A DNA stretch of 64,000 nucleotides from Pelagomonas calceolata (taxonomy: Eukaryota; Sar; Pelagophyceae; Pelagomonadales; Pelagomonadaceae). Location of the stretch: NCBI GenBank assembly GCA_918797485.1, contig CAKKNE010000001.1, positions 2,418,001-2,482,000 on the forward strand, read 5' to 3'. The notes under the pieces are model-generated. The model searched no databases, was not told where the DNA came from, and saw only the letters and a list, made by a program, of their open reading frames with translations. Positions 1-64,000 of the stretch are shown here, one piece after another. The position numbers and the translations under genes are program-made. Each line of letters starts with the position of its first letter. Positions within the stretch are counted from its first letter, which is position 1.

Positions 1-66
1 CATACTGCGTGGGGGCAGCCTCCACGCCGTCGATGAGACGCGTTTGGCCCGTTTTGGGGGTACTTC

Positions 67-86
67 CTAGTGCCTTACAGCTAGCT
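67..86 (+). promoter_or_regulatory. CTAG inverted-repeat 5' element, copy 1
   Basis: Arms CTAG and CTAG flank a TGCCTTACAG core. It reads toward the gene whose ATG is at 166, 79 bases away. It is a member of the family described in the first finding. Confidence 0.75.
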
Positions 87-165
87 CACGCAGCGCCCGA
101 AATGCCGGGCTTTTGTGAGGCGCCGGGCAGCCTAAAAAACAAGCGGGGCGCAGGAGGGCAGCCCC

Positions 166-1287
166 ATGGACCTCCGCCAGCGCACGACCATCGCCACGGA
201 CCCCTTCGCGACCATCAAAGGCATCGGAAGTCTCACGCTCCGTGCTGAGCAGTACGCCGACCTCGACGCGCCGTCGGTGGCGCGAAGCGTGTCCGTCGAA
301 CGGACGCTGCAGACTTTGGTCAATCTTTCGGCCCAAGCGCACCCCTTGGAGACGTCGACGTTGAAAGGCGCCCGAGAAGGCGTCGACGGCGAGGAGCAGC
401 GCCACCTGACCGCCCCCAGGTTTTATTTGTTGGATCTAGCTCTACGAGTGTGGTCCGAGACGACGTACGCGCATCTGCCCGATCGAAGGTTTGTCGATTT
501 GACGGGAAGTAATGGCGAGAACTGCGTCGCCGCTTCGTTATTACGGGACTGGGTCTCGTGCCGGAGCATCGAGCCGATCCCCGAAGCTAGAGTATTGGCC
601 AAAGCGCTGGTGGATGAGCGAGATAAGCGGCATAATCGAAGGAGGCGAGGGGCGAGTAGACGTGGCAGGGAACCGCAAAAACCACCGGCGCAAGTCTACA
701 TCGAGGAGGCGTCGTGCCTGTGGAACTGCGACTGGTACGACTGCGACGTGGCCTTGTTCGACGCGACGCGGCCAGCATTCAGCGCTTTTGTCGACGAGGG
801 CGCGTTCGTCCGGGCCGCGCTCTGGCCGGGTCTCGCGCGGTGCGCGGAGGGTACGGTCGTCTGCCTCATCTCGCGGGACCCGAACCCGACCGTGCGACGA
901 GCCGAGCTCATCCCGACGGAGGGGCCGTCGGCCTGCGAGTTGCTCGACTCGTGCGTGATCGCGTGCGGCGACGGCGGGACGGCCGAAGCGCTGCGGGCGG
1001 ACATCGTCAAGACCATCGCGCCGTCGTCGGACCCCCGACTTGTACAAAGGCGCGAGCAGAGCAAGACTACTGGATTATTACTCAAGGTGCAGGACGCGCA
1101 CCGCGCGTCCTTGCGACGCAACGTCACGGAGTTCCAGCTCGGGTCGCCCTCCGATGAAAGCTCGTGGGGCTCGACGCCGACGCCCCAAAAGAGCCCGACG
1201 CTCGGCATCGTCCGCCAGCGCAAGTTCGGCGTGGACAAGAGTCCGCTGGGGTCGTTGCTCGAGAAGCGCGGGAGCCGGGACTCGTAA
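166..1287 (+). CDS. Putative class I methyltransferase-like protein
   Basis: 373 residues from an ATG that directly follows GGGCAGCCCC. A stretch near residue 110 (FVDLTGSNGENCVAASLL) has the spacing of a Rossmann motif I. It is followed by an acidic turn and, near residue 190, a CDVALFDATRPAF strand, as in DOT1-like or other SAM-dependent methyltransferases. The glycines of motif I are only partly kept, so the catalytic assignment is an inference. The C-terminal 90 residues are Ser/Pro-rich with SPxxLGSLL-like elements and look disordered. The region around residues 150-170 is Arg-rich and could be a nuclear signal. Reading-frame length and codon use match neighbouring genes. It could equally be a lineage-specific protein with a Rossmann fold and no methyltransferase activity. 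Confidence 0.6.
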   Translation: MDLRQRTTIATDPFATIKGIGSLTLRAEQYADLDAPSVARSVSVERTLQTLVNLSAQAHPLETSTLKGAREGVDGEEQRHLTAPRFYLLDLALRVWSETTYAHLPDRRFVDLTGSNGENCVAASLLRDWVSCRSIEPIPEARVLAKALVDERDKRHNRRRRGASRRGREPQKPPAQVYIEEASCLWNCDWYDCDVALFDATRPAFSAFVDEGAFVRAALWPGLARCAEGTVVCLISRDPNPTVRRAELIPTEGPSACELLDSCVIACGDGGTAEALRADIVKTIAPSSDPRLVQRREQSKTTGLLLKVQDAHRASLRRNVTEFQLGSPSDESSWGSTPTPQKSPTLGIVRQRKFGVDKSPLGSLLEKRGSRDS

Positions 1288-1496
1288 GAATGTTGTGTAT
1301 TTCTCTAGTCTATTTCTGGGTGCGCTGGCGTCGATGGCGTTTCGCTCAGGCTCAGGCTAGTTACGTCGCGGGGTCCCCCGTACCCCTCCCGCTCCCCCCG
1401 GGCCCACCCGTCCGGCTGGACTAGGACGCAAGGGCTGAGTCACAGGGACTCGCACGCCCCCCCCCTCTTCGGGACGCCCCCCATCAGGTTTCGGAG

Positions 1497-1520
1497 CTAG
1501 TGTCTTACAGGTCGCTAGCT
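1497..1520 (+). promoter_or_regulatory. CTAG inverted-repeat 5' element, copy 2
   Basis: Near-consensus copy (CTAGTGTCTTACAG, then GTCGCTAGCT) 101 bases upstream of the fumarase ATG and in the same sense. The rest of the 1288-1621 spacer is C-rich with no other recognisable feature. Confidence 0.85.
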
Positions 1521-1621
1521 CCAGCCATTCCTCCGCTTCCGCGGCCGCAGCGTCCTAGCGTTGCAGTTTCAGACCGACTGAACGCATTCGCAGCACCTTA
1601 CACTCACCCTCTCCACGAACC

Positions 1622-3070
1622 ATGCTGCGCCGCGCCCTCGCGTCGCGCCAGACCCTCCTGCGCCACAGGGTGCTCTCGACGCGCACGGAGACCGACTCCT
1701 TCGGGCCGTTGGAAGTGCCCTCAGATAAATACTACGGCGCGCAAACCGCAAGGTCCATGATCAACTTCCCCATCGGCGGGCCCGAGGCGCGCATGCCTTT
1801 GGCGCTGATCCACGCGTTCGGCGTGCTCAAAAAATGCAGTGCATTATACAACAAGCGCACGGGCCGACTGGATGAGAAAATCGCCGACGCCATCGCGGCA
1901 GCCGCCGATGAAGTCGCTTCAGGTAAGTTGGATGACCACTTCCCGCTAGTGGTCTATCAGACTGGTTCGGGAACTCAAACGAACATGAATTGTAACGAGG
2001 TCATCGCGAACCGCGCCATCGAATTGCTGGGTGGTGTCATCGGCTCCAAGGAACCGGTGCACCCGAACGACCACGTGAACATGGGTCAGAGTAGTAACGA
2101 TTCGTTCCCGACCGCGATGCACATTTCGGCCGTGACGGAGTTGGAAAATCGTTTATTACCTTCCTTGGAGCATCTACGGAAGGCCTTAGCTCAGAAGTCG
2201 GACGAGTTCTCGTCCATCATCAAGATAGGACGCACGCACTGCCAGGACGCGACGCCCGTGACCTTAGGCCAAGTATTTTCTGGGTATGAGGCCCAAGTTG
2301 CCGATAGTATCGAAAGGGTCAAGGGCGCCCTACCTCGCCTAAGGAAGCTTGCCTTGGGCGGCACGGCCGTCGGTACTGGTTTGAACACGAAGGCTGGCTA
2401 CGACGTCGCGATCGCCGCCGACATTGCCAATGAGACCGGTTTAGCCTTCGAGACGGCGCCGAACAAGTTCGCTGCTTTAGCCGCACATGACGCCATCGTC
2501 GAGGCCTGCGGGCAGTTAGCAGCTACGGCTTGTGCTCTCAATAAAATTGCAAATGACTTAAGGCTGCTCGGAAGCGGCCCACGAAGCGGTTTAGGTGAAA
2601 TTGCATTACCGGAGAACGAACCTGGAAGTTCGATCATGCCGGGCAAGGTGAATCCGACGCAGTGCGAGGCCGTGACCATGGTCGCGGCGCGCGTGGTCGG
2701 CGATTGTGCGACGGCCCAATTCGGCGGCGCGCAGGGCCACTTCGAGCTCAACGTCTTCAAGCCCGTCATGGCCATGGCCTTACTGTCGTCGACGCGCTTG
2801 CTGGCGGACTGCTCGGTCGCCTTCACGGACAAATGCGTGTCTGGAATCGTCGCGAACGAGGGCCGCATCGGCGACCTCATGGCGTCCAGTCTGATGCTCG
2901 TGACGGCGCTGAACCCGCATATCGGGTACGACAACGCGACCAAGGTCGCGAAGAAGGCGCACAAGGACGGCACGTCCTTGATCGAGGCGGGCGAGGCCTT
3001 GGGGCTCTTCACGGCGCAGCAGTTCGGGGAGTGGGTGCGGCCCGAGCGCATGATCGCGCCCGAGCCCTAG
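1622..3070 (+). CDS. FH: Fumarate hydratase, class II, mitochondrial
   Basis: 482 residues, the usual length for class II fumarase. It interconverts fumarate and malate in the TCA cycle as a homotetramer. The N-terminus ([16 protein letters not shown]) is a basic amphipathic presequence without acidic residues, pointing to the mitochondrial matrix. The family signature [15 protein letters not shown] is intact near residue 336, holding the mobile catalytic loop. [14 protein letters not shown] near residue 115 and [10 protein letters not shown] near residue 200 are the other conserved substrate-binding blocks. No intron is needed. The gene ends 33 bases from the stop of the convergent gene at 3104. 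Confidence 0.97.
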
Positions 3071-3103
3071 TTGATTTCTCCGGGGCGTAAAGATATGAAC
3101 CTC

Positions 3104-4279
3104 TTAGATTGCTCCCAGCGCCTCGCAGAGGTCGCCCGGCGACTGCGCTTCGCGGGCGCGGAGCACGGCTCGCGACTTTCGCAGGCATTTCTCCATGTCC
3201 ACTGTGAGCGGGTGCGCGCCTCCGAGCACGCGCCGCGCGATCCGCTCCGTCTCCTCGAGCGTCGTCACGGCCTCGCGGAGGTCGTCGATTGTCGCGCAGT
3301 CGTCCTGGTAAATTTCTTGCGCATAATTCATCTTCATCGTGAGCGTGATAGAATTATTAGCTCCGAGAATGCGCCGCGCCACGGGTATCGTCTTGCGCAG
3401 GAGTGCCTTGGCTTCTTTGAGGCGGTCCAGACCGTGAAGCGCCACCCCGAGGTTAAGCGCTGCCCGGATGGTCTCTCCATGTTCCTCGCCACAGAGCTTC
3501 ACATATCCAAAGTATACATCCTGCCGCATCCGCATGGCCTCTTCGAGCCGTCCTAGCGCTCTTAACGTTCTCGCAAGATTGCCCTGCGTGACGAGCATGT
3601 TCTGTTCTGGTACGCCAAGACGCCGTCGCATAGACAACTGGGTCTCTCTCACGGACAATGCGTCCTCGTGGTTTGCTGCATCATGTAAACCGTTCCCAAG
3701 CTGCGTCATCGCCAAGCCATGAGCCCAGTCCGTCTCCGGCCGGGCCACGTACGTCCTCCAGCACGCCCACCCGAGCGCGCCCGCCACGACGCCGTGGTAG
3801 TCTTGCTCGCAAAGGCCGCACTTGTACCACCGCGCCCACCTCTCATTCAACGCCTTGTCATCCAAATTGTTCTCCTCGCCCTCCGCGAACAAAATCTTCG
3901 CCTGCTCCGCCAGACACGAGACGTGTGCGAAGCCTGCCGTACCGCGGCACGAACACATGCGCACGAGGCCCTCCTTCGTTTTCCAATGCAAAGCTTGCGT
4001 GCAGATGTAGCACGTCTGGCCCTTCGTGTCCTCCGCGCACGCCTCCGCCGCGGCCACGACGGCCTCTGTGTACTTCTTATTTGCGTTGTACTGCTCTGCG
4101 CCGCCTGCTTTCTTTATTTTTTTACATAGATTGTCGTGCCCGCCCTCTTTCCAGTGCTGCACCTGGCAGGCTGCCCCACAGTAGCGCGTGCTGCAGCGGC
4201 CGCATTTCTTGCCCAATGATAAGCCAAGCTCGGTGGCACAGACGGCGCACTGCGTGAGGATCATCTTTTGTATGGTCAA
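3104..4279 (-). CDS. MYND zinc finger, RING-CH and TPR protein
   Basis: 391 residues. Residues 11-52 form a complete MYND finger (C11, C14, C26, C29, C34, C38, H48, C52), a protein-interaction module. Residues about 90-165 carry a RING-CH-like cysteine pattern (CYICTQ, MCSCRG, HVSCL, CGLC) typical of membrane-associated or adaptor-type E3 ligases. The C-terminal half is built of tetratricopeptide-type helices (LGNGLHDAANHEDAL, LARTLRALGRLEEAM, LGVALHGLDRLKEA), as in kinesin-light-chain-like repeats. Such MYND/RING/TPR combinations form expanded families in some algae; that is family knowledge. A role as ubiquitin ligase or scaffold is an inference. The start could be Met1 or Met6. Confidence 0.85.
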   Translation of the reverse strand: MTIQKMILTQCAVCATELGLSLGKKCGRCSTRYCGAACQVQHWKEGGHDNLCKKIKKAGGAEQYNANKKYTEAVVAAAEACAEDTKGQTCYICTQALHWKTKEGLVRMCSCRGTAGFAHVSCLAEQAKILFAEGEENNLDDKALNERWARWYKCGLCEQDYHGVVAGALGWACWRTYVARPETDWAHGLAMTQLGNGLHDAANHEDALSVRETQLSMRRRLGVPEQNMLVTQGNLARTLRALGRLEEAMRMRQDVYFGYVKLCGEEHGETIRAALNLGVALHGLDRLKEAKALLRKTIPVARRILGANNSITLTMKMNYAQEIYQDDCATIDDLREAVTTLEETERIARRVLGGAHPLTVDMEKCLRKSRAVLRAREAQSPGDLCEALGAI

Positions 4280-4336
4280 CTCCTTCGGGGGCAGCCCTAC
4301 GATGCAAAGCAGCCCTCATGCCCATGCAGCTTTTGG

Positions 4337-4359
4337 CTAGTGCCTTACAGCCGCTAGCT
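4337..4359 (+). promoter_or_regulatory. CTAG inverted-repeat 5' element, copy 3
   Basis: CTAGTGCCTTACAG followed by CCGCTAGCT in the divergent spacer 4280-4606. It reads toward the Sel1 gene, whose ATG is 247 bases on. The other half of the spacer, next to the MYND gene, holds GGGGGCAGCCCT at 4288-4299. Confidence 0.85.
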
Positions 4360-4606
4360 AATTCTAAAAGTGGTCTCAACTCAGGACGCGTCAGCAGCGA
4401 TCGCTTTCGGGGCGGCAGGCGATCCGTGGCCAGAACTGCGGCCGGCACGCAAAAGACAAGGCAGTGCAGCGCATCAGAGGAGGCACAAGAGCGGCGCCCG
4501 CGGGCCTACCGGACGAACCAGTAATCGCATCACTCTCAGTTCGAAGCACGCGAAGCGCAGCGCGCGCGATACCGCCGCAAAGACCCAAAAATAGCTTCTG
4601 GCAGGC

Positions 4607-5140
4607 ATGGCCGAACTCCTCCCCACGTCGACGGGCCGCGCCCAGCTCGACGCGCTGCGGACCTACGAGGAGCACGCGGCCAAGGGCGACGCGCACGGCG
4701 CGTTCAACTGTAGCGTCTGCTACGCGCGGGGCCTCGGCTGTTCCAGAGATCGGGACAAGGCGTTGCGGTTCTTGAGGCAGGCCGCCGACGGCGGCCTGCC
4801 GCAAGCCCAAGCCCAACTGGCCTATTTGTACTCGACGGGGCGCGGCGGCATCGACGGGAAGGACGACGCCGAGGCCGAGCGCTGGTGGCGCCTCGCGGCG
4901 GCCCAAGGCGACCACGACGCCGTGTCGCGCCTGCAGAAGCGCGGGATCGCCGTGGCGCGCCGCGCGTCGCCGCCGCCGCCGCCGCCCGAGCGGTCGCGCC
5001 TCGCGATACTCTTCGACGACTTCTGCGTCGGCCCCTGCGCCGTTTTTTTGGGGAAGCTGCGCGGCGGCACTCCTCCGAGCGACCTCGCGGACCCGCTCCT
5101 CGAGGAGCCCGTTTCGACCGAACCCGAATACGAGATCTGA
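4607..5140 (+). CDS. Sel1-repeat protein
   Basis: 177 residues. Two to three Sel1-like helical repeats are visible between residues 20 and 110 (AAKGDAHGAFNCSVCYARG, AADGGLPQAQAQLAYLYSTG, AAAQGDHDAVSRLQKRG), with the typical W-x3-AA-x-GD spacing. Sel1 repeats act as adaptor surfaces, often in ER-associated degradation or signalling. A Pro run (residues 124-129) and an acidic C-terminus follow. There is no signal peptide. The specific partner is unknown. The repeat assignment is firm; the function is not. Confidence 0.85.
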   Translation: MAELLPTSTGRAQLDALRTYEEHAAKGDAHGAFNCSVCYARGLGCSRDRDKALRFLRQAADGGLPQAQAQLAYLYSTGRGGIDGKDDAEAERWWRLAAAQGDHDAVSRLQKRGIAVARRASPPPPPPERSRLAILFDDFCVGPCAVFLGKLRGGTPPSDLADPLLEEPVSTEPEYEI

Positions 5141-5159
5141 TCCTCTCCCTGTCTTTTGA

Positions 5160-5596
5160 TGTCGAATACCTAAAAGTTAGGAGGTTAAACTCCGTTAGGT
5201 TTTTACACCTTCGCGTTAAAAATAAACCCTATAAACAAAGATGTCACGCTGGCCTTGTCAGAAGAAAGTCCACATGAAGAAGCTTGTGGATAAAATAAAA
5301 CGACGTGGAGATTCACTCGCTGGCCAAGCCAAAAAAGAAGCTTTGGATAACGCAACAAAAGACGCGTGTCAAGAGATAGAGACTATACTTGCGAAAGAGC
5401 CTGCGTTAGAATCACAGACCATAAGTAAAGACAGAGCCCTCTTTGACAAGATTCACCAAGAAGAATTTGGGCGACTCGCGGACAACGAACGTCCGAAACG
5501 CCCAAGACAAAAATCCCGAAATTCAAATATCGCTAAAATCCGAAATTAACAAATCCCGAATTTCCACTTGTCGAATACCTAGTCAGGTATTCGACA
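5160..5596. mobile_element. AT-rich insertion with 12-bp terminal inverted repeats and TTGA duplications
   Basis: The stretch begins with TGTCGAATACCT (5160-5171) and ends with its exact inverse AGGTATTCGACA (5585-5596). TTGA lies immediately outside both ends (5156-5159 and 5597-5600), as expected for a 4-bp target-site duplication. A second copy of the 12-mer in direct orientation at 5569-5580 makes the right end a hairpin with a 4-base loop. Composition is visibly AT-richer than everything around it. It encodes one small protein (5241-5549) and no recognisable transposase, so it looks like a non-autonomous DNA-transposon-like (MITE-sized) element. It sits between the Sel1 and TBC genes. 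Confidence 0.6.
5241..5549 (+). CDS. Small Lys-rich protein inside the AT-rich insertion
   Basis: 102 residues, rich in Lys, Gln and Asp and poor in Ala, Pro and Gly, unlike the host proteins around it. A/T-rich third positions contrast with the GC-rich codons of neighbours. The sequence is charged and predicted helical (residues 12-75), with no motif I recognise. An AT-rich stretch (ATAAACCCTATAAAC) lies just upstream of the ATG. It may be a real cargo protein of the element or a chance open frame in AT-rich DNA. Confidence 0.4.
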   Translation: MSRWPCQKKVHMKKLVDKIKRRGDSLAGQAKKEALDNATKDACQEIETILAKEPALESQTISKDRALFDKIHQEEFGRLADNERPKRPRQKSRNSNIAKIRN

Positions 5597-5619
5597 TTGA
5601 GTAACACTGTACAAGATTT

Positions 5620-6807
5620 TTAACCACCAACATTGGAGCCGCCGCTCATGCAGAGCGTCGCGAGCGCCGCGTCGACGTAATCGTCCTCCTCTTCGGACAG
5701 GCCCGACGCCGTGCGATCAGGCGGGCCGAGCACGGCGCCGACGACGGAGGGCCCCAGCACGTCCTCGAGGGCCGCGCGCCGCCGCAGCGCGTCGACGAGG
5801 CGCCGCCCGGTCTTCTCGTTCAGCAAACCGACCAACAGCCGCGGCGCCGGCGCCGCGGGCGGCCGCAGCAGCCGTGCGACGCAGTCGTCCGCCGCGTTGA
5901 GTCGCAACAGCGCCGACCGGTCCCAGACGACGAGGAGTGATGCGGCGTCGACCATCTTCGACGACAAACACGCCGTGTCCACGAACAACGCGTCCCACAG
6001 AACGCAGACGTCGTCGGCCACATACCTGCGACCAAATAATGTCCGCAGCCAGCTCAGCGCGTAGATCTGCGGCAGGACCTCGAGTCTCTCCAAATGCGCG
6101 TGGAGCTCCTCGTCGACCGCCGCCAGCGCGCGGCCCTGCACGTCGTCACATAGCTCTACGGCCGGCGGCCGGCGATGCGGCGACGGCGTCATCCCGTCGA
6201 AGCCGTCGAAGATCGGTCGTGTGACGGCCGCAAGCTTCGCGAAGAGCGAGAAGGCGTCCGCTTCCAGGTCGTCCGCCGACGGCAACAGAGCGTGCAGGGG
6301 CGACGACGGCGCCGGACAGTACAGCGACGCGGCGCCCTGCGCCCGCTCCAACGCCCACCAGATCGTCGCTAAGACTTCGTGCATGCCCTGGCGATAATCT
6401 CCAGACGTGCAGTGCCAGGTTAAGAGAGCGTCGAAGAGCGCTTTTTGTCTTGTAGCCTCCGCGAAGTGGTCGCCCGCTCCATCAATATAGCACCGTTCGC
6501 AGTCCTTCCGAATCTGGTCGGCCGTGTCCTCGAGCGCTTCGTCGGTCTCAGCACCATCAACCACGCGCTTCAGCCTCCTCAGCGCGTCGTCGCGCTTCTT
6601 CGCGTAGGCCGATCGGTCGTCGGCGAGCGCGCGCCGCCACGACTTCGGCTTCTGCGGGTCGACCGCTCGTAGAAAGAGGCGCCACGCCGCGCCTCGCGCG
6701 GCTATTGGCAACTTGCCTCTGGCGGCCAGCGCTTCGAGGCGCTCGAGGCAGGCGTGGGGCTGGTCCTCGATGTGCGCGAGGACGGCTGCGGCGGCTTGGT
6801 CCTCCAT
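5620..6807 (-). CDS. TBC-domain Rab GTPase-activating protein, TBC1D5-like
   Basis: 395 residues. TBC domains stimulate GTP hydrolysis on Rab GTPases in membrane traffic. Diagnostic elements are GAAWRLFL near residue 38, IRKDCERCY near residue 94 (the family's IxxDxxR finger, with R retained) and YRQGMHEVLA near residue 137. YxQGM followed by HE is the form seen in TBC1D5. WLRTLFGRRY and VCVLWDALF near residue 260 close the domain. The catalytic Gln is in YRQG. The C-terminal 100 residues are Ala/Arg-rich and divergent. No transmembrane segment is seen. The divergent spacer with the next gene is 376 bases. Confidence 0.87.
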   Translation of the reverse strand: MEDQAAAAVLAHIEDQPHACLERLEALAARGKLPIAARGAAWRLFLRAVDPQKPKSWRRALADDRSAYAKKRDDALRRLKRVVDGAETDEALEDTADQIRKDCERCYIDGAGDHFAEATRQKALFDALLTWHCTSGDYRQGMHEVLATIWWALERAQGAASLYCPAPSSPLHALLPSADDLEADAFSLFAKLAAVTRPIFDGFDGMTPSPHRRPPAVELCDDVQGRALAAVDEELHAHLERLEVLPQIYALSWLRTLFGRRYVADDVCVLWDALFVDTACLSSKMVDAASLLVVWDRSALLRLNAADDCVARLLRPPAAPAPRLLVGLLNEKTGRRLVDALRRRAALEDVLGPSVVGAVLGPPDRTASGLSEEEDDYVDAALATLCMSGGSNVGG

Positions 6808-7015
6808 TTCTTGATATGAATTGCGCCGCTTCTTGCCCGCGCTCTCCGCTGGCTGGCGCGGCGCTCTCCGGATCTCCGGCTGCGGGGACGCTATGCGAGC
6901 GGCAGGCGGCTGCGGCTCGAAGGTGGCTTCGATAGCGTTGTGCGGCGGCCTTCTAGGGCTTGAAACACAATTGGTTGGAGCTGTGTGTGGCTCGATAAAT
7001 TGCTGGAGCGGCTTG

Positions 7016-7037
7016 CTAGTGCGTTACGGACGCTAGG
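7016..7037 (+). promoter_or_regulatory. CTAG inverted-repeat 5' element, copy 4
   Basis: Variant with the TTACGG core (CTAGTGCGTTACGG, ACGCTAGG) in the divergent spacer 6808-7183, reading toward the gene with ATG at 7184 (146 bases). Confidence 0.8.
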
Positions 7038-7183
7038 TGCAAGCGCCGGCGCGCGCGCTCAAAACCAGCCGCTACGGCCTTTTGGTCACTCTAGAATTCA
7101 CTATTTCACCGCTGGCGCACAGCTGTCGATCGCTGTGGCACCAGCGTTGCAAGCCGGTAACACACCACTGCACACCACTCAAA

Positions 7184-8428
7184 ATGGCGCGCGGCGCAAG
7201 CACCAACCGCGCCATACCGGAAGACGTCATGGCTAAAGCCTTGTCATACCTCTCGCTGCCGGACGGCTGGCAGGCCGCTAGCGCTTGTAAGACGTACCGC
7301 GCGTGTTGGCGGCGCCGCTGCCGTGGGATGCTCCGCGTCGCGCGAGAGCGCATTGGCAGATTTTCCTACATCGATCACCTCACCGCTCTGTCTGGCGGCG
7401 ATGGCATTATCGTGCCACATTATGGAGAGCATCGTCTGGAAATATACTCGCCAGAGGTCGTGCACCGAGGCACCTGTGCCGGAAGACAATTTCGTCATGT
7501 AGAGGACGGTGAGTCTTGGACTTCAGACACTTTACAGACGCCCTCTGCGGTGGCCCTCCGCGGCGACGGCACCGCATGGGTGATCCTGAAAGATGAGGGG
7601 GAGGTCGCTTGTGTGAGGCTGGGGGCGGTGATCAGCGAGCATATCATGCTGATTGAGACGGACTGCTTCATGCCTGTGGACCTCGCTCTTGCTGGAGACA
7701 GGCTGCTCGTTCTGTCTTGTGAATACCCCAGCCTCGGGCGCGTCTACGTGCTCGATAATCAGACGGGTGCCCAGCTTTCCACCTTTGGTTCGACCGGCGA
7801 GTCGTGGCGCGATGAGCTGCGCGGTCCTAGTTGTCTGGCGGTTCACGAGCAGTATTGCTTCATAGCCGATACTCACAATCAGGCTGTTAAGGTGTTCGAC
7901 TGGCGCGAGGGTACGCTCGTTAGGGTCTTCGGCAAACGCCAAGATGATCCATGGGATGTCAAGACTCTCATGACAGACGCATTTATGACCCCTGAGCCGG
8001 TTAGCTACCATGAATTTCGTGATGACTATTATGATCTCCGCAAAGGAGACGGCCCCGGTGAATTCAATCTGCCCCTTGGCGTTGCAGTGCGAGATGGAAA
8101 ACTATATGTCTCGGAGCTGGAAGGCCGTAGAATCCAAGTGTTTCGTCTGCCCGATGATATGCACGGCTCGGATCTGGAATTACTGCAGATTATCCCTTCC
8201 CCAGACGGCTGGCCACTGAGTGGTCTTTGCGTGGACGACGCCGGCCGGTTGTGGTGCGTGGGCCCCGGGGTGTCGTATACCGGCGGATACACGCATGAAC
8301 ATCCTGGACATAATGCCGATTATGTGTTCGATGACGGTCCTAGCACCGTAACATCTGCGCGACTGGAGAAAAAGCTCTACCGACATATCTCCTGTTACCT
8401 GCACATCTTCGAGCCCGTGTTTAAGTGA
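7184..8428 (+). CDS. F-box-like and NHL-repeat beta-propeller protein
   Basis: 414 residues from the ATG at 7184; an open frame continues upstream, but this Met gives the best N-terminus and lies beyond the CTAG element. Residues 10-45 (IPEDVMAKALSYLSL, ACKTYRACWRRRC) resemble an F-box or related helical module. Residues 90-400 are repeated strands with the NHL pattern (LQTPSAVALRGDGTAWV, LRGPSCLAVHEQYCFIAD, FNLPLGVAVRDGKLYVSE, LSGLCVDDAGRLWCV), giving a six-bladed propeller. A substrate-recognition role in an SCF-type ligase is plausible but inferred. The stop is 17 bases from the convergent J-protein stop. Confidence 0.8.
   Translation: MARGASTNRAIPEDVMAKALSYLSLPDGWQAASACKTYRACWRRRCRGMLRVARERIGRFSYIDHLTALSGGDGIIVPHYGEHRLEIYSPEVVHRGTCAGRQFRHVEDGESWTSDTLQTPSAVALRGDGTAWVILKDEGEVACVRLGAVISEHIMLIETDCFMPVDLALAGDRLLVLSCEYPSLGRVYVLDNQTGAQLSTFGSTGESWRDELRGPSCLAVHEQYCFIADTHNQAVKVFDWREGTLVRVFGKRQDDPWDVKTLMTDAFMTPEPVSYHEFRDDYYDLRKGDGPGEFNLPLGVAVRDGKLYVSELEGRRIQVFRLPDDMHGSDLELLQIIPSPDGWPLSGLCVDDAGRLWCVGPGVSYTGGYTHEHPGHNADYVFDDGPSTVTSARLEKKLYRHISCYLHIFEPVFK
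8338..8352 (-). other. 3'-flank repeat, short copy (TTACGGTGCTAGGA)
   Basis: On the minus strand this reads GTTACGGTGCTAGGA, 94 bases beyond the stop of the minus-strand J-protein gene. It lies inside the antisense coding end of the NHL gene. It matches the start of the longer repeats at 19232 and 25405. Confidence 0.55.
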
Positions 8429-8445
8429 AATATTGTATCAACATA

Positions 8446-10077
8446 TTACCCGCCCTGCACCGCGACCCCGTCCCACACGAACACCTGCCGCCCGCCGAGC
8501 TCCGGCGCCGCGCACTCGCGCCAGACGCTGCCCCCCGGCTCGTTCCACGTCGTCGCGCCGGTCGGCGCGTGCCAGAAGTAGGGGTGACCCGCGTCGGTCA
8601 TGCGGTACCACTGCGGCGCGTTGGGCGGCGGCGCTTGCGACGAGGCGCCCGTCGCCGGCGCGTAGTACGTCCGGGCGTCGGCGCCGGCCGCCGCGACCTC
8701 GTACCAGCCGGGCGTCTTTGATTTCTCGGCGAGGAACTTCTGCGTCGCCGAGAGGTCCGGCTTCGGCGGCGGTGGCGGCGGCCGGGGAGCCGCCGGCGCC
8801 GCGGGCCGCACGACGCGCCCGACGCCGGCGCGCGCCGCGGGCCGCCGCCGCGCGGCGGCCGGCCGCGCGGGCTGCGCGTAGGGCGACCGCGGAGGTTTGT
8901 TGACAGGGCTCCGCCGCGGCGTGGCGGTCCGCGGCGCGGCGCCGGGCACGGGCGGCGGCGCCGGGCGCGGCGCCGGAGGCGCAGGCCGCGGCGCGGCCGG
9001 CACGGGCCGCGGCGCCGGCGGCGTGGGCGCCGGCGGCGGCCGCGCGAACTGGGCCGCGCGCTTCTCCGCGCGGCACTTCTCATACGCCGCGGACCCGAAG
9101 AGCCGGTCGTTCTCGTACGCGCGCGGCGCGGCGCAGACGCGGCACCGCGCGGCGTCTTCACCATTCCCCCGGGCGCAGACGCGGCAGGTCCAGGCTTCGG
9201 TTGATGGTGGCGGCGGCGGCGCGGCGGCCTTGCGCGCGGCGGCGGCCGCGCGCGCCGCCGCCGCGCGCCGCGCCGCCGCCGACGGCTTTGTCGGAGGCGC
9301 CGCCATCGTCGCCGCGGCGCAGCTACACGAGAACGTCGACGCTGGTTGGCCGGCCTTGTCCACGGCGCGAACGCGCGCTTCGTAGGCTTGTGCTGGTGCG
9401 AGATTTTTCTTCCGAGCCGCGGCACACGTGACGCGCGCGCCCTTCTCGGGCCAGGGCCGGCCCGCCCGGCGGAACATGACCTCGTAGCCCGCGGCGCCGC
9501 CCACTTGAGCCCACACCACCGTCAGCGAGTGCGGCGCCCGGGCCGTGACGCGCAGCCCGGTCGGCCGCCGGAGCATCGTCGGCCGTCTCATGGTCTTCGC
9601 GGCGGGCCGTTTTGCTGTTTTCTTGGTCACGGACGGCGGGCAGGGCGCCTTGCGCTTCGTCCGCTTGGGCGGCGGTTTAGGGCCCAGCCCTGTTGTCGGC
9701 TTCCGCGTCATGTCATATTTCTTTCGTTTCTCGGCGTCGGACAGCACCTCCCAGGCCCTTACTAAAACCTGGAAGAGTGTTGTGGTGGTGCCGTTCGACT
9801 TGTCGGGGTGGTAGCGTAGGCACAACCGTTTGTAGCTCTTTCTCAGGTCCGCCGCCGACGACGTAGGAGCGCAGCAGAGCGCGGCGTAGTGGTCGCTTAG
9901 TTTGGAGAAGCACTGTTCGAGCAACGGACCGCAGTCCTCTCCACTTAACGTACGGTTCTTGAGTATCAACGCAATTGCCTCGTGGTAGGAGCGGCCCTTT
10001 TTGTGCGCTATAGCTTTTTTATAGGTTTCCGCCGAGCATTTGGTGGCGCGCAGCGTCGCGCCGAGCTTGGCGTCCAT
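8446..10077 (-). CDS. J-domain protein fused to FN3, RanBP2 zinc finger and WW domain
   Basis: 543 residues from the Met at 10077; the frame is open to 10146. The J domain at about residues 65-120 has an intact HPD (RYHPDKS), so it should stimulate Hsp70 ATPase. A fibronectin type III-like domain follows (LRVTARAPHSLTVVWAQVG, YEARVRAVDKAG; about 175-260). Next comes a RanBP2-type zinc finger (WTCRVC, then ARCRVC). A long Pro/Ala-rich linker leads to a WW domain near the C-terminus (WYRMTDAGHPYFW, TTWNEP), which would bind proline-rich ligands. This domain order is unusual. A co-chaperone recruited through WW and zinc-finger contacts is an inference. GC-rich Pro/Ala codon runs make the linker length the least certain part. 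Confidence 0.85.
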   Translation of the reverse strand: MDAKLGATLRATKCSAETYKKAIAHKKGRSYHEAIALILKNRTLSGEDCGPLLEQCFSKLSDHYAALCCAPTSSAADLRKSYKRLCLRYHPDKSNGTTTTLFQVLVRAWEVLSDAEKRKKYDMTRKPTTGLGPKPPPKRTKRKAPCPPSVTKKTAKRPAAKTMRRPTMLRRPTGLRVTARAPHSLTVVWAQVGGAAGYEVMFRRAGRPWPEKGARVTCAAARKKNLAPAQAYEARVRAVDKAGQPASTFSCSCAAATMAAPPTKPSAAARRAAAARAAAAARKAAAPPPPPSTEAWTCRVCARGNGEDAARCRVCAAPRAYENDRLFGSAAYEKCRAEKRAAQFARPPPAPTPPAPRPVPAAPRPAPPAPRPAPPPVPGAAPRTATPRRSPVNKPPRSPYAQPARPAAARRRPAARAGVGRVVRPAAPAAPRPPPPPPKPDLSATQKFLAEKSKTPGWYEVAAAGADARTYYAPATGASSQAPPPNAPQWYRMTDAGHPYFWHAPTGATTWNEPGGSVWRECAAPELGGRQVFVWDGVAVQGG

Positions 10078-10159
10078 CGTCCAGGCTTGGCGGGCTGCCT
10101 CTTTGCCCCGGCGGCTGCCCTTTTTTACCCTTCCTTGGCACGCCAAATGTAAACGATTT

Positions 10160-10178
10160 TAGTGCCTTGGGCTCTAGC
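10160..10178 (+). promoter_or_regulatory. Degenerate CTAG 5' element, copy 5
   Basis: TTAGTGCCTTGG followed by GCTCTAGC keeps the left arm, the CCTT core and the right CTAG. It lies in the 10078-10394 divergent spacer, 216 bases upstream of the plastid-protein ATG, in its sense. Confidence 0.4.
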
Positions 10179-10394
10179 ATCCGTGCCGCCGGCGGTGGTG
10201 AATTCCTTTATGCGTGCCGGTGGATCGCTGTTGCTTCCGAAGGCTGCCGTCGCGCCCGCCCCAGCCAGTGGATTAGCTTGAAAGGCTGCAGCTCTCCGTA
10301 ATTTGGCTCTCAAAACAAGCCGCACGGCTGCTCCCGAGCCGCACGCGTCGCGCCATTTGTCCGCATAGATCGAATCCGTGGAAATCCAGCAGCG

Positions 10395-10907
10395 ATGCGC
10401 CTCGCCGTCGCCGCGCTGGCGGTGAGCTGCACCCAAGCCTTTGCACCGCAGCAGCCACGCCGCGTCGCGAGGCCACTGTACGCGTCGCCGCAAGTCGTCG
10501 AGGCGGCCAAGAACCAGGTCGCGGCGTTCAAGGAGTCGCACGGCGGCCACGTCTGCGACGAGTTGAAAGCTCTCGAAGCGGCCATCTCGAAGGACGAGGC
10601 GACGGAGGAGATCGGCGCGAAGATGTACGAGTTGCTGTGTACGTCTCTGTTGGACTACGATCGTGATGAAGCAGACGAAAATAAATTAGTGCCCTCAGCG
10701 TCGAAGGGCGAGGTCATCCCGAAGGACGCTCCTGGACTAGTGGAAGTGATGACCAATTTGTATGTCTACGGCATCCGCATGATCCCGTCTGGCTTCATCG
10801 AGGTCGACCGGTGCAAGGAGATCGTCGAAGAAAGATTAGCGAAGCGCGTGGGCATGACCGGTGAACAGTTGGACGATTGGTTGGACGTGCCGGACATGGG
10901 GGTATAA
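10395..10907 (+). CDS. Plastid-targeted protein of unknown function
   Basis: 170 residues. The N-terminus MRLAVAALAVSCTQAFAPQQ is a signal peptide ending in an A|FAP context. In ochrophytes this directs proteins through the ER into the secondary plastid, with Phe at +1 of the transit peptide. The mature part is acidic and helical (ALEAAISKDEATEEIGAKMY, GFIEVDRCKEIVEERLAKR) and contains no catalytic motif I recognise. It ends 13 bases before the TSR2 stop on the other strand. Localisation is well supported; the role is unknown. Confidence 0.85.
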   Translation: MRLAVAALAVSCTQAFAPQQPRRVARPLYASPQVVEAAKNQVAAFKESHGGHVCDELKALEAAISKDEATEEIGAKMYELLCTSLLDYDRDEADENKLVPSASKGEVIPKDAPGLVEVMTNLYVYGIRMIPSGFIEVDRCKEIVEERLAKRVGMTGEQLDDWLDVPDMGV

Positions 10908-10920
10908 CTATGAGCTACTT

Positions 10921-11442
10921 TTAGGGTGCGCAGGCCCGTCGCGGGTTCCGTCGCCGTTGCACCGTCTCGAAGCCGTCCTCGTCGATGATGGGCAGCGGCG
11001 CGGGGGCTGGTGCGACGACGACCTCCTCGGCCTCCCCCGCTTCGTCCTCGCGGCCCTGACTTGCGTCCAGTGAAGACGCCTGTTGTTGCACGTACACCAA
11101 AGCGTTCGCCACGTTCCCCGCACTGCACTCGGCCCGCAGCCTCAGAATAGTTCTCGAGATCTCCTCCACAGAACCATCTTCCGCCTGGGCGTTGAAGGTG
11201 CTTTCGATCGCGTCGTGCAGGACGTCCGCGATTTCCGATTCGTCGGGCACCCGTCTCACCGAGGGAGCCACCATCTCCAGAACACGTGTGACCAGCGCGT
11301 CGGCCTTTTGGGCCTCGTCGCCGTCGGCCCACCCCTGGTCGACCGCGAGTCGCAGCAGCGTCCATCTTGAGAATATGGCTCGCACCGCGTTCGCGAAGAT
11401 CTCGGCCGCGTCCACGGGAGCTTGCTGGGCGAGGGCGCTCAT
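10921..11442 (-). CDS. TSR2: Pre-rRNA-processing protein TSR2
   Basis: 173 residues from the second Met (11442). The N-terminal block FANAVRAIFSRWTLLRLAV followed by DQGWADGD matches the defining TSR2 region, where W-x-x-L and the QGW motif are conserved. TSR2 chaperones ribosomal protein eS26 during 40S assembly and handover. The C-terminus ends in DEDGFETVQRRR, which matches the conserved acidic DEDGF tail. The middle is helical. A Met nine residues earlier is possible, but the later one fits the family better. No intron is seen. Confidence 0.85.
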   Translation of the reverse strand: MSALAQQAPVDAAEIFANAVRAIFSRWTLLRLAVDQGWADGDEAQKADALVTRVLEMVAPSVRRVPDESEIADVLHDAIESTFNAQAEDGSVEEISRTILRLRAECSAGNVANALVYVQQQASSLDASQGREDEAGEAEEVVVAPAPAPLPIIDEDGFETVQRRRNPRRACAP

Positions 11443-11891
11443 CGTTTCTTGTGCTCGTGAGCGATACAAGCAGCAGTGTGCAGTGTAGCTTTGGGGCCCA
11501 CCCGAGTGGGTAGGACGGCAGTGCGTCGACAGGCGTGCTGCGCGGCACCAGTGCGCAGCTCTCGTCGATAACTGCAGCCTGTATACGCCGTTTGATGCTG
11601 CAAAGCGCTCACAGCCTAAGCCGGAGCTAGCGTGGTACGAGCTCTAGGCCAAGCGCCGAAGCCGAATCGCGAGAGAGCTTTGCTCTGTTGGTCTCGCTGT
11701 TACTGAGCTGCGGTCAGGACTGAGAGTAGCCCTCGTGCCACATCTCTGCACCTCACGTAGCCTTGCGGCCACCGCTCGCCACACCCACAGCTGGAGCCCC
11801 AAGGCTCGCTCGGTCGCAGCGCGCGCCGCGGCGAACCAAATTATCCTAGCTCGACGCCATCGCAGCGCGAGGCCGGTAACAGACAGCAGCC
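11443..11891. other. Divergent spacer between TSR2 and UPF1
   Basis: 449 bases with no coding signal. It contains a weak CTAG-like palindrome at 11626-11648 and otherwise mixed sequence. It must hold promoters for both flanking genes. Confidence 0.6.
11626..11648 (-). promoter_or_regulatory. Very degenerate CTAG-like palindrome
   Basis: GCTAGCGTGGTACG followed by AGCTCTAGG keeps both CTAG arms and spacing but not the TTACAG core. If real, it reads toward TSR2 (184 bases to the ATG). Confidence 0.25.
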
Positions 11892-14800
11892 ATGGCCGCC
11901 CTCGCCTTCGAGGACATCGCCCCGGGCAAGGCGGAGCCGCAGATCGACGAGGACCTCGAGAACCTGCAACTGGAAGATCCCGAGCCGGCGCCGCCCTGGG
12001 CCTGTAGCTATTGCGGGCTCGCGGATCCGGCCTGCGTCGCTAAGTGTGTTGATACCGGGAAATGGTTCTGCAACTGGTCCGGAGGGACTTCTGGCTCGCA
12101 TTTAGTGCAGCACTTGGTCCGAGGCAAACATAGGACCGTATCGTTGCACAAGGACTCCCCATTGGGTGATACTGTATTAGAATGCTACAACTGCGGGTGT
12201 AGGAACGTCTTCGTGATTGGCTTCGTGCCGGCCAAGGCCGACTCCGTAGTAGTTTTACTGTGTCGCGGCTGCGTCGAGGGCGTTCCTAGTCTCAAGAGTA
12301 TGGACTGGGCGTTAGATGAATGGCTACCGCTCATAGCTGATAGAAGGTTCTTACCGTGGCTGGTGCGAGAGCCGGAGGAGAGGGATACGATGCACCTGCG
12401 ACCGCCGACGGCCTCCCAAATCAGACGCTTGGAGGACCTGTGGGCCAAGAAGCCCGACGCGGATTTGAATGATTTGGATTTAGATGAAGAGGGCCAGGCC
12501 GACGTCGAGCCGGTAAGACTCGCCTACGACGACGGCTATCACTACCAGAACGTGTTAGCACCCCTCGTCAAGCTCGAGGCGGACCACGACAAAGCCCAGG
12601 TCGCCCAGAAGTCCAAGGAAGATGTTTCCGTAAGATGGGAGCGCGGTCTCAGTAAGAAGCACATTGCGGTGTTTCGGATCGACGACCGGTCGTCAGCTTC
12701 TTATGTCGGCATGTCCGATGAACAACATAAATTACAGGTAGGAGACGAGATGGGGCTGCGATTGAATTCCGGCGGCATCCGCCAGAGAGGCAAGAAGTGG
12801 GAGGCCACGGGGAAGGTCGTGAGGTATACGGAGGGCGAAGTCGCGTTGGAGATAAGGGGCGACTGTCCCACCACGATCGAAGAGGCTTCTTATATTGTCG
12901 ACTTTGTGTGGAAGGGCACGTCGTTTGACCGGATGCAGGGAGCGCTGAAGACGTTGGCCGTCGAAGACGCTTCCTTGTCTGGCTACTTGTACCATCGACT
13001 GTTAGGCCACGACGTCGAACCTCAAGTGTTGAAAGGTAGCAAAGAACCGGCGAAGGAGGTGCCTGGGCTACCCGCCTTGAATCCTTCGCAAGCTTCGGCC
13101 GTCAGAGCTGTTGTGAGAGAACCGCTAGCTCTGATCCAGGGACCGCCCGGCACCGGAAAGACCGTCACGAGCGCAGCTATTGTGTACCACATGGCCAAGC
13201 AGAAGTTGGGACAGGTGCTAGTTGCGGCACCTTCCAACATCGCGGTGGATCAATTAACAGAGAAAATTCACGCTACCGGATTGAAGGTAGTACGGTTAGT
13301 AGCCAAGTCGAAGGAGAACGAGCCGAGTCACGTGGACCACTTATCTCTACATGTGGTGTTGAGACACGTCGACGCCCCGGAGGTCGCTGAATTAAGAAAG
13401 CTCACGAAACTAAAAGAAGAAACGGGCGACCTCACGATGCAAGATCTGAAGCGGTTCAAGCGGTTGAAGGCCCAGGCCGAACGGGCCATTTTGAAGGCCG
13501 CAGAGGTCGTCTGCTGCACGTGCGTGGGCGCCGGCGATCCTCGATTAGCCGGTATGAGATTTAAACAAGTGCTGGTCGACGAGGCGACCCAAGCGACGGA
13601 GGCCGAGGCGTTGGTGCCTCTCGTGCTGGGCGCCAAGCAGTTGGTCATGGTCGGGGACCACCAGCAGTTGGGGCCGGTGGTCACTTGTAGCGACGCGGCC
13701 AAGGCCGGCCTAGGTCAAAGTCTTTATGAGAGACTGATCGCCCTCGGCTTGCGACCGATTCGATTAGAAACGCAGTACCGGTGCCACCCCGCGCTCAGTG
13801 AGTTCCCGTCGAACATGTTCTACGAGGGCCAGCTCCAGAACGGCGTGTCCGCGAACGAGCGGCGGGCCGACTGGCTCGCGGCTCCGGATCCGATCCCGGG
13901 CGCCGAGCCCGTCGAAGCGAAGGGCGAGCCCTTCCCCTGGCCGAACCGCGACGCGCCGATGATGTTTTATGATTGTGCGGGGTGTGAAGAGTTGTCGGCG
14001 TCGGGGACGTCGTTCTTGAATCGATCCGAGGCCGCCGCTATTGAAAGAGTCGCGACGCATTTCCTGAAGGCGGGCCTGGAGGCGGACCAATTGGGCGTGA
14101 TCACGCCGTATGAAGGCCAACGGGCCTACGTGCGCCATCACCTGGAATGTTCGGGGTCGTTGCCGGCCTCGGCTTATGAACACGTGCAAGTGGCGTCCGT
14201 GGACGCGTTCCAGGGCCGCGAGAAGGACGTGATTATTTTGAGCTGTGTGCGGTCGAACGAGCACCAAGGTATTGGCTTCTTGAGCGATCCGCGGCGGCTG
14301 AACGTCGCTCTCACACGCGCGAGGTACGGTTTGATCTTGCTCGGCAACGCGCGCGTGCTGGCCCAGGATCCGCTGTGGCACGCCCTGCTCACGCACATGC
14401 AGTCGAAGAATTGCCTCGCCGAGGGCACTCTCGCGAACCTGAAACCGTCGCTGGTGCAGTTGCCGAGACCTAGACGGGGCGGCCGCGCCACGGAGAACCG
14501 GCTGCGGCGGACGGCCCTCGGCAAGCCCGAGGGGTACTTCGACCAGGCTCGGGGCGATTTCAGGGACGACCACTGGGCCGGCGACGTGCGAGATCCGGAC
14601 TACGACCGAGAGAATGTTCCCAGGAGGGAGCGCCGCTCGAACTACGGCGGCGGCGACGGGTTTTACGGCGGCGGCGTGCCGGGGGCCTCGAACTACGACG
14701 ATTCGTACGGCTACGGCGGCTTCCAGTCGCAGTCGCAGAGTCAAGCCTTCGGGGGCTCGCAGGGTGGGTACTCGCAATCCCAAGGCGGCTATTCGCAGTC

Positions 14801-14894
14801 GCAGTCGGGCTACGGCTCGCAGCAGGGCTACTCGCAGTCGCAGGACGGGTATGGGTATTCGCAGTCCCAGGGCTCGCAGGACATGCACTACTAG
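11892..14894 (+). CDS. UPF1: UPF1 RNA helicase (regulator of nonsense transcripts 1)
   Basis: 1000 residues. UPF1 is the SF1 ATP-dependent RNA helicase at the core of nonsense-mediated decay. The N-terminal CH domain (from C38/C41: ACSYCG, then CYNCGC, LLCRGC) binds UPF2. Domain 1B follows. The helicase core is intact: GPPGTGKT near residue 417, VDEATQ near 562, GDHQQLGPVV, ETQYRCHP, VDAFQGREKD and NVALTRAR. The last 70 residues are a Gly/Tyr/Ser-Gln-rich tail with about a dozen SQ dipeptides (YSQSQGGYSQSQSGYGS), the kind of site SMG1-class kinases phosphorylate. The tail persists in this alga, suggesting phospho-regulation. UPF2 lies about 4.4 kb downstream on the opposite strand. Confidence 0.97.
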   Translation: MAALAFEDIAPGKAEPQIDEDLENLQLEDPEPAPPWACSYCGLADPACVAKCVDTGKWFCNWSGGTSGSHLVQHLVRGKHRTVSLHKDSPLGDTVLECYNCGCRNVFVIGFVPAKADSVVVLLCRGCVEGVPSLKSMDWALDEWLPLIADRRFLPWLVREPEERDTMHLRPPTASQIRRLEDLWAKKPDADLNDLDLDEEGQADVEPVRLAYDDGYHYQNVLAPLVKLEADHDKAQVAQKSKEDVSVRWERGLSKKHIAVFRIDDRSSASYVGMSDEQHKLQVGDEMGLRLNSGGIRQRGKKWEATGKVVRYTEGEVALEIRGDCPTTIEEASYIVDFVWKGTSFDRMQGALKTLAVEDASLSGYLYHRLLGHDVEPQVLKGSKEPAKEVPGLPALNPSQASAVRAVVREPLALIQGPPGTGKTVTSAAIVYHMAKQKLGQVLVAAPSNIAVDQLTEKIHATGLKVVRLVAKSKENEPSHVDHLSLHVVLRHVDAPEVAELRKLTKLKEETGDLTMQDLKRFKRLKAQAERAILKAAEVVCCTCVGAGDPRLAGMRFKQVLVDEATQATEAEALVPLVLGAKQLVMVGDHQQLGPVVTCSDAAKAGLGQSLYERLIALGLRPIRLETQYRCHPALSEFPSNMFYEGQLQNGVSANERRADWLAAPDPIPGAEPVEAKGEPFPWPNRDAPMMFYDCAGCEELSASGTSFLNRSEAAAIERVATHFLKAGLEADQLGVITPYEGQRAYVRHHLECSGSLPASAYEHVQVASVDAFQGREKDVIILSCVRSNEHQGIGFLSDPRRLNVALTRARYGLILLGNARVLAQDPLWHALLTHMQSKNCLAEGTLANLKPSLVQLPRPRRGGRATENRLRRTALGKPEGYFDQARGDFRDDHWAGDVRDPDYDRENVPRRERRSNYGGGDGFYGGGVPGASNYDDSYGYGGFQSQSQSQAFGGSQGGYSQSQGGYSQSQSGYGSQQGYSQSQDGYGYSQSQGSQDMHY

Positions 14895-15188
14895 GTGGGG
14901 CTTTTGCTTGGTGCTCTTGTTCATTGGCCGCGCCGGCACGTGTCCGGCGGCGGCCCCCGCGCCGCGTTGCGCTATGTCTCGCGCGGCGCCCCGTCTCGGC
15001 TGGCGCGCGCGAGACCCGCCGCCGCCTCAGGGGGTGGTCGCCCGGAGGAATGACTAACGGAAACCCCGGGTGAAATTTTTTCGTGTACTCAGGCTTGGAT
15101 CCCTTCCCCGCCCATTCCCGGAGCGCCACGACGTAACACAGATTCACTTAACTAGAGAACTAGAGTTCGACGCGCCGACCGCCATGTC
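14895..15188. other. Convergent spacer after UPF1
   Basis: 294 bases, GC-rich at first, with GAAATTTTTTCG near 15072 and several CTAG sites near 15151-15162 that do not match the palindrome family. No RNA gene was recognised. Confidence 0.5.
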
Positions 15189-16007
15189 TCACTTGCCAGC
15201 CTTGACCTTCCGTTTGTAGGCGGCGGGGTCCGCAGCCTTCCCATCCTTCCAGACCCCTTTCCGCAGCGTCTTCGCTCGGCCCTCGATGAGGTTCCAGTAC
15301 TCCTCCGTCCGGCCCTGGCCGTATTCCGCGCCCGCGGAGCGGTAGACGGTCGCGAGGCCGTTCGCGAGGAGCTCCTCGGAGAGGTCCTTGCGGAAGAGCC
15401 CGTAGGAGATCTTGGCCACGGCGCGCCCGTACTGGTCCTTCGACTGGAGCGTGACGCGGACGCGCTTGCCTTCGATGCGCTTTACGAATGCCGTCGCCTC
15501 ATCGCCCATCGGCATCCCTTTGTTGCCGAATTTAGCCGTCTCGGGCGCGTCGACGGCGTAGAGGCGGATCTGCAAAGTTTCTTCCGAGAGCTTGAGTTTT
15601 CCTCCTTCCGCGCGGCTCTTCGGGCGCCAGCGGCCGCGGGCGAAGTCCAGAGCCGGCACATGCCTCACCCTCAGCGTATCGCCGTCGGCAACCTTCACGA
15701 CGACCACTGAGAACGCATCGTGATCCTGGAAGCGGTGGTTCGGGATGTCCGCCGCGGTGTGGTAGCGCTCGAAGACGTCCATGACTGGCGCCGCTGCGTA
15801 GAGCCCGGTGCCAAGGCCGATCGCGAGCGCCGCGCCGACGGAAGCGAGCGGGAAGCGCGTGATCACTGCGCGCGTAGCTTTCACGATGCCGCCACCGCGC
15901 AGCGCTTTCATGGTCGTGAGGGTGCGCGTGCGGCCTCTGCTGAAATGAGTGGTCCGGACCAAGGCCTCAGTCGTGGCCAGCACGACTGCAGCGGCGAGAA
16001 CTCGCAT
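15189..16007 (-). CDS. Staphylococcal-nuclease-like (SNase) protein, organelle-targeted
   Basis: 272 residues from the Met at 16007, which lies downstream of the CTAG element and begins a signal-like peptide (MRVLAAAVVLATTEALV). A second hydrophobic segment (FPLASVGAALAIGLGTGLYA) precedes the catalytic domain, so it is probably membrane-anchored, as in Lcl3-type nucleases. The SNase fold shows DGDTLRVRHV (the Asp/Thr calcium region), IRLYAVDAPETAKFG (R and D/E of the active site) and KDQYGRAVAKI (second Arg). All three catalytic blocks are present. It should be a calcium-dependent DNA/RNA endonuclease. The open frame extends upstream through the CTAG element, but that extension is not expected to be translated. 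Confidence 0.87.
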   Translation of the reverse strand: MRVLAAAVVLATTEALVRTTHFSRGRTRTLTTMKALRGGGIVKATRAVITRFPLASVGAALAIGLGTGLYAAAPVMDVFERYHTAADIPNHRFQDHDAFSVVVVKVADGDTLRVRHVPALDFARGRWRPKSRAEGGKLKLSEETLQIRLYAVDAPETAKFGNKGMPMGDEATAFVKRIEGKRVRVTLQSKDQYGRAVAKISYGLFRKDLSEELLANGLATVYRSAGAEYGQGRTEEYWNLIEGRAKTLRKGVWKDGKAADPAAYKRKVKAGK

Positions 16008-16088
16008 CGATGCGGCACAAGCGTGCCGCAACCCGCGAGAAATTGCACGGATAAGGGAGCAAAAAGGCTGCACTACTGCACAAGAGTT

Positions 16089-16111
16089 AGCTAGCGGCTG
16101 TAAGACACTAG
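16089..16111 (-). promoter_or_regulatory. CTAG inverted-repeat 5' element, copy 6
   Basis: Consensus copy on the minus strand (CTAGTGTCTTACAG, CCGCTAGCT), 81 bases upstream of the SNase Met. It falls between that gene and the stop of the next minus-strand gene (16184). Confidence 0.88.
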
Positions 16112-16183
16112 CAAGCGACTCGTCACAAATCAGGACGAGTCGAAACGCCAGTCGACGCAAGACACGATCTACAGACAAATGAC

Positions 16184-17050
16184 TTACCTACTCGCGCCGA
16201 ACAGCTGCAGCGGCCTCCTCAATATCGCGTGCGTCTCGCCCCAACACCCTGCCTCTTCGGCGGTGACCCGATCCGCCTCGCGCACGCCCGTCAGCGACGT
16301 CGGCTGGAGCTCCGGCAGGTGGCCCTCGGACTCGGTGATGGACCGGAACGACTCGTGGAACTGCGCCGCGGGCGACGTCCGCTCGCAGAGCCGGAACTCG
16401 AGCCCGCACCGCCAGGGCGTGTCCACGACCAACTGGCCCGCATTCGTGCCGTTCTGGCCCACGTGGTCGAAGCGCACGCCGGCCCGTCGTAACTGGTCGG
16501 CCGTGTCCGCGACGGAACTACACCGGAAGACCAGGGCCGCGGCGGACGAAGAGAGCGGCTGGACGCGCCAGTCGACGCCGCCGCTCCGGATGACGCCGGG
16601 CGGCGTGCTCTTCGGCTGGGCCACCCTTCTTTTTACTTCGAAGAACGCGTCCGCCGCGTCGAGTTTCGACGAGGAGACGACGACCTCCCTCAGTAAACCT
16701 TTGCTCGTCCGCGACGCTTCCAGGCGCGCGTCGCGCAGCACGGCCGGCGTCTCGCCCAACAGCGCGTGTCGTGCCAGCCAGGACGACGCGAGCGCTAAGG
16801 GTGCCGGCGAGCTTCCGTCCGGCCCGCTCGCGACGAGGGCGCCCAACCGTGGTGCGTTCCGTAATCGTCGAAGCTCCGAGAGCCAGCTCACCTCTCTCAG
16901 CTCCACTCTGACGTTGTCCGCGGCGGCGACGGCGCGGCAGCCGTGCGCCACGCGCTCCAGTGGAGAGGTGGCGAGGCCCAGTTTCGAGAGCGTGTCCGAG
17001 GCCGCCCTTACGGCTCGTACGGAATCAGTTAACACTGTTAAGCGGAGCAT
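16184..17050 (-). CDS. Putative VOC-fold (glyoxalase-like) protein
   Basis: 288 residues. The C-terminal half has the vicinal-oxygen-chelate rhythm: ALVFRCSSVADTADQLRRAG, then GQLVVDTPWRCGLEFRLCE, like the beta-alpha-beta-beta-beta module of glyoxalase/dioxygenase proteins. An earlier segment (REVVVSSSKLDAADAFFEVK) could be the second module. Metal ligands cannot be assigned with confidence. The plus strand is also open over this interval but gives a Ser/Arg-rich, non-globular translation, so the minus strand is preferred. Function unknown. Confidence 0.6.
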   Translation of the reverse strand: MLRLTVLTDSVRAVRAASDTLSKLGLATSPLERVAHGCRAVAAADNVRVELREVSWLSELRRLRNAPRLGALVASGPDGSSPAPLALASSWLARHALLGETPAVLRDARLEASRTSKGLLREVVVSSSKLDAADAFFEVKRRVAQPKSTPPGVIRSGGVDWRVQPLSSSAAALVFRCSSVADTADQLRRAGVRFDHVGQNGTNAGQLVVDTPWRCGLEFRLCERTSPAAQFHESFRSITESEGHLPELQPTSLTGVREADRVTAEEAGCWGETHAILRRPLQLFGASR

Positions 17051-17554
17051 GGTACGTGTTTTTCGGGTTCAGGTGCTCTGAGATTGCTTTTGAACGCGGA
17101 CGACGTTAGCTGAAGCTTGGTGCGCCGCTGTAGCACCTTCCTGGCTGTATGTGTCGATGGTTTTTACGAGCGTTGCAATTATTGGCGCGGCGGTCGTGGC
17201 ACTGCGTACTTGGCCTTGCTCGCAGCAGCCGCACGCGCCCATCGTAATGGCACCTCTCCCGTTGGAATGCACGCGTCTGGGAGACGTAGAATACAGGTGA
17301 TGAGGCGCCTGGCTGAGCTGGGGCCGTTTTGGGTTTCAGCACGGGTTTTTTTAGCTCTTTTTTGATTTTTACTTTTTTCGCTATTTACGCCTTCGACGCG
17401 ACCTCCTGTTCTTTGAAATTTCGCCTCATTGGTCACCTGCAAACCAGCTGTCGCTCCTGTGACCTTCGCCGTTGAGGAGCTAACCAGTGCAGCTGTGTGA
17501 GCAGTGTGCAGCGTGAGCTAGACAGATGCAGATGGACCGGTAATATCACCCAAG
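17051..17554. other. Divergent spacer, no gene
   Basis: 504 bases. The only visible structure is a run of T tracts at about 17344-17385. No copy of either repeat family and no convincing open frame. Confidence 0.6.
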
Positions 17555-18361
17555 ATGTACCCAAACCCTAGCCCACCGCCTGGCACCCGTCGCCCTCCGC
17601 CGCGGCCCACCGCGCCCGCTCCGCAGATGATGGCGCCGCCGACGCTGCTGACGCCGCTGCCGCCCGGCGCCCCTCCGCCGCCGATGCCGCGCCCGTCGGC
17701 CGCCGCGCTGGCCGCCTACCGGCCCGACGTCCCGGTGCTGGCGCCGCTGCCGCAGTACGCGGCCCTACCAGAAATCGTGCGGGCGCCGCCGGCGCCCTGC
17801 AAGTTCTGGTCCGCGCCGGGAGGCTGCCGCAACGGCTCGGCCTGCCGCTTCGCGCATCCCGTGGCGGGGCGGGCCTCGTCCTACGCTCCGCCGCCACAGT
17901 ACGTTGCGCCGCCGCGACCGACGTACGCGCCGCCGCCTCCGCGGCCCGCGCCGCCGCCGCCGCCCCAAAAGTTCTCGAACGACGGCTCGTTTTTGGAGGC
18001 GATGAAGCGCAAGCTCGCGGCGGCGGCGCCGGCGGCCGCGGAGGAGGCCCCGCCGCCGGCGAAGCGCCCGGCGTCCGCGGCGGCGAAGGCCCGGCGCATG
18101 AAGAAGAAAGCCGAGGCGCCGCCCGCCGCGGCGCCGCGCGGGTCCGGGAGACTAACGCCTGCCGCGCTGACGTTGACCACTCTTGACGATGATGATGATA
18201 TTGTGCCTATTGGTTATGATGATGACGGCGCGCGGCGCGGCGAGGAGGCTCTCTGGAGCGCCAAGGCCGAAGCTGCGGCGCTGAAGGAGGCGACGCGGCG
18301 CGCGCGGTGCGCGCTTCGACGAGCCGAGGCGCCCCCGGCGCGAGACGCAAGCCCGTCCTAA
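17555..18361 (+). CDS. Proline-rich CCCH zinc finger protein
   Basis: 268 residues. One CCCH finger is present (CKFWSAPGGCRNGSACRFAH; spacing C-x8-C-x5-C-x3-H), a class that usually binds single-stranded RNA. It is embedded in long Pro/Ala-rich segments on both sides. A basic stretch (KARRMKKKAE) may act as a nuclear signal, and an acidic patch (DDDDDIVPIGYDDDG) precedes the Arg-rich end. RNA binding is an inference from the finger. It ends 37 bases before the next convergent gene. Confidence 0.85.
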   Translation: MYPNPSPPPGTRRPPPRPTAPAPQMMAPPTLLTPLPPGAPPPPMPRPSAAALAAYRPDVPVLAPLPQYAALPEIVRAPPAPCKFWSAPGGCRNGSACRFAHPVAGRASSYAPPPQYVAPPRPTYAPPPPRPAPPPPPQKFSNDGSFLEAMKRKLAAAAPAAAEEAPPPAKRPASAAAKARRMKKKAEAPPAAAPRGSGRLTPAALTLTTLDDDDDIVPIGYDDDGARRGEEALWSAKAEAAALKEATRRARCALRRAEAPPARDASPS

Positions 18362-18398
18362 TTTTGTCCTGTTGTTGATAGATAAGATGTTATACGCA

Positions 18399-18930
18399 CT
18401 ACTTCTTGCGGGGCACGCAAACTCCGCCCTCGAGGCGCTCGGTCCGGAAGTTCTCGCACGTGCGGCGGTAGCCGCCGTCGCCCCCGGCGTTCATCTCCAT
18501 GATGCCGTCGCCCGTCTTCCGGCGGGCGTTCGTGGGCATCTTCTCCGCCACCTTCACCACGACGGCCTCGACGGCGTCGGCGACCGCTTCGGCCGGGGGC
18601 GGCGGGGCCTCCTCGTCGTCGGCGAACGCCACGAGCGGAGCAAGCAGCGTCGCCGGCGCCAGTTTGGCCACGACGAACCGGCGCGACCTGCGTTTGGGAC
18701 GTCGCGTCGACGACAGCGTAAGGTAGTGTTTTTGCACAATTGATCGAGCGGCGCGCGACGTCGTCGAATAGTACTTGTGCCCACCATGCCGATCGCCGCG
18801 ACGCTGCGCCGATCATCGGCATCGGATGTACACGGATGAATCGAGACTCGTTTCAGGACTCTGGACAGCACTGCGTCGGCTGCAGAGCGGCAGCAGTAGA
18901 GAGGAGCAGCGCACAGATCAGTTTAGACAT
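18399..18930 (-). CDS. Putative thylakoid-lumen protein, two exons
   Basis: Proposed join of exon 1 (18930-18860, signal peptide MSKLICALLLSTAAALQP) and exon 2 (18687-18399), removing a 172-base GT...AG intron. The joined frame is exactly 120 codons. Exon 2 opens with RRFVVAKLAPATLLAPLVAF ending AFA|DD, which looks like a twin-arginine lumen-targeting signal following an ER signal, so the product would cross ER, plastid envelope and thylakoid membranes. The mature part is about 75 residues, with an acidic/Pro start and a CENFRTERLEGGVCVP end containing two Cys. I do not recognise the family. Exon 2 alone lacks an ATG, which supports a spliced model, but the donor context is weak. Confidence 0.5.
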
Positions 18931-19309
18931 TTGATGCAATTTTTTGTTGCGCGTGGGGAAAAGAATGCACGGTAGCACTCCTGATGAATTTTGATGTGAA
19001 GTCGTGTCGCCACTCTCACGCAGCGGCCAATGACACAGAGCTCTGCGAGCGGCCAAACGGAGCGTGTCGCCCCGGCCGCCCCCAAGAACAGCCCTCTCAT
19101 GGGCCCACTGCATCCCTTCCACGACTCCCAAGACAAATCCCGGCTCGACGGGTGCGCAACGAACGACCGTCGCGGACGCGGGTCGGCGACCGCGGCGCGC
19201 AGTGTCTCCCCGGGAGGGCTCAGCCCCCTAGTCCTAGCACCGTAAGGGAAAACCAAACGTATGGAGGAGAAATACTAGATACAAATAAACCTATGAATTC
19301 CCCCAAACC
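18931..19309. other. Spacer holding a 3'-flank repeat
   Basis: 379 bases with no coding signal apart from the repeat copy at 19176-19247. Confidence 0.5.
19176..19247 (-). repeat. 3'-flank repeat, long copy downstream of UPF2
   Basis: Minus strand: TTACGGTGCTAGGACTAG, then GGGGGCTGAGCCC, then GGGGAGACAC and a GCGCG/CGCCG-rich end. It starts 63 bases past the UPF2 stop in the sense of that gene. It shares the 18-mer start with the copy at 25370-25420 and the GGGGC-GAGCCC block with 36470-36560. Confidence 0.65.
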
Positions 19310-22300
19310 TCACCAGCGCCTCCCGAGGTTCCGCTGCTGCGGCGGCCCCCTACTATAATCCGGATCCTCATCTTGCCGAGCAGCAAGTTTGTAGGTCGCC
19401 TCCTTGAGCGACCTATCTTCCGCATCCCGTGCTTCTTTGTTGCGCCGCACTTGGGCCGCGAAGTTCGTGGTCTCGGGCACGTGGAGCTCGCGCGCCTCCG
19501 GTCGACCTCTAGCGCCTCTCTTCAACATCTTGAAATTCGCCATCCCGCCGAACGGCGACTTCGCGAGCGACTGGCCGTCGAAGCGCCGCAGCATCGACGG
19601 CGTCGCCATCGAGTCCGCCCCTGCGATCACTCGCCTTCTTTGCGCCGCCGCGTCGTCGAGCATCGTCTTCTCGAAGGCTCTTTCAAACGCCAAGTCATCA
19701 AACGACTTCTCCGGCGGCTTTTCCTCGTCCTCGTCGTCCTCCTCCTCCGCGGCGTCGTCGTCGGCCACAGCCTTGGTCTCCTCCTCCTCCTCTTCACCAT
19801 CAGACTCCGACTCCGACTCCGAGGACCCGGACTCGGACTCGGACGCCGTCTGTTGTTCATCATCGTCCTCGTCATCCTCGTCATCCTCCTCGATATCCGA
19901 GCGGCGCTGGCCCTCCACTGTGACAGGCTCCTCGGCGACCGGTCGGTGCTGCAGCATGAGCCTAGCTCTATTGGCAGCCAACCGCGCTCGACACGCGTCG
20001 TCGGCCGCGGCCCAGCCCTTGCGCAACGCGTAGACGTGGTCCGGGACCTTCGGCGGCGGCGGCCTGTTTCGCCGCCGAGCCTGTCTCGCGCGCCGCGGCC
20101 AGGACGCTTGTAAGGCCCGACGATGCCTCCTGACATCTTCCAAAGCGTCTAACAACGCATATCGAGGACCCAAGGGCGCCGACGGCTTCGCAAAAAAACT
20201 TCGTTGGATGTCATCCAAAGCGCTTTCCAGAGGACCGTGCGTCGTGATCGAAGCTAACAGGCAGGGCGCCGCCGTTTTTAGGAGAGCGCAACACAATGTA
20301 ATGCGCAAAAAGCACGACGGAGGATCTCCCGGGCACGGGACTCGCGGGTCGACCTCGATGCCTTCATCTAACCGATATAAGGCTGATGCTATCCTCGCGG
20401 CTTCATCGATGTCCTCACCGTCGCTTTCCTCCTCAGATTCATCCTCGTCGGATCTTTCCATCATAAGAGCGTCGGCGCGCCGTTTCTCGATTTTCTTCCG
20501 CGCGTCCTCGGACGCCTTCGCGGCTCTATAAGCCATGTGCGCCTCGAAGCCCGGTGTTACACTATGACCGCGTCCGAGTAATCGTTCCACAATACCAAAG
20601 ACATGGGCCGAACTCAAGAGGGAAAAGTTGTAGCACTCTCCCAACAGTGCAGCGTACGCTACTAATCTTTGAGCCGTCCGCAACGCTCGTAGAGGCGGTG
20701 GTGTGGAGACACCTTCGTCGAATTCATCTAATATTTGATCTACCACTCGCGCGGTAACCTCCGGCCGGAACTGATGGAGACCCGCGAGACAATCAGCAGC
20801 TAAAGGTACGGCATCGGCCTTCGACCGAGCTAGCTTGAGCACGAACTTCGCTATGAGTGACGCTTCGTTCGTGTCCCAGGGCAGCGATCGTAATGCCCGT
20901 ATCACGCTCTCGACGTTTTTCTCGGTGCCGTCGCACAACCGAATCATCACGAGCCACTCGATAAATTGGTACAATTCGGTCCGCGGTTTCAAGACGACGG
21001 CTTGTTTCTCGGGCGGGTTCGCGCGATCGCAGGCGTACGAAACTAGCGCAGCATCCCTCTGGTTCAAGGGCTTCGCCGACTTCATCTTCGACATGCTTTG
21101 TAAAATGCGCGCGGTCCGCTCCTTCGTCGGTGCGCTCCTCAGTAAAAACCCGCCGCACGTCTCGATCAGCGAGCAGCAGTAGTCGACGGCGTGGCCCGAG
21201 AAGTCCTCCAAACACCGTTTACAATGCACGAACACGAGATGCGGCGGCGCGACCCGAAACTTCGACAATTCACCTAGGAAGCGCGCGTTCCGCAGCTTCC
21301 CCTCCAGGTTATGTAATTTTTTGCCCTTGAAGAGCCACCTAAATTCTCGTGCTAACTCTTGACATAGTAACTCGCCCACATCTGAATACGCTTGCGAGAC
21401 GACGGCCGCGATCCGCGAGTACTGGGGGAGCAAATCTAAAGCTGTTCGAGGGCAGGCATAGAGAGCCTTGACCAATCTTTTCCTCGCTTTGCCCGTAGCT
21501 AAACCTTCACAAAATTTCAAGGCCAATGCATCTGCTCTGTCGCGACTGTGACAAGCAGGTAACTCCTCAGTTAACAACAGCCCGACGGCGTCCCTCGGTT
21601 CGTTATCCTCGACAGTAGGCTCGACCACGTCGTCGTTATCCTCCGCAACGACCGTCGACGCGTTCTCCAAACCCTCGGCCTCGGCGCCCGCCAGCGTCTT
21701 CGCGCCCCGCCACAGCGCCCGGATCGATTCTCTTTTAGCTTGCAACTCCGCGACCTTGGCCGGATCCAGCCCCAGCGCCGGCGCCGGCACGACGTCCAGA
21801 ATGTTCGGGTAGTCCTCGTAGAACGTTCTGGCCGCGTCGTCGTCGTAAGCACCTGCAGACTCGGACCTAGAGCCGCGCTCCGCCGTCCACAACGAGAGCT
21901 CGCCCTTGTCGTCCTCCTCCTCGCTGTCGTCGCCGTCCAAGAGCACGGGAGGGTCGATATCTAGCGCATCGCACAAGGCCGAGACTTCCTTCACGAGCTT
22001 TTCTCTGGCTTTCCTGGCGTCCTCTAGGGCCTTTTCTTTTTCTTCGGTTAAGGAGCCGTGGTTCAGGGCGTCCCGCGCGGCCTTCCGTTCTAAGGATCTC
22101 AGAGCTTCGTGGTCCGATAGTAGTTTGCTCGAGACGCGTTTAGTAGCCTCGAGAGCGAGTTGCGCTAACGACGCGGGGTCCTCCACAACGGTAGCACGAG
22201 TGTACGTCTCCCCGACCTCCGCGATGAGTAATCGCGCCTTGCGAGAAGTCACACCACACAACTCTTCCCCTCCCGTCTTCAGAAAAGCGCCTAGCAAAGG

Positions 22301-23227
22301 AGCGTCGACGGGGAATCGAACCTTACCTTTGGGACCGACGCCGCAGCACCTTCTTAAAAGTGGATCTACTACTTCAGATGAGATGATGCCGTGCAAAACA
22401 AGTTCTAGCAACAATTTCAGCGCCGCCCTTTGCCTCTTGTCATCCGCATCGTCGCTGCGTTCTTCCACGACAATAAGCAACTTCTTCTGCACCTCGCCAG
22501 AGAAGGTCTCGAATCTCGAATGCAACGCGCCGCACACGCGAGCCAGTGCGCTACAGTCGCGATCTTTCGTTTTCCTCGTTTCGGACACCGCGTCGACCAG
22601 CTCGGACACGTACCTCGTTAAATTGAGCGCCTTGATGTCATTCAGGAGCTTCGCCTCATCGTCGGCCGTGATCCCGAGCTGCACTTTCCGCACTAAAGTC
22701 GTGCACTTCTTGAGGTCGCTTTTTAAGCTTCTAAGCTTCTCTCGGTGGGTTTTCCTACTTTGAGCTAGAGCTTCGGGCGCGTTCGCAAGTCGCGCGTCCG
22801 CTCGTAACGACGCCTGCGTCCGCAGGTCAGCAACAGCCCTCTCGGCCTCCTGGCGCCGTTGTAAGGCGCGCCGTTCCTCGTCGGCCTTCTTCTGCTTCTC
22901 CGCCGCGATGGCGTCCAATCGGCACTGGGCCGACGACGCGGCTTTGGAAGCTTCGGCGTCGAGAGCTGCTTTCGCGACCTTGTCCGCCGCACGAGCGTCT
23001 TCCACGGCGCGCTGCTTGGGCGTGGGCTTCCGTGGCTTCGGCGGTTGTTTGGCGTCGCGCTTTTTGGGCGGCGGCTTCGGCTTGTCGCTGCCCTTGCCCT
23101 TGCCCTTGGCACCGCCGCGGCCGCGGCCGCCCGCCTTGCCGTCGTCACCGCGGCCGCGGCCGCGGCCGCGGCCGCCGCGGCCGCCGCGGCTGCGCCGGCC
23201 CTCGGACGGGGCGGAGGGTCCGCCCAT
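19310..23227 (-). CDS. UPF2: UPF2 (regulator of nonsense transcripts 2)
   Basis: 1305 residues, close to the usual UPF2 length. UPF2 bridges UPF1 and UPF3/exon-junction complexes in nonsense-mediated decay. The N-terminus is a Gly/Arg and Lys-rich tail (RGG repeats, residues 10-60). MIF4G-1 spans about residues 150-390 (KKCTTLVRKVQLG, ALNLTRYVSELVDAV). MIF4G-2 begins near 550 (RDRADALALKFC, EFRWLFKGKK, LVFVHCKRCLEDF). MIF4G-3 begins near 745 (RTELYQFIEWLVMIRLC, DPPSCFLRITLCCALLKTA). A long acidic tract at about 1110-1165 precedes the conserved C-terminal UPF1-binding region (NFKMLKRGARGRPEARELHV). A single open frame with no intron. It diverges from the macrodomain gene. Confidence 0.95.
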   Translation of the reverse strand: MGGPSAPSEGRRSRGGRGGRGRGRGRGDDGKAGGRGRGGAKGKGKGSDKPKPPPKKRDAKQPPKPRKPTPKQRAVEDARAADKVAKAALDAEASKAASSAQCRLDAIAAEKQKKADEERRALQRRQEAERAVADLRTQASLRADARLANAPEALAQSRKTHREKLRSLKSDLKKCTTLVRKVQLGITADDEAKLLNDIKALNLTRYVSELVDAVSETRKTKDRDCSALARVCGALHSRFETFSGEVQKKLLIVVEERSDDADDKRQRAALKLLLELVLHGIISSEVVDPLLRRCCGVGPKGKVRFPVDAPLLGAFLKTGGEELCGVTSRKARLLIAEVGETYTRATVVEDPASLAQLALEATKRVSSKLLSDHEALRSLERKAARDALNHGSLTEEKEKALEDARKAREKLVKEVSALCDALDIDPPVLLDGDDSEEEDDKGELSLWTAERGSRSESAGAYDDDAARTFYEDYPNILDVVPAPALGLDPAKVAELQAKRESIRALWRGAKTLAGAEAEGLENASTVVAEDNDDVVEPTVEDNEPRDAVGLLLTEELPACHSRDRADALALKFCEGLATGKARKRLVKALYACPRTALDLLPQYSRIAAVVSQAYSDVGELLCQELAREFRWLFKGKKLHNLEGKLRNARFLGELSKFRVAPPHLVFVHCKRCLEDFSGHAVDYCCSLIETCGGFLLRSAPTKERTARILQSMSKMKSAKPLNQRDAALVSYACDRANPPEKQAVVLKPRTELYQFIEWLVMIRLCDGTEKNVESVIRALRSLPWDTNEASLIAKFVLKLARSKADAVPLAADCLAGLHQFRPEVTARVVDQILDEFDEGVSTPPPLRALRTAQRLVAYAALLGECYNFSLLSSAHVFGIVERLLGRGHSVTPGFEAHMAYRAAKASEDARKKIEKRRADALMMERSDEDESEEESDGEDIDEAARIASALYRLDEGIEVDPRVPCPGDPPSCFLRITLCCALLKTAAPCLLASITTHGPLESALDDIQRSFFAKPSAPLGPRYALLDALEDVRRHRRALQASWPRRARQARRRNRPPPPKVPDHVYALRKGWAAADDACRARLAANRARLMLQHRPVAEEPVTVEGQRRSDIEEDDEDDEDDDEQQTASESESGSSESESESDGEEEEEETKAVADDDAAEEEDDEDEEKPPEKSFDDLAFERAFEKTMLDDAAAQRRRVIAGADSMATPSMLRRFDGQSLAKSPFGGMANFKMLKRGARGRPEARELHVPETTNFAAQVRRNKEARDAEDRSLKEATYKLAARQDEDPDYSRGPPQQRNLGRRW

Positions 23228-23409
23228 CGGATCGCTACGCTATCCGGAGAGGCCCTCTAAGCGAGGCCGCTCTCTGGTTTTTTTGGTACTGCTGCTCGGC
23301 GAGGAGACGAAGCGCGGCGGCAACTGCAGCGATGAGCCGTTGTAGACGCCTTGCTATGCACGTCTAGCTGAGCTGACGGCCACCGCGCGAGCCTGGGCTC
23401 GGGTGATTA

Positions 23410-23432
23410 CTAGTGTCTTACAGCCGCTAGCT
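23410..23432 (+). promoter_or_regulatory. CTAG inverted-repeat 5' element, copy 7
   Basis: Perfect consensus copy in the UPF2/macrodomain divergent spacer. It reads toward the macrodomain gene, 76 bases before its first ATG. Confidence 0.9.
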
Positions 23433-23508
23433 ATCGTGCGGCGCTTTGACCTCTCGATCGTGCCTCAAAACCAGCCTATCGATCGCCGTCGCTGGTGTGA
23501 ATTAGCCT

Positions 23509-24174
23509 TTGCCAGTGCTGCCATTGATGCGCTTGTTACTGATCGCATTCATCCCGATGGCGGCCGCAGCCATGCTGCGCTTCCGAGTGCCAGGCGCGAA
23601 GCGACTGCTGGCAATATCGCAGGGCGACCTCACGCGCTGGGTGCCGCCGGCGCAGCCGTCGGCCATCGTGAATGCGGCGAACGAGCGGTGCCTCGGCGGC
23701 GGTGGTGTGGATGGCGCAATCCACAAGGCGGCGGGGCCCGAACTGCGGAAGTTGTGCGAGGCGCTGCCCGAGGTCGCGCCCGGCGTGCGGTGCCCCACGG
23801 GCGACGCTGTTTCGACAAAAGCGTGCGGTGCGCTGCAGTCGACGCACGTCATCTATACGGTCGGACCGAACGTGTCCGGACGGCGCTACGAGAGCGACGT
23901 GTCCGGCGACGCTACGACTGACCCGGCGAAACTTCCCGCCGCCTATCGTCGAACCTTCGAAGTTGCGTCCGAACTAGGTTTAGCTGCGGTCGCGCTGCCG
24001 GCCGTGTCGTGCGGCGTCTTCGGCTACCCCCTCGCCGACGCGGCGCGCATCGGGACGCGGGCGGCCGTCGCGTCGAATATCGACTACGTCGAGTTCGTGC
24101 TCTTCTCCGACGACCTCTACGACATCTTCGCGACCGCCGCCGAGGACGCGTGCGGGCCACCAGAAGTAACCTAG
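23509..24174 (+). CDS. Macrodomain protein (ADP-ribose binding/hydrolase type)
   Basis: 221 residues from the first ATG; Met codons at 23527, 23557 and 23572 are alternatives. The first 20 residues (MRLLLIAFIPMAAAAM) are hydrophobic and may be a signal or targeting peptide. The macrodomain is clear: SAIVNAANERCLGGGGVDGA, then IHKAAGPEL, GDAVSTKACGAL, HVIYTVGPN and ALPAVSCGVFGYPL. NAAN and GGGGVDGAI are the ribose and phosphate loops of MacroD-type hydrolases, so removal of mono-ADP-ribose or deacylation of O-acetyl-ADP-ribose is likely from family knowledge. It ends 39 bases before the convergent methyltransferase stop. Confidence 0.9.
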   Translation: MPVLPLMRLLLIAFIPMAAAAMLRFRVPGAKRLLAISQGDLTRWVPPAQPSAIVNAANERCLGGGGVDGAIHKAAGPELRKLCEALPEVAPGVRCPTGDAVSTKACGALQSTHVIYTVGPNVSGRRYESDVSGDATTDPAKLPAAYRRTFEVASELGLAAVALPAVSCGVFGYPLADAARIGTRAAVASNIDYVEFVLFSDDLYDIFATAAEDACGPPEVT

Positions 24175-24213
24175 GAATAATTACTGACACACGTCGACGC
24201 CGTCGGCGCTCTC

Positions 24214-25110
24214 TCATGACATAGCGAAGCGCCGCACGTCCGCCCGGCAGTTCGGGCACGCCGCCGGAACAATCAAAGGGAACTGCAGCGCCGCGACCTC
24301 GCCGCCGCAGCTCCCGCAGAAGAAGCCCCGCCGGAGCGTCAGCGCGGTCGAGGGCGCGTCGTCGAAGTCCCCGGCGTCGTCGTCCGCGGCGAGGCCCTCC
24401 AGCTGCGCGCAGAGCGCCGCGACGTCGTTGCCGCGGGGCGCGCAGCGGAAGAGGTGCTTCTGCTGCGAGGCCACGATTTGTAGAATATCGAAGGCGCACC
24501 CATTCTCACCCGACCGTTGCACTTCCCAGGCGTCCCTTTCATCAGATATCGCTCCGGCGACGTCCGGCTTCGCCCGCTTCGCAAGACCAGTCGTCAATAA
24601 AGTCACGACGTCCACGCCACACACGGGCATGCACAGGTAGACGCCACCGTCATCGAGGACGCGCTGCACACTGCGCAAAAAAGCGTCCCTTCTCGCAAAC
24701 GACGCGTCGGGCGCCGAGACAAAACAATCCAAGCAGCCCTTGTCGAGCACGACGTCGAAGGAATTGTCTTCCAATGAAAATAGGGACGAGGCGTCTTCGA
24801 CGAGGTAGATGACGCCCTCCTTTCTGGCGTTGTTGGCGCTGATCACCGTCTCCGAGAAGTCGACTCCCGTCACGTCCGCATGCTGCGCCAGAGCTGATAA
24901 GTGAGACGCCGTGCCGCAGCCCACGTCGAGCACGCGGCCTCTTCGTTTAAACCGCCGTAATTCCCGTCTGCAAGCAGCATACATGGCGCCCGCGGCCGAG
25001 TACCAGTCGTAGACCTCCTCGTCGTCGTAAAACGCGTCCCAGTATTTTGGAGTTTGGAAGGCGTCGTCGGCGTCGTCCGCATCGTCCGCGTCTTGGACGT
25101 GCTCGCTCAT
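24214..25110 (-). CDS. METTL13/EEF1AKMT-like lysine methyltransferase with zinc ribbon
   Basis: 298 residues from the Met at 25110 (MSEHVQDADDADDADDAF); an upstream in-frame Met at 25230 gives a Cys-rich extension that is unlikely to be translated. YWDAFYDDEEVYDWYSAAG, then VLDVGCGTASHLSAL (SAM motif I, about residue 62) and FDVVLDKGCLDCF (about 120) match the METTL12/13 and EEF1AKMT4 group, which methylate lysines on translation elongation factor 1A. The C-terminus adds a four-Cys ribbon (CGSCG ... CPNC). The eEF1A substrate is inferred from the family. A short DNA tandem encodes the DDADDADDA run. Confidence 0.85.
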   Translation of the reverse strand: MSEHVQDADDADDADDAFQTPKYWDAFYDDEEVYDWYSAAGAMYAACRRELRRFKRRGRVLDVGCGTASHLSALAQHADVTGVDFSETVISANNARKEGVIYLVEDASSLFSLEDNSFDVVLDKGCLDCFVSAPDASFARRDAFLRSVQRVLDDGGVYLCMPVCGVDVVTLLTTGLAKRAKPDVAGAISDERDAWEVQRSGENGCAFDILQIVASQQKHLFRCAPRGNDVAALCAQLEGLAADDDAGDFDDAPSTALTLRRGFFCGSCGGEVAALQFPLIVPAACPNCRADVRRFAMS

Positions 25111-25323
25111 GGTCTGCGACGCAGTAATGCGCGCGTGCGTGCTCGTAGGCGAGCGCTGCAATGTGCTGCACAGAGAGCACCGAGCGATTGCACTGCACCA
25201 GGGCTGAGCGATGGTGTGGGTGCACTGCACTGGTCAAGCTTCGTCCTGAGGCACGTTTCAGCTTGTTGGATACCCCTTTGCACCTTGAACAGCCTTGCAC
25301 AACCTTGCACTCGCACAGTGATT

Positions 25324-25347
25324 AGCTAGCGGGCTGTAAGACACTAG
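25324..25347 (-). promoter_or_regulatory. CTAG inverted-repeat 5' element, copy 8
   Basis: Minus-strand copy (CTAGTGTCTTACAG, CCCGCTAGCT), 213 bases upstream of the METTL13-like Met. It occupies the middle of the 25111-25437 spacer together with the 3'-flank repeat that belongs to the preceding gene. Confidence 0.88.
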
Positions 25348-25369
25348 CAAAAAAGCAAGTTATCGATCT

Positions 25370-25420
25370 GCCGCTGATGAATCGGCGACGCGCGGTGTCA
25401 CTAGTCCTAGCACCGTAACA
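25370..25420 (-). repeat. 3'-flank repeat copy
   Basis: Minus strand: TTACGGTGCTAGGACTAG, then GACACCGCGCGTCGCCG and ATTCATCAGCGGC. It starts 18 bases past the stop of the minus-strand gene at 25438. The second half is almost identical to 46614-46645. Confidence 0.7.
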
Positions 25421-25437
25421 TGATAGAATCACACAAG

Positions 25438-26121
25438 CTAAACAACAAATGCAGGCGCCCCGCCAACCGGCGCGTCTTCCCGCGCGAGCCAGCTCTCGTA
25501 CGCCGCGAAGCGCTCCTCGAACGCGGGCGCGTCCGCGTCCGCTTCTGCCAAAAATCGCACCGACGACGCTTCGAGGAGCACGCGCGCGCAGTGGTACGCG
25601 TAGGAACTATCGCACGCGTAGCCGCCGCCGCGCGCGCCGCGACCGTCGAGCGCCGCCGCCTGATTGTCTGTGAGGTGCACGCAGCAGTTCCCCAGTCCGC
25701 CGACCTCTCTCCTTAATTGCTCGCGCACCCTATATTTGCTAGACCACAGCGCGCCGCCCGTTTCGGACGCGTCCACGACGAACACGGTCAGCGGCGCGTC
25801 CTGCGTCCAGGTCAGCGCCGCCTTCCAGCGCGCGCCGGCGTGGGGCCCGCCGGGCGGTCCCGTCGGTAGGGGACTCTCGCCGTACCAGCAGTTGGTCTCG
25901 AGCCAGTCCTCGCCGGAATAGAGGGCGAGGCACGTGGCGACGGCGCCTTGCTTGCCGATGGCGACCTCGGCGTCGTGGAGGATTTTTCCACCGCACTGCT
26001 CTATCCACGCGCGGGCGGAGCCTGCTTGGGCGTGGGCCGTCGGCCAGACCGTGACAATCACAGCGTGCGGCGAGGTGCTACAGAACGTGCGCGCGTCGGT
26101 TGCGGACATTTCAGCCTTCAT
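25438..26121 (-). CDS. Conserved-looking protein of unknown function
   Basis: 227 residues from Met 26121 (another Met lies four codons on). It has the look of a compact enzyme: ALTWTQDAPLTVFVVDASET, YRVREQLRREVGGLGNCC, then VHLTDNQAAALDGRG and SVRFLAEADADAP. The order basic helix, short strand, H-x-T/S-D-x-x-x-A resembles nucleotidyltransferase-fold proteins of small DNA-based families, but this is only a visual impression. No signal peptide. The stop is followed closely by a 3'-flank repeat. Confidence 0.6.
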   Translation of the reverse strand: MKAEMSATDARTFCSTSPHAVIVTVWPTAHAQAGSARAWIEQCGGKILHDAEVAIGKQGAVATCLALYSGEDWLETNCWYGESPLPTGPPGGPHAGARWKAALTWTQDAPLTVFVVDASETGGALWSSKYRVREQLRREVGGLGNCCVHLTDNQAAALDGRGARGGGYACDSSYAYHCARVLLEASSVRFLAEADADAPAFEERFAAYESWLAREDAPVGGAPAFVV

Positions 26122-26587
26122 TGATGGTGGCCCTGGTCGAGAAATCTGCCGCGTTGGCAAGCGTGCAGTAGCTAGACGATAACTGTGCCGCGTCGGCAGG
26201 CGTGCGAGGGAGCTCAAGCCAGCGCCGCACCCCAGCAGTGAGAGCGGGAGAGCTATGTTGTTGCTGTACGGCATAGAGCGCAGGAAAGAGCAGGCGAAGC
26301 TGCAGCTGGGTGGTCGAATAGATCAAAACACCCACGTTTATCTCAATGTGCAGCGTGTGCTTGCTTAACCAGCCTAAAAAGAGTGTGAAAAAGCAGTCCT
26401 AGTATGTTACGGCCGCTAGCAAGCTCGATCTGACTAATACGGTTCGCGGCCAGCTGTCCGGCCTTGCGCCACCCACGCTACTCATACCTTTGGCAAGACC
26501 ATTCCGAAAGCCGTGGCAAGCCACGCCAGCGACGCCTGGCAACCCTGTCAGCTACAGCCGCCAGCACACAGCCAAAACCAGCTCACC
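26122..26587. other. Divergent spacer with a short internal repeat
   Basis: 466 bases. Two imperfect 20-base copies (TGCCGCGTTGGCAAGCGTGC type) lie about 40 bases apart near 26148-26207, and a CTAG element lies at 26399. No gene is supported. Confidence 0.5.
26399..26420 (+). promoter_or_regulatory. CTAG inverted-repeat 5' element, copy 9
   Basis: TTACGG-core variant (CTAGTATGTTACGG, CCGCTAGC) reading toward the PRORP gene, 167 bases before its ATG. Confidence 0.8.
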
Positions 26588-27931
26588 ATGCTGGTGCGCC
26601 GCCACCTAAGGTCGCTGGTACGACGCGCCAGCTCCACGACCCCGCAAAAGCAGCTCCAACTCCAGAACAACCGCCTGCGCCTGAAGCGCGAGCGGCCCGC
26701 GAGCTACGCCGATGCTTGTGCCAGCCTCGAGGAACAACGGTCAAGACCTTTAGACGAGGCGACGTATTCTGTCTTAATTAGGAACGCCGTCGAGGCCGGC
26801 GACGTTGCAGGCGGGCAGGAGATCCTGGAACGGATGACGCGGAATAATGTCAGGAGAAAGCGACGGGCCTACGCGCCCCTCCTCGCGGCACTGAGCCACA
26901 ACCAACAAAAAGATGAGGTCGAGGCGCTCTGGGCGAAGATGGTCAGAGATGGCGTGAAGCCCGACCAGATGGATTTAGCAAGGTTGTTCGCAGCGGCGCC
27001 CTCCCATGATATTCTACAAAGGATGGCCGACGACGCGGCGCGTTGTGGAGCTTTTGAAATCAAAATGGAGACAGCTAAAGCGCTGGAGTCCGGGCCCTGG
27101 CGCGCGCGCTATGAACGCGTCGATACTGATGAAGGTGTCACGTCGCACGGGCAGTTGCGAAGACTGGCGCTCGATTCCGATGATAAAGCAGCGTTGCGGA
27201 AAGCTTTATTAGATAGAGCCGAGGCCGGAGCGAGACCGGACGGCGTCAGATTACTCAAAGAGTTCGGGGAGCGCTGGGATGAGCATGTACATGAGGATAG
27301 TGAGAAAAGACGGCGGGAGGGCCGGAAACCGGCCGTGCGCGTCTGTGTCGATGGCGCGAACGTGGCCTGGTACGGCCAGAACCACAGTCGAGGCGGTTTT
27401 TCTCATGCGCAACTGGATCACGCGATGTCTCGATTATCACAACTCTTTGACGACGAAGCCTACGAGCCTACTTTGTTCCTCCCTAGGAAACATGTGAAGC
27501 GCCTGCACGGCCACCGCAGGAAACTTGTTGAGTCATGGAGTTCATTCCTGATAGACGTCCCGCGCGGAGTCGACGACGACTGGTTCTGGATGCGAGCCAC
27601 GTTATCAGATGAGTCGGAGCACGCCTTCGCCGTGACGAACGATGCGGCGCGGGACCATCATCTGGCGCACGTGGCGCCGCGAGCTTTTAGACGGTGGCTC
27701 CGGCGGCACGTTTTGCGGTTCGAGTTTGCGCGCGATGGCGACGATGCCGAGGTATTGCTGAGGACGAAAGGCGGCCAACGGAGTGCTGGTCAGCATTTTG
27801 TGCTGGGCGAGCCGCCGGCCTTTAGCACGGAGTGCCAGCGAGTGGGCGACGCGTGGCTCCTTCCTCTCCAGACAAAACATTCCAAGGACTGGAATCGAAG
27901 GTCGCGGACCTGGTTGTCGTTGCATCCTTAA
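26588..27931 (+). CDS. PRORP: Protein-only RNase P (PRORP)
   Basis: 447 residues from the ATG at 26588. The N-terminus MLVRRHLRSLVRRASSTT is a typical mitochondrial (or dual) presequence. PRORP removes 5' leaders from pre-tRNAs. PPR-like helical repeats occupy residues 55-165 (TYSVLIRNAVEAGDVAGGQE, APLLAALSHNQQKDEVEALW). The NYN metallonuclease follows, with all catalytic acidic residues: CVDGANVAWYG near 258, GVDDDWFWMRAT near 324 and AVTNDAARDHHLAHV near 345. The structural zinc site known in plant PRORPs (two Cys in the central domain, a His and a Cys near the C-terminus) appears to be missing: the central segment reads GVTSHGQLRRLAL and the end reads TWLSLHP. It ends 3 bases before the convergent gene. 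Confidence 0.92.
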   Translation: MLVRRHLRSLVRRASSTTPQKQLQLQNNRLRLKRERPASYADACASLEEQRSRPLDEATYSVLIRNAVEAGDVAGGQEILERMTRNNVRRKRRAYAPLLAALSHNQQKDEVEALWAKMVRDGVKPDQMDLARLFAAAPSHDILQRMADDAARCGAFEIKMETAKALESGPWRARYERVDTDEGVTSHGQLRRLALDSDDKAALRKALLDRAEAGARPDGVRLLKEFGERWDEHVHEDSEKRRREGRKPAVRVCVDGANVAWYGQNHSRGGFSHAQLDHAMSRLSQLFDDEAYEPTLFLPRKHVKRLHGHRRKLVESWSSFLIDVPRGVDDDWFWMRATLSDESEHAFAVTNDAARDHHLAHVAPRAFRRWLRRHVLRFEFARDGDDAEVLLRTKGGQRSAGQHFVLGEPPAFSTECQRVGDAWLLPLQTKHSKDWNRRSRTWLSLHP

Positions 27932-27934
27932 ATT

Positions 27935-28483
27935 TTAAGTTGTGTTATCGTCATCTATGAGAGGTGGGGGCGCCTCGACGTATTCGAGGACGCCCTCCTC
28001 GTCGGGCGTGGGGGGTCGGTAGGGCGGCTCGGGCTCCTCCACCGGCGCCCAGGCCTTGATCTTCGCCTCGAGCTCGCGATATAAAGCCTCATCTTCAGCC
28101 TCCGTGTTCTTCTTCTTCTTCCGTCGACGGCGTTGCGGTGCTGGCGGCTTCACACCCCCAAAGACCAACTCGGGCGGCGGCGGCACGTAGCCGCGCATGC
28201 CCCACTTTAACCGTCGCTCCCCCCGGGGATCGACGAAGTTCCGGTCCGAAATCGTCAGCTCGTACAAATTCGGCTCACCCTCCCACCGGCCTTTCGTCGA
28301 CCCGCGGCAGTAGCCGTTCTTCGTCAGCGGTAGTCTACATGAATCGTGGCCGCACGTACTAATAGAACATTCCAGGTTCGGCGTGACCTGGCGGTGGCAC
28401 CAGCAGCCGCAGCAGGGCTTGGGGGGGACCTTTTTCAGGGATTTCTTGGGCTTGGGCAAGGGTGGTGGTGGTTGGGCGGGCAT
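27935..28483 (-). CDS. Cys-rich basic protein of unknown function
   Basis: 182 residues from Met 28483. A Cys/His cluster spans residues 24-62 (KPCCGCWCHRQ, CSISTCGHDSCRLPL, NGYCRGSTKG) and may bind zinc. A Lys/Arg run (QRRRRKKKKN) follows, then an acidic, Pro-rich C-terminus. I do not recognise the family. The upstream region holds an 8-bp-stem hairpin (28511-28529) and a 55-base tandem duplication. Confidence 0.6.
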   Translation of the reverse strand: MPAQPPPPLPKPKKSLKKVPPKPCCGCWCHRQVTPNLECSISTCGHDSCRLPLTKNGYCRGSTKGRWEGEPNLYELTISDRNFVDPRGERRLKWGMRGYVPPPPELVFGGVKPPAPQRRRRKKKKNTEAEDEALYRELEAKIKAWAPVEEPEPPYRPPTPDEEGVLEYVEAPPPLIDDDNTT

Positions 28484-28546
28484 CGCTGCAGTTGTGATGC
28501 GTCGTCGGCGTGCGGAGGCAGCCCTCCGCACTGGCCCAGCGCCTCG

Positions 28547-28663
28547 CACCACAAGAGGTACCTGGTACTATACTTGTAGGGTAAGGTACCTTGCGCACAG
28601 GATGGCGCCACCACGAGAGGTACTATACTTGTAGGGTAAGGTACCTTGCGCACAGGATGGCGC
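28547..28663. repeat. Two-copy tandem repeat, period about 55 bases
   Basis: The segment beginning GGTACTATACTTGTAGGG at 28564 recurs at 28619 with at least 45 identical bases. Each copy contains the palindrome AAGGTACCTT. It lies between two minus-strand genes, upstream of 28483. Confidence 0.85.
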
Positions 28664-28727
28664 GCCCCGCACGTTTGTGAGAAGACGTACGGGAAAAAAT
28701 ATGATTAAACACGTCCTAAAACATCCA

Positions 28728-29492
28728 TCACGCCGCCTTCTTCTTCGCCCCGAGGCCGAGCGCCTTCATAATGCCGAGCGAGATCTTGTAGAACCAGAAG
28801 TAGTTCATCACCGTCGCAAAAATCAACATCGCCAGGAGGAACCCTACGAGGAAGGCGGGCAGCTCCCGCACGTCGTCGCGCGCGGCGTATAAGGCGGCGG
28901 CCGTCGCCGGCGACGCGTAGATCCGCGTCGGCACGTACGACAGGAACAGCATCAACCCGCAGGCCGTCCTCTGGGGTTTGAGCTTCATCTTCGAGAAGAA
29001 CCAGATCCCATTCAAAAACGGCGTCGAGAGCTCGCAGAGGATCCAGATGACGTAGAGTAGGGTGCATTTTCGATAGGACGCCACGATACAATACGAACAG
29101 ATGGCCGCAACATGATGCAAGAAGACGAGGGGCCCGCCGTCGTATTTCTTGTGTTTTTTCCCATTGATCAGCAGGTCAACAAAATCATGTAGCAAATACC
29201 CACCGGTGTGCGCCAGCGCAAAGACGCCCTTCGCATCGTGCGCGTGGATTAAGGTGGCCGCACACGTCCAGCACTCATAGTCCCGCAAACAACGCCAGGC
29301 GAGCGCCACCGCTATCGGCGCGTGCGTCAGCGAGACGAGGCGCCCGGTCCAGCCCGTTTGGTCGAAGGGCGACAACTCGTTATAGGTCGTGCTGTACTTC
29401 GTGGAGAGCGCCGCGTAGGCTCTCCCCAGTAAGTTGTAGGCGACGAGGAAGCCGCCGATGTGGACGAGGATGTCCCGGTCGACTGCGATCAT
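28728..29492 (-). CDS. TLC-domain membrane protein
   Basis: 254 residues with about six hydrophobic segments. TLC (TRAM-LAG1-CLN8) proteins act in lipid sensing or sphingolipid synthesis in the ER. The diagnostic HTGGYLLHDFVDLLI near residue 95 and FLHHVAAICSYCIVASYRKC near residue 125 are both present. The pattern is closer to TLCD/TMEM56-type proteins than to ceramide synthases, since the HHxxT/S plus second His pair is not complete. The C-terminus KKAA fits a KKxx ER-retrieval signal. Start Met is the first in the frame. Confidence 0.87.
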   Translation of the reverse strand: MIAVDRDILVHIGGFLVAYNLLGRAYAALSTKYSTTYNELSPFDQTGWTGRLVSLTHAPIAVALAWRCLRDYECWTCAATLIHAHDAKGVFALAHTGGYLLHDFVDLLINGKKHKKYDGGPLVFLHHVAAICSYCIVASYRKCTLLYVIWILCELSTPFLNGIWFFSKMKLKPQRTACGLMLFLSYVPTRIYASPATAAALYAARDDVRELPAFLVGFLLAMLIFATVMNYFWFYKISLGIMKALGLGAKKKAA

Positions 29493-29814
29493 GCTTGTTA
29501 GGTGCTGATGCGACTCAAATGGCTGATATTTTCGGAGCTGGTGGGCACGTCCGGGAGGCGTCAGCGCGCGTGTGTTTGGCCGCCAAAAGACGGGCGTTCG
29601 CGCGTAGCAGCCGCAGAATCACAAAGCTTAAGCTTAAGCAGGTGATGGGTTTTTCGGCACAAGAAAAGACCCGTCCAGCACCCCCGCATCGAGTCTCGCT
29701 GCGGCCGCATGGCTAGCCCCATCGCGCACGGACGGCGGCGACGCCGCGGTTTTGGGATGCCTTTTGGGGCAGCCTCGCAACGACCATCAGAGCGCTGCAA
29801 TTGCGCGGCGCGCC

Positions 29815-30230
29815 ATGCCGCCGCCCGACGACGACCGCGCCGTCGACGATGCGAGCCAGGCGCTGTCCGAGCTATCGGATAATGTGAACGATTTCTTGCG
29901 GATGCAGGCCAAGGTAGGCATCCCATCCCTGGTCGAGAGGCTGCCCCGCCGCGCGAGAGGACGCGCAGTTGTCGTCCACACGCCGGCGACGCGCGCGCGT
30001 CGAGCACGCGTCGAGCGCCGCGCGCGACCGTGACCGAGCCTACCCCCGCACAGCGCGGCGACGACGAGCCGAGCAAGCCGCTGAGCCCCGCGTCGACGGC
30101 GCCGGCGGAGCGCAAGGGCGACGACGGCGACGCCGTGCCCGGCGTCAAGGACCTGCACGCCATGCAGGACCGGATAGCGGGGCTCCTCGACGGCATGCGC
30201 GACGCCGCGGCCGCCGCCGAGGCGAAGTAG
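29815..30230 (+). CDS. Small acidic helical protein, two exons
   Basis: Proposed join of 29815-29913 and 30054-30230, removing a 140-base intron with a good donor (AAG|GTAGGC) and acceptor (GCACAG|C). The junction is in phase and gives 91 residues. Without splicing, both frames end prematurely. The product has two helical stretches (ALSELSDNVNDFLRMQAK and GVKDLHAMQDRIAGLLDGMR), suggesting a small coiled-coil subunit. No family recognised. GGGGCAGCC lies 40 bases upstream of the ATG. Confidence 0.6.
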
Positions 30231-30467
30231 TGAGTGGTAACGGTACGTGTGTCTCTATGGCTTTGCTTTTCGACGTGGGGGGGGGTCTGCGGAGGCGTAG
30301 TCGTCCATCGAGGCCATTTTTTTGCGGATAGCGGCCGAGGCATACCCTCGCGAGCGCCCAGAGCGGGAATTAAGCTCTGAACTTCACTATTCGGGGGGTC
30401 AGTCGGAGAGGTCTATTTCAAAAGATATCCGCCTAGGCGCCGCGCTATGTATTCTACGCGGCGTGCG

Positions 30468-30495
30468 CGTATATACGCGTATACGCGTATATACG
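30468..30495. repeat. Perfect 28-bp palindrome of alternating pyrimidine-purine
   Basis: CGTATATACGCGTA followed by its exact reverse complement. The alternating purine/pyrimidine run extends left to 30461. It could form a cruciform or Z-DNA. A CTAG element starts 6 bases to its right. Confidence 0.9.
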
Positions 30496-30500
30496 GATTC

Positions 30501-30520
30501 CTAGTGTGTCGATACGCTAG
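30501..30520 (+). promoter_or_regulatory. CTAG element, GTGTGTC-type variant
   Basis: CTAGTGTGTCGATACGCTAG keeps both arms with a different loop, like the copies at 50083 and 60348. No gene is recognised immediately downstream; the next candidate is the repeat region from 30.6 kb. Confidence 0.6.
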
Positions 30521-30599
30521 ATCACCAGGTCTTGCGGCTCGCCAAAATACACCAGCGATTGACGGTGCCTTCTACCGTCCATATAGTACATCATATCAA

Positions 30600-31430
30600 C
30601 TCCAGCCCAGTTTTCATCCACAATCGACGGAACCGGAGCCGACGGCCCGCGCTCGGAGGGCGGGAAAAGAATTCTACTAGACAACTCCCGAGTTTATGTT
30701 CGTTTCCTTCCGTTTGTTAGTGGTAGAGTCCATCTAGAGCGCTAGTACAGTTACCTATCTATATTACGCGCGCCAAAAGCTCCGCGCGATTCGTCATCTC
30801 CGCGACCCCAAGTTTACACATAAACGAGCTCGGAGCCCAACCCTGCGAGTATCAGCGACGCCACCACCCAGATGGACCATAACACCGTTGTTCTATTCAC
30901 AATCGATCGACTTGCCCGTTCTCCGCGGACGACGGTGCGTAGACGGAGGGCCAGAAAGGACCCAGACCTATAAATTATGAAATAAAATTATGTTTCAGGC
31001 GCTTCGGTTCCGGGACGGGCCAGCTAACCGGCCTGAACACCTACTACATTGGATTACCTGTCCCTTTTACAACTCGCGCCTTGTCGGTCTCGCGACCGCA
31101 CCATCTCATCAAATTGGGCTAGTTACTTGGACCTGCGACCATCAGCCCGTGTACCATCACCATGGACCTTGACGCGATCATTTGTTTCATGATCGACCGA
31201 CTTGAGCGAGCTCCAGATAAAGATGTTCACGTCCCGAGCGTGGGCAGCAAAAAGTACCCTTCTCATAATGTAGATGGCATATACTTGTAATTGACTATCG
31301 GTGGGGTAGTATGGGGTCCAACGAGACCGCTACGGCGACTACTGGGGGCCCTCGGGTAATTGGCGTTTTTGACGGGAACGGGGCGCCATCGGGCCCAAAT
31401 TATTTACTTTTTGTGGATGTAGATCGGCTC
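30600..31430 (+). repeat. Diverged tandem repeat with similar mini-ORFs
   Basis: Segments around 30873-30930 and 31161-31215 both start ATGGACC and encode related peptides (VVLFTIDRLARSP; IICFMIDRLERAP). A third segment at about 31395-31430 encodes LLFVDVDRLADS, and the CACAATCGA sequence at about 30610 is similar too. Spacing is about 285, 285 and 225 bases. Similarity extends upstream (CCTGCGA ... ATCAGC ... ATGGACC). This may be the relic of a duplicated gene or exon; no intact gene is claimed. Confidence 0.4.
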
Positions 31431-31840
31431 GCGGACTCCCTTTGGGATAGGTCTGGGGTCGGGTGGTCGCCTGCACTGGATACGCCGTCGATGCAGCAGC
31501 CTAGTGCTCTCGGAGGGCTTTGGAAGCAAATCATGGCAAAAAGTTGCTAGCCTCTGTGGGCTGCTGAGAGAAATCGGCCAAAAATGCTTGAAGCGGCGGC
31601 GTATGCGGTGTAGGCGCGTGCACGTGTATAGTACCGACCCTAGGCGACCCCAGGGAGACCTCTTGGGCAGGGATCGACAGGATTTAACCGGCGCGGCTGC
31701 CATGGAGCATGGCGTCGTCGGCCGCGAATTAAAAAAATACTTTTTTTTGCCCCCCAAGAAGTGTTCCATTGATCTCTTTGGACCATTAGCGAACTGAACG
31801 GTACTCGAACGGCTGCATGCTGCGTTCCGAGTTTTGCTTG

Positions 31841-31865
31841 CTAGTGTCTTTACAGGCCGCTAGCT
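31841..31865 (+). promoter_or_regulatory. CTAG inverted-repeat 5' element, copy 10
   Basis: CTAGTGTCTTTACAGG then CCGCTAGCT, one base longer in the core, 246 bases upstream of the U-box gene ATG and in its sense. Confidence 0.85.
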
Positions 31866-32111
31866 GCGCGGGCCTCTGGGCGCCGAGATCGCCTTCTAGC
31901 GCTCCTGGGAAGCAGAAGGCCAGCGCGGCGCAGCGTGCGTACGCACCCAGCAGCCACGCGCCCCAACCCTCTGTGTTTTCACGAGCACCCCGTGCGACTG
32001 AGAGGTAGCACGCACAAGGCGCCTGGGGAAGGCCAAATCGATTGTACCGCGCATCGGCATCGACGCTTCGCCCACGCCACGAGAGACATTCGCAGCGAGA
32101 CACGCGCAGCA

Positions 32112-34976
32112 ATGTCGAGCCACTACAGCACCGACTACTCGCGCTTCAAGGACATTGTCGATTCGGACGAAGAGGACGAGGAGAAGCCCGGCGAGGGCGA
32201 GGAGGAGGAGGCGGCCGCCGCCGACGACGCCGCGTCGGCGTCGTGCTCGGACTCGGACAGCCTGCCGGACTTGCTGGAAGGGGAAGAGGCGGAGGACCCC
32301 GCCGTCGAGGCCGCGGCCGCGCAGTGGTGCGCGCCGACGGTCTCGGCCGCCGCGCGCGCCGCGATGGCGGCGGCGGCGGGCCGGGTGAGCCCGGTCGGCG
32401 GCCCGCGGGCGCCGGCGCCGGCGCCGCCGGCGGCCGCCGTATCGGCGCCGCGCCCGCCCGCGCAAGCGCCGCCGCCGGCCGCCGCGCCCGCTGCCCCGGC
32501 GCCGCCGCCCGCGCCCTCGATCAAGGAAATGAAAGCCAAGATCCGCGAGGCGGGCCTCGGCACGGCCGACCTCCTGGAGCGCCAGCAGGTCGTCGCGCGG
32601 CACGAGCAGGCGCTGGCGCGACTGGCCGAGGCCGCGCGCGCGAAGAAGGCGCCACCCGCGGCGGCGGCGCCCGCGAGGCCGCCGCCCGCGAAGGCGCCCG
32701 GCGGCCGCCACAGCACGGACTACTCGCGCTTCGACCACGTCGCGTCCGACGACGACGACACGGACGAGGACATGCCGGGCCTGGCGGACCCGGACGCGGC
32801 GCCGGCGGCCGCGGCGGAGGACTCGGCGGAGAGCGCCTCGAGCGCCTCCGAGACCGACGACGAGATGCCCGGGCTCGAGGACCAGGAGCCGCCCGCCGCG
32901 GCGCCCGCGGCGGCGGCGGCCGACGCGTGCCTCGGCACGGCCGCGTGCCCGTGCTGCGCCGCGCGGCAGCGCGACGAGGCGACGCGCGCGGCGCGCAAGG
33001 CGCGGAGCGAGGCGCTGAAGCGCGAGAAGGCCGTCAAGGCCGGCGCGCGCCAGCGCGAGCTCATCCGGAAGGCGGACGAGAAGCGGCAGCGCGACCGGGC
33101 CGCCATGGCGCGGCGCAAGGCCGCGGAGCGCGAGCACGAGGCCGAGCGCGAGCGGCGGAGCCGCGAGGCGCGCGACCAGCGCGCGCGCGCGGCCGAGGCC
33201 GAGCGCGCGCGGAAGCTCGCCGAGGCGGAGCAAAAGCGCGACGCGGAGGCCGCGCGCGCGGCGGCGGACCGCGCCTTCGACGCCCTGCGCGCCGTCGGCA
33301 CGTGCCGGAGCTGCTCGTCGACGATCATCCACGGCGCGAACCGCGTCGCCGTGAAGTGCTCCGGGGGCTGCGCGATGTCCTACCTGGCCAAGTGCTGGGA
33401 GACGGCCGTCGCGCCGGCGATCGCGCGGGGCGACGGCGCCTACGCGTGCCCGACGGACGGCTGCGACGGGCACCTCGTCCGCGTCGAGCGGACGACCTGC
33501 AAACATGGGGCCGTCGAGGCGGTCCGCGAGGAGGCCTGCCGGGCGCCGAGCGCGCAAAAGCCGCCGGAGGCGACGGCGAAGAAACCTCCGGCCCCCAAGC
33601 GCGCGGCGCCGGCGCCGCGCCCCGCGCCGGCGGCGCGGCTGCCCGCCGACGCGACGGCGAGCGTCTGGGTCGGGCCCCTGACGGACGCGGACTTCGAGCG
33701 CCGCGTCGACAAGGCGCTGCGGCGCACGGCCCTGAGCGCCAAGGCCATCGAGGGCATTCGCCGGTCCCTGCCGCCCCTCGGCTTCCTCGAGGCCGGGCCG
33801 CCCGAGTTCGTGCCCGGCCTCGCGCCGCGGCCCTACGCGCGCGTGCGCGCGTCGACGGCGACGGCCGCGCAGATCGTGGCGCGCGCGCTCGAGGGCCGCG
33901 TCGGCGCGGGCGTCGTCGCGCGCGTGCTGAGCGCGCGCGAGCTCGACGCCGTCGTCGCGCTCGAGACCGTCGAGCGCGCGCTCGACGCGCTGCGGGCGCA
34001 CGAGGCGGCGGCGGCGGCGCTCGAGGTCGAGGCGGCGGCGCGCGCCGCCGTCGCTGCGGACCGGCGCCGCGCGGCCCTGGCCAAGCAGGCCTCGCAACAG
34101 CGCCTGCGCGCCGCCGTCGCGGCGGCGCCGTTCCCCGCGCCGGCGGCGCGGCCACGCGCCGCGAGCGGCCTGGACGCCGACGCCGCGGCGTGGCCGGCGC
34201 CGGACGCGTCGCCGCGGCGCCGGGCCGCCATGGAGCTCGCCGCGGCCGACGCGCTCGAGGGCGCCGCGCTCGACACGACCGAGGACCTCTACTGCCCGAT
34301 CACGCACGAGCTCTTCGAGGACCCGTGCGTGCTCGAGGGCGACGGGCGGACCTACGAGCGCCGCGCCATCGAGGAGTGGCTGCGCCGCGGCAACCGCACG
34401 AGCCCGCTCACGTCGCGCACGCTCGCGAGCACGCGCCTGGCGCCGAATCGGGACGTGCGGGCCGCGGCGGCCGCCTTCCGCGCGGCGCGGGGCCGCGCGG
34501 ACTCGGACGAGCTGGGGGCGCTCCGGCCCGAGGCCGCGGCGCCGCCGGCGCCGCCCGCCCGGGCGCCGGCCGACGGCACGGCGCGGCTCGTCCAGGCGCT
34601 CGCGGCCGTCGGCTGCGCCCTCGACGCGACGGCCGAGCAACTCCTGCGGGACGCCGAGGTCGACCTCGACTGCGTCCACGACCTCGAGCCCGAGGACGTC
34701 GCGGAGGTGGGCCTCACGAGCCACGACGCGGCGGCGCTGCTCGCCGCGCGGCCGCGCCTCCGCGGCGGCGCGGCACCGCCCGAGACGTGGGCCTGCCCCG
34801 CGTGCACGCTCGCGAACAGCGACACGGTAGCGACGTGCCAGGCCTGCGGCGGCCCGCGGCCCGGCGCCCCGGCGCCGGCCGAGGCCGGCTGGGCCTGCGC
34901 CGCGTGCACGCTCGCGAACCCGCAGCTCGTGCTGGCCTGCGTGGCGTGCGGGGCGACGCGGCCGCCGGAGATGTGA
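32112..34976 (+). CDS. Multidomain E3 ubiquitin ligase: RING-like, U-box and two RanBP2 fingers
   Basis: 954 residues from the ATG at 32112. Two copies of a short motif (HYSTDYSRF near residue 4, RHSTDYSRF near 200), each followed by an acidic Asp/Glu stretch, sit in the disordered N-terminal third. A Lys/Arg/Glu coiled coil (about 300-395) precedes a Cys/His cluster (CRSCSSTIIHGAN, CSGGCAMSYLAKCW, CPTDGCDGHL) that looks RING- or IBR-like. A canonical U-box lies near 725 (LYCPITHELFEDPCVLEGD, then RTYERRAIEEWL), which recruits E2. A SAM-like helical segment and two RanBP2 zinc fingers (WACPACTLANSDTVATCQAC, WACAACTLANPQLVLACVAC) end the protein; the latter often bind ubiquitin or RNA. Ligase activity is inferred from the U-box. 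Confidence 0.88.
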   Translation: MSSHYSTDYSRFKDIVDSDEEDEEKPGEGEEEEAAAADDAASASCSDSDSLPDLLEGEEAEDPAVEAAAAQWCAPTVSAAARAAMAAAAGRVSPVGGPRAPAPAPPAAAVSAPRPPAQAPPPAAAPAAPAPPPAPSIKEMKAKIREAGLGTADLLERQQVVARHEQALARLAEAARAKKAPPAAAAPARPPPAKAPGGRHSTDYSRFDHVASDDDDTDEDMPGLADPDAAPAAAAEDSAESASSASETDDEMPGLEDQEPPAAAPAAAAADACLGTAACPCCAARQRDEATRAARKARSEALKREKAVKAGARQRELIRKADEKRQRDRAAMARRKAAEREHEAERERRSREARDQRARAAEAERARKLAEAEQKRDAEAARAAADRAFDALRAVGTCRSCSSTIIHGANRVAVKCSGGCAMSYLAKCWETAVAPAIARGDGAYACPTDGCDGHLVRVERTTCKHGAVEAVREEACRAPSAQKPPEATAKKPPAPKRAAPAPRPAPAARLPADATASVWVGPLTDADFERRVDKALRRTALSAKAIEGIRRSLPPLGFLEAGPPEFVPGLAPRPYARVRASTATAAQIVARALEGRVGAGVVARVLSARELDAVVALETVERALDALRAHEAAAAALEVEAAARAAVAADRRRAALAKQASQQRLRAAVAAAPFPAPAARPRAASGLDADAAAWPAPDASPRRRAAMELAAADALEGAALDTTEDLYCPITHELFEDPCVLEGDGRTYERRAIEEWLRRGNRTSPLTSRTLASTRLAPNRDVRAAAAAFRAARGRADSDELGALRPEAAAPPAPPARAPADGTARLVQALAAVGCALDATAEQLLRDAEVDLDCVHDLEPEDVAEVGLTSHDAAALLAARPRLRGGAAPPETWACPACTLANSDTVATCQACGGPRPGAPAPAEAGWACAACTLANPQLVLACVACGATRPPEM

Positions 34977-35880
34977 TAGTAAGAAGTTGTTGATGTGCCT
35001 GGGATGTGCTCGACGATTGTTCCCCCGACGACATGGCCTCGGCCGGGACTGGCCCTCCACCAAGTTCTGGAGAGAACCCCCGGGCGGCTGTGCTCGTGCC
35101 CGGGCGAACGCCTCTTCACTCCTAATCGGATTTGCGGCGCCAAAAAAGCATATGCAGATCATCGACCCGATCGACGCAAGCGAGAGGGCCCCGCATCCGA
35201 CCTGGCCGCGAACTCGCGAGTTGCTTTGCTTCTTAGAGCTAGGCCACCTAGCGAATTCTAGAGAAACTAAATTAAGACTCGGAAAGATAAGCGCGGAAGC
35301 GCGGAGCAGATGCGCAGTCCACTGGGCAGAGTATAATAATAATACATGTGACTAAACTGGAACGTATCCAGATTCTGTCCTACGACGCCCGTGATCATAG
35401 ATGGCGGCGGCACGCGCGCTATTTGGTTCTTCTCCTTCTTGGCGCTCGCCGTCGCGATCTAGTGCCACCGGCCTCCCACCGGCCCCATCGCCACCACCCT
35501 CAATGCATCCCATGCATCCCACTCGCCTCTCATAAGTCCCCTATTTTTAGTATGGGTAATGACCAAAAACCCGTGCTCAACAGTTAATTAAAATGGTGGC
35601 TCGGCGGCCTAGCTCTAAACAAAGCAAAACAGCTTGAGTGAGCTAGCGTCCTGTGAGACACTAGGGATGACCAGCAAAGCAGCATGACATTGTATATAAT
35701 ATCGTAAGCAACTCCGGCTAGGCTCGAGGAGTTGCTACAGTGGTTTCTAGATCTATTCCAAAGATACACGTGATATTCTCGCTGCACCGGTTGCTGTGTT
35801 GCTGCTCTCACACCCCCCTCTAGCGGTGCAGTGTTTCACACGCCGCGGACGAAAAAAAAAAACTCCGCCCTCGGAAGACT
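34977..35880. other. Spacer with an orphan CTAG element
   Basis: 904 bases. Open frames running in from the U-box gene are shadows. A CTAG element at 35641 points left into this spacer, where no minus-strand gene is recognised. Otherwise nothing supported. Confidence 0.5.
35641..35664 (-). promoter_or_regulatory. CTAG inverted-repeat 5' element, orphan copy
   Basis: Minus-strand copy (CTAGTGTCTCACAGG, ACGCTAGCT). It is the only near-consensus copy without a recognised gene in its direction. It lies 217 bases from the divergent ATG at 35881. Confidence 0.75.
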
Positions 35881-36414
35881 ATGTCCGTCCGCTTCGTCGC
35901 CACCGAGATCCTGAGCAGCGCCGACGGCCTGTCGCACGGCGAGACCCAGGTCCTCGAGACCGACGAGGTGCGCGCGGCGCGCGCGGCCGGCGGCGGCGGC
36001 GGCAAGACGCTCTACGAGCAGCTCGAGGCCGAGCGGGAGAAGCAGCAGGAGGCCTACGACGCGAACACGAAGGCGCTGTTCAGCCCGGGCGAGGTCCTCG
36101 ACGCCGAGGACGTCGCGTTCTACGAGGCGGAGCAGCGCCGCGCGGCCGCCGCGCGCGCCGCGCGCGCCGAGGACGAGGCCTCGGAGTTCGCCGCCGCGCG
36201 CGCGGCGGCCGCGCCGGCGGCGGCGCCGCCCGTCGTCCGCGCGGCGCCGGCGCCGGCGCCGGCGCGCGCCGCCGACCCGCCGCCGGCCGTGCGCATCCGG
36301 CGCCGGCCCGCCGCGGCGCCGGCGCCGGCGCCGAAGCGTCCGCGCGTCGAGGGCGGCGGCCTCGGGGGCCTCGTCGCGTACTCGTCCTCCTCGGAGGACG
36401 ACGATGACTCGTAA
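35881..36414 (+). CDS. PSME3IP1/FAM192A (NIP30)-like nuclear protein
   Basis: 177 residues. KTLYEQLEAEREKQQEAYD followed by ANTKALFSPGEVLDAEDVAF matches the NIP30/FAM192A core, which reads x-LYEQL plus a charged helix, then a loop and DEDE-x-x-FL. In animals this protein binds the nuclear proteasome activator PA28-gamma through its C-terminus. The end GGLGGLVAYSSSSEDDDD resembles that acidic, phosphorylatable tail. The middle is Ala/Pro-rich. The partner in this organism is an inference. Confidence 0.75.
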   Translation: MSVRFVATEILSSADGLSHGETQVLETDEVRAARAAGGGGGKTLYEQLEAEREKQQEAYDANTKALFSPGEVLDAEDVAFYEAEQRRAAAARAARAEDEASEFAAARAAAAPAAAPPVVRAAPAPAPARAADPPPAVRIRRRPAAAPAPAPKRPRVEGGGLGGLVAYSSSSEDDDDS

Positions 36415-36469
36415 CATATACTTGTGGTGAACCGGCCAGACCATAGTGTGGCCCGGGTCGTCGTCGGAG

Positions 36470-36560
36470 TTTACGGGGGCTGGTGCGACATCCCGCCACT
36501 AGGGGGCGGAGCCCCTGCCTAGGGCTGGGGGGGAGACACCGCGCGTCGCCGCGCCTTTCA
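36470..36560 (+). repeat. 3'-flank repeat, long copy
   Basis: Begins TTACGG, contains CACTAGGGGGCGGAGCCCC and ends with the 27-base block at 36525-36551 that recurs exactly at 46606-46632. It lies 55-145 bases downstream of the plus-strand stop at 36414. The rest of the 36415-36846 spacer is unremarkable. Confidence 0.7.
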
Positions 36561-36785
36561 TAACAGCGTACCTCCTTCTAACCTCAGCGGCCCGCGATGC
36601 GCCAATGGTGCGGATCTGGGATTCCGGCGTCCGACCTCCTCGCCCTCGTCGCCTCCGACCGAACACCCACGGCGTACGAGGGCCGGTCACACAGGCCCCG
36701 CGTCGGTCGCGGTGGCTAGCCCAAGCAAAGCAAATTAGAAATCGAGGACGGAGGAAGCTTCCCAAGAGCAACCGCCGCCTAATAC

Positions 36786-36799
36786 CCCTAGCACCGTGG
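36786..36799 (-). other. 3'-flank repeat, short copy
   Basis: Minus strand CCACGGTGCTAGGG, 48 bases past the stop of the minus-strand gene at 36847. Confidence 0.5.
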
Positions 36800-36846
36800 C
36801 AGATAGAGCACCGTTCCCAAGGAGAACGATAGTTAAACACATTACC

Positions 36847-37332
36847 TCACGGGTGCCACGTCTGCGCGCCCGCCGCCGGCGCCGGCCGGCCGACGGCGGG
36901 GCTCTTCGCAGCCTCTGCGGCCGCCTTGACAATGTCCCCGTGACGCCTCCCATACGACGCGCCGCGGAGGAGGCCCCCCTGCTGGACCGCGGCGCCGCCG
37001 TGGCCCGCGCGCCGCCGCAGCCAGCCAATCTCCTGGGCCGTCGTCGCCGGGAAGAGGTAGCGGCGGCGCGGCGCGGTGCGCGCGGCCGCGAACGCCGCAT
37101 AGTGCGTGCCGTAGGAGCTCGCGGGGTCGGGTGCCACCGGCGGCGGCGCGCTCGGGTCGTGGCGGTGCGGCGCCTCCGGGGCTGCCCAGCTCCGAGCGTC
37201 GTTCGGCGCGTAGCTGGCGCGGAAGGGCGCGGCGACGATCTGGACCTTGAGCTCCTTCGCCACGGACTCCTTCCAGCAGCGCAGTTTGGCGTCGTCGAGG
37301 GCCGCCTTCTCCTCGGCGGCGGCGTCGCCCAT
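36847..37332 (-). CDS. Putative ciliary microtubule-associated protein
   Basis: 161 residues. The core YGTHYAAFAAARTAPRRRYL followed by FPATTAQEIGWL recalls the Y-x-FP-x-T-x-x-QE-x-GW signature of small axonemal (microtubule inner) proteins such as the FAM183/CFAP144 group. The surrounding sequence is Ala/Pro-rich and basic. Identity is tentative; the signature is short. GGGCAGCCCT lies about 13 bases upstream of the ATG. Confidence 0.5.
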   Translation of the reverse strand: MGDAAAEEKAALDDAKLRCWKESVAKELKVQIVAAPFRASYAPNDARSWAAPEAPHRHDPSAPPPVAPDPASSYGTHYAAFAAARTAPRRRYLFPATTAQEIGWLRRRAGHGGAAVQQGGLLRGASYGRRHGDIVKAAAEAAKSPAVGRPAPAAGAQTWHP

Positions 37333-37600
37333 GTGCCTCCGCTGGGCAGCCCTCCGGAGGGTCAGGACGCAGCTATGACCGGGCTAGTCGTGGCGTTTGC
37401 CGAGTGGTCCAAGAGCAAGACGCACGAATTTGGCACGTCTCGCTCGGGCAGCCTCCGCAGCGGGCAAGGGCGCTCAAAACACAGACACAGCGCCCTCTCA
37501 CGTACGCAACCCGCACGGCCTCTCGAGGCGTCTGCTTCGCGGTTACTATTGGTCTACGGAGGGTTACCTAGCGAGGTTTGAGATCCGCGTCCGAATGTAG

Positions 37601-37619
37601 GCTAGCGGTAAGACACTAG
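37601..37619 (-). promoter_or_regulatory. CTAG inverted-repeat 5' element, compact copy
   Basis: Minus strand CTAGTGTCTTACCGCTAGC with a shortened core, 268 bases upstream of the ATG at 37332. It sits in the 37333-37773 divergent spacer. Confidence 0.82.
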
Positions 37620-37773
37620 GGATGCCAAGCAGACGGTCTATTTACGCCGCCTACACTCGTAGTGCTGCAGGCGTTAAGCATCACAGCCACTTCGCGACGC
37701 CTGCGCGCGCAGCGGTGCAGCGCGCTGCGCCGACGCAGGAGCAGTGCCGCGGGCGAGAGGCAAGGAGAGCACC

Positions 37774-38421
37774 ATGGAGCGCATCCGCTACCACGTCCCG
37801 GAGGACGGCGACGACGCGGCGCACCCCAACGTCTTCGAGCTCGTGAGCGAGGGCGCGGTGCGCGTCGGCGACGTGCGGCGCCACTTCCCGCTGCCGGGCC
37901 GCTTCCACCTCCGGTTCCGGCGGCGCGTCGCGGGCCTCGAGGTCTGGGCGGACGCGGCCGACGACGCGGCGCCGGCGCCGCGCCTGGCGGGGCGCATCCT
38001 CGTCAAGGCGAGCCGCCTCGCGGGCGACGCGGCGCGCGCGCCGGCGCGGCCGCCGCCGTCGCCGCGGCGCGCGTCGGCGCCGCCGCCAGCGCGGCCGCCG
38101 CCGCCGCCGCCGCCGCCGCCGCGGGAGACGAACCTGCTGGGCCTCGGCGAGGCGTCGCCGCCGGCGCCGCGCGCGGAGCCGAACCTGCTCGGGTCGCCGC
38201 CGATCTCGCGGTCGGAGCCCAACCTGCTGGGCCTCGACGCGCCGGCCGCGGACTCGCTGAACATGTTCGCCGGCCTCGACGCGACGGCGCCAGCGCCGGC
38301 GCCGGCGCCGATGCAACCGAACAACGCGCCGGACCCGTTCGCGGCGCCGCCGCCGCCACGCCGGTCGAGCGCGCCGCCCCCGAAGGGGACCTTCGACGCC
38401 TTCTCGGACTTCAAGCTATGA
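37774..38421 (+). CDS. Proline-rich protein with endocytic-type linear motifs
   Basis: 215 residues from the ATG at 37774. The N-terminal 80 residues look folded (RIRYHVPEDGDDAAHPNVFE, FHLRFRRRVAGLEVWAD), perhaps a small beta domain. The rest is Pro/Ala-rich with three ETNLLGLGE/EPNLLGLD-type repeats resembling clathrin or GAE-binding boxes. DPFAAP (a DPF AP-2 ear motif) and a terminal FDAFSDF (FxxF type) follow. An accessory role in coated-vesicle formation is inferred from motif content only. It ends 21 bases before the convergent SDR stop. Confidence 0.65.
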   Translation: MERIRYHVPEDGDDAAHPNVFELVSEGAVRVGDVRRHFPLPGRFHLRFRRRVAGLEVWADAADDAAPAPRLAGRILVKASRLAGDAARAPARPPPSPRRASAPPPARPPPPPPPPPRETNLLGLGEASPPAPRAEPNLLGSPPISRSEPNLLGLDAPAADSLNMFAGLDATAPAPAPAPMQPNNAPDPFAAPPPPRRSSAPPPKGTFDAFSDFKL

Positions 38422-38442
38422 CCTAACTTGTGTTTACTAGTA

Positions 38443-39594
38443 TCACCAGGGGATTCGGAGGCCGTCCTCGCAGTTCACGAACGCGCCCGTCTTGTCCAGC
38501 GACGCGCGGATGACCTCGTGGAGCACGCGCAGCGCGCCCTCGGCCGGCGGCACGGCGCCCTCGATGTCCCAGATACTTTCGTACTTCTTCGTCATCTCCG
38601 TGCGGTTGAAGCCCGGGTGGAGTAGGACGACGCAGACGCCCTTGGATTTGAGCTCCTCAGCCAGTAACACGCCGCCGATGTTGCAGGCCGCCCGCGACAT
38701 GTGGTGGCCGTAGTCGCCGCCCTCGTCCTTGTTCTGCGTGAAGCGCCACTCGCAGCTGCCCGCCTGCGACGTGACGATGGCAATTTTGGAGCCCTCGACG
38801 AGCCCGCCGGCCTGATATAAAGCGTTGGAGACCCGTAAAGGCCCGACGGCGCAGATGTCGATCTGCTTTAATTCCTCTTCGAAGTTCAGGGAATTTTCGG
38901 TGACCTTCTCGCAAGGACCATAAAAATAGCCCGCGTTGTTTATCAAGACGTCGACGGGGCCTCCATCACTCACGATTTTCTTGGCAGCAGAAGCGCAGGC
39001 CTCGGCGTCCGTGACGTCGACGCCGTCGTAGATTTTCGCACCGTCCACGGTGCCGCTTCGGCAAATAACTAAAACCTCGGCGCCCACGTCCATCGCCGCC
39101 TTGGCTATTTCCAATCCTAACCCGCGGCTGCCGCCCGTGATCGCCACCCGCTTGCCCTTGAGCGACGACCCATCAAAAATGCTCGCGATGTCGAGGTAGC
39201 GCCGGTTGTCGTCCTTTTGCGCTTGGGCGAACTGCGACGCGGGGTTGTATGTGAGACCTCTCGCCGCGACACGCGGCAGAAGTATGCTCTCTCGCGTAGT
39301 GCCTCTCGCTCGGCGGCGCGGTGACCTCTCGCCGCAGCGCAGCGCAAGATTACTCTCTCCCCGCAGCACGCTCCCGTCTCTCTCGACGCGCGCGCGAAGG
39401 CCTTTTCGGACGCGGGTGCGTGCGCGCGCCACCTGGTCGGCCAGGGAGGCAGTGCCGCCTCTAGTCTCGTCCTCCGGCGCACCGCTGGCCGAAGCCATCA
39501 GCCTCGTTGCGCTGCGCCGGCTGGCAGGTGCTACAAACGCCCGTGCGCTGCCCAGCACCGCTGCGATGCGGAGTGACCGTCGCATTGCTCTCAT
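38443..39594 (-). CDS. Short-chain dehydrogenase/reductase-like protein, plastid-targeted, altered catalytic residues
   Basis: 383 residues from Met 39594 (another Met three codons on). The N-terminus SLRIAAVLGSARAF|VAP is a plastid bipartite leader. The Rossmann fold is clear: ITGGSRGLGLEIAKAAMDVG (NAD(P) site) and VLINNAGYFYGP. The catalytic Y-x-x-x-K position reads HHMSRAACN, so Tyr is replaced by His and Lys by Arg relative to the usual YRMSKAALN form. Residues between SLADQ and FAQAQ are encoded by 39232-39432, which starts GTGGCG and ends TCGCAG, is 201 bases (in frame) and is made of purine-rich RGAGAG repeats. It may be a retained or spliced intron. Activity is doubtful. Confidence 0.82.
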   Translation of the reverse strand: MRAMRRSLRIAAVLGSARAFVAPASRRSATRLMASASGAPEDETRGGTASLADQVARARTRVRKGLRARVERDGSVLRGESNLALRCGERSPRRRARGTTRESILLPRVAARGLTYNPASQFAQAQKDDNRRYLDIASIFDGSSLKGKRVAITGGSRGLGLEIAKAAMDVGAEVLVICRSGTVDGAKIYDGVDVTDAEACASAAKKIVSDGGPVDVLINNAGYFYGPCEKVTENSLNFEEELKQIDICAVGPLRVSNALYQAGGLVEGSKIAIVTSQAGSCEWRFTQNKDEGGDYGHHMSRAACNIGGVLLAEELKSKGVCVVLLHPGFNRTEMTKKYESIWDIEGAVPPAEGALRVLHEVIRASLDKTGAFVNCEDGLRIPW

Positions 39595-39712
39595 TGTGTC
39601 TCTTTGCTGGCTGAGAGCAGCGCTCGCGTCAACGTGAGGAAGCGGTCTGCGGACGGTCCGAGACGGCTCCTCGCGCACTCAGGACGGCCTCCGTCGCCAG
39701 GCGTCTTCACGA

Positions 39713-39732
39713 AGCTAGCGTAAGACCACTAG
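39713..39732 (-). promoter_or_regulatory. CTAG inverted-repeat 5' element copy
   Basis: Minus strand CTAGTGGTCTTACGCTAGCT, 118 bases upstream of the SDR Met, in the 39595-39945 divergent spacer shared with RPAC1. Confidence 0.82.
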
Positions 39733-39945
39733 GCAGGCTGAAGTCTTTGTCGTCGCTTTTGCAGCGCTTCCTCGGCCGTACTCGCGCGGCGCGCTTTTTG
39801 CGGCTACGCCCAGCGTCCAGTTGCAAGCGCAGCGCCCCTCCAGGCCCTTAGAAAGAGTCTCAGTGCAAGAGCAGCGCCCAGCACTAGTTCAGCCCCACCA
39901 CGGTATCCAACGCCCGCACCGGCGCAACAAAAGCCAATAAAAACG

Positions 39946-41022
39946 ATGGCGAGCTACGCCGTCGAGGACCGCAGCGTGCGCGCGATACCCGCAAACGAGC
40001 CCGAGGTCACGGGCGACTACGCGGCGCACGTCTCGAAGACGATGAAGCTCGAGATCACGCACGCGGACGACGAGACGGTGGAGTTCGACCTGAGCGGCGT
40101 GGACGTGTCGTTTGCCAACGCCCTGCGACGCATCATGCTGGCGGAGGTGCCGACGATGGCCATCGAGACGGTGTACGTCGAGCAGAACGAGGGTGTCGTC
40201 CAGGACGAGGTCCTCGCGCACCGGCTGGGGCTCGTGCCCATCGCGGCGGACCCGCGGGATTTCGAAGAACTCCTAGATCCGGAGGACGCGACGGACGCGA
40301 ACACGATCGTCTTCGGCTTAGAAGTAAGGGCGCCGCCGAACACGCGGCCGAACCCCATCCCCTCGGCGCGGAGGGTCGACCGGCTGCCGGGCACACCGTT
40401 GCCGCACCAGGACTCCGATGACGAGGAGGAGGCGCGAAAGCCCGGCGGACATTTACACACCACCAAAGTCTATTCCGGGGACCTCAAGTGGCTCCCGCAG
40501 GGCGAGCAGGAGGCCTTCCTCGCGGGCCGGCCCGTCAAGCCCGTGCACGACGACATACTGTTAGCTAAGTTGAGACCGGGCCAGTCCATTGTGCTCGAGG
40601 CGCACGGCCGGAAGGGCATCGGCCAGGACCACGCGAAGTTCTCTCCGGTAAGTACGGCGGCCTACCGCATGCGCGCCGTCGTCGAGGTTTCCGACGACGA
40701 CGTGCCTCCCTATGTTCCGGTGAAGCGGCCGTCGATCTTCGACGAGGACGCGTCGCCGGACTGTACCGCTCGTTCTCGACCGCACGCGGCGCACGCCTGC
40801 AAGGTCTGCGAGCCGTTGTTATCGAAGCCGTCCTCCGAAAATTTCGCCGACAAGGTCCGGCTGACGCGGCGCGGCGACCACTTCCTCTTTCGCGTCGAGA
40901 CGGCGGGCCAGCTCGCGCCGCTGCGGATCGTCCGGGACGCCGTCGCGGTGCTGAAGGCGAAGTGCGACCACTGGCGGCGCGAGCTCGAGGTCGCGGGCGG
41001 CGGACTCTCGGAGGCGGCCTAA
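39946..41022 (+). CDS. RPAC1: RNA polymerase I/III subunit RPAC1 (AC40)
   Basis: 358 residues. It is the alpha-like subunit shared by RNA polymerases I and III and pairs with AC19 in assembly. FANALRRIMLAEVPTMAIE followed by TVYVEQNEGVVQDEVLAHRL and GLVPIAADP is the alpha-motif core. The block VYSGDLKWLPQGEQ near residue 170 is typical of AC40 rather than of Pol II RPB3. The C-terminus contains the expected dimerisation helix (APLRIVRDAVAVLKAKC). No zinc site is expected here. A single uninterrupted frame. Confidence 0.93.
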   Translation: MASYAVEDRSVRAIPANEPEVTGDYAAHVSKTMKLEITHADDETVEFDLSGVDVSFANALRRIMLAEVPTMAIETVYVEQNEGVVQDEVLAHRLGLVPIAADPRDFEELLDPEDATDANTIVFGLEVRAPPNTRPNPIPSARRVDRLPGTPLPHQDSDDEEEARKPGGHLHTTKVYSGDLKWLPQGEQEAFLAGRPVKPVHDDILLAKLRPGQSIVLEAHGRKGIGQDHAKFSPVSTAAYRMRAVVEVSDDDVPPYVPVKRPSIFDEDASPDCTARSRPHAAHACKVCEPLLSKPSSENFADKVRLTRRGDHFLFRVETAGQLAPLRIVRDAVAVLKAKCDHWRRELEVAGGGLSEAA

Positions 41023-41166
41023 GTTCTAAGCGTCGGTAGTCTACCTAGGCCCTCGCGGCGGCGGGCGTTCATGGCATACCCATCGCCTCTGGGCTTACGC
41101 AACCGTGACCGACAACGTACATGACAAGTCCTAGACTTCACGTTATGATAATGGACAAGAGGGGGT

Positions 41167-42093
41167 TCAGGAGCCGCCCGGCGGCACGAGGAAGTCCACG
41201 ACGAGCCCAAGGACGTCGTCGACCAGCTTTCCGTCCGTACACTTGCGCGCGTAGGAGCACCACACGCGGCGGTGCGCCCGCACGTGGGCCGCCCAGCCGC
41301 CCGCCGCCGCGACGGCGTCGGCGAAGGCCCACGCGTCGGCGTTCGCCGCGCCGCGCGGGAGCAATAAGAGGCGGTCCGTGCCGACGACCGTCGCCCCGGC
41401 CCGCATGAGGAGAGGCACGGCGCTGCGCCGGCCGCGGCGGAGTGCGTCCGCGAGCGGCGTGATGCCGTCGGCCCGAGGTAGGTTCGGGTCCGCGCCGGCG
41501 GCCAGTAAAGCTCCGACGACGGCCTTGGGCGCGCCCGACCGCGTCGCCACGTGCAACGGCCCCCAGCCGCAGAAGTCCGCGTCCGGGTCGGCGCCAAAAT
41601 CTAACAACACCTGGACGCACTCGGCGCACTTGCCGGCGGCGCGCGTCAGCGGCGTGAGGCCGTGATTGTCGCACCGGTCGGGGTCTCCGCCCTTTTCCAG
41701 CAGCAGGCGCAGGCATTCAGTATGGCCGCCGAGCGCCGCGCCGTGGAGGGGCGTGAGCCCGGCCGCGTGGTTCGCGCGGTTCGGGTCCGCGCCCGCGGCC
41801 AGCAGCAGCTCGACGCAGGCGGTGCGCCCGTTGCCCGCCGCGTGGTGCAACGGACTGAGGCCGCGCGCGTCGGCGACGTCCGGCGCGACGCCGGCGTCGA
41901 TGAGGGACGCCAGGCAGTAGGCGAAGCCCTTCTCAGCGGCGTTCGTCAGACTCTCCTCGTTGTCGGCGTCGTTCTGGAGCAGCCGGCAGATGCGGCAAGC
42001 GCCCGGCGTGCACTTGTGCCGCGCGAGGATTTGCGCGAAGCACTTCTGGTGGCAGGGCGTGGCCAGCGGATCCGGTTGCGTCGGGAGGCGCAT
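41167..42093 (-). CDS. Ankyrin-repeat protein with N-terminal Cys/His cluster
   Basis: 308 residues from Met 42093. A short Cys/His segment (PCHQKCFAQILARHKC, ACRICRLL) could bind zinc. Five to six ankyrin repeats follow from residue 45 (GLSPLHHAAGNGRTACVELL, GLTPLHGAALGGHTECLRLL, GLTPLTRAAGKCAECVQVLL, GWGPLHVATRSGAPKAVVGA, GITPLADALRRGRRSAVPLL). They form a protein-binding solenoid. The last 70 residues are helical and unassigned. A different ankyrin gene lies at 61103. Confidence 0.87.
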   Translation of the reverse strand: MRLPTQPDPLATPCHQKCFAQILARHKCTPGACRICRLLQNDADNEESLTNAAEKGFAYCLASLIDAGVAPDVADARGLSPLHHAAGNGRTACVELLLAAGADPNRANHAAGLTPLHGAALGGHTECLRLLLEKGGDPDRCDNHGLTPLTRAAGKCAECVQVLLDFGADPDADFCGWGPLHVATRSGAPKAVVGALLAAGADPNLPRADGITPLADALRRGRRSAVPLLMRAGATVVGTDRLLLLPRGAANADAWAFADAVAAAGGWAAHVRAHRRVWCSYARKCTDGKLVDDVLGLVVDFLVPPGGS

Positions 42094-42433
42094 GTTTTGC
42101 TCACTGATTGCTTGACGATAGCGCGTTATGATAAGTGGCAATGCGTGCACGGCGCGCGTTATGACAAATTACAATGCGTCTACCGCGTATCGTGCAGCTG
42201 ACTAGAGTCGGCAATGCAGTAAAGTGAGATGCGAATGGATTTAGGATACAAAAAGCTGCACACCATCGCCTCAGGTAGTGGGCGGCACGGTGCAATAACC
42301 TTGTGACAAATCGCGATGCCTGCTGGCGAGCAGCAAGAGCGCGCGAAGGAGGACGTGGGGGCGGCAGCCTCAAACTGTACGAATAGAGATCCCCCCCCCC
42401 CCCACCTCCCCCCCCCACCTCAGGCCATCGACA
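42094..42433. other. Spacer with tandem and poly-C sequence
   Basis: Two imperfect 36-base tandem copies (GCGCGTTATGAYAA type) at about 42120-42190, and C-runs at 42391-42418 that would form a G-rich, possibly G-quadruplex, minus strand. No gene. Confidence 0.55.
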
Positions 42434-43190
42434 TTACTCGGGCAGCGGCTTCGCCTCGTCAGACGCGTAGGACTCGTCGTCCAGGTACAAGAGTCGCGTC
42501 CCGCGGCCCTCGAACTGGCCCTTCCACGCGCGGCCCATGGCCTTGCACTGCGCGTGCGACACGACGACGTCGAGGAAGTGCAGGGGACAGACCTTCTTCG
42601 CGCGGTGCTTCTCCATCGTGATCAAGTTTAGTGACCGCGATGCGCCCGTCTTCAGTAATGAATGACCGAATCGAGCGGTAAGAGACCCCCACTGCCACAC
42701 CATCGAGCCGGCCTCGCGTCGATGGTGTGGAGGTCATGGTTGAGCCGTGGTGCACGCGTCGCGACAATTTGATTTATGCACTGCCTTCGACGTGCGGCGG
42801 CCGACGTGGCGTCGGACGCGCCGGCGCCGACGGCCGCGAAGACGGCGACGTAGCGCCAGCCGCGCCTCTGGTAGGCCACGGCCTGCCGCGTGAGCCAGGC
42901 GCGGTGGCGCGGGTTCGGCTCGAAGGCGACGACGCACATACTTTCTTTGTCGGTGCGCCAATTCGCACCGAAGACCTCGTCGTAGTCCAAACACCCGAAC
43001 CTCGACGCGAGCTTTAGGATGGTGTGCCAGAGCGCGTACTGGTCCTTGAACGTGCACCTATTGTGAAACCAGGCACTCATGAAGCCGCGGCCCTCCTCGC
43101 TGTCTCGCACATAAAACCGCGAGCCCTTGACCTGCCACCGGAGCCGGCTCTCGGGCCCGCCCGCCACGTAGTTCCACCTGAGCGGTGCGC
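42434..43190 (-). pseudogene. FkbM-methyltransferase-like gene fragment, 5' end missing
   Basis: Two minus-strand open pieces: 43190-42652 and 42620-42434. The first contains CVVAFEPNPRHRAWLTRQAV, the FEPNP strand of FkbM-family methyltransferases, preceded by SRFGCLDYDEVFGANWR. No ATG begins the frame; it opens right after a TAG at the junction near 43.19 kb. The second piece (MEKHRAKKVCPLHFLDVVVS ... DEAKPLPE) could be a 3' exon. The usual N-terminal anchor and SAM motif I are absent. It may be a truncated gene, a rearrangement product or an assembly join. Confidence 0.45.
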
Positions 43191-43678
43191 GCTACCACGA
43201 CAACCCCCACGTCTTTTCCAAACCCGACGCGCTCTTCTATTTCCACATGGAGCACAAATATCACGGAGTTAGCCACCAGCGCTGCTACGAGACGTTGAAA
43301 TACGTGAGCGAAAAGCTCGCGTTGCCCCGGCAGCCGCTGCACGAGACGCACACGCAGGAGGGGAACCGGCACGCCGCGGCAAAGATCCGCGCATCCCCGG
43401 CCCGCGTCGTGCTCGTGGCGTGGGAGCACCGCAACATCCCGCTCCTCGCCGAGGCCTTAGGGTACTCGGACTCGAACCCGGAATTCAAGCAGGAGCTGGA
43501 GAAGTGCCATAGCAAGCTGGGCGGTTGGCCAACGGACGCCGACTTCGACTTCGTGTATACCTTTAGCTACGACACCGGTTCCGACCGATTGGTCGGCTTC
43601 TCCTGCCGCCACGAGGGCGTCACGCCGTTCATCCCGGCCGACGCGTACGACAACTGCAACAAACACGACGACTGTTAA
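43170..43678 (+). pseudogene. Histidine-phosphatase-like C-terminal fragment
   Basis: Open from a TAG at about 43163 to the stop at 43678; the first ATG is at 43247. SHQRCYETLKYVSEKLALP, then VVLVAWEHRNIPLLAEALGY and GWPTDADFDFVYTFSY match the distal half of the histidine phosphatase (phosphoglycerate-mutase-like) fold, in which the second catalytic His lies in a WEH/WSH motif. The N-terminal RHG motif is not upstream. A CACGTAG|TTCCAC acceptor-like site at 43165 could mean a missing first exon, but the opposite strand is occupied by another fragment. Confidence 0.5.
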
Positions 43679-43688
43679 GTATATCACA

Positions 43689-44639
43689 TTAGTCGCCGGC
43701 ACACATCTCACGAACCACGCGGTCGAAGAGCTCCAGGTAGAACTCAGGCACGGGCGCCGGCGCCGCGCCGACGATGCGGTGCGGCCGATCAAAAACACAG
43801 GGCGGGAAGACGCGGCCCGGGATCCCCGCCTCGTTCGGCCCCGCGTCTTCGTACGCCCCCCGCGGCAACGCACTGAACCCGAGCACCCGCAGGACGCGGT
43901 CCGCGCAGGCCACGAGCAGCGCCGTCGCCGGGTGGTTCTGCGTGAGGAAGAGCGGCGACGCGGGGCGGCCGCCCGCCTCGACGACGTCGGCGACGCGGAC
44001 GTCGAGCGGCGCCTCGCGCCGCCGCAGGTTCGCCAGCGAGTCCGCCGTCCGTGCGCGCAGCTCGAAGAGGTCGCTGTCGGCTGTGCCGCGCTTGAGCGAC
44101 GCGCGGACGGCCCGAGCGGCCTCCACGAATGTCTCGTCGTGCGCGCGCGCGCGCCGCGCCACGGCCGCCCGGACCGCCGCGGCGCCGCGCGCGCAGACGG
44201 CACCGCGCGTCATGTAAAGCGGAAAGCAGCACTCGTCGTACAAGTACGCGAAGCCGACGCGCTTCGCTTTTTGAGGGAGCAGCGCCCAGGCGCCGGACTC
44301 CGTCGTGGCGAAACGCCCGTGCTTCGCGCCGATCGGCTGGTAGACGACCAGGGCGCAGGCGCCGAGCAGGGCTTTTTGAGCCGGCGTGAAGTCCTCCGCG
44401 CGGCGGTCGACGAGGTCGTGGACAGCAATGAAACGCACGCGCGGGTACGATCGTTTGAATTCGGGCGATTTTGACAGCCAGTACGCGAGCCCGCGCCCCT
44501 GGCAGTTCGTGTAGAACACCACGAGCGGGCCGGCGTCGGCGGCGGCGTCGGCGGCGTCGACGACCGTCGACGCGAGCGCCGCCGACGCCTCTGTTTTTCC
44601 GAGGTAGGCGGCGAGGCTCTTGAGGTTCAGAGCCGCCAT
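43689..44639 (-). CDS. WcbI-like polysaccharide-biosynthesis protein
   Basis: 316 residues from Met 44639. VVFYTNCQGRGLAYWLS near residue 40 contains the N-C-Q-x3-L block of the WcbI family, putative acetyltransferases of capsule and glycan synthesis. VVYQPIGAKHGRFAT and FLTQNHPATALLVACAD fit the F/Y-Q-P and NHP blocks of the same family. No signal peptide is evident. A role in decorating cell-surface glycans is inferred. A sulfotransferase-like gene lies head-to-head with it, which fits a carbohydrate theme. Confidence 0.7.
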   Translation of the reverse strand: MAALNLKSLAAYLGKTEASAALASTVVDAADAAADAGPLVVFYTNCQGRGLAYWLSKSPEFKRSYPRVRFIAVHDLVDRRAEDFTPAQKALLGACALVVYQPIGAKHGRFATTESGAWALLPQKAKRVGFAYLYDECCFPLYMTRGAVCARGAAAVRAAVARRARAHDETFVEAARAVRASLKRGTADSDLFELRARTADSLANLRRREAPLDVRVADVVEAGGRPASPLFLTQNHPATALLVACADRVLRVLGFSALPRGAYEDAGPNEAGIPGRVFPPCVFDRPHRIVGAAPAPVPEFYLELFDRVVREMCAGD

Positions 44640-44793
44640 CTCTGCGCTGCTGAGGGAGAGGCGGTTGGTGTGTGCTCGGTTACCGGTGCTCTCCAGCAAG
44701 TTTACCAGTCTAGGAGTTGGTGGTTAAAATTTTTTTGAACAGTCAGTGCTGACGGAAATTGCATCAATGCGGCCAAAAAGTCCTGGGCTGCTT

Positions 44794-44815
44794 GCTAGCG
44801 ACAGTAAGACACTAG
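44794..44815 (-). promoter_or_regulatory. CTAG inverted-repeat 5' element copy
   Basis: Minus strand CTAGTGTCTTACTG, TCGCTAGC, 154 bases upstream of the WcbI-like Met in the 44640-44975 divergent spacer. Confidence 0.85.
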
Positions 44816-44975
44816 CCAAGGATAAAAAATTATTGGGCGCACGGCCGCGGCAAGCAGCCGGACAGTGACGGGGCAGCGCGTGCATCCGCGCGTCGGCGTC
44901 GCACGCAGCCGTGCAGCAGGGCTGCCCCATTTTTGTTTGCAGCAACACTTGCCAACAAGCCCAGAGACAGAGGAC

Positions 44976-46220
44976 ATGGGCGGCTCGTCGCCGCGGATCA
45001 GCCGGACGACGCTGCCGACCGTGGCGCGGCGCGACAAAGACCGCCGCCGCGGTCGGCGGCGGCCGGCGGCGCCCTGGGCCGCGCTGATTCTCGTCGTGGG
45101 CGTCAACTGCGCGCTCTACTCGCTGCTCCAGTCGAAGAAGGAGGCGGCGCGCCTCGACGCGTCGCTGGACGCGACGGTGGCGTGGCGGGAGCGGGCGCTC
45201 GCGGCCGAGGAGACGGTCGCGGCGCTGGCCGAGCGGCTCGGCGCGCCGCCGCCGCCGCCGCCGCCGCCGCCCCGGCCCCGGCCTCCTCCAATAGCGCACC
45301 AGCCAGTACATAAAGAGGAGCCGGTGAGCGACGCGTTGCCTCCCTTCTACGGAACCGGCGTCAAGATCGTCGGCCTCGACACCTGCGACGCCTACCGAAA
45401 GCAACAGAAGCCCCACATTCGGCGGTGGGCGCCCGCGGGCATGTTCAACACGGGCACGAACACATTATTAGATCTCATGCACATGAACTGCCAGTTCCCG
45501 GACCGCACGGGCCGCCACGGCTTCTGGCAGGTGCCCTGGGGGAAGCACAACCCGCTGTCGTGGCGCGGCGCGCACTGGGCGCCGCAGTTCCAGGGCGAGC
45601 GGCGCTTCCGGCCGGACCCTTTATCAATTTTGCCGGTCGTGGTGGTCAAGGACCCGACGACGTGGATGAAGTCCATGTGCCGCAACCAGTACGAGTGCCG
45701 GTTCCGGCACCGGCCGTCGCACCGGAGCGCCGCGTGCCCGTCGCCCGTGAAGGAGACGCAGACGACGATGCGCTACCAGCCGACGAAACCCTCGTTCTAC
45801 GACTCGCTGCCCCACTTCTGGCGGGCCTGGAACGGCGAGTATCTGAACAGCACGGCGCCGCGCTTATTGATCCGCTTCGAGGATTTGCTCTGGAACTCGG
45901 AGGAGACGATCCGCAAAGTCTGCACCTGCGTCGGCGGCCGGCCGCTCCGGCGCTTCTCGCAGGCCCACGGCGTGTCCAAGGACGCGCGCCTCGGCCACGT
46001 CGGCCCCGTGAACGACCGCGCTAAAGCGTTGAGGCTGTATGGGTCGGAGGCGGAGCGCTTCCGCCACTACACGCGCGAGGACCTCGAGTACGTCCGGGAC
46101 GTCGCGGGCGCGTCGCCGCTCTTTCGAGCGCTGGGCTACGACTTTGACGTCGACGACGCGCTCCGCGTCGGCGCGTCGCGGCGGCGGCTGCGGTTCGGGG
46201 GAAATTTAAGTAGGTTTTAA
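44976..46220 (+). CDS. Type II membrane sulfotransferase-like protein
   Basis: 414 residues from the ATG at 44976. A basic N-terminus precedes one transmembrane segment (APWAALILVVGVNCALYSLL, about 32-52), then a coiled-coil/Pro-rich stem. This is the architecture of Golgi glycosyl- and sulfotransferases. GMFNTGTNTLLDLMHMNC near residue 150 resembles the 5'-phosphosulfate loop of PAPS-dependent enzymes. PVVVVKDPTTWMKSMCRNQY near 225 is the 3'-phosphate-binding strand/helix, and RLLIRFEDLLWN near 300 matches the conserved RYEDL. Its stop codon overlaps the stop of the minus-strand frame at 46217. Confidence 0.8.
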   Translation: MGGSSPRISRTTLPTVARRDKDRRRGRRRPAAPWAALILVVGVNCALYSLLQSKKEAARLDASLDATVAWRERALAAEETVAALAERLGAPPPPPPPPPRPRPPPIAHQPVHKEEPVSDALPPFYGTGVKIVGLDTCDAYRKQQKPHIRRWAPAGMFNTGTNTLLDLMHMNCQFPDRTGRHGFWQVPWGKHNPLSWRGAHWAPQFQGERRFRPDPLSILPVVVVKDPTTWMKSMCRNQYECRFRHRPSHRSAACPSPVKETQTTMRYQPTKPSFYDSLPHFWRAWNGEYLNSTAPRLLIRFEDLLWNSEETIRKVCTCVGGRPLRRFSQAHGVSKDARLGHVGPVNDRAKALRLYGSEAERFRHYTREDLEYVRDVAGASPLFRALGYDFDVDDALRVGASRRRLRFGGNLSRF

Positions 46221-46596
46221 TGTTCATAGTCCTCGAAGCGCGCCGTACGGTTGCCCGGAAGATGCATTGTCTTGAAGGTTCGGTGCGCCGTGTCGACGAG
46301 CTGGTCGTGCAGGCCCGGCCGGCGCTCTCGCAAAAACTTGGCCGTCTTGCCGAAGTCGAGGAGCGTCGCGCGGAGGTCCTCGGGCGTGAGCTTTTTTGAG
46401 GTGGACTCGGCCTTGATCTTCGTCGTCGGGGGCAGGGTCGGAGCATGTCAAGCTCGCTCAGGGGCGTGCCCTCGACGCGTTCAGCGAGCCCGACAAACGT
46501 CGTCGTCGGCTGGCCCGCGTCGTCGATGGCGACGTAGCCCATCGTCCGCGGGGCCAGATCGGGCGCGGCCGCGTGGACCTCGGCCTGGGAGTCGAT
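46217..46596 (-). pseudogene. Gene fragment with a shifted reading frame
   Basis: Two minus-strand frames give continuous, protein-like sequence but do not join. The upstream frame reads NIDSQAEVHAAAPDLAPR, MGYVAIDDAGQPTTTFVGLA, GTPLSELDM. From about 46440 the downstream frame reads LPPTTKIKAESTSKKLTPED, LRATLLDFGKTAKFLRERRP and ends MHLPGNRTARFEDYEH. A one-base shift near 46437-46450 would account for it. The 5' end stops at a dispersed repeat (46597-46645). Family unknown. Confidence 0.5.
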
Positions 46597-46645
46597 GTTA
46601 CGGTGCTGGGGGGGAGACACCGCGCGTCGCCGATTCATCGGCGGC
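46597..46645 (+). repeat. 3'-flank repeat copy at a gene-fragment edge
   Basis: TTACGGTGCTGGGGGGGA, then GACACCGCGCGTCGCCG and ATTCATCGGCGGC. The first half matches 36525-36551 exactly over 27 bases, the second half matches 25370-25420. Unlike the others, it is 376 bases from the nearest upstream stop in its sense. Confidence 0.7.
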
Positions 46646-46753
46646 GGGCGCGGGCCGCTTCTTTCATACACCCACAATTTACGCCCCTTCGCGCCGCGGG
46701 TACCTCCTCCTCCACCTCATCAACGACTGCGTCGCCCACGGCAGCGCAGCACT

Positions 46754-47914
46754 CTAGGCGCCCCGCGGGATGGCGCCGGCCCCGGCCGTTCTCTGAGAAA
46801 GGTGGTAGTCGCGCTCTGCATGCAAAAACAGTGAAGAGCGAGGCAAATTCCGATGGAAGACACAGGCCCGCGCGAAACCACTCGATAATTTCTTCGTCGT
46901 CGAGCAGGTCCAGGAAAGCAATAAATTTGCCGTTGCAGAAGTCGCAGACCTATGAGTACGAGTGGAACATGAGAGGACACAAAATGGACGCTGGTCGCTC
47001 GCCCAGAGGCGGTGGATCTCCGACCACTCGGGGTGGTCGTTCCGCAGGTCCTCCGGGTCCGCGTAGTACGTCAGGTGGATCTTGCCCGCGCCGTCGACGA
47101 CCGCGAGCGTCTTCCGGAACCGGTGGCGCGTCTTGCGGCCGCGGCTCGCCCGAATCACGGCGCAGCAGTGCAACGCGCAACCCTGGCAGCAGTTCGGCCG
47201 CCGAGGCGCGCTCGCGGCGGCGGCGTCGCGGCAGTCGTCGCTGATCGACTCCGCCGCTTTGGCCAGGCGCTGCCACTTCCTCTTCTCCGCGCCGCTCGAG
47301 TTCTCCGCCCGTTGCTCGAAGAACGTCCTCCACTTCTTGGGCGCGACGCCGGCCTGGCCGCGGTGCGGCCGCACGCCTGCAGCGATGCAGGCCACGGCGA
47401 TGCGGTCGCGCGGGCGTCTATACCGCGGATCATTGATGTCGCCGCCCTGGGCGACGACGGCCGACTCGATCCATGACGGGTGCTCGGCCGGCGGCGCCCA
47501 GCCCGACGGGTAGCCCGTGCCACCTCCCAAGATCGGCGGCGCGTCGTCGACCGGGATCGGAGGCAACTTCTTTTTACCTTTTGGGCGCCGCGGGCGCGGG
47601 ATCGCCGCTAAGCGGTCGCGACGCTTTTGCGGCCAAAACGTCTCGTGAGGCTCCCGATGCTCCGCTTTGATGTCCGCCGGCAGCGGTTCTTCGTCGTCGT
47701 CGTCGTCGTCGGAGGAGGAGGAGGACGAGGACGAGGAGCCGGAGCCGGAGCTCGAGGAGCCGCTGCTGCTTCTGCTGCTGCTACTGCTGCTGGAGGAGGA
47801 CCTTCCTCGGCCGCGGCGGCTCGCGCGGCCGCTTTTCTTGTTTTTCTGCTTCTGCGCGGCGGCTTTGCGCTGCTTGCGCGCCTTGGATCGGAGGCTCCCG
47901 CCCGACTTTGACAT
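46754..47914 (-). CDS. Ser-rich basic nuclear-like protein, uncertain 3' end
   Basis: The N-terminus (MSKSGGSLRSKARKQRKAA) is basic, followed by a long Ser tract and an Asp run (about residues 38-75). The central region has C/H residues (NCCQGCALHCCAVIRASRG) and TYYADPEDLRNDHPEWSEI. Around 46950-46978 the frame degrades, while another frame immediately continues well: VCDFCNGKFIAFLDLLDDEE, IIEWFRAGLCLPSEFAS. A 29-base GTCCTC...CATAG segment would join them in phase, which is very short for an intron, so an indel is also possible. The listed end is the stop of the unspliced frame. Family unknown. Confidence 0.6.
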   Translation of the reverse strand: MSKSGGSLRSKARKQRKAAAQKQKNKKSGRASRRGRGRSSSSSSSSSRSSSGSSSSGSGSSSSSSSSSDDDDDDEEPLPADIKAEHREPHETFWPQKRRDRLAAIPRPRRPKGKKKLPPIPVDDAPPILGGGTGYPSGWAPPAEHPSWIESAVVAQGGDINDPRYRRPRDRIAVACIAAGVRPHRGQAGVAPKKWRTFFEQRAENSSGAEKRKWQRLAKAAESISDDCRDAAAASAPRRPNCCQGCALHCCAVIRASRGRKTRHRFRKTLAVVDGAGKIHLTYYADPEDLRNDHPEWSEIHRLWASDQRPFCVLSCSTRTHRSATSATANLLLSWTCSTTKKLSSGFARACVFHRNLPRSSLFLHAERDYHLSQRTAGAGAIPRGA

Positions 47915-48352
47915 CTCCTTTTATGGGGTCGCCGCCTGATTGCTTGCCTGCCGCCCCTAAAAAAATAATTCCCAGAAGCCTTCCAACAACGCGGTGGACC
48001 AGTTTTTGGACGACAGGAGGCGCTACGGTCACGTCGCACCTCAGGATGGCACCTAGGCCTCGACGTGAACGAACACAAGAGAGAGCTGCACACACAGCAG
48101 CTTGGGGAGCGCAGGCGCGGGAGCAATGGAGCTGCCTGCCCCATGCCCTCAGCCTGAGGCTGCCCATGCTGCACCAAATTTGGCAGGGCGCCAGCGGATG
48201 TGCTCAGGACCACGCCGCAGCGCGGCCCTTGCGAGGTACGGTCCGCGCGGCCCGCAATATGCAAAGCCCCTCCCGCTCGAGGCGAACGGACCTGGAGCGA
48301 CAATTGGCTAGTAGGCTGATGAGCCTGGGGAGCAATAGACAGACACACTAAC
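47915..48352. other. Spacer between two minus-strand genes
   Basis: 438 bases containing TGCCTGCCCC and GGCTGCCC elements near 48130-48170, but no copy of the CTAG family with correct spacing and no gene. Confidence 0.5.
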
Positions 48353-49975
48353 TTAGGACCGCCGAGCCTTCTCCAAGAACGCATCCAACAAATCGTCCAG
48401 GGCGCCCGCGTCGTCGGCGAGAAAGCTCCCCGAGTGCTCCCCGGCGCACAACTCGCGCAACGCCGCCTGGAAGTCGACGAACACGCCGAAGTTTTCCTCG
48501 ACGTAGTCCCGCGCGGCGTCGTTCGCGAGTCGGCGGCGCTTCGCCGGCGACTCGCTCGGCGACCGCGGCGACCGGAGAACCGTGCGAATCCGGCGCCGAC
48601 GACGCGAGCTGCCGCGACCGGCGCCGCTCGCCGACCTCGCCGAGTGCCCCGACCTCGCCGAGCCCGCACGAGACGCCGCGCTCGCACGCGACCGCGATCC
48701 CCCCGAGCCCGCCGAGCCCTCCGAGACCGGCGAGGTCAGCGGCGGCGGGCCGGAAGGCCGCCGCGGCGGCGGCGGCGACGCCGACACCGCACCGCGTGCC
48801 GAGGCGTCGTCCGACGACGACGCCGACTCGTCCGCGTCGTCGTCGTCGCCGGCGACGACGCCGCGCATCGCGCGCCGCCGCCGCGAGGCCGCGCGTTGCG
48901 ACTGGTCCTGCTCCGCCCACGCCGGCTCCGCGAGCCGCTGCTGCCGGTCCGTCACCTCCTTGCAGTCGACGGTGGCGTCATAGGACGCCGCGATGGCCTC
49001 GTCGAAGATGTCCTTGGCCTCGCCAAAGGATGCGTCACCAAAGCGGTCCTCGCGTAGAGCGCATCTCGCGTAGAGCCAGGTCCGCGCGACGAGCGGTATC
49101 TCCTCCTCCTTCACGCCGGCCTCGACGAGGTCGTCCGTGATGACGCGGCCGCTCGTGTCGCAGATCTTGCAGACGAGCTGGCCGCCGGCGAGCAATATGT
49201 GCGTCGTGTGGTTGTGCGGGGAGTACACTTTCCCGGCGCCGTCCGAGACGTTCCGCGTGCACGAGTCGCACTCGACCCCCTCGGCCCGCCGCGGCTGGCG
49301 CCGGTCGCCCCGCGGCCCGCGGCCCGTGTACAACAATCTCCGCCTCTCGCCCTCCTCGCTCCTCCTCGGCACCTCGACCCCTTCCTTCGCGGCGTTCGCG
49401 ACGACCAAAGAATCCTCGCCCCACTTCAGCGTCGCGCCCTGGGTGTTTGACGCCTCCTTCTTGCCCGGCGCCGGATTTCGCTCGCGTCTCTCGAGCTTCC
49501 TAACTTTTGTGTTATGCTGCTTGTCGTTCCAGTCGTCGGCGGCGTCCTGCTTCGCGACGGAGCCGATGCGCCGGAAGCCCGGGAAGTCCTCGACCGGTAC
49601 CGGCGTCCCGTCCGCCTTGAGCCACGGGTCCACGACCGCGCCCACCGCGACGAGGTTCGCGACGGCGTCGCTAATGCTCATAGGTCCACTCGACCAAGCA
49701 AAAGTGTTGAAGTGGAACGAGGCCACGCGGCGGAGGTACTTTTTTTGTTCGGACTGTTTCTTCTCCCCTTTCCCTGGGCATTGCGAGAGCCGCTCCACGA
49801 ATTTCGAGGTCTCTACGGCCGGGATCTCCGTGCGCGTCTGCCCCGGCGGGAGCGTGACCTTCTTCTTTTTTCTGAGGTAATCATCCAGCGACGTCGTGTC
49901 GGCGCCCTCGTACTGCTTGTTTAAGAGCTTGCTGATCGCGGCGCCCTTTTTGGCTTTTTTTTGGAGGGTCGCCAT
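48353..49975 (-). CDS. Large basic/Ser-rich protein with one four-Cys zinc-like site
   Basis: 540 residues from Met 49975 (alternative three codons earlier). Residues about 1-30 and 50-90 are Lys-rich helices. A C-x2-C ... C-x2-C site with His residues between (VECDSCTRNVSDGAG, SPHNHTTHILLAGG, LVCKICDTSG) near residues 240-280 suggests zinc binding. A Ser/Asp/Pro-rich low-complexity region (380-480) follows, and the protein ends in a helical acidic segment. Composition points to the nucleus. No family recognised. It lies next to another Ser-rich Cys protein (46754) on the same strand; they do not look like close paralogues. Confidence 0.7.
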   Translation of the reverse strand: MATLQKKAKKGAAISKLLNKQYEGADTTSLDDYLRKKKKVTLPPGQTRTEIPAVETSKFVERLSQCPGKGEKKQSEQKKYLRRVASFHFNTFAWSSGPMSISDAVANLVAVGAVVDPWLKADGTPVPVEDFPGFRRIGSVAKQDAADDWNDKQHNTKVRKLERRERNPAPGKKEASNTQGATLKWGEDSLVVANAAKEGVEVPRRSEEGERRRLLYTGRGPRGDRRQPRRAEGVECDSCTRNVSDGAGKVYSPHNHTTHILLAGGQLVCKICDTSGRVITDDLVEAGVKEEEIPLVARTWLYARCALREDRFGDASFGEAKDIFDEAIAASYDATVDCKEVTDRQQRLAEPAWAEQDQSQRAASRRRRAMRGVVAGDDDDADESASSSDDASARGAVSASPPPPRRPSGPPPLTSPVSEGSAGSGGSRSRASAASRAGSARSGHSARSASGAGRGSSRRRRRIRTVLRSPRSPSESPAKRRRLANDAARDYVEENFGVFVDFQAALRELCAGEHSGSFLADDAGALDDLLDAFLEKARRS

Positions 49976-50082
49976 CTGCTGCAAGCTACAAAACCGAGGC
50001 GCTGGCGCTGCTTGAGTGGTTATCGCGGCAGGCGGTGTGTATCAATGAACTCTCCGTCGTCGCCGCACCACTCGTAGGGATG

Positions 50083-50106
50083 CCTAGTGTGTCTGTGCAC
50101 GCTAGG
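50083..50106 (-). promoter_or_regulatory. CTAG element, long-armed variant
   Basis: CCTAGTGTG and CACGCTAGG arms (nine bases each, one G:T mismatch) around TCTGTG. Read on the minus strand it shows an ACAG core and is 108 bases upstream of the ATG at 49975. The remaining spacer to 50361 holds nothing else recognised. Confidence 0.55.
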
Positions 50107-50361
50107 GCGTACGGAGTCACTGGCCGGGGTACGGCGGGTCTATTAGTTTGGACTTGGGATCATCCATCGTAAGCCTCTCGCCGCCCCCTCGTCGCTCCTT
50201 CGTCGCCGTGGCTACTGTGTCCGCCGTCGCGCCCGTCGACCGTCTCGACCTGCCGTCGTCCACCTGGCTGTGATGGAATTCCTCGTGTTTTTGTGTGGGG
50301 TGTTCGGAACTGAGCTTGGCGGCTGTGCGGCTCTGTAGAAGCTACTTGGGATTTAACCTTC

Positions 50362-50897
50362 TTACGTCGCGTGGGGGGGGGCGTTCGTGTCGATGAGGGG
50401 CTTCGACTCCTTCGAGTCCCTCAAAAAGTTCAAATCGTAGAAGCGGCCATACTCACCCAGGAACGCGGCGACGCGGTCCCAAAACTGACGCGAGTCCGCC
50501 GACGACACCTTGAGATCCCACGCAGTCACGGAGATGGCGTCGTCGCATCGGCCATCGTCCCGGCTGTCAGTGTGGCACGGGTCGTCGTCCGGGCGCGCCG
50601 TCTCGAGATCTATAATTTTGACGCTTTGCGTCGACTCGCTCCACAGAATATTTTTGAAGTGCAGGTCTCCGTGACGGTAGCCGACCGCGTGGAAGCGTTC
50701 CGCGGCAGGCGCAGCACCGCGATCCAGTCGTTGTGCGAGAAGGGCGCGCGCGTCGGGTTCGCGTCGATGGTCCGGCTCGAGTCCGAAGGCCGTGTGTGGG
50801 TCGAGCACAGAGCGCGGGCGGCTGTGTGAAAACCAATCGGCGAGTCGGGTGCGCCGTCAAGTTTGGTCCACGCAGGCGGGCCGGCCATCTCGAACAC
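50362..50897 (-). pseudogene. Kinase-like (HGDLH) gene fragment with frame change
   Basis: The distal frame contains ERFHAVGYRHGDLHFKNILW and SVKIIDLETARPDD, the catalytic HGDxxxxN and following IDxE loop of aminoglycoside-phosphotransferase or small-kinase folds, ending at 50362. The proximal part is better in another minus frame (GPPAWTKLDGAPDSPIGFHT, FSHNDWIAVLRLP). The change lies near 50700. No ATP-binding N-lobe is found upstream, where a plus-strand frame is more convincing. Probably a truncated or decayed kinase-like gene. Confidence 0.45.
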
Positions 50898-51233
50898 GAC
50901 GTCGTGTGCCGCCCCGAATTCGCCGTCGCGAACCCCTTCGACGTCCTGGAGTGCGCTGCGCTGGGCCTGCGCCTCGGAAAGAAAACGGTGGCCGACATGT
51001 TCCGGACGGCCGCGGCGATCAACGACACGGCCGTACTCGCCCGCGCGTACATGGGGTACGTAGAGAGCGTGCGCCGCGTCGAGCCGCGGCTCCTCGCGGA
51101 GATAGACATCTTCGCATGCCGCGGCCGCGTCGGAGGCGTCGACGTCGTGTTCAAGTCCGTCGACGGTCGTTGCAAGATCTCCTCGGTCGGCGCGGCCGTC
51201 GAGGAGCTCGTCGACAGGAGTTTCGGGAGGTAG
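50733..51233 (+). CDS. Protein of unknown function, possibly 5'-truncated
   Basis: The convincing part is from about 50900: EFAVANPFDVLECAALGLRL, GKKTVADMFRTAAAINDTAV, LARAYMGYVESVRRVEPRLL, ending VEELVDRSFGR. This is a helical, compositionally normal protein. The first 50 residues in this frame overlap the antisense kinase-like fragment and look like a shadow, so the true start or an upstream exon is unknown. It ends 19 bases before the giant gene's stop. Confidence 0.45.
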   Translation: MREGRARRVRVDGPARVRRPCVGRAQSAGGCVKTNRRVGCAVKFGPRRRAGHLEHDVVCRPEFAVANPFDVLECAALGLRLGKKTVADMFRTAAAINDTAVLARAYMGYVESVRRVEPRLLAEIDIFACRGRVGGVDVVFKSVDGRCKISSVGAAVEELVDRSFGR

Positions 51234-51252
51234 AAGTACACCAACACTCTTC

Positions 51253-54200
51253 TTAGTAATCCCCCTCGATCACGCGCCGCCGGGCCTTGGGCGGTGCCGC
51301 GGGGGCCTCGTCCGCCTCCGACGCCGTAGAGTCGTCCGCCGCGGCCTCCTCCCCCTCCGAGGCAGAGTCCGCGAGAAACTCGTCCAGACTCCCGGCGCTT
51401 TCGTCCTCGGAGGCCACCTCGCCGGCCTCGGCCTTGGCGTATTGTGGTTCCGACGCCACCGGCGGCGCGGCGTCGTCCTCGTCCGACAGGGGCGCTTCGA
51501 CGATGGGCGGGGCGCGGCGGCGCGGCGGCGGCGGCGGCACCGGCGCTGGCGGCGCATCGTCGTCGTCGTCGGAGACGCCTGGGTCGGACGCGTCCGAGTC
51601 GGAGTCGTGATCCTCGCAGACAAAACTGTCGAGCGAGCCGGCCTCGTCGTCACTCGTTGCCACGTCCTTCTGCTCGACTACCACTACCGCGCGGCGCCGC
51701 GGCAGCGCGCGGCACGAGAGCGGCGCCGGTGGAGCGGGAGACTCGACGGGTGCCGCGGTGGCGGCCGCTGGCGCCACGTGAGGCGTCGAGGCAACCGCCA
51801 TGGCGCTAGGCGTCGAACCAACCGGGGGCGTCGAAACGGCACCACATGGCGTCGAGGCAACCGCACCGGAATGTGTCGAGTCGGCGGGCGTAGAGGGAGC
51901 CTTCTTCTCAGCGGGCGTCGGCGCGACGTTGACCGGCGCGAGCGGAGACCGCGCCGAGGTAGGCTCGGCAGTGAGCTCCTCCGTGCGTTCCGCAGTGGGC
52001 GCGGCAGTGGGCGCCGCGCCGGCCGCCGCGAGCGCGCCGGCGAGCCACGCGCCGTCGTCCTCTGGTGACGCCACCGGCGACGACGCACCAGCCGACGGCG
52101 TCGCCGGCGCCCAGGCCTCGTCGGCGAACGCGGCGGCGCCGGCCGCGACGCGCCGCAGCGCCTCCTCTGGCGCCCCGGCGCCGAGCCAGCGCAGGACGTC
52201 CGCCGGCGCGAGCCGCGCGACGCGGCCCCAGCCGAGCTTCGGGGCCCCGAGCGCGCGCGGCAGCGTGTCCAGGGCATCCAGGGACGACGCCCCGCGCAGC
52301 AACGCCGCGCTCCGCGCCGCACCGCACACGAGCGCCGCGTCGACGGCGCCCCGGTGCGCGCCGGACGCGGCCGCGACGCTGCCGCCCGGCGGCGTCGCGC
52401 GCCGCAGCCACGCGCGCGCGCCCGCCGCGAACGAGACGTCGTCGTCGTCGTCGTCCGAGTCGCCGCCGGTCCCGAGGGTCGGCGCGAGGCGCGCCGCGAG
52501 TGCCTTGCACGAGGCGCAGCCGCACGGCGACGGCCGCTTGAGTAATGTGCGGCAGAGCCACCCGAAGGCGCGCCGGCCCGGCCGCGCGTCGTGCGGGCCC
52601 GGCGCCGGGCACTCGCGGTGGATGTAGCAGCGCATGGTCTCGACGGCCCGCGTGATGCCCACGTTCAGGAGCCGGTGGCCGTGCGCGTGGGAAAGGGTCG
52701 AGTAGTGGCGCGCGCTCGGCGCACGCCGCCGCCGCGGCGTCCTTCGAGATACTTGCTCGTCGTCCGAGTCCTCCTCCTCCTCGAGGTGGTCCAGCGTCTC
52801 GAGATCCACCGTCGCCTCGCCCGCGCGCGGCGCGAGGAGCGTCGAGAGGAAGATCGTGCCCCGCTCCTCGCCCTGGATGCGGTCGATGGACTCGACGAAG
52901 AGCGGCGGGTCGCCACTCACGTCCCTTCCACTGATAGGCGTGCGCCGCAGGCTCCCCTTGCACGTCGGGTGGGCCTCGAGGCCCGCGCCGCTCTCGAGCA
53001 GGAGCCGGTAGATCAGACCCCGCTGGGGGCGGTTTAGCGTCACGACGCCGACGGACAGCGGCGCGCCCGCCGCGTCCGCCTTTTTCACGAGCGCGACGAC
53101 GTCGTCAGCGATGCGCCGGGCCTGGCCCTCGTTCACCAGACCGGCGGGCGGGCCCCGCGCCGACGCCATCGGCGCGTCGACCTCGATTACAACTAAGCCC
53201 GGATCTCTCGGCGCACACGCCGGCGCCACCAGCCGACTCCCGTAGAACAGCGCGTTCGACGCGCCGATGAGCGTCGGGCAGCCGCTGCGGTAGTGCCACT
53301 CCAGCGGCACGAGGTCGACGCGCCCGGCATCGACGACGTCGTCGAGCAGACCCGTCGCGTGGCGCCTCGGCGGCAGCTGGAGGTCGTCGCCCGCGGCCAC
53401 GAACGTCAACGACGCCGCCGCGCAGAGGTCCAGCGCGAGCGGCGTCGTCGGGAACTGCGACGCCTCGTCGATCAGCACGGCGCCGTAGCGCGCGTCGTCG
53501 ACGATATTCAGGGACGCGACGAGCTCGGGCGTCGCGCACGTGATCAACGGTTCGTTGAATTCCAGAGAGTGGGCGTCCACGGCCGCCCGGGCGAGCGCCA
53601 GCGACGCCGCGCGCCGCGCGTCGGATAAAGCGCGGACGTACGGGGCGTCCGGGACCGACGACGCGTCCGCCCGCCGCGCGGCGAAGGCCGCGCGCGCGGC
53701 GCGGCGCCGCCTTTCCGCGCCGCGCGCCGCCAGCACGCTCCGGGCCACGGCGCGCGCGCCCGGCGGCCCCGCGCACCTTTCGAGCGCGGACGACGCGGCC
53801 GCGGCGCCGAGGCGCCGGTCGGCGACGGCGTCGAGCACGGCCAGCAGCGCCCGCGCGGCCGCGTCGTCAGCGGCGCACTCGTGTGCAAAAGCTTCGCCGC
53901 CGTCGACCTCGACGTCGTCGAGGGCGCAGCGCAGCGCCAGCGCCGCGAGGCGCTCGCCCGCCGCGTCCGCGGGCTCCAAACGTTTCAGAGCCTCGCGTAA
54001 CGCCCGGTCCGCGTCATACAACGCGTCGGCGGCCTGCGCCTGGCGCGCGACCGCCGCGGCGCGCGCGACGTGGGCGACGTCGACGCGCGATTCATCCGCG
54101 CGCCAGGCGTCGACGACGCGCCGCCGCTCCGAAATGACGTCGTCGCCCTTGCGCCGCCGCTTCGGCTCCGCGTGCGTCCGGAGGTGCTTGGCCATTGGCG

Positions 54201-57200
54201 CGGCCGAGGCCGTGTCCCGGCCGCACAGCTCGCAGACGAAGCGCCGGTCCGGCGCCGCCTTCGGCCGCGGCTTGAAGAGGCACGTCGCGTAGGCGTCGTC
54301 CACGTCATTTACAGGCGACACGCGGAAGCCGCGGTCGAGCCACTCCGCCGCGAACGTTGCTGGAGGTAGGGCGGCCTCGTCCGCGGCGCGCTGCATACGG
54401 ACTTGTAACGAATCCGCGTGCGGCTTCCGCCGGGACATCAACGCGTCGGGGCCCGCGACGCCCCTCCTACATCCCAGGATCTCGCCGACCTTGGCGGCCA
54501 CGACGCGGGCCGCCGCGACCTCCTGGCCCACGACGAGCACGCTCCGCCCCGTCGCCGCGAGCGCCAGGCACGAATTCGCGAGCGTCGCCGACTTGCCCGT
54601 GCCCGGCGGGCCCCTTAGCACGAATGCGCCCCCCGCGACGCACCGCCGCACGGCGCGCCGCTGCGTCGCGTCGCAGCTCGAGCAAATGGCTACACGCTCC
54701 GTCGCGTCCGTCGCCTCGCCGCTCGCGCCACCGAAGACGCGCGCGTAGGGACCGTGGAGCCGTCTCACACCGTGGCGCAGCAGGGCCTCCCAGGCGGGCG
54801 GGAGCGCATCGTAGGCCACGAGCGACGCTTTGCCGACGACACCCACGTGCCCCTCGAGCCTACTCCACGGTTGAGCTGCCCGTCGCTCGATTCCGGGCGC
54901 GAAGAACGCGTAGCCGCGCGGATCTAGTTTTGTGATGCCGTCCTCGATACACGTGGGCACGTAGAGCGTCCTCTCACTCCCTTCGAAGCACCACAGGGCC
55001 CGGGCGCGGTCCTCGACTTTCGTAGATGCGGCGAACCACGGGACCTCGTCATTTGATGAGGGAGCAAGGCGCGCGCCCGCCCCCCGCAGCAACGCCGCGG
55101 CGAGGTGCGGCGCCTGCTCCTTTCGTAACGTCGCGAGCACGTCGAAGAACGGCTCCCGGTTGTGCTCCTCGCGCGTCGCCGCGCCGACGAGCGGCTCGAG
55201 CGCCGGCGCTTCCTCGGACGACCCGCGGAAGAGGGCGCACGGTGTTGATGGAGGCGCGTCTCGCACGGAAGAGGCGTAGGCGCACGCTTCGTCCCGCGCG
55301 CCCGCCGCTTTTAGTAAAGACGCGGCCGCGGCCGCGCCGAGGGGCCGCCGCGTCCAAGTTACTAGAGACGCGGCCGCGACGGCGGCGCGCTCCGCTTCTT
55401 CCAATTCGGCGCCGTGCTCGTCCGATGCGGCGCAGACGTCCGCGATTGTACAACACGCCGCGACGCGCGCGAGGAACGCCGGCAACGCGCTGGCCACGAG
55501 CTCGTGTTCTGGTTGCGGTCGTAGGACGTCCTCTTTCCTCGCCACACGCGCTGCAAATATTTGAGAGGCGCCGCCGTCCACTTCCACCTGAACGGAGAAG
55601 GCCAGCGGTGCGTCGTCGCCACCGTCGTCCAGCACCGCGGCGTACCAGCGCCTCCGGTCGTCGGGCCGCGGCCGCAGCGAGATGTGAGGGTCGTCGCTGG
55701 CCACGTGCGCGTCGGCGCGCAGCGTTAAGTCTTTATACTCACCGACGACGCGGACGTGGCCTTCGCCCTGGGCCTTCAATCGTAAACAGAGCGCCCCGCC
55801 GCGCTGAATGCGTCGTAAAGGGTCCTCGTCCTCGTCGACGAACCAGCAGTCCTCTATCCTAAGCACGCTCGCCGTCCCGGCCCGCCGCAGCGCGAAGGGC
55901 CCGCTCCACGCGTCCTCGGCGTCTCGTAACCGCACGTCCACGACGGTCGCCTGAGCCGGCCACGGCAGGCTCTCACCGTCGAGCATTTGACCCTCGGCCG
56001 CGTCGAACACAACCCAGTCCGCGCTCGGCGCGCCGCTGTCGACGGCCCGCAGCCGGGCCGCGGCGGGCCGGCCCACGACGACGCAGGAGCGCTCGTCGAC
56101 GCGCCGGAGGTGCGGGACGACGACCGTTTCGGCGGCGTCGTCGTCGCCCGCGTCGTCGTCGCCGCCGAAGCCGAAGTAGTCGTCCTCCTCCGCGGCGGCG
56201 GGGAGGGCGTCGTCGCACGGGGCCGCATCCACGAAAACGTCGGCGTCGGCCTCGCGCCGCCGTCGGAAGTGGAGCGTGAGCGGGAAGGCTTCCCTTTCTA
56301 CGGCGTCCGCCAGCAACTCGTAGCAGTCGTCCGTACTAAAAACGCCATCGCCGCCCTTTGCTACGTCATCGTCGCTCTCGAAGAAGGACGTCGACCCGAT
56401 GCCCACGACCTCGTCTCCACATTTCAGAGATGAATGGTGCTCCGAGTCATTCGTGACCGCCTCGACGCGCGGCCGCTCACTCGTCTCGAGCTTGATGCCC
56501 AGAGGGCCCTTGACAAAGGTCAGCGAGAAGCGCTCGTAGGGCGCCGGCGGCGCGGCGTCGTCGTCGCTGTCGTCGTCGAAGGCGAGCGCGTCCTCGTCGC
56601 TCAGCGCCGGCGCGGCGTCGTCAAAATCATCAATCGGAGGCGGCACGTCGGCCGCGAGCTCCAGCGCCGCGGACGTCCCGGCGCTGTTCCGCGCGACGAC
56701 GCGCACGTTGATTGGACCCGCGACGCGCCCGAGGGCGAGGCGCACGGACGCCGCGCAGCCCTTGGTCAGCGTCTTCACGACGGTCTCCCCCGCCGACACC
56801 TCGGCGACGATATCCACGGACGGCGCCCGCCACGGCGCCGCGCGCCGCCCGCGCGCGCGAATGACCAGGGCCACCTTGCCTTCCTCATTGACGAGCCGCG
56901 CCACGGGGGTCGCTGGCGGCGCGACGGGCGCGTCCCGCGTTTCCGTTATCAGAACCTTGCCCGTCGCATCTCTCAAAGTGACCGCGACGGCGCGATGCTC
57001 GCACCGGCACTTGCCGACGAATGCCATGGACGTGCGTTTTAAGGAGACGACGGCGTTGGCCCCCGTCCGCCAGGGCTCCACCTGGATCGACGCGTCGCAG
57101 GTTAAAGCTCGCAAAACTTTCGAGGGTACGGGCTCCGTCGCTTCGATCGTACAACAGATACGGTCCGCCTCCACTTTTACAGAAGCGAAGCGCAGCGCGT

Positions 57201-60123
57201 GGCGCCAGGAGCACAGGTCCTCGAGCAGCGGCTCCACTAGATTTTCGACGGTCGACGTCTCGCACAAGTGGTAAACCCGCACCCAGCCCCGTCTCCTCAA
57301 CGCCGCCGGCAGCGCGATGGACAAGGCGTCGTCCCCAAAGCTTTCCTCGCACGCGTGGCACACGACTATCGAATCGAAGTTCGCGATGGCTCTCACGACT
57401 CGCCCGTCGAAGCGGAAGCACAACGTCCGGAGGTCGCGCATGGGCGCGTCCTCCACCGAGGACGCCGCCGCGGCCAGCGCGGCGACCCAGTCCTCTTCTT
57501 GATCAGAAGGAGGTACCTCGGGGTCGTCTTCGTCGTAACCGGCGCCGTCCACATCTAAAATGCGACCGACGAGCAGCGCCGCCCTTGGGGCGTCGGCGCG
57601 CCAGTCCCGCTTCGACGCGCAGCAGCTCAAGACGACGTCGGGCGCCCCGAGCGCCTCTAATCCATCCGTCGATGACCGGACGTCCACGCCCTGCGGGAAG
57701 AACCTCGCATCCTCGTGGCGCTCGAGCGTCATCAGCACTTGGAGTAATCGCGCGTGCTGCAGGTCGTAGGCGCAGACCACCGCGGACTTTGGTGTTGATG
57801 AATGCGCCGCGTACCGTCTTAGTAATTCGAGGACCGTCGCGGCGAGCGCGACGTGGCACCGCGCGCCCCGGAGCGCGCGGAAGGCCGCGCCCACCACAGA
57901 ATCGCCGTTCGCCGCAACATCATAAGCCGCGTCGCTCAACCGCGCGTCGCCGCGCGCGCGCGCGACGGCGTCCGCGACGGCGGCGAGCGTCGTTCCGACC
58001 TTCGACGGGCGCCAGGGGCCCCTCTTTTCATCATTATCATGAATGGGTTGCGGCGTTGGCAGCGCAGCAACGCCGCGATACGGCGTCTCGCCCGTGCACC
58101 TTGATGCTTTGACGAGCGCCGCTCCCTCAATACATCGGCCGAGCGCCTGATGAATGTGGTGCGCCTCGAACGCGTGCGCGTCGTCGAGCACCAGAACGTC
58201 AAAGACGCGCGCGCGCGGCAGCCAGCGCGCGAGGGCCAGCGGCGTCGCTATGACGACGAGCGCCGCGTCCCTCACCAAAGTCGGCCAGCCGTCCAATTGC
58301 GAAAAGGCCTCCGCGAGATTTGGACCGTCGGGCCGCTCGCCGCGCGCCGCGAAGGCGCGGAGCGCCCGCGCCGCGTCTGACGCCGTCGCTTTCTTCGTCG
58401 CGGCCGCCCGCTCCAACGTCGCCTTGAACTGGCGGCGGGCCACCTCGTACGAAGCGACGCGGCCCGCGATGCGCGCCTCGCGCGTCGCTGGGATGATTGC
58501 CGTCTCCACGGCGACGGCGTCGATGGATCCGTCACGGAGCCGCGCGGCCGCGACGGCCTGCGCGACGCGCGCGACGCCGTCGGCGTCCAGCGCCTCGGCC
58601 TCGGGCAGGACTAGTGATGAGGCGCCCAGGTCCGCGAGGGCCGCCTGGAGCGAGGCGCCGGCCCGCGCGGACGGCGCGACGGCGAGGACGCTCCTCTCTA
58701 AGGACGCGTGGGCCGCGGCGCACCGCGCGGCGAGTAATGTCCGGCCCGCGCCGCTTGGCAAAGCGAGCGCCTTACCGACGAGGCCGGCGCGGAGCGCTTT
58801 CGCTTGTCGCGCGTCGAGGCCCGCGGCGCAGGCGTCGACCGTTGACGGAGGCACGGCGCTCGCCGTCGGCTCGCCGGCCTCGCACCGCGCCGCGTCGAGC
58901 CAGCAGCGTTCTTCTGGAGCGGGCTCCTCGATGTCAAAGAGCCGGAGGACCGCGACGGCGCCCTCTTCATTTTCACGCCGCAGCGGATTTAGTAGAGGCG
59001 GGCTCGTCGCCTCCAGCACGTCGCCCGCGCGCTTTATCAACATAAGGGCGGCCGGCGGCGTCTCGTCGTCGTCGTCGTTGTCGTAGGCTAGCGTAAGCAC
59101 CGTGCCGCCCGTCCCAAAGTCGTCGCAGACGGCGACGCCTTTTTGAGCCGCGAGCGCGCCCAGGACCGGCGGCGGGCAGAGCCCGTCCACGAGGCGCAGG
59201 GGGCCGTCCTGAAGCCGCATGAAGGCGTGCTCGGCGGCGGCGCCGACGGCCACCTCGGCGAGCGCTGGACTTCGGCCCTTGAGCAGGCGCCGCACGCCGT
59301 GCGGGCGGTCGCGCGGCACGCGCTTCAAATGATCCGCCGGTGTGAGATTTAAAACAGCGGACTCTAGTTCAATCGGGACGTCGACGCCGGCCTCGAGCGC
59401 CGCCGTCCAGAGGTCCCCTTCACAAGGCCGCCAGGCGTCCGTCGTCTCGATTTCTAACCGTCGGTCCCTCACAACAATCGTCGGGGCCCGGTGCCAGCGG
59501 GCCCGCGCCTCGACGGCGGCGGCGCGCCACGCGCCGGCGCCGTCCTCCTCTACTGATGATGAGACCCACGCGGCAATCAATGAGGCGTCCGGCACTTTGA
59601 GTAAGCACGGGATGCGCGCGACCGCGCCGTTGCTTCTACAAGCGAGCACGACGCGCAGGTCTTCGGCGGGCGCCGCCGCCGTCGCGTGGAACGCCGCGTC
59701 GTAGAAGGCGAGGAGGTCCTCGGTCCGCCCGCGGAAGCCGCGCGCACTCGCGAGGGCCACGCGGGATGGAGGTGATACGGTCGACCCCTCGCAGCGCTCG
59801 AGCCACGCCTCCTCTGGTGGCGTTTCAAGCGCCGCGCCCTCGAGTTGTAATAACGCGCGCCCGTCGTCGCCCAGCGTCGCCGCGATCGCGGCGACGGCGC
59901 GGCCGCTCCAGGGCAGCATCGCGTCGACGGGCGTGACGTCGAAGCGCCTATCACCAACCGTCCAGGCGCCCTCGGCCGCCGGCCCGTCGAGCACATTGAT
60001 CGCCTCGGCGGCGTCGAGCGCGCGGCCGCCCCAGCCGGCGAGCGCGCAGGGGCGGTGGGTGATTGCGACGGCGTCGCCGGCTTCTGTGATCGCGGCTCGC
60101 ACCGTCGCGGCGTCAACTGCCAT
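51253..60123 (-). CDS. Giant 2956-residue protein with a degenerate and an intact SF1 (UPF1-class) helicase region
   Basis: One uninterrupted 8.9-kb frame from Met 60123. A first P-loop-like site near residue 455 (LPSGAGRTLLAARCA) has Arg for the catalytic Lys, with a DDAH Walker B near 646, so it looks inactive. An FN3-like segment (about 1060-1150) and a PDZ-like domain (FSLTFVKGPLGIKLETS, SLKCGDEVVGIG; about 1205-1290) follow. The second helicase is intact: GPPGTGKSATLANS near 1841, IDEASQFP near 2213, AAGDDLQLPP, WHYRSGCPTLIGASNALFYG, IDRIQGEERGTIFLS near 2415 and NVGITRAVETM near 2495. A C2H2 finger (FVCELCGRD, then KHLRTH; about 1965) is inserted between motifs I and II. The C-terminal 400 residues are Ala/Ser/Thr/Pro-rich, then acidic. 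It probably remodels RNA or DNA; the substrate is unknown. Confidence 0.9.
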   Translation of the reverse strand: MAVDAATVRAAITEAGDAVAITHRPCALAGWGGRALDAAEAINVLDGPAAEGAWTVGDRRFDVTPVDAMLPWSGRAVAAIAATLGDDGRALLQLEGAALETPPEEAWLERCEGSTVSPPSRVALASARGFRGRTEDLLAFYDAAFHATAAAPAEDLRVVLACRSNGAVARIPCLLKVPDASLIAAWVSSSVEEDGAGAWRAAAVEARARWHRAPTIVVRDRRLEIETTDAWRPCEGDLWTAALEAGVDVPIELESAVLNLTPADHLKRVPRDRPHGVRRLLKGRSPALAEVAVGAAAEHAFMRLQDGPLRLVDGLCPPPVLGALAAQKGVAVCDDFGTGGTVLTLAYDNDDDDETPPAALMLIKRAGDVLEATSPPLLNPLRRENEEGAVAVLRLFDIEEPAPEERCWLDAARCEAGEPTASAVPPSTVDACAAGLDARQAKALRAGLVGKALALPSGAGRTLLAARCAAAHASLERSVLAVAPSARAGASLQAALADLGASSLVLPEAEALDADGVARVAQAVAAARLRDGSIDAVAVETAIIPATREARIAGRVASYEVARRQFKATLERAAATKKATASDAARALRAFAARGERPDGPNLAEAFSQLDGWPTLVRDAALVVIATPLALARWLPRARVFDVLVLDDAHAFEAHHIHQALGRCIEGAALVKASRCTGETPYRGVAALPTPQPIHDNDEKRGPWRPSKVGTTLAAVADAVARARGDARLSDAAYDVAANGDSVVGAAFRALRGARCHVALAATVLELLRRYAAHSSTPKSAVVCAYDLQHARLLQVLMTLERHEDARFFPQGVDVRSSTDGLEALGAPDVVLSCCASKRDWRADAPRAALLVGRILDVDGAGYDEDDPEVPPSDQEEDWVAALAAAASSVEDAPMRDLRTLCFRFDGRVVRAIANFDSIVVCHACEESFGDDALSIALPAALRRRGWVRVYHLCETSTVENLVEPLLEDLCSWRHALRFASVKVEADRICCTIEATEPVPSKVLRALTCDASIQVEPWRTGANAVVSLKRTSMAFVGKCRCEHRAVAVTLRDATGKVLITETRDAPVAPPATPVARLVNEEGKVALVIRARGRRAAPWRAPSVDIVAEVSAGETVVKTLTKGCAASVRLALGRVAGPINVRVVARNSAGTSAALELAADVPPPIDDFDDAAPALSDEDALAFDDDSDDDAAPPAPYERFSLTFVKGPLGIKLETSERPRVEAVTNDSEHHSSLKCGDEVVGIGSTSFFESDDDVAKGGDGVFSTDDCYELLADAVEREAFPLTLHFRRRREADADVFVDAAPCDDALPAAAEEDDYFGFGGDDDAGDDDAAETVVVPHLRRVDERSCVVVGRPAAARLRAVDSGAPSADWVVFDAAEGQMLDGESLPWPAQATVVDVRLRDAEDAWSGPFALRRAGTASVLRIEDCWFVDEDEDPLRRIQRGGALCLRLKAQGEGHVRVVGEYKDLTLRADAHVASDDPHISLRPRPDDRRRWYAAVLDDGGDDAPLAFSVQVEVDGGASQIFAARVARKEDVLRPQPEHELVASALPAFLARVAACCTIADVCAASDEHGAELEEAERAAVAAASLVTWTRRPLGAAAAASLLKAAGARDEACAYASSVRDAPPSTPCALFRGSSEEAPALEPLVGAATREEHNREPFFDVLATLRKEQAPHLAAALLRGAGARLAPSSNDEVPWFAASTKVEDRARALWCFEGSERTLYVPTCIEDGITKLDPRGYAFFAPGIERRAAQPWSRLEGHVGVVGKASLVAYDALPPAWEALLRHGVRRLHGPYARVFGGASGEATDATERVAICSSCDATQRRAVRRCVAGGAFVLRGPPGTGKSATLANSCLALAATGRSVLVVGQEVAAARVVAAKVGEILGCRRGVAGPDALMSRRKPHADSLQVRMQRAADEAALPPATFAAEWLDRGFRVSPVNDVDDAYATCLFKPRPKAAPDRRFVCELCGRDTASAAPMAKHLRTHAEPKRRRKGDDVISERRRVVDAWRADESRVDVAHVARAAAVARQAQAADALYDADRALREALKRLEPADAAGERLAALALRCALDDVEVDGGEAFAHECAADDAAARALLAVLDAVADRRLGAAAASSALERCAGPPGARAVARSVLAARGAERRRRAARAAFAARRADASSVPDAPYVRALSDARRAASLALARAAVDAHSLEFNEPLITCATPELVASLNIVDDARYGAVLIDEASQFPTTPLALDLCAAASLTFVAAGDDLQLPPRRHATGLLDDVVDAGRVDLVPLEWHYRSGCPTLIGASNALFYGSRLVAPACAPRDPGLVVIEVDAPMASARGPPAGLVNEGQARRIADDVVALVKKADAAGAPLSVGVVTLNRPQRGLIYRLLLESGAGLEAHPTCKGSLRRTPISGRDVSGDPPLFVESIDRIQGEERGTIFLSTLLAPRAGEATVDLETLDHLEEEEDSDDEQVSRRTPRRRRAPSARHYSTLSHAHGHRLLNVGITRAVETMRCYIHRECPAPGPHDARPGRRAFGWLCRTLLKRPSPCGCASCKALAARLAPTLGTGGDSDDDDDDVSFAAGARAWLRRATPPGGSVAAASGAHRGAVDAALVCGAARSAALLRGASSLDALDTLPRALGAPKLGWGRVARLAPADVLRWLGAGAPEEALRRVAAGAAAFADEAWAPATPSAGASSPVASPEDDGAWLAGALAAAGAAPTAAPTAERTEELTAEPTSARSPLAPVNVAPTPAEKKAPSTPADSTHSGAVASTPCGAVSTPPVGSTPSAMAVASTPHVAPAAATAAPVESPAPPAPLSCRALPRRRAVVVVEQKDVATSDDEAGSLDSFVCEDHDSDSDASDPGVSDDDDDAPPAPVPPPPPRRRAPPIVEAPLSDEDDAAPPVASEPQYAKAEAGEVASEDESAGSLDEFLADSASEGEEAAADDSTASEADEAPAAPPKARRRVIEGDY

Positions 60124-60347
60124 TTTGGTCAGCCCTTGGTCGTTTATGCGCTGGTCTTTTAGCGCGAGCGCGTGCAACGAGCACTAGCGGCAGCGGCTGG
60201 TATATGCTCTGTGCGTGACGGCCGCGCGTCGGGCGCGCAGTGAAGGTGTGTACCGAGTGATGTCTCGTACTGCTCAAGCGGTCAAATCGGCGCGCCAGCG
60301 CCGATATGCGTAGTACTCGGCGTTTTAGCAGCCGCGGTTTGAAGATT

Positions 60348-60369
60348 AGCTAGTGTAGCGACACACTAG
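60348..60369 (-). promoter_or_regulatory. CTAG element, perfect-arm variant
   Basis: Minus strand CTAGTGTGTCGCTACACTAG: the arms CTAGTGT and ACACTAG are perfectly complementary. It reads toward the giant helicase gene (225 bases) in the 60124-60528 divergent spacer. Confidence 0.65.
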
Positions 60370-60528
60370 GATTACACAGCGCCTATCGGCCCAGGCGCTT
60401 ATAGGCCGCGCGGCGCATTCAGGCACTGCCCAGGCCTTTGTTGTCGAGCCTCGCGCGATTCAGGCACTGCCTAGCGCCCGTTCCGCCGTCGTCATCGCTG
60501 CCATCGATCGTAGGGCAGCCCCATCGTG

Positions 60529-61101
60529 ATGGAGGCCCTCCTCCGCGCCTCGCGGGGCGAGACGCCGGAGGAAACGCCCCGTGCGGTCGTCGTCGACACG
60601 GGCACGGAGGAGATGAAGGCCGGCTTCGCGAGCTTCGACCGGGGCACGGGCTTCATCTCGATCGACGAGGTCAAGGCCTTGTGCTACGCGCTCGGGCTTC
60701 GCGTGAAGCGGAAGGAAGTCCGAGCCATGCTCGCGAAGAAGGGCAAGGGCGACGCCGAGAACATCGATTTCCGCGAGTTCCAGAACTTGTTCCGGGAGCG
60801 CGTCGAACAGCGGACGGTGAAGGACAGCGACGAGGACGTGTTCCGGTTGCTCGACGTCGAGTCGAAGGGCCGCGTGAACGCGGCGAACCTGACGCAGGTC
60901 TGCCAGGAGATGGGCGAGGACCTCGAGGAGGAAGATATTCGAGAGATGGTCGACGAGACCGCGCGCTACCGGGCCGAGAGCTTCCGGCTGGAGGATTATA
61001 GGAGGCTGATCCGCTTGCGCGACAAGGACTTGGCGGAGGATCAATTTATTGAGGAGAAGTTGGCGCGGCGGGAAGCTAGGCGGTCGGGGGAGTTCGGGTA
61101 A
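60529..61101 (+). CDS. Centrin/calmodulin-like EF-hand protein with degenerate loops
   Basis: 190 residues from the ATG at 60529, six bases after GGGCAGCCCC. The helix-loop-helix pattern of the EF-hand superfamily is visible (EMKAGFASFDRGTGFISIDE, VKALCYALGLRVKRKEVRAM, IDFREFQNLF, DVFRLLDVESKGRVNAANLT). In the first loop, positions 1, 3 and 5 are F, R and T, so calcium ligands are missing although Gly6, Ile8 and Glu12 remain. The other loops are also poor in Asp. A structural, calcium-independent centrin-like role is inferred. Its stop and the convergent ankyrin stop are one base apart. Confidence 0.78.
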   Translation: MEALLRASRGETPEETPRAVVVDTGTEEMKAGFASFDRGTGFISIDEVKALCYALGLRVKRKEVRAMLAKKGKGDAENIDFREFQNLFRERVEQRTVKDSDEDVFRLLDVESKGRVNAANLTQVCQEMGEDLEEEDIREMVDETARYRAESFRLEDYRRLIRLRDKDLAEDQFIEEKLARREARRSGEFG

Positions 61102-61102
61102 G

Positions 61103-62635
61103 TTACTCTGTAGTACCACCGAGCAGGCGCGCCACGCACGCGAGGCACTGGACCTTGCCCGGGGACCGGAAGACCGTCGCCGTCGCGCCCCCCGCGACGT
61201 CGGGCGCCGCCGAGCCGCCGCAGCCGCAGATCCAGAGCGGCGCCGCCAGGCGCAGCGTCTCCGGCGCGAGGGGCTCGCCGAGCTCGCGGAGGCGCGGGAG
61301 CACGTCGCGCAGCTGCAACCCGGACGCGCGCCGCGCGGCGTCGGCGTCCGCGGCCGTCGGGCCGCCGGCGGGCGCCAGGAGCCGCTGTAAAAAGACGGGC
61401 ACGCCGAGGCGGTGCCGGTCGAAGAGCGCGCGCTCGTCGTCGACGCCGCCCATGCGGTCCACGAGCCTCCCCAAAGCCGTCCTTCCATGCAAGTCCGTCG
61501 CGGCCGCGTCCGCGCCCCGTTCGAGGAGCAGTTCCGCGACCTGGCCCGTCCTCATGAAATCGCATCTAGAATAAGAAAGGCCCTCGGCGCAATTCATCAG
61601 CGGCGTGGCGCCGTCGAAGCGATGATTCGGGTCCGCGCCGCAGTCGTCCACGAGGCAGGCCACCAAACGCGGCGACTTGAGCGCCACGGCGACGTGGAGC
61701 GCACCCGCCGCGTCCGGGTCCGCCCCCTGGTCGTGGACGCGCTGGCAGCACTCCCTACATAAAGACCGCTCGGCGTCCTCGTCCAACAAACTCGGGTCGA
61801 AGGCCCGGAGCGCGTCGCGCAACCCAATATCCTTGGGGGGCACGACGGACCGCCGTGGGACCCGCTCCGCGGCCCGGCGGTCCTCGCGCCGGACGCGCCG
61901 CGCCGCCTGCGTTTGATCTAAACGCGCCGCGTCGTGGAACAACGTCTCCTGGGTCACGACCCAGAGGGCCTCGGGGCTCAGCGCGCTCCGGGAGAAGCCG
62001 ACGGCCGCGCAGGCCGCCGCGTGGTTCTCAGTATCTTCCTCGCCGGACGACTCGTCCTCGAGCGGCGCCACGGCCGTGGAAAGCGCCGGCCGCGCGACGT
62101 GCGTCGCCGCCGCGCAGCCGCACCGCCGCAACGTCTGCGCCAGGGCCTCGGCCGCGTGGTCGCCGTCCACATCTATAGTCTCGACGTGCAGCCACGCGCC
62201 CCGGGCCTCGACGGACGCCGACGCCTCCAAAATGTCGTCCCGCGCCCGGCCGCTCGCGGTCCACAACACCAAGCCCACCTCGTGCAGGTCGTGCGTCGCC
62301 TGGCGGTGCTCGTAGAGGGCCCGGTGCAAGTTCGCGCCTTGGCGAAGCCGCCGCAGATACACGATCGTGCCGGCGATCGTGCCTCTCTCATTTCCGTCCA
62401 CCGTGACCCGCATGCGCAACCGCTGGCAGAGGTCGCCCGTCGGGGGCCGCGGGTGCCGCACGATGTAGCCCACGCGCACCCGGTCCGTGCGAGGCCGCTT
62501 CGGCTCCGGCTCCCCAAAGTCGAGGCGCCGCGGCGTCGGCCGCTCGCGTGGGATTTGCACATCGTCGGAGCTCTGGCGCTCCGCCGTCACGCGCGGCGCA
62601 CCGAAGTGATGGACGCCCGGTTGCAAGGGCTCCAT
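61103..62635 (-). CDS. Ankyrin-repeat protein with divergent N-terminal domain
   Basis: 510 residues from Met 62635. The N-terminal 250 residues include a possible alpha/beta unit (RVRVGYIVRHPRPPTGDLC, DDILEASASVEARGAWLHVE, TIDVDGDHAAEALAQTLRRC) that I cannot assign. Ankyrin repeats lie at about 300-440 (GALHVAVALKSPRLVACLVD, GATPLMNCAEGLSYSRCDFM, GRTALGRLVDRMGGVDDERA). The C-terminus has a Cys/Gly segment (LWICGCGGSAAPDV, KVQCLACVARLL) that may bind metal. GGCTGCCC lies about 10 bases upstream of the ATG. Confidence 0.75.
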   Translation of the reverse strand: MEPLQPGVHHFGAPRVTAERQSSDDVQIPRERPTPRRLDFGEPEPKRPRTDRVRVGYIVRHPRPPTGDLCQRLRMRVTVDGNERGTIAGTIVYLRRLRQGANLHRALYEHRQATHDLHEVGLVLWTASGRARDDILEASASVEARGAWLHVETIDVDGDHAAEALAQTLRRCGCAAATHVARPALSTAVAPLEDESSGEEDTENHAAACAAVGFSRSALSPEALWVVTQETLFHDAARLDQTQAARRVRREDRRAAERVPRRSVVPPKDIGLRDALRAFDPSLLDEDAERSLCRECCQRVHDQGADPDAAGALHVAVALKSPRLVACLVDDCGADPNHRFDGATPLMNCAEGLSYSRCDFMRTGQVAELLLERGADAAATDLHGRTALGRLVDRMGGVDDERALFDRHRLGVPVFLQRLLAPAGGPTAADADAARRASGLQLRDVLPRLRELGEPLAPETLRLAAPLWICGCGGSAAPDVAGGATATVFRSPGKVQCLACVARLLGGTTE

Positions 62636-62887
62636 TCGTGTTCGGCTGCCCTTGGAGGCTGCACTCTTTGTGCGTCCGCGTCCGTGGCGGTCGGAGACGG
62701 TGGGGCAGGTGCGGCGGCGGCGCTGGATGGGCACTCGCGGACTGCTAATGGTCACGAAAGTGATTGTGGGCTGCTGATCAAAGGGTTTCGGGTCCTAAGC
62801 TGGCAGGATTGCGTGTATTGATGATTAGACTCCTCGGGAAGGCTCCGAAGGCTCGGCGAGGGCTATCATTCCTGTGTTTCACCCCGG

Positions 62888-62910
62888 AGCTAGCGGCCGT
62901 AAGGCACTAG
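62888..62910 (-). promoter_or_regulatory. CTAG inverted-repeat 5' element copy
   Basis: Minus strand CTAGTGCCTTACGG, CCGCTAGCT, 252 bases upstream of the ankyrin gene Met. The remainder of the 62636-63179 spacer shows nothing else. Confidence 0.87.
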
Positions 62911-63179
62911 CAAGCCTCGGGAGAGCGCAACAAAGTGAAAGTGTCAAGTCTAACTTGAGCCGCAACCGGCTACCCGCCTTAGCCTAATTACGCGTCTTCG
63001 GGCGCCGGCGAAGAAAGCGCTGCGAGCCGCTCCTGCTCCGCCGCGCGTTGCTGGTGAACTGGAGACGCAAATTCCCGGGAGTACTCCACGACGGAGACGT
63101 CCTCTCTTCACGAGTCGCGAAGCCGAACGCGCGTCGCGCCTCCTACTAGCGCCGAGACTGCCACAACAGACTCGCAAAA

Positions 63180-63971
63180 ATGAAGTCCACTGTGCCTTAT
63201 TGGGGCGCCGCGTGTGCAGCCGCTGCGGCGGCGCGTCGCGACCGCTGCGGACAAGATCGTGTCCAAAGGGGGCTGCGCGCCGTGCTCTCGCTGACGAGTA
63301 CAGCACAAAAGTGTCATGGGGCCTGCGAATTTGAGGAGCCCGGTGGCGGCGTCGTCCCACGCGACGCGGGCCGCGACGAAGCGCCCGGCGGATGCGGCCG
63401 CCATCAAAATAGACCGCCAGCTGCTCGATGGCGTGCGCTTGCGCGCGTGCTTGGCTGCTCTGCTCGAGGCGGTGCTAGACGAGGGCGCGTGCCGCGACCG
63501 CGTGCACGATGCGGTCAGTCACTTCACGAAGAGGACATCGAGGGCTTCGAGGGCTTAGATGAAGACGTCAAGCCTCGTGTCCGAGAGCTGATAGAGGAGC
63601 ACAAGGTGGAGCACGAGAGACGTTTTGAAAAAGCTCCGCGCCGATCGAAGAAGAAAGCTCCGTCGAAGAAAGCTCCGTCGAAGAAGAAAGCGCCAGCTCA
63701 ACGCCGATCGAGGAAGAAAGTACGTAAACGCCTCGAGCCTACCGTTAACGAGAGCGAAAAAAGAGCCTTGATGCATAACGTGTGGCAGGGCGCTCGTGGA
63801 ATTGTGACGAAATTCCAGACATTGATTCACGCAGCCCCAACCGCGCGAGGAGGGTCAGTAACACCTGATCCGCGAGAGCAGCGGGCGCAGCGCACCCGTG
63901 CCGTACTATCGCTCAAGCCCGCGACAGGGATGCCCCAGGACGCGTGCGAGCCATCAATTTTTGCTTGCTAG
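63180..63971 (+). CDS. Basic Lys-rich protein, reading frame split
   Basis: The C-terminal part is convincing in the frame ending at 63971: HEEDIEGFEGLDEDVKPRVR, then ELIEEHKVEHERRFEKAPRR and a Lys/Ser/Pro/Ala tandem (KKAPSKKAPSKKKAP), histone-H1-like in composition. The N-terminal part reads better in another frame starting at the ATG at 63316 (AAAIKIDRQLLDGVRLRACL, AALLEAVLDEGACRDRVHDA). The switch is near 63513-63530 and no normal intron fits, so a one-base indel or an unusual structure is likely. Possibly a chromatin protein; function unknown. Confidence 0.4.
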   Translation: MKSTVPYWGAACAAAAAARRDRCGQDRVQRGLRAVLSLTSTAQKCHGACEFEEPGGGVVPRDAGRDEAPGGCGRHQNRPPAARWRALARVLGCSARGGARRGRVPRPRARCGQSLHEEDIEGFEGLDEDVKPRVRELIEEHKVEHERRFEKAPRRSKKKAPSKKAPSKKKAPAQRRSRKKVRKRLEPTVNESEKRALMHNVWQGARGIVTKFQTLIHAAPTARGGSVTPDPREQRAQRTRAVLSLKPATGMPQDACEPSIFAC

Positions 63972-63990
63972 TGTCTTACATGCCGCTAGC
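63968..63990 (+). promoter_or_regulatory. CTAG inverted-repeat 5' element at window end
   Basis: CTAGTGTCTTACATG, CCGCTAGC reading right. It predicts a plus-strand gene starting within about 270 bases beyond the window. Confidence 0.85.
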
Positions 63991-64000
63991 CATCTGCCGC

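Follow-up and report, generated by a model that had tools for sequence, protein, structure and literature searches.

Along 64,000 nucleotides of the Pelagomonas calceolata genome (hereafter the window), a CTAG inverted repeat recurs in the spacers upstream of genes, raising the question of what such an element does and whether it acts on the gene toward which it reads. The preliminary description had listed about 20 copies, and 18 of these are clear, with position weight matrix (PWM) scores of 18.0-41.2 (Table 1), while those at 10160 (score -1.2) and 11626 (5.9) fail.

Table 1. CTAG elements and associated reading frames in the window
Feature	Position	Strand	Score and remarks
CTAG element, shortened right arm	64..86	+	PWM 26.6; near window edge
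ORF downstream of 64..86 element	166-1287	+	no Pfam match
CTAG element before fumarase/lyase ORF 1622-3070 (+)	1494..1520	+	PWM 32.7; Pfam Lyase_1, FumaraseC_C
CTAG element, divergent spacer, Sel1-repeat ORF 4607-5140 (+)	4334..4359	+	PWM 35.2; Pfam Sel1
CTAG element	7013..7038	+	PWM 32.2; HMM spacer call tandem
CTAG element before SNase-domain ORF (minus strand)	16089..16114	-	PWM 40.7; Pfam SNase
CTAG element, divergent spacer, macrodomain ORF 23509-24174 (+)	23407..23432	+	PWM 36.7; Pfam Macro
CTAG element, tandem spacer, reading with gene	25324..25350	-	PWM 41.2
CTAG element, divergent spacer, PRORP ORF 26513-27931 (+)	26396..26421	+	PWM 30.6; Pfam PRORP
CTAG element, TCGATA-core variant	30498..30522	+	PWM 23.6; in 1.9-kb HMM gene-free stretch 30228-32128
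CTAG element before long + ORF (HMM 32129-34973; no Pfam match)	31838..31865	+	PWM 37.2
CTAG element, tandem spacer, reading against following gene	35641..35667	-	PWM 33.2
FAM192A/Fyv6-like ORF after 35641..35667 element	35881-36414	+	Pfam FAM192A_Fyv6_N
CTAG element, short 18-nt spacing class, divergent spacer	37600..37622	-	PWM 30.4
CTAG element, divergent spacer, SDR (-) / Rpb3-like (+) genes	39713..39735	-	PWM 18.0; Pfam
CTAG element, divergent spacer, WcbI-like gene on minus strand	44793..44818	-	PWM 34.4; Pfam WcbI
CTAG element, tandem spacer as called, reading against ORF 48353-49975 (-)	50081..50107	+	PWM 19.9
CTAG element, near-symmetric variant (arms CTAGTG/CACTAG), divergent spacer	60348..60372	-	PWM 18.5
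CTAG element before ankyrin-repeat ORF (minus strand), near window edge	62888..62913	-	PWM 37.5; Pfam Ank
CTAG element at window end	63965..63991	+	PWM 37.7

The consensus of the element, TTG-CTAGTG-TC-TTAC-A-N(0-5)-CCGCTAG-CT, is a bipartite near-palindrome. The inverted repeat is thus real, but its described length of about 22 bp was slightly short, since about 27 bp are conserved and the spacing between the arms is variable. Because both the arms and the spacing vary, a pattern with full arms and fixed spacing found no match in the 64-kb window. The two halves occur together: the left half, CTAGTG[TC][CG]TTAC, was found 28 times in 264 kb, in every case inside a complete element. Genome-wide, a strict pattern yielded 2,819 matches versus none for the reversed control, and a relaxed pattern 4,684 versus 74; the latter, a single exact pattern, puts the total at 4,684 elements, while extrapolation gives about 6,900. 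In the 264 kb, 56 sites had a PWM score of at least 14, compared with a mean of 0.2 in randomized controls (five first-order Markov resamples, built in 1-kb blocks), and lowering the threshold to at least 8 gave just 60 sites versus 2.2, indicating a sharply bounded class.

We then considered where these sites lie relative to genes, using gene calls from our own HMM, which was trained on the same 264 kb and takes no account of introns. None of the 56 sites scoring at least 14 lay in coding sequence, although 198 of the 264 kb were called coding; part of this avoidance is built in, since CTAG contains TAG and the HMM penalizes in-frame stops. Divergent spacers held an element in 27 of 48 cases, tandem spacers in 20 of 63, and convergent spacers in 2 of 36, so that convergent spacers were depleted relative to promoter-bearing ones (47/111; Fisher p = 1.4e-5). 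The sites in convergent spacers as called comprise these two in 264 kb, plus one at locus L007, and count against the explanation preferred below. The element is therefore intergenic and on the 5' side of genes, as first described, and its enrichment upstream of genes, with depletion in coding sequence and convergent spacers, is what is expected of a proximal-promoter element. Moreover, the tandem frequency corresponds to 0.32 per promoter, from which independent promoters predict 0.53 for two-promoter spacers, and 0.56 was observed. When 6-, 7-, and 8-base words enriched in promoter spacers were ranked, the top ones were pieces of the CTAG element. Two spacer assignments in the window depend on the calls: that of 7013..7038 turns divergent if an NHL-repeat ORF (7037 GTG / 7184 ATG to 8428, +; NHL) is accepted, and at 50081..50107 the right neighbor is merely a 326-base call, with ORF 48353-49975 (-) lacking a Pfam match.

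The genes served are functionally unrelated, as first described, with Pfam confirming fumarase, SNase, macro domain, PRORP, SDR, and WcbI. Mixed functions together with use at about 0.32 per promoter give the element the breadth of a general-regulatory-factor site, and the number of elements and the functional mix of genes suggest that its role would be that of a constitutive general regulatory factor rather than a response switch. An alternative that we regard as unlikely, with perhaps a quarter of our belief, is that several regulated transcription factors of one family recognize common arms but different cores, each governing one regulon. Core variants do recur, both among the 100 genome-wide matches listed and in the 264 kb (TCTTAC, TGTTAC, TCGATA, and TATCTATC), and a TCGATA-core subclass is present, which weighs somewhat against a single constitutive factor as compared with several paralogous ones. 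However, the TTAC core predominates, accounting for 2,819 matches versus 4,684 with the core-free pattern (the two patterns also differ elsewhere), and the genes in the window are functionally mixed.

According to the preliminary description, the element reads in nearly every case in the same direction as the nearest downstream gene, from which it was taken to behave like a core-promoter or transcript-leader element. Since either orientation in a divergent spacer reads toward a gene, such cases are uninformative, and tandem spacers provide the only fair test. There, 8 sites shared the orientation of the gene and 10 opposed it (p = 0.81; two genes were added by hand to the HMM calls for this count), and with further P. 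calceolata loci the numbers became 10 and 15 (p = 0.42). Likewise, for the 31 divergent cases where an ATG could be placed on either side, the element pointed toward the nearer gene in 17 (p = 0.72). Among 10 proteins checked from opposite-reading cases, six had a Pfam match (HAD hydrolase, EEP/EF-hand, ubiquitin, FAM192A, and Arm/RING, with Orn/DAP decarboxylase in a relative) and four had none. The directional claim therefore fails, leaving the inference drawn from it unsupported. Of the two signs named beforehand as speaking against that inference, absence of strand bias was found, while equal frequency in coding and 3' regions was not.

A directional core-promoter element near the transcription start site (TSS), comparable to the INR, FPR, and DPEP of Phytophthora, is accordingly very unlikely. 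The 5'-side location, the abundance, and the ATG distances of 102-273 bp for tandem sites on the gene's own strand would suit it, but the sense-strand bias expected of an INR/TATA/FPR-type element is missing, and the ATG distances are broad (102-466 bp over all tandem spacers). By comparison, the available excerpts of PMC3599244 place the Phytophthora infestans INR, FPR, and DPEP near the TSS and give forward:reverse ratios of 1.8-5.9 for them; motifs without bias that lie 75-300 nt upstream of the TSS are treated there as enhancers or proximal elements (distances in the present analysis are to the ATG). Having no preferred direction, the CTAG element resembles a site in promoters where a protein would dock, more than a directional signal of the core promoter or RNA leader. 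Its asymmetry (T/C arms, TTAC core), conversely, hints at a locally relevant orientation and counts against our preferred explanation.

To our analysis of P. calceolata we added contigs that come from a relative but were wrongly binned into bacterial MAGs. On these contigs, 7 of 8 testable sites have a P. calceolata counterpart; the site L044:460 had none in the P. calceolata genome. In the seven orthologous pairs, element identity ranged from 22/27 to 27/27, while the 30-bp flanks were 38-67% identical in six pairs (gap-aligned, a figure without a random baseline). Such a conserved island in diverged flanks, seen in six of the seven pairs, is again what is expected of a proximal-promoter element. 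Orientation was kept in six of the seven, which, like the missing counterpart of L044:460, counts against our preferred explanation; at L044:5351, compared with contig C6 at about 2,239,200 of P. calceolata, the element occupies the same place in reverse orientation (a 27-bp match on the minus strand, 92.6%). Only one such inversion was seen, with a weak upstream anchor (20 bp, E = 0.001).

These data also bear on whether the spacers hold dispersed footprints of a mobile element (a MITE, an introner element, or the end of a transposon), which we consider highly improbable. There are thousands of copies, and the CTAGTG arm shows what we take to be a resemblance to CACTA-type transposon ends. 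The P. calceolata genome also has introner-length introns, according to the accessible portion of PMC9481584. Yet conservation is confined to about 27 bp, flanking positions carrying no more than 0.28 bit each, with no homology well beyond the motif; no site among the 56 is in coding sequence; and position is conserved between lineages despite flank turnover. Lacking the extended homology of a mobile repeat, the element is very probably not one, as had been proposed at the outset. Origin from an introner or long repeat was also rejected, as repeats in the 264 kb do not place the element within a longer shared unit.

Although 42 loci on prokaryotic genome contigs match the pattern, most have cores unlike the consensus (judged by eye), and all six that were compared with the P. 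calceolata genome contain stretches matching it, over most of their length in L031, L044, and L064 and partially in L032, L045, and L048 (the last compared over bases 3000-7515); we thus rejected prokaryotic use. L037 and L056, which lie outside this six-locus comparison, have the consensus core, and L050, L051, L054, L061, and L065, with near-consensus cores, are assumed to be chance matches. The sole viral-contig match (L009 2419-2440) lies under a mechanically called minus-strand ORF and was read as chance, so viral use was rejected as well.

Least likely of all is a 5'-leader RNA hairpin that would affect how stable the transcript is or how well it is translated. In its favor, a short stem, its arms pairing with one G-U, can form on the sense strand, the loop length varies as hairpin loops may, and rare changes at the fifth pair keep pairing (T-G in 52 of 56 pattern matches, T-A in the other 4). 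Against it, the element lies on either strand relative to the gene, the G-U becomes a C-A mismatch in an antisense copy, and the sixth pair shows nine A x C and two G x A mismatches and no compensated A-T in 56 pattern matches (one near-symmetric site may be double-counted), so that strand distribution and the absence of the expected compensatory changes both disfavor it.

Taken together, the sequence data lead us to regard the CTAG element as probably an orientation-independent proximal-promoter element, a putative docking site at about one-third of promoters for a sequence-specific, perhaps nucleosome-clearing, factor. The two half-sites (left CTAGTG-TC-TTAC, right CCGCTAG) would be bound together as a single unit by what is probably a dimer or else a protein with two domains, and the bound factor may clear nucleosomes so that a neighboring promoter on either side could fire. 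More tentatively, and with rather less than even confidence in the whole, one long, two-part, reversible element and one factor might form a lineage-private general promoter organizer for about one-third of Pelagomonas genes, in which the palindromic arms of a site let it flip in place with function kept and the arm spacing of TTAC-core elements is quantized (18, 20, 21, and 22 nt occurring, 19 nt almost missing). One long element shared by about one-third of promoters should aid promoter prediction in the P. calceolata genome, would improve expression constructs and gene models, and offers a bait for purifying the putative binding protein, while the lone in-place inversion provides a natural experiment on orientation independence.

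Among the papers listed, judging by titles and the starts of abstracts, we found no report of the element sequence and no promoter-motif study in pelagophytes, and the words 'motif', 'palindrom', and 'promoter' were absent from the main text of the P. calceolata papers searched. The kind of element is already known. Animal NRF1 and ZBTB33/Kaiso-type sites are orientation-independent palindromes in many housekeeping promoters, from which the CTAG element differs in its unrelated sequence and variable spacer, and yeast Abf1 sites are likewise bipartite. In the available excerpts of PMC11069190, yeast general regulatory factors help establish and maintain nucleosome-depleted regions, and, like the sites of Reb1, Abf1, Rap1, and Cbf1 treated there, CTAG elements are abundant near many unrelated genes; unlike them, the CTAG element is longer and of another sequence (about 27 bp, CTAG arms), and its protein and any nucleosome depletion are putative. 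With the Phytophthora infestans INR, FPR, and DPEP, as far as the excerpts cited above describe them, it shares being a stramenopile promoter motif discovered de novo in a subset of genes, and it differs in sequence and in lacking orientation bias. Finally, the consulted sections of PMC8557863 describe a palindromic promoter-like motif of Medusavirus, GCCATRTGAVKTCATRTGGYSRSG, with 53 occurrences, mostly 40-70 bp from the start codon, in 22 of 115 divergent and 0 of 88 convergent spacers. Both are long intergenic palindromes found in divergent spacers, the Medusavirus motif being absent from convergent ones; that motif, however, is viral and tied to immediate-early genes, and the two sequences are unrelated.

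A logo from 49 sites (TTG-CTAGT-G/A-T-C/G-TTAC...CCGCTAG-CT) defines an element of about 27 bp, beyond which information is ≤0.28 bit per position. Of the 20 copies listed in the preliminary description, 18 hold this element, while those at 10160 and 11626 do not. We scored 264 kb, comprising the window (65.8% GC) and a 200-kb block of the same P. calceolata contig (C1:3,000,001-3,200,000; 63.1% GC), with a variable-spacer weight matrix. Fifty-six sites scored at least 14 and just four fell between 8 and 14, compared with means of 0.2 (≥14) and 2.2 (≥8) in five first-order Markov resamples; because 49 sites from these 264 kb served to train the matrix, their own scores are inflated, whereas the control is unaffected. 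With few intermediate scores and a near-zero control, the element thus forms a discrete class. Genome-wide (32,445,274 bases, 8 contigs), CTAGTG-NN-TTAC-N0-6-GCTAG matched 2,819 times (control, 0), CTAGTR-N5-12-CGCTAG 4,684 times (control, 74) and the 22-mer CTAGTGTCTTACAGGCCGCTAG alone 386 times (control, 0). Extrapolating from 56 per 264 kb gives ~6,900 elements per genome. A published account (PMC9481584) describes strain RCC100 as having six nuclear contigs totaling 32.4 Mb plus plastid and mitochondrion, with 63.6% GC and 16,667 genes.

The element sits on the promoter side of genes, which were called by a seven-state HMM trained on the same 264 kb. None of the 56 elements lies inside called coding sequence (198,294 of 264,000 bases). 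Among spacers of at least 60 bp, the element occurs in 27 of the 48 divergent ones, in 20 of the 63 tandem ones and in 2 of the 36 convergent ones (convergent vs. rest, Fisher p = 1.4e-5), counted before two HMM-missed genes were added and leaving out four of the 56 sites, at block edges. Its pieces were also the top enriched 6-, 7- and 8-base words of promoter spacers. The tandem per-promoter rate of 0.32 predicts an occupancy of 0.53 for divergent spacers, close to the 0.56 observed, so the element acts as a property of the single promoter, not as a feature of bidirectionality. One divergent spacer contained two elements in opposite orientations, 27 bp apart.

The element had earlier been called directional, but no strand bias was found. 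Divergent-spacer sites are uninformative here, since either orientation reads toward some gene. In tandem spacers, 8 elements initially read with the adjoining gene (same) and 12 against it (opposite); adding two HMM-missed ORFs (window 7037/7184-8428, which has an NHL repeat, and locus L015:8412-9311, which has weak ankyrin matches) reclassed two opposite sites as divergent, leaving 8 same vs. 10 opposite (p = 0.81). Proteins checked for the opposite cases had a Pfam match in 6 of 10 and none in the other four. Distances to the ATG overlapped (same, 102-273 bp; opposite, 112-466 bp), and of 31 divergent cases in which both flanking genes had an identified ATG, 17 had the element reading toward the nearer gene (p = 0.72). 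With further tandem loci from the genome (same, L003 and L006; opposite, L002, L005, L072:5700, L073:985 and L074:457), the count became 10 vs. 15 (p = 0.42), omitting sites that the gene caller places outside tandem spacers: L001, L002:384, L004, L008, L072:387, L072:1721, L073:4209 and L075 (divergent), L006:2837 (edge) and L007 (convergent). In a relative, the tandem sites (four on contig L044, and L064:2686) all read opposite. The absence of orientation bias speaks against a core-promoter element, as does the Phytophthora yardstick (PMC3599244).

The two half-sites occur together: all 28 occurrences of the left half, CTAGTG[TC][CG]TTAC, in 264 kb belong to a full element. CTAG-to-CTAG lengths at the 56 sites were 18 (4 sites), 20 (12), 21 (13), 22 (20), 23 (4) and 24 nt (3), and none was 19 nt. 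Genome-wide, the TTAC core is paired with a length of 19 nt in only 2 copies, despite the use of both 18 and 20 nt; four 19-nt matches with other cores, part of which may be chance, were among the 100 matches listed of CTAGTR-N5-12-CGCTAG. Were the arms to form an RNA hairpin, changes at the sixth stem pair should be compensated, but among 56 pattern matches they were not (A x C in 9 matches, G x A in 2), which speaks against such a hairpin; the fifth pair held 4 tolerated T-A.

The element is conserved in the relative, whose contigs lie in bacterial metagenome-assembled genomes (MAGs) among 42 loci from an element scan of prokaryote assemblies. L044, L064 and L031 (MAG labelled Spirochaeta, MED672) are collinear with P. 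calceolata contig 6 at ~80-94% identity, and 339 bases of L045 (another MAG) match the genome at 89%. Within the compared stretches, 7 of 7 P. calceolata sites have a counterpart in the relative, and for 7 of the 8 sites of the relative there is one in P. calceolata (the exception is L044:460; L044:7633 lies beyond the stretch compared), on contigs selected by the motif itself; among compared sites not used for selection (L044:460, L044:4289 and L064:2684), two of three are conserved. Element identities over the seven pairs were 23/27, 24/26, 24/28, 23/25, 25/27, 22/27 and 27/27, and 30-bp flank identities (gap-aligned, no random baseline) ranged from 0.38 to 0.67 for pairs one to six and from 0.84 to 0.97 for the seventh (L045). 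The fifth pair (L044:5351) shows an inversion of the element, with a 27-bp minus-strand BLAST match (92.6%, E = 3e-6; many weaker matches were at chance level) between collinear plus-strand matches, downstream at E = 3e-19 and upstream weak (20 bp, E = 0.001). Elsewhere on contig 6, a stretch of ~1.9 kb that contains two coding calls on the plus strand stands against ~0.1 kb in L044, an insertion or loss specific to one lineage. The lack of extended homology around the element speaks against a mobile repeat. We favor a model in which a protein would bind both half-sites and would serve as a general promoter organizer.

Of spacers of 60-1500 bp, 23 of the 45 divergent ones carry a second promoter word, GGCTGCCC/GGGCAGCC, as do 6 of the 63 tandem ones and 1 of the 35 convergent ones, with part of its matches near start codons. 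Its divergent frequency is above the 0.18 expected for two independent promoters (p = 6e-7), so the word is a possible marker of bidirectional promoters. Short intergenic repeat families were also observed, one with TTACGGTGCTAGGACTAGTGGGC and another with GGCTCAGGCTAGTTACGTCGC; several of the copies seen lie directly downstream of genes, and the L044 repeat has dozens of matches genome-wide. Pelagomonas-like contigs or parts of contigs occur in bacterial MAGs at ~80-96% identity, which is misbinning or chimeric assembly; for L037 and L056, the motif alone raises the same suspicion.

Coordinates and origins of additional features
Feature	Location	Remark
Two-element divergent spacer	L011:521-574	C1:3,010,521-3,010,574
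Length difference, contig 6 vs. relative	L072:1743-3690	L044:4182-4288
Second word	window 4289, 10113, 37344, 37446, 44920, 48158, 60513	also C1:3.0-3.2 Mb
Short intergenic repeats	L044:299-455; window 46605-46672, 1346-1411; L010:2771-2979	
Pelagomonas-like DNA	L031, L044, L064	Spirochaeta sp. MED672
Pelagomonas-like DNA	L032, L045, L048	other bacterial MAGs

The motif was unreported among the open-access literature matches listed (titles and abstract openings). Its sequence, its length and the pattern of its spacing appear to be new; its kind, an abundant, orientation-free proximal site, is already known from yeast and animals.
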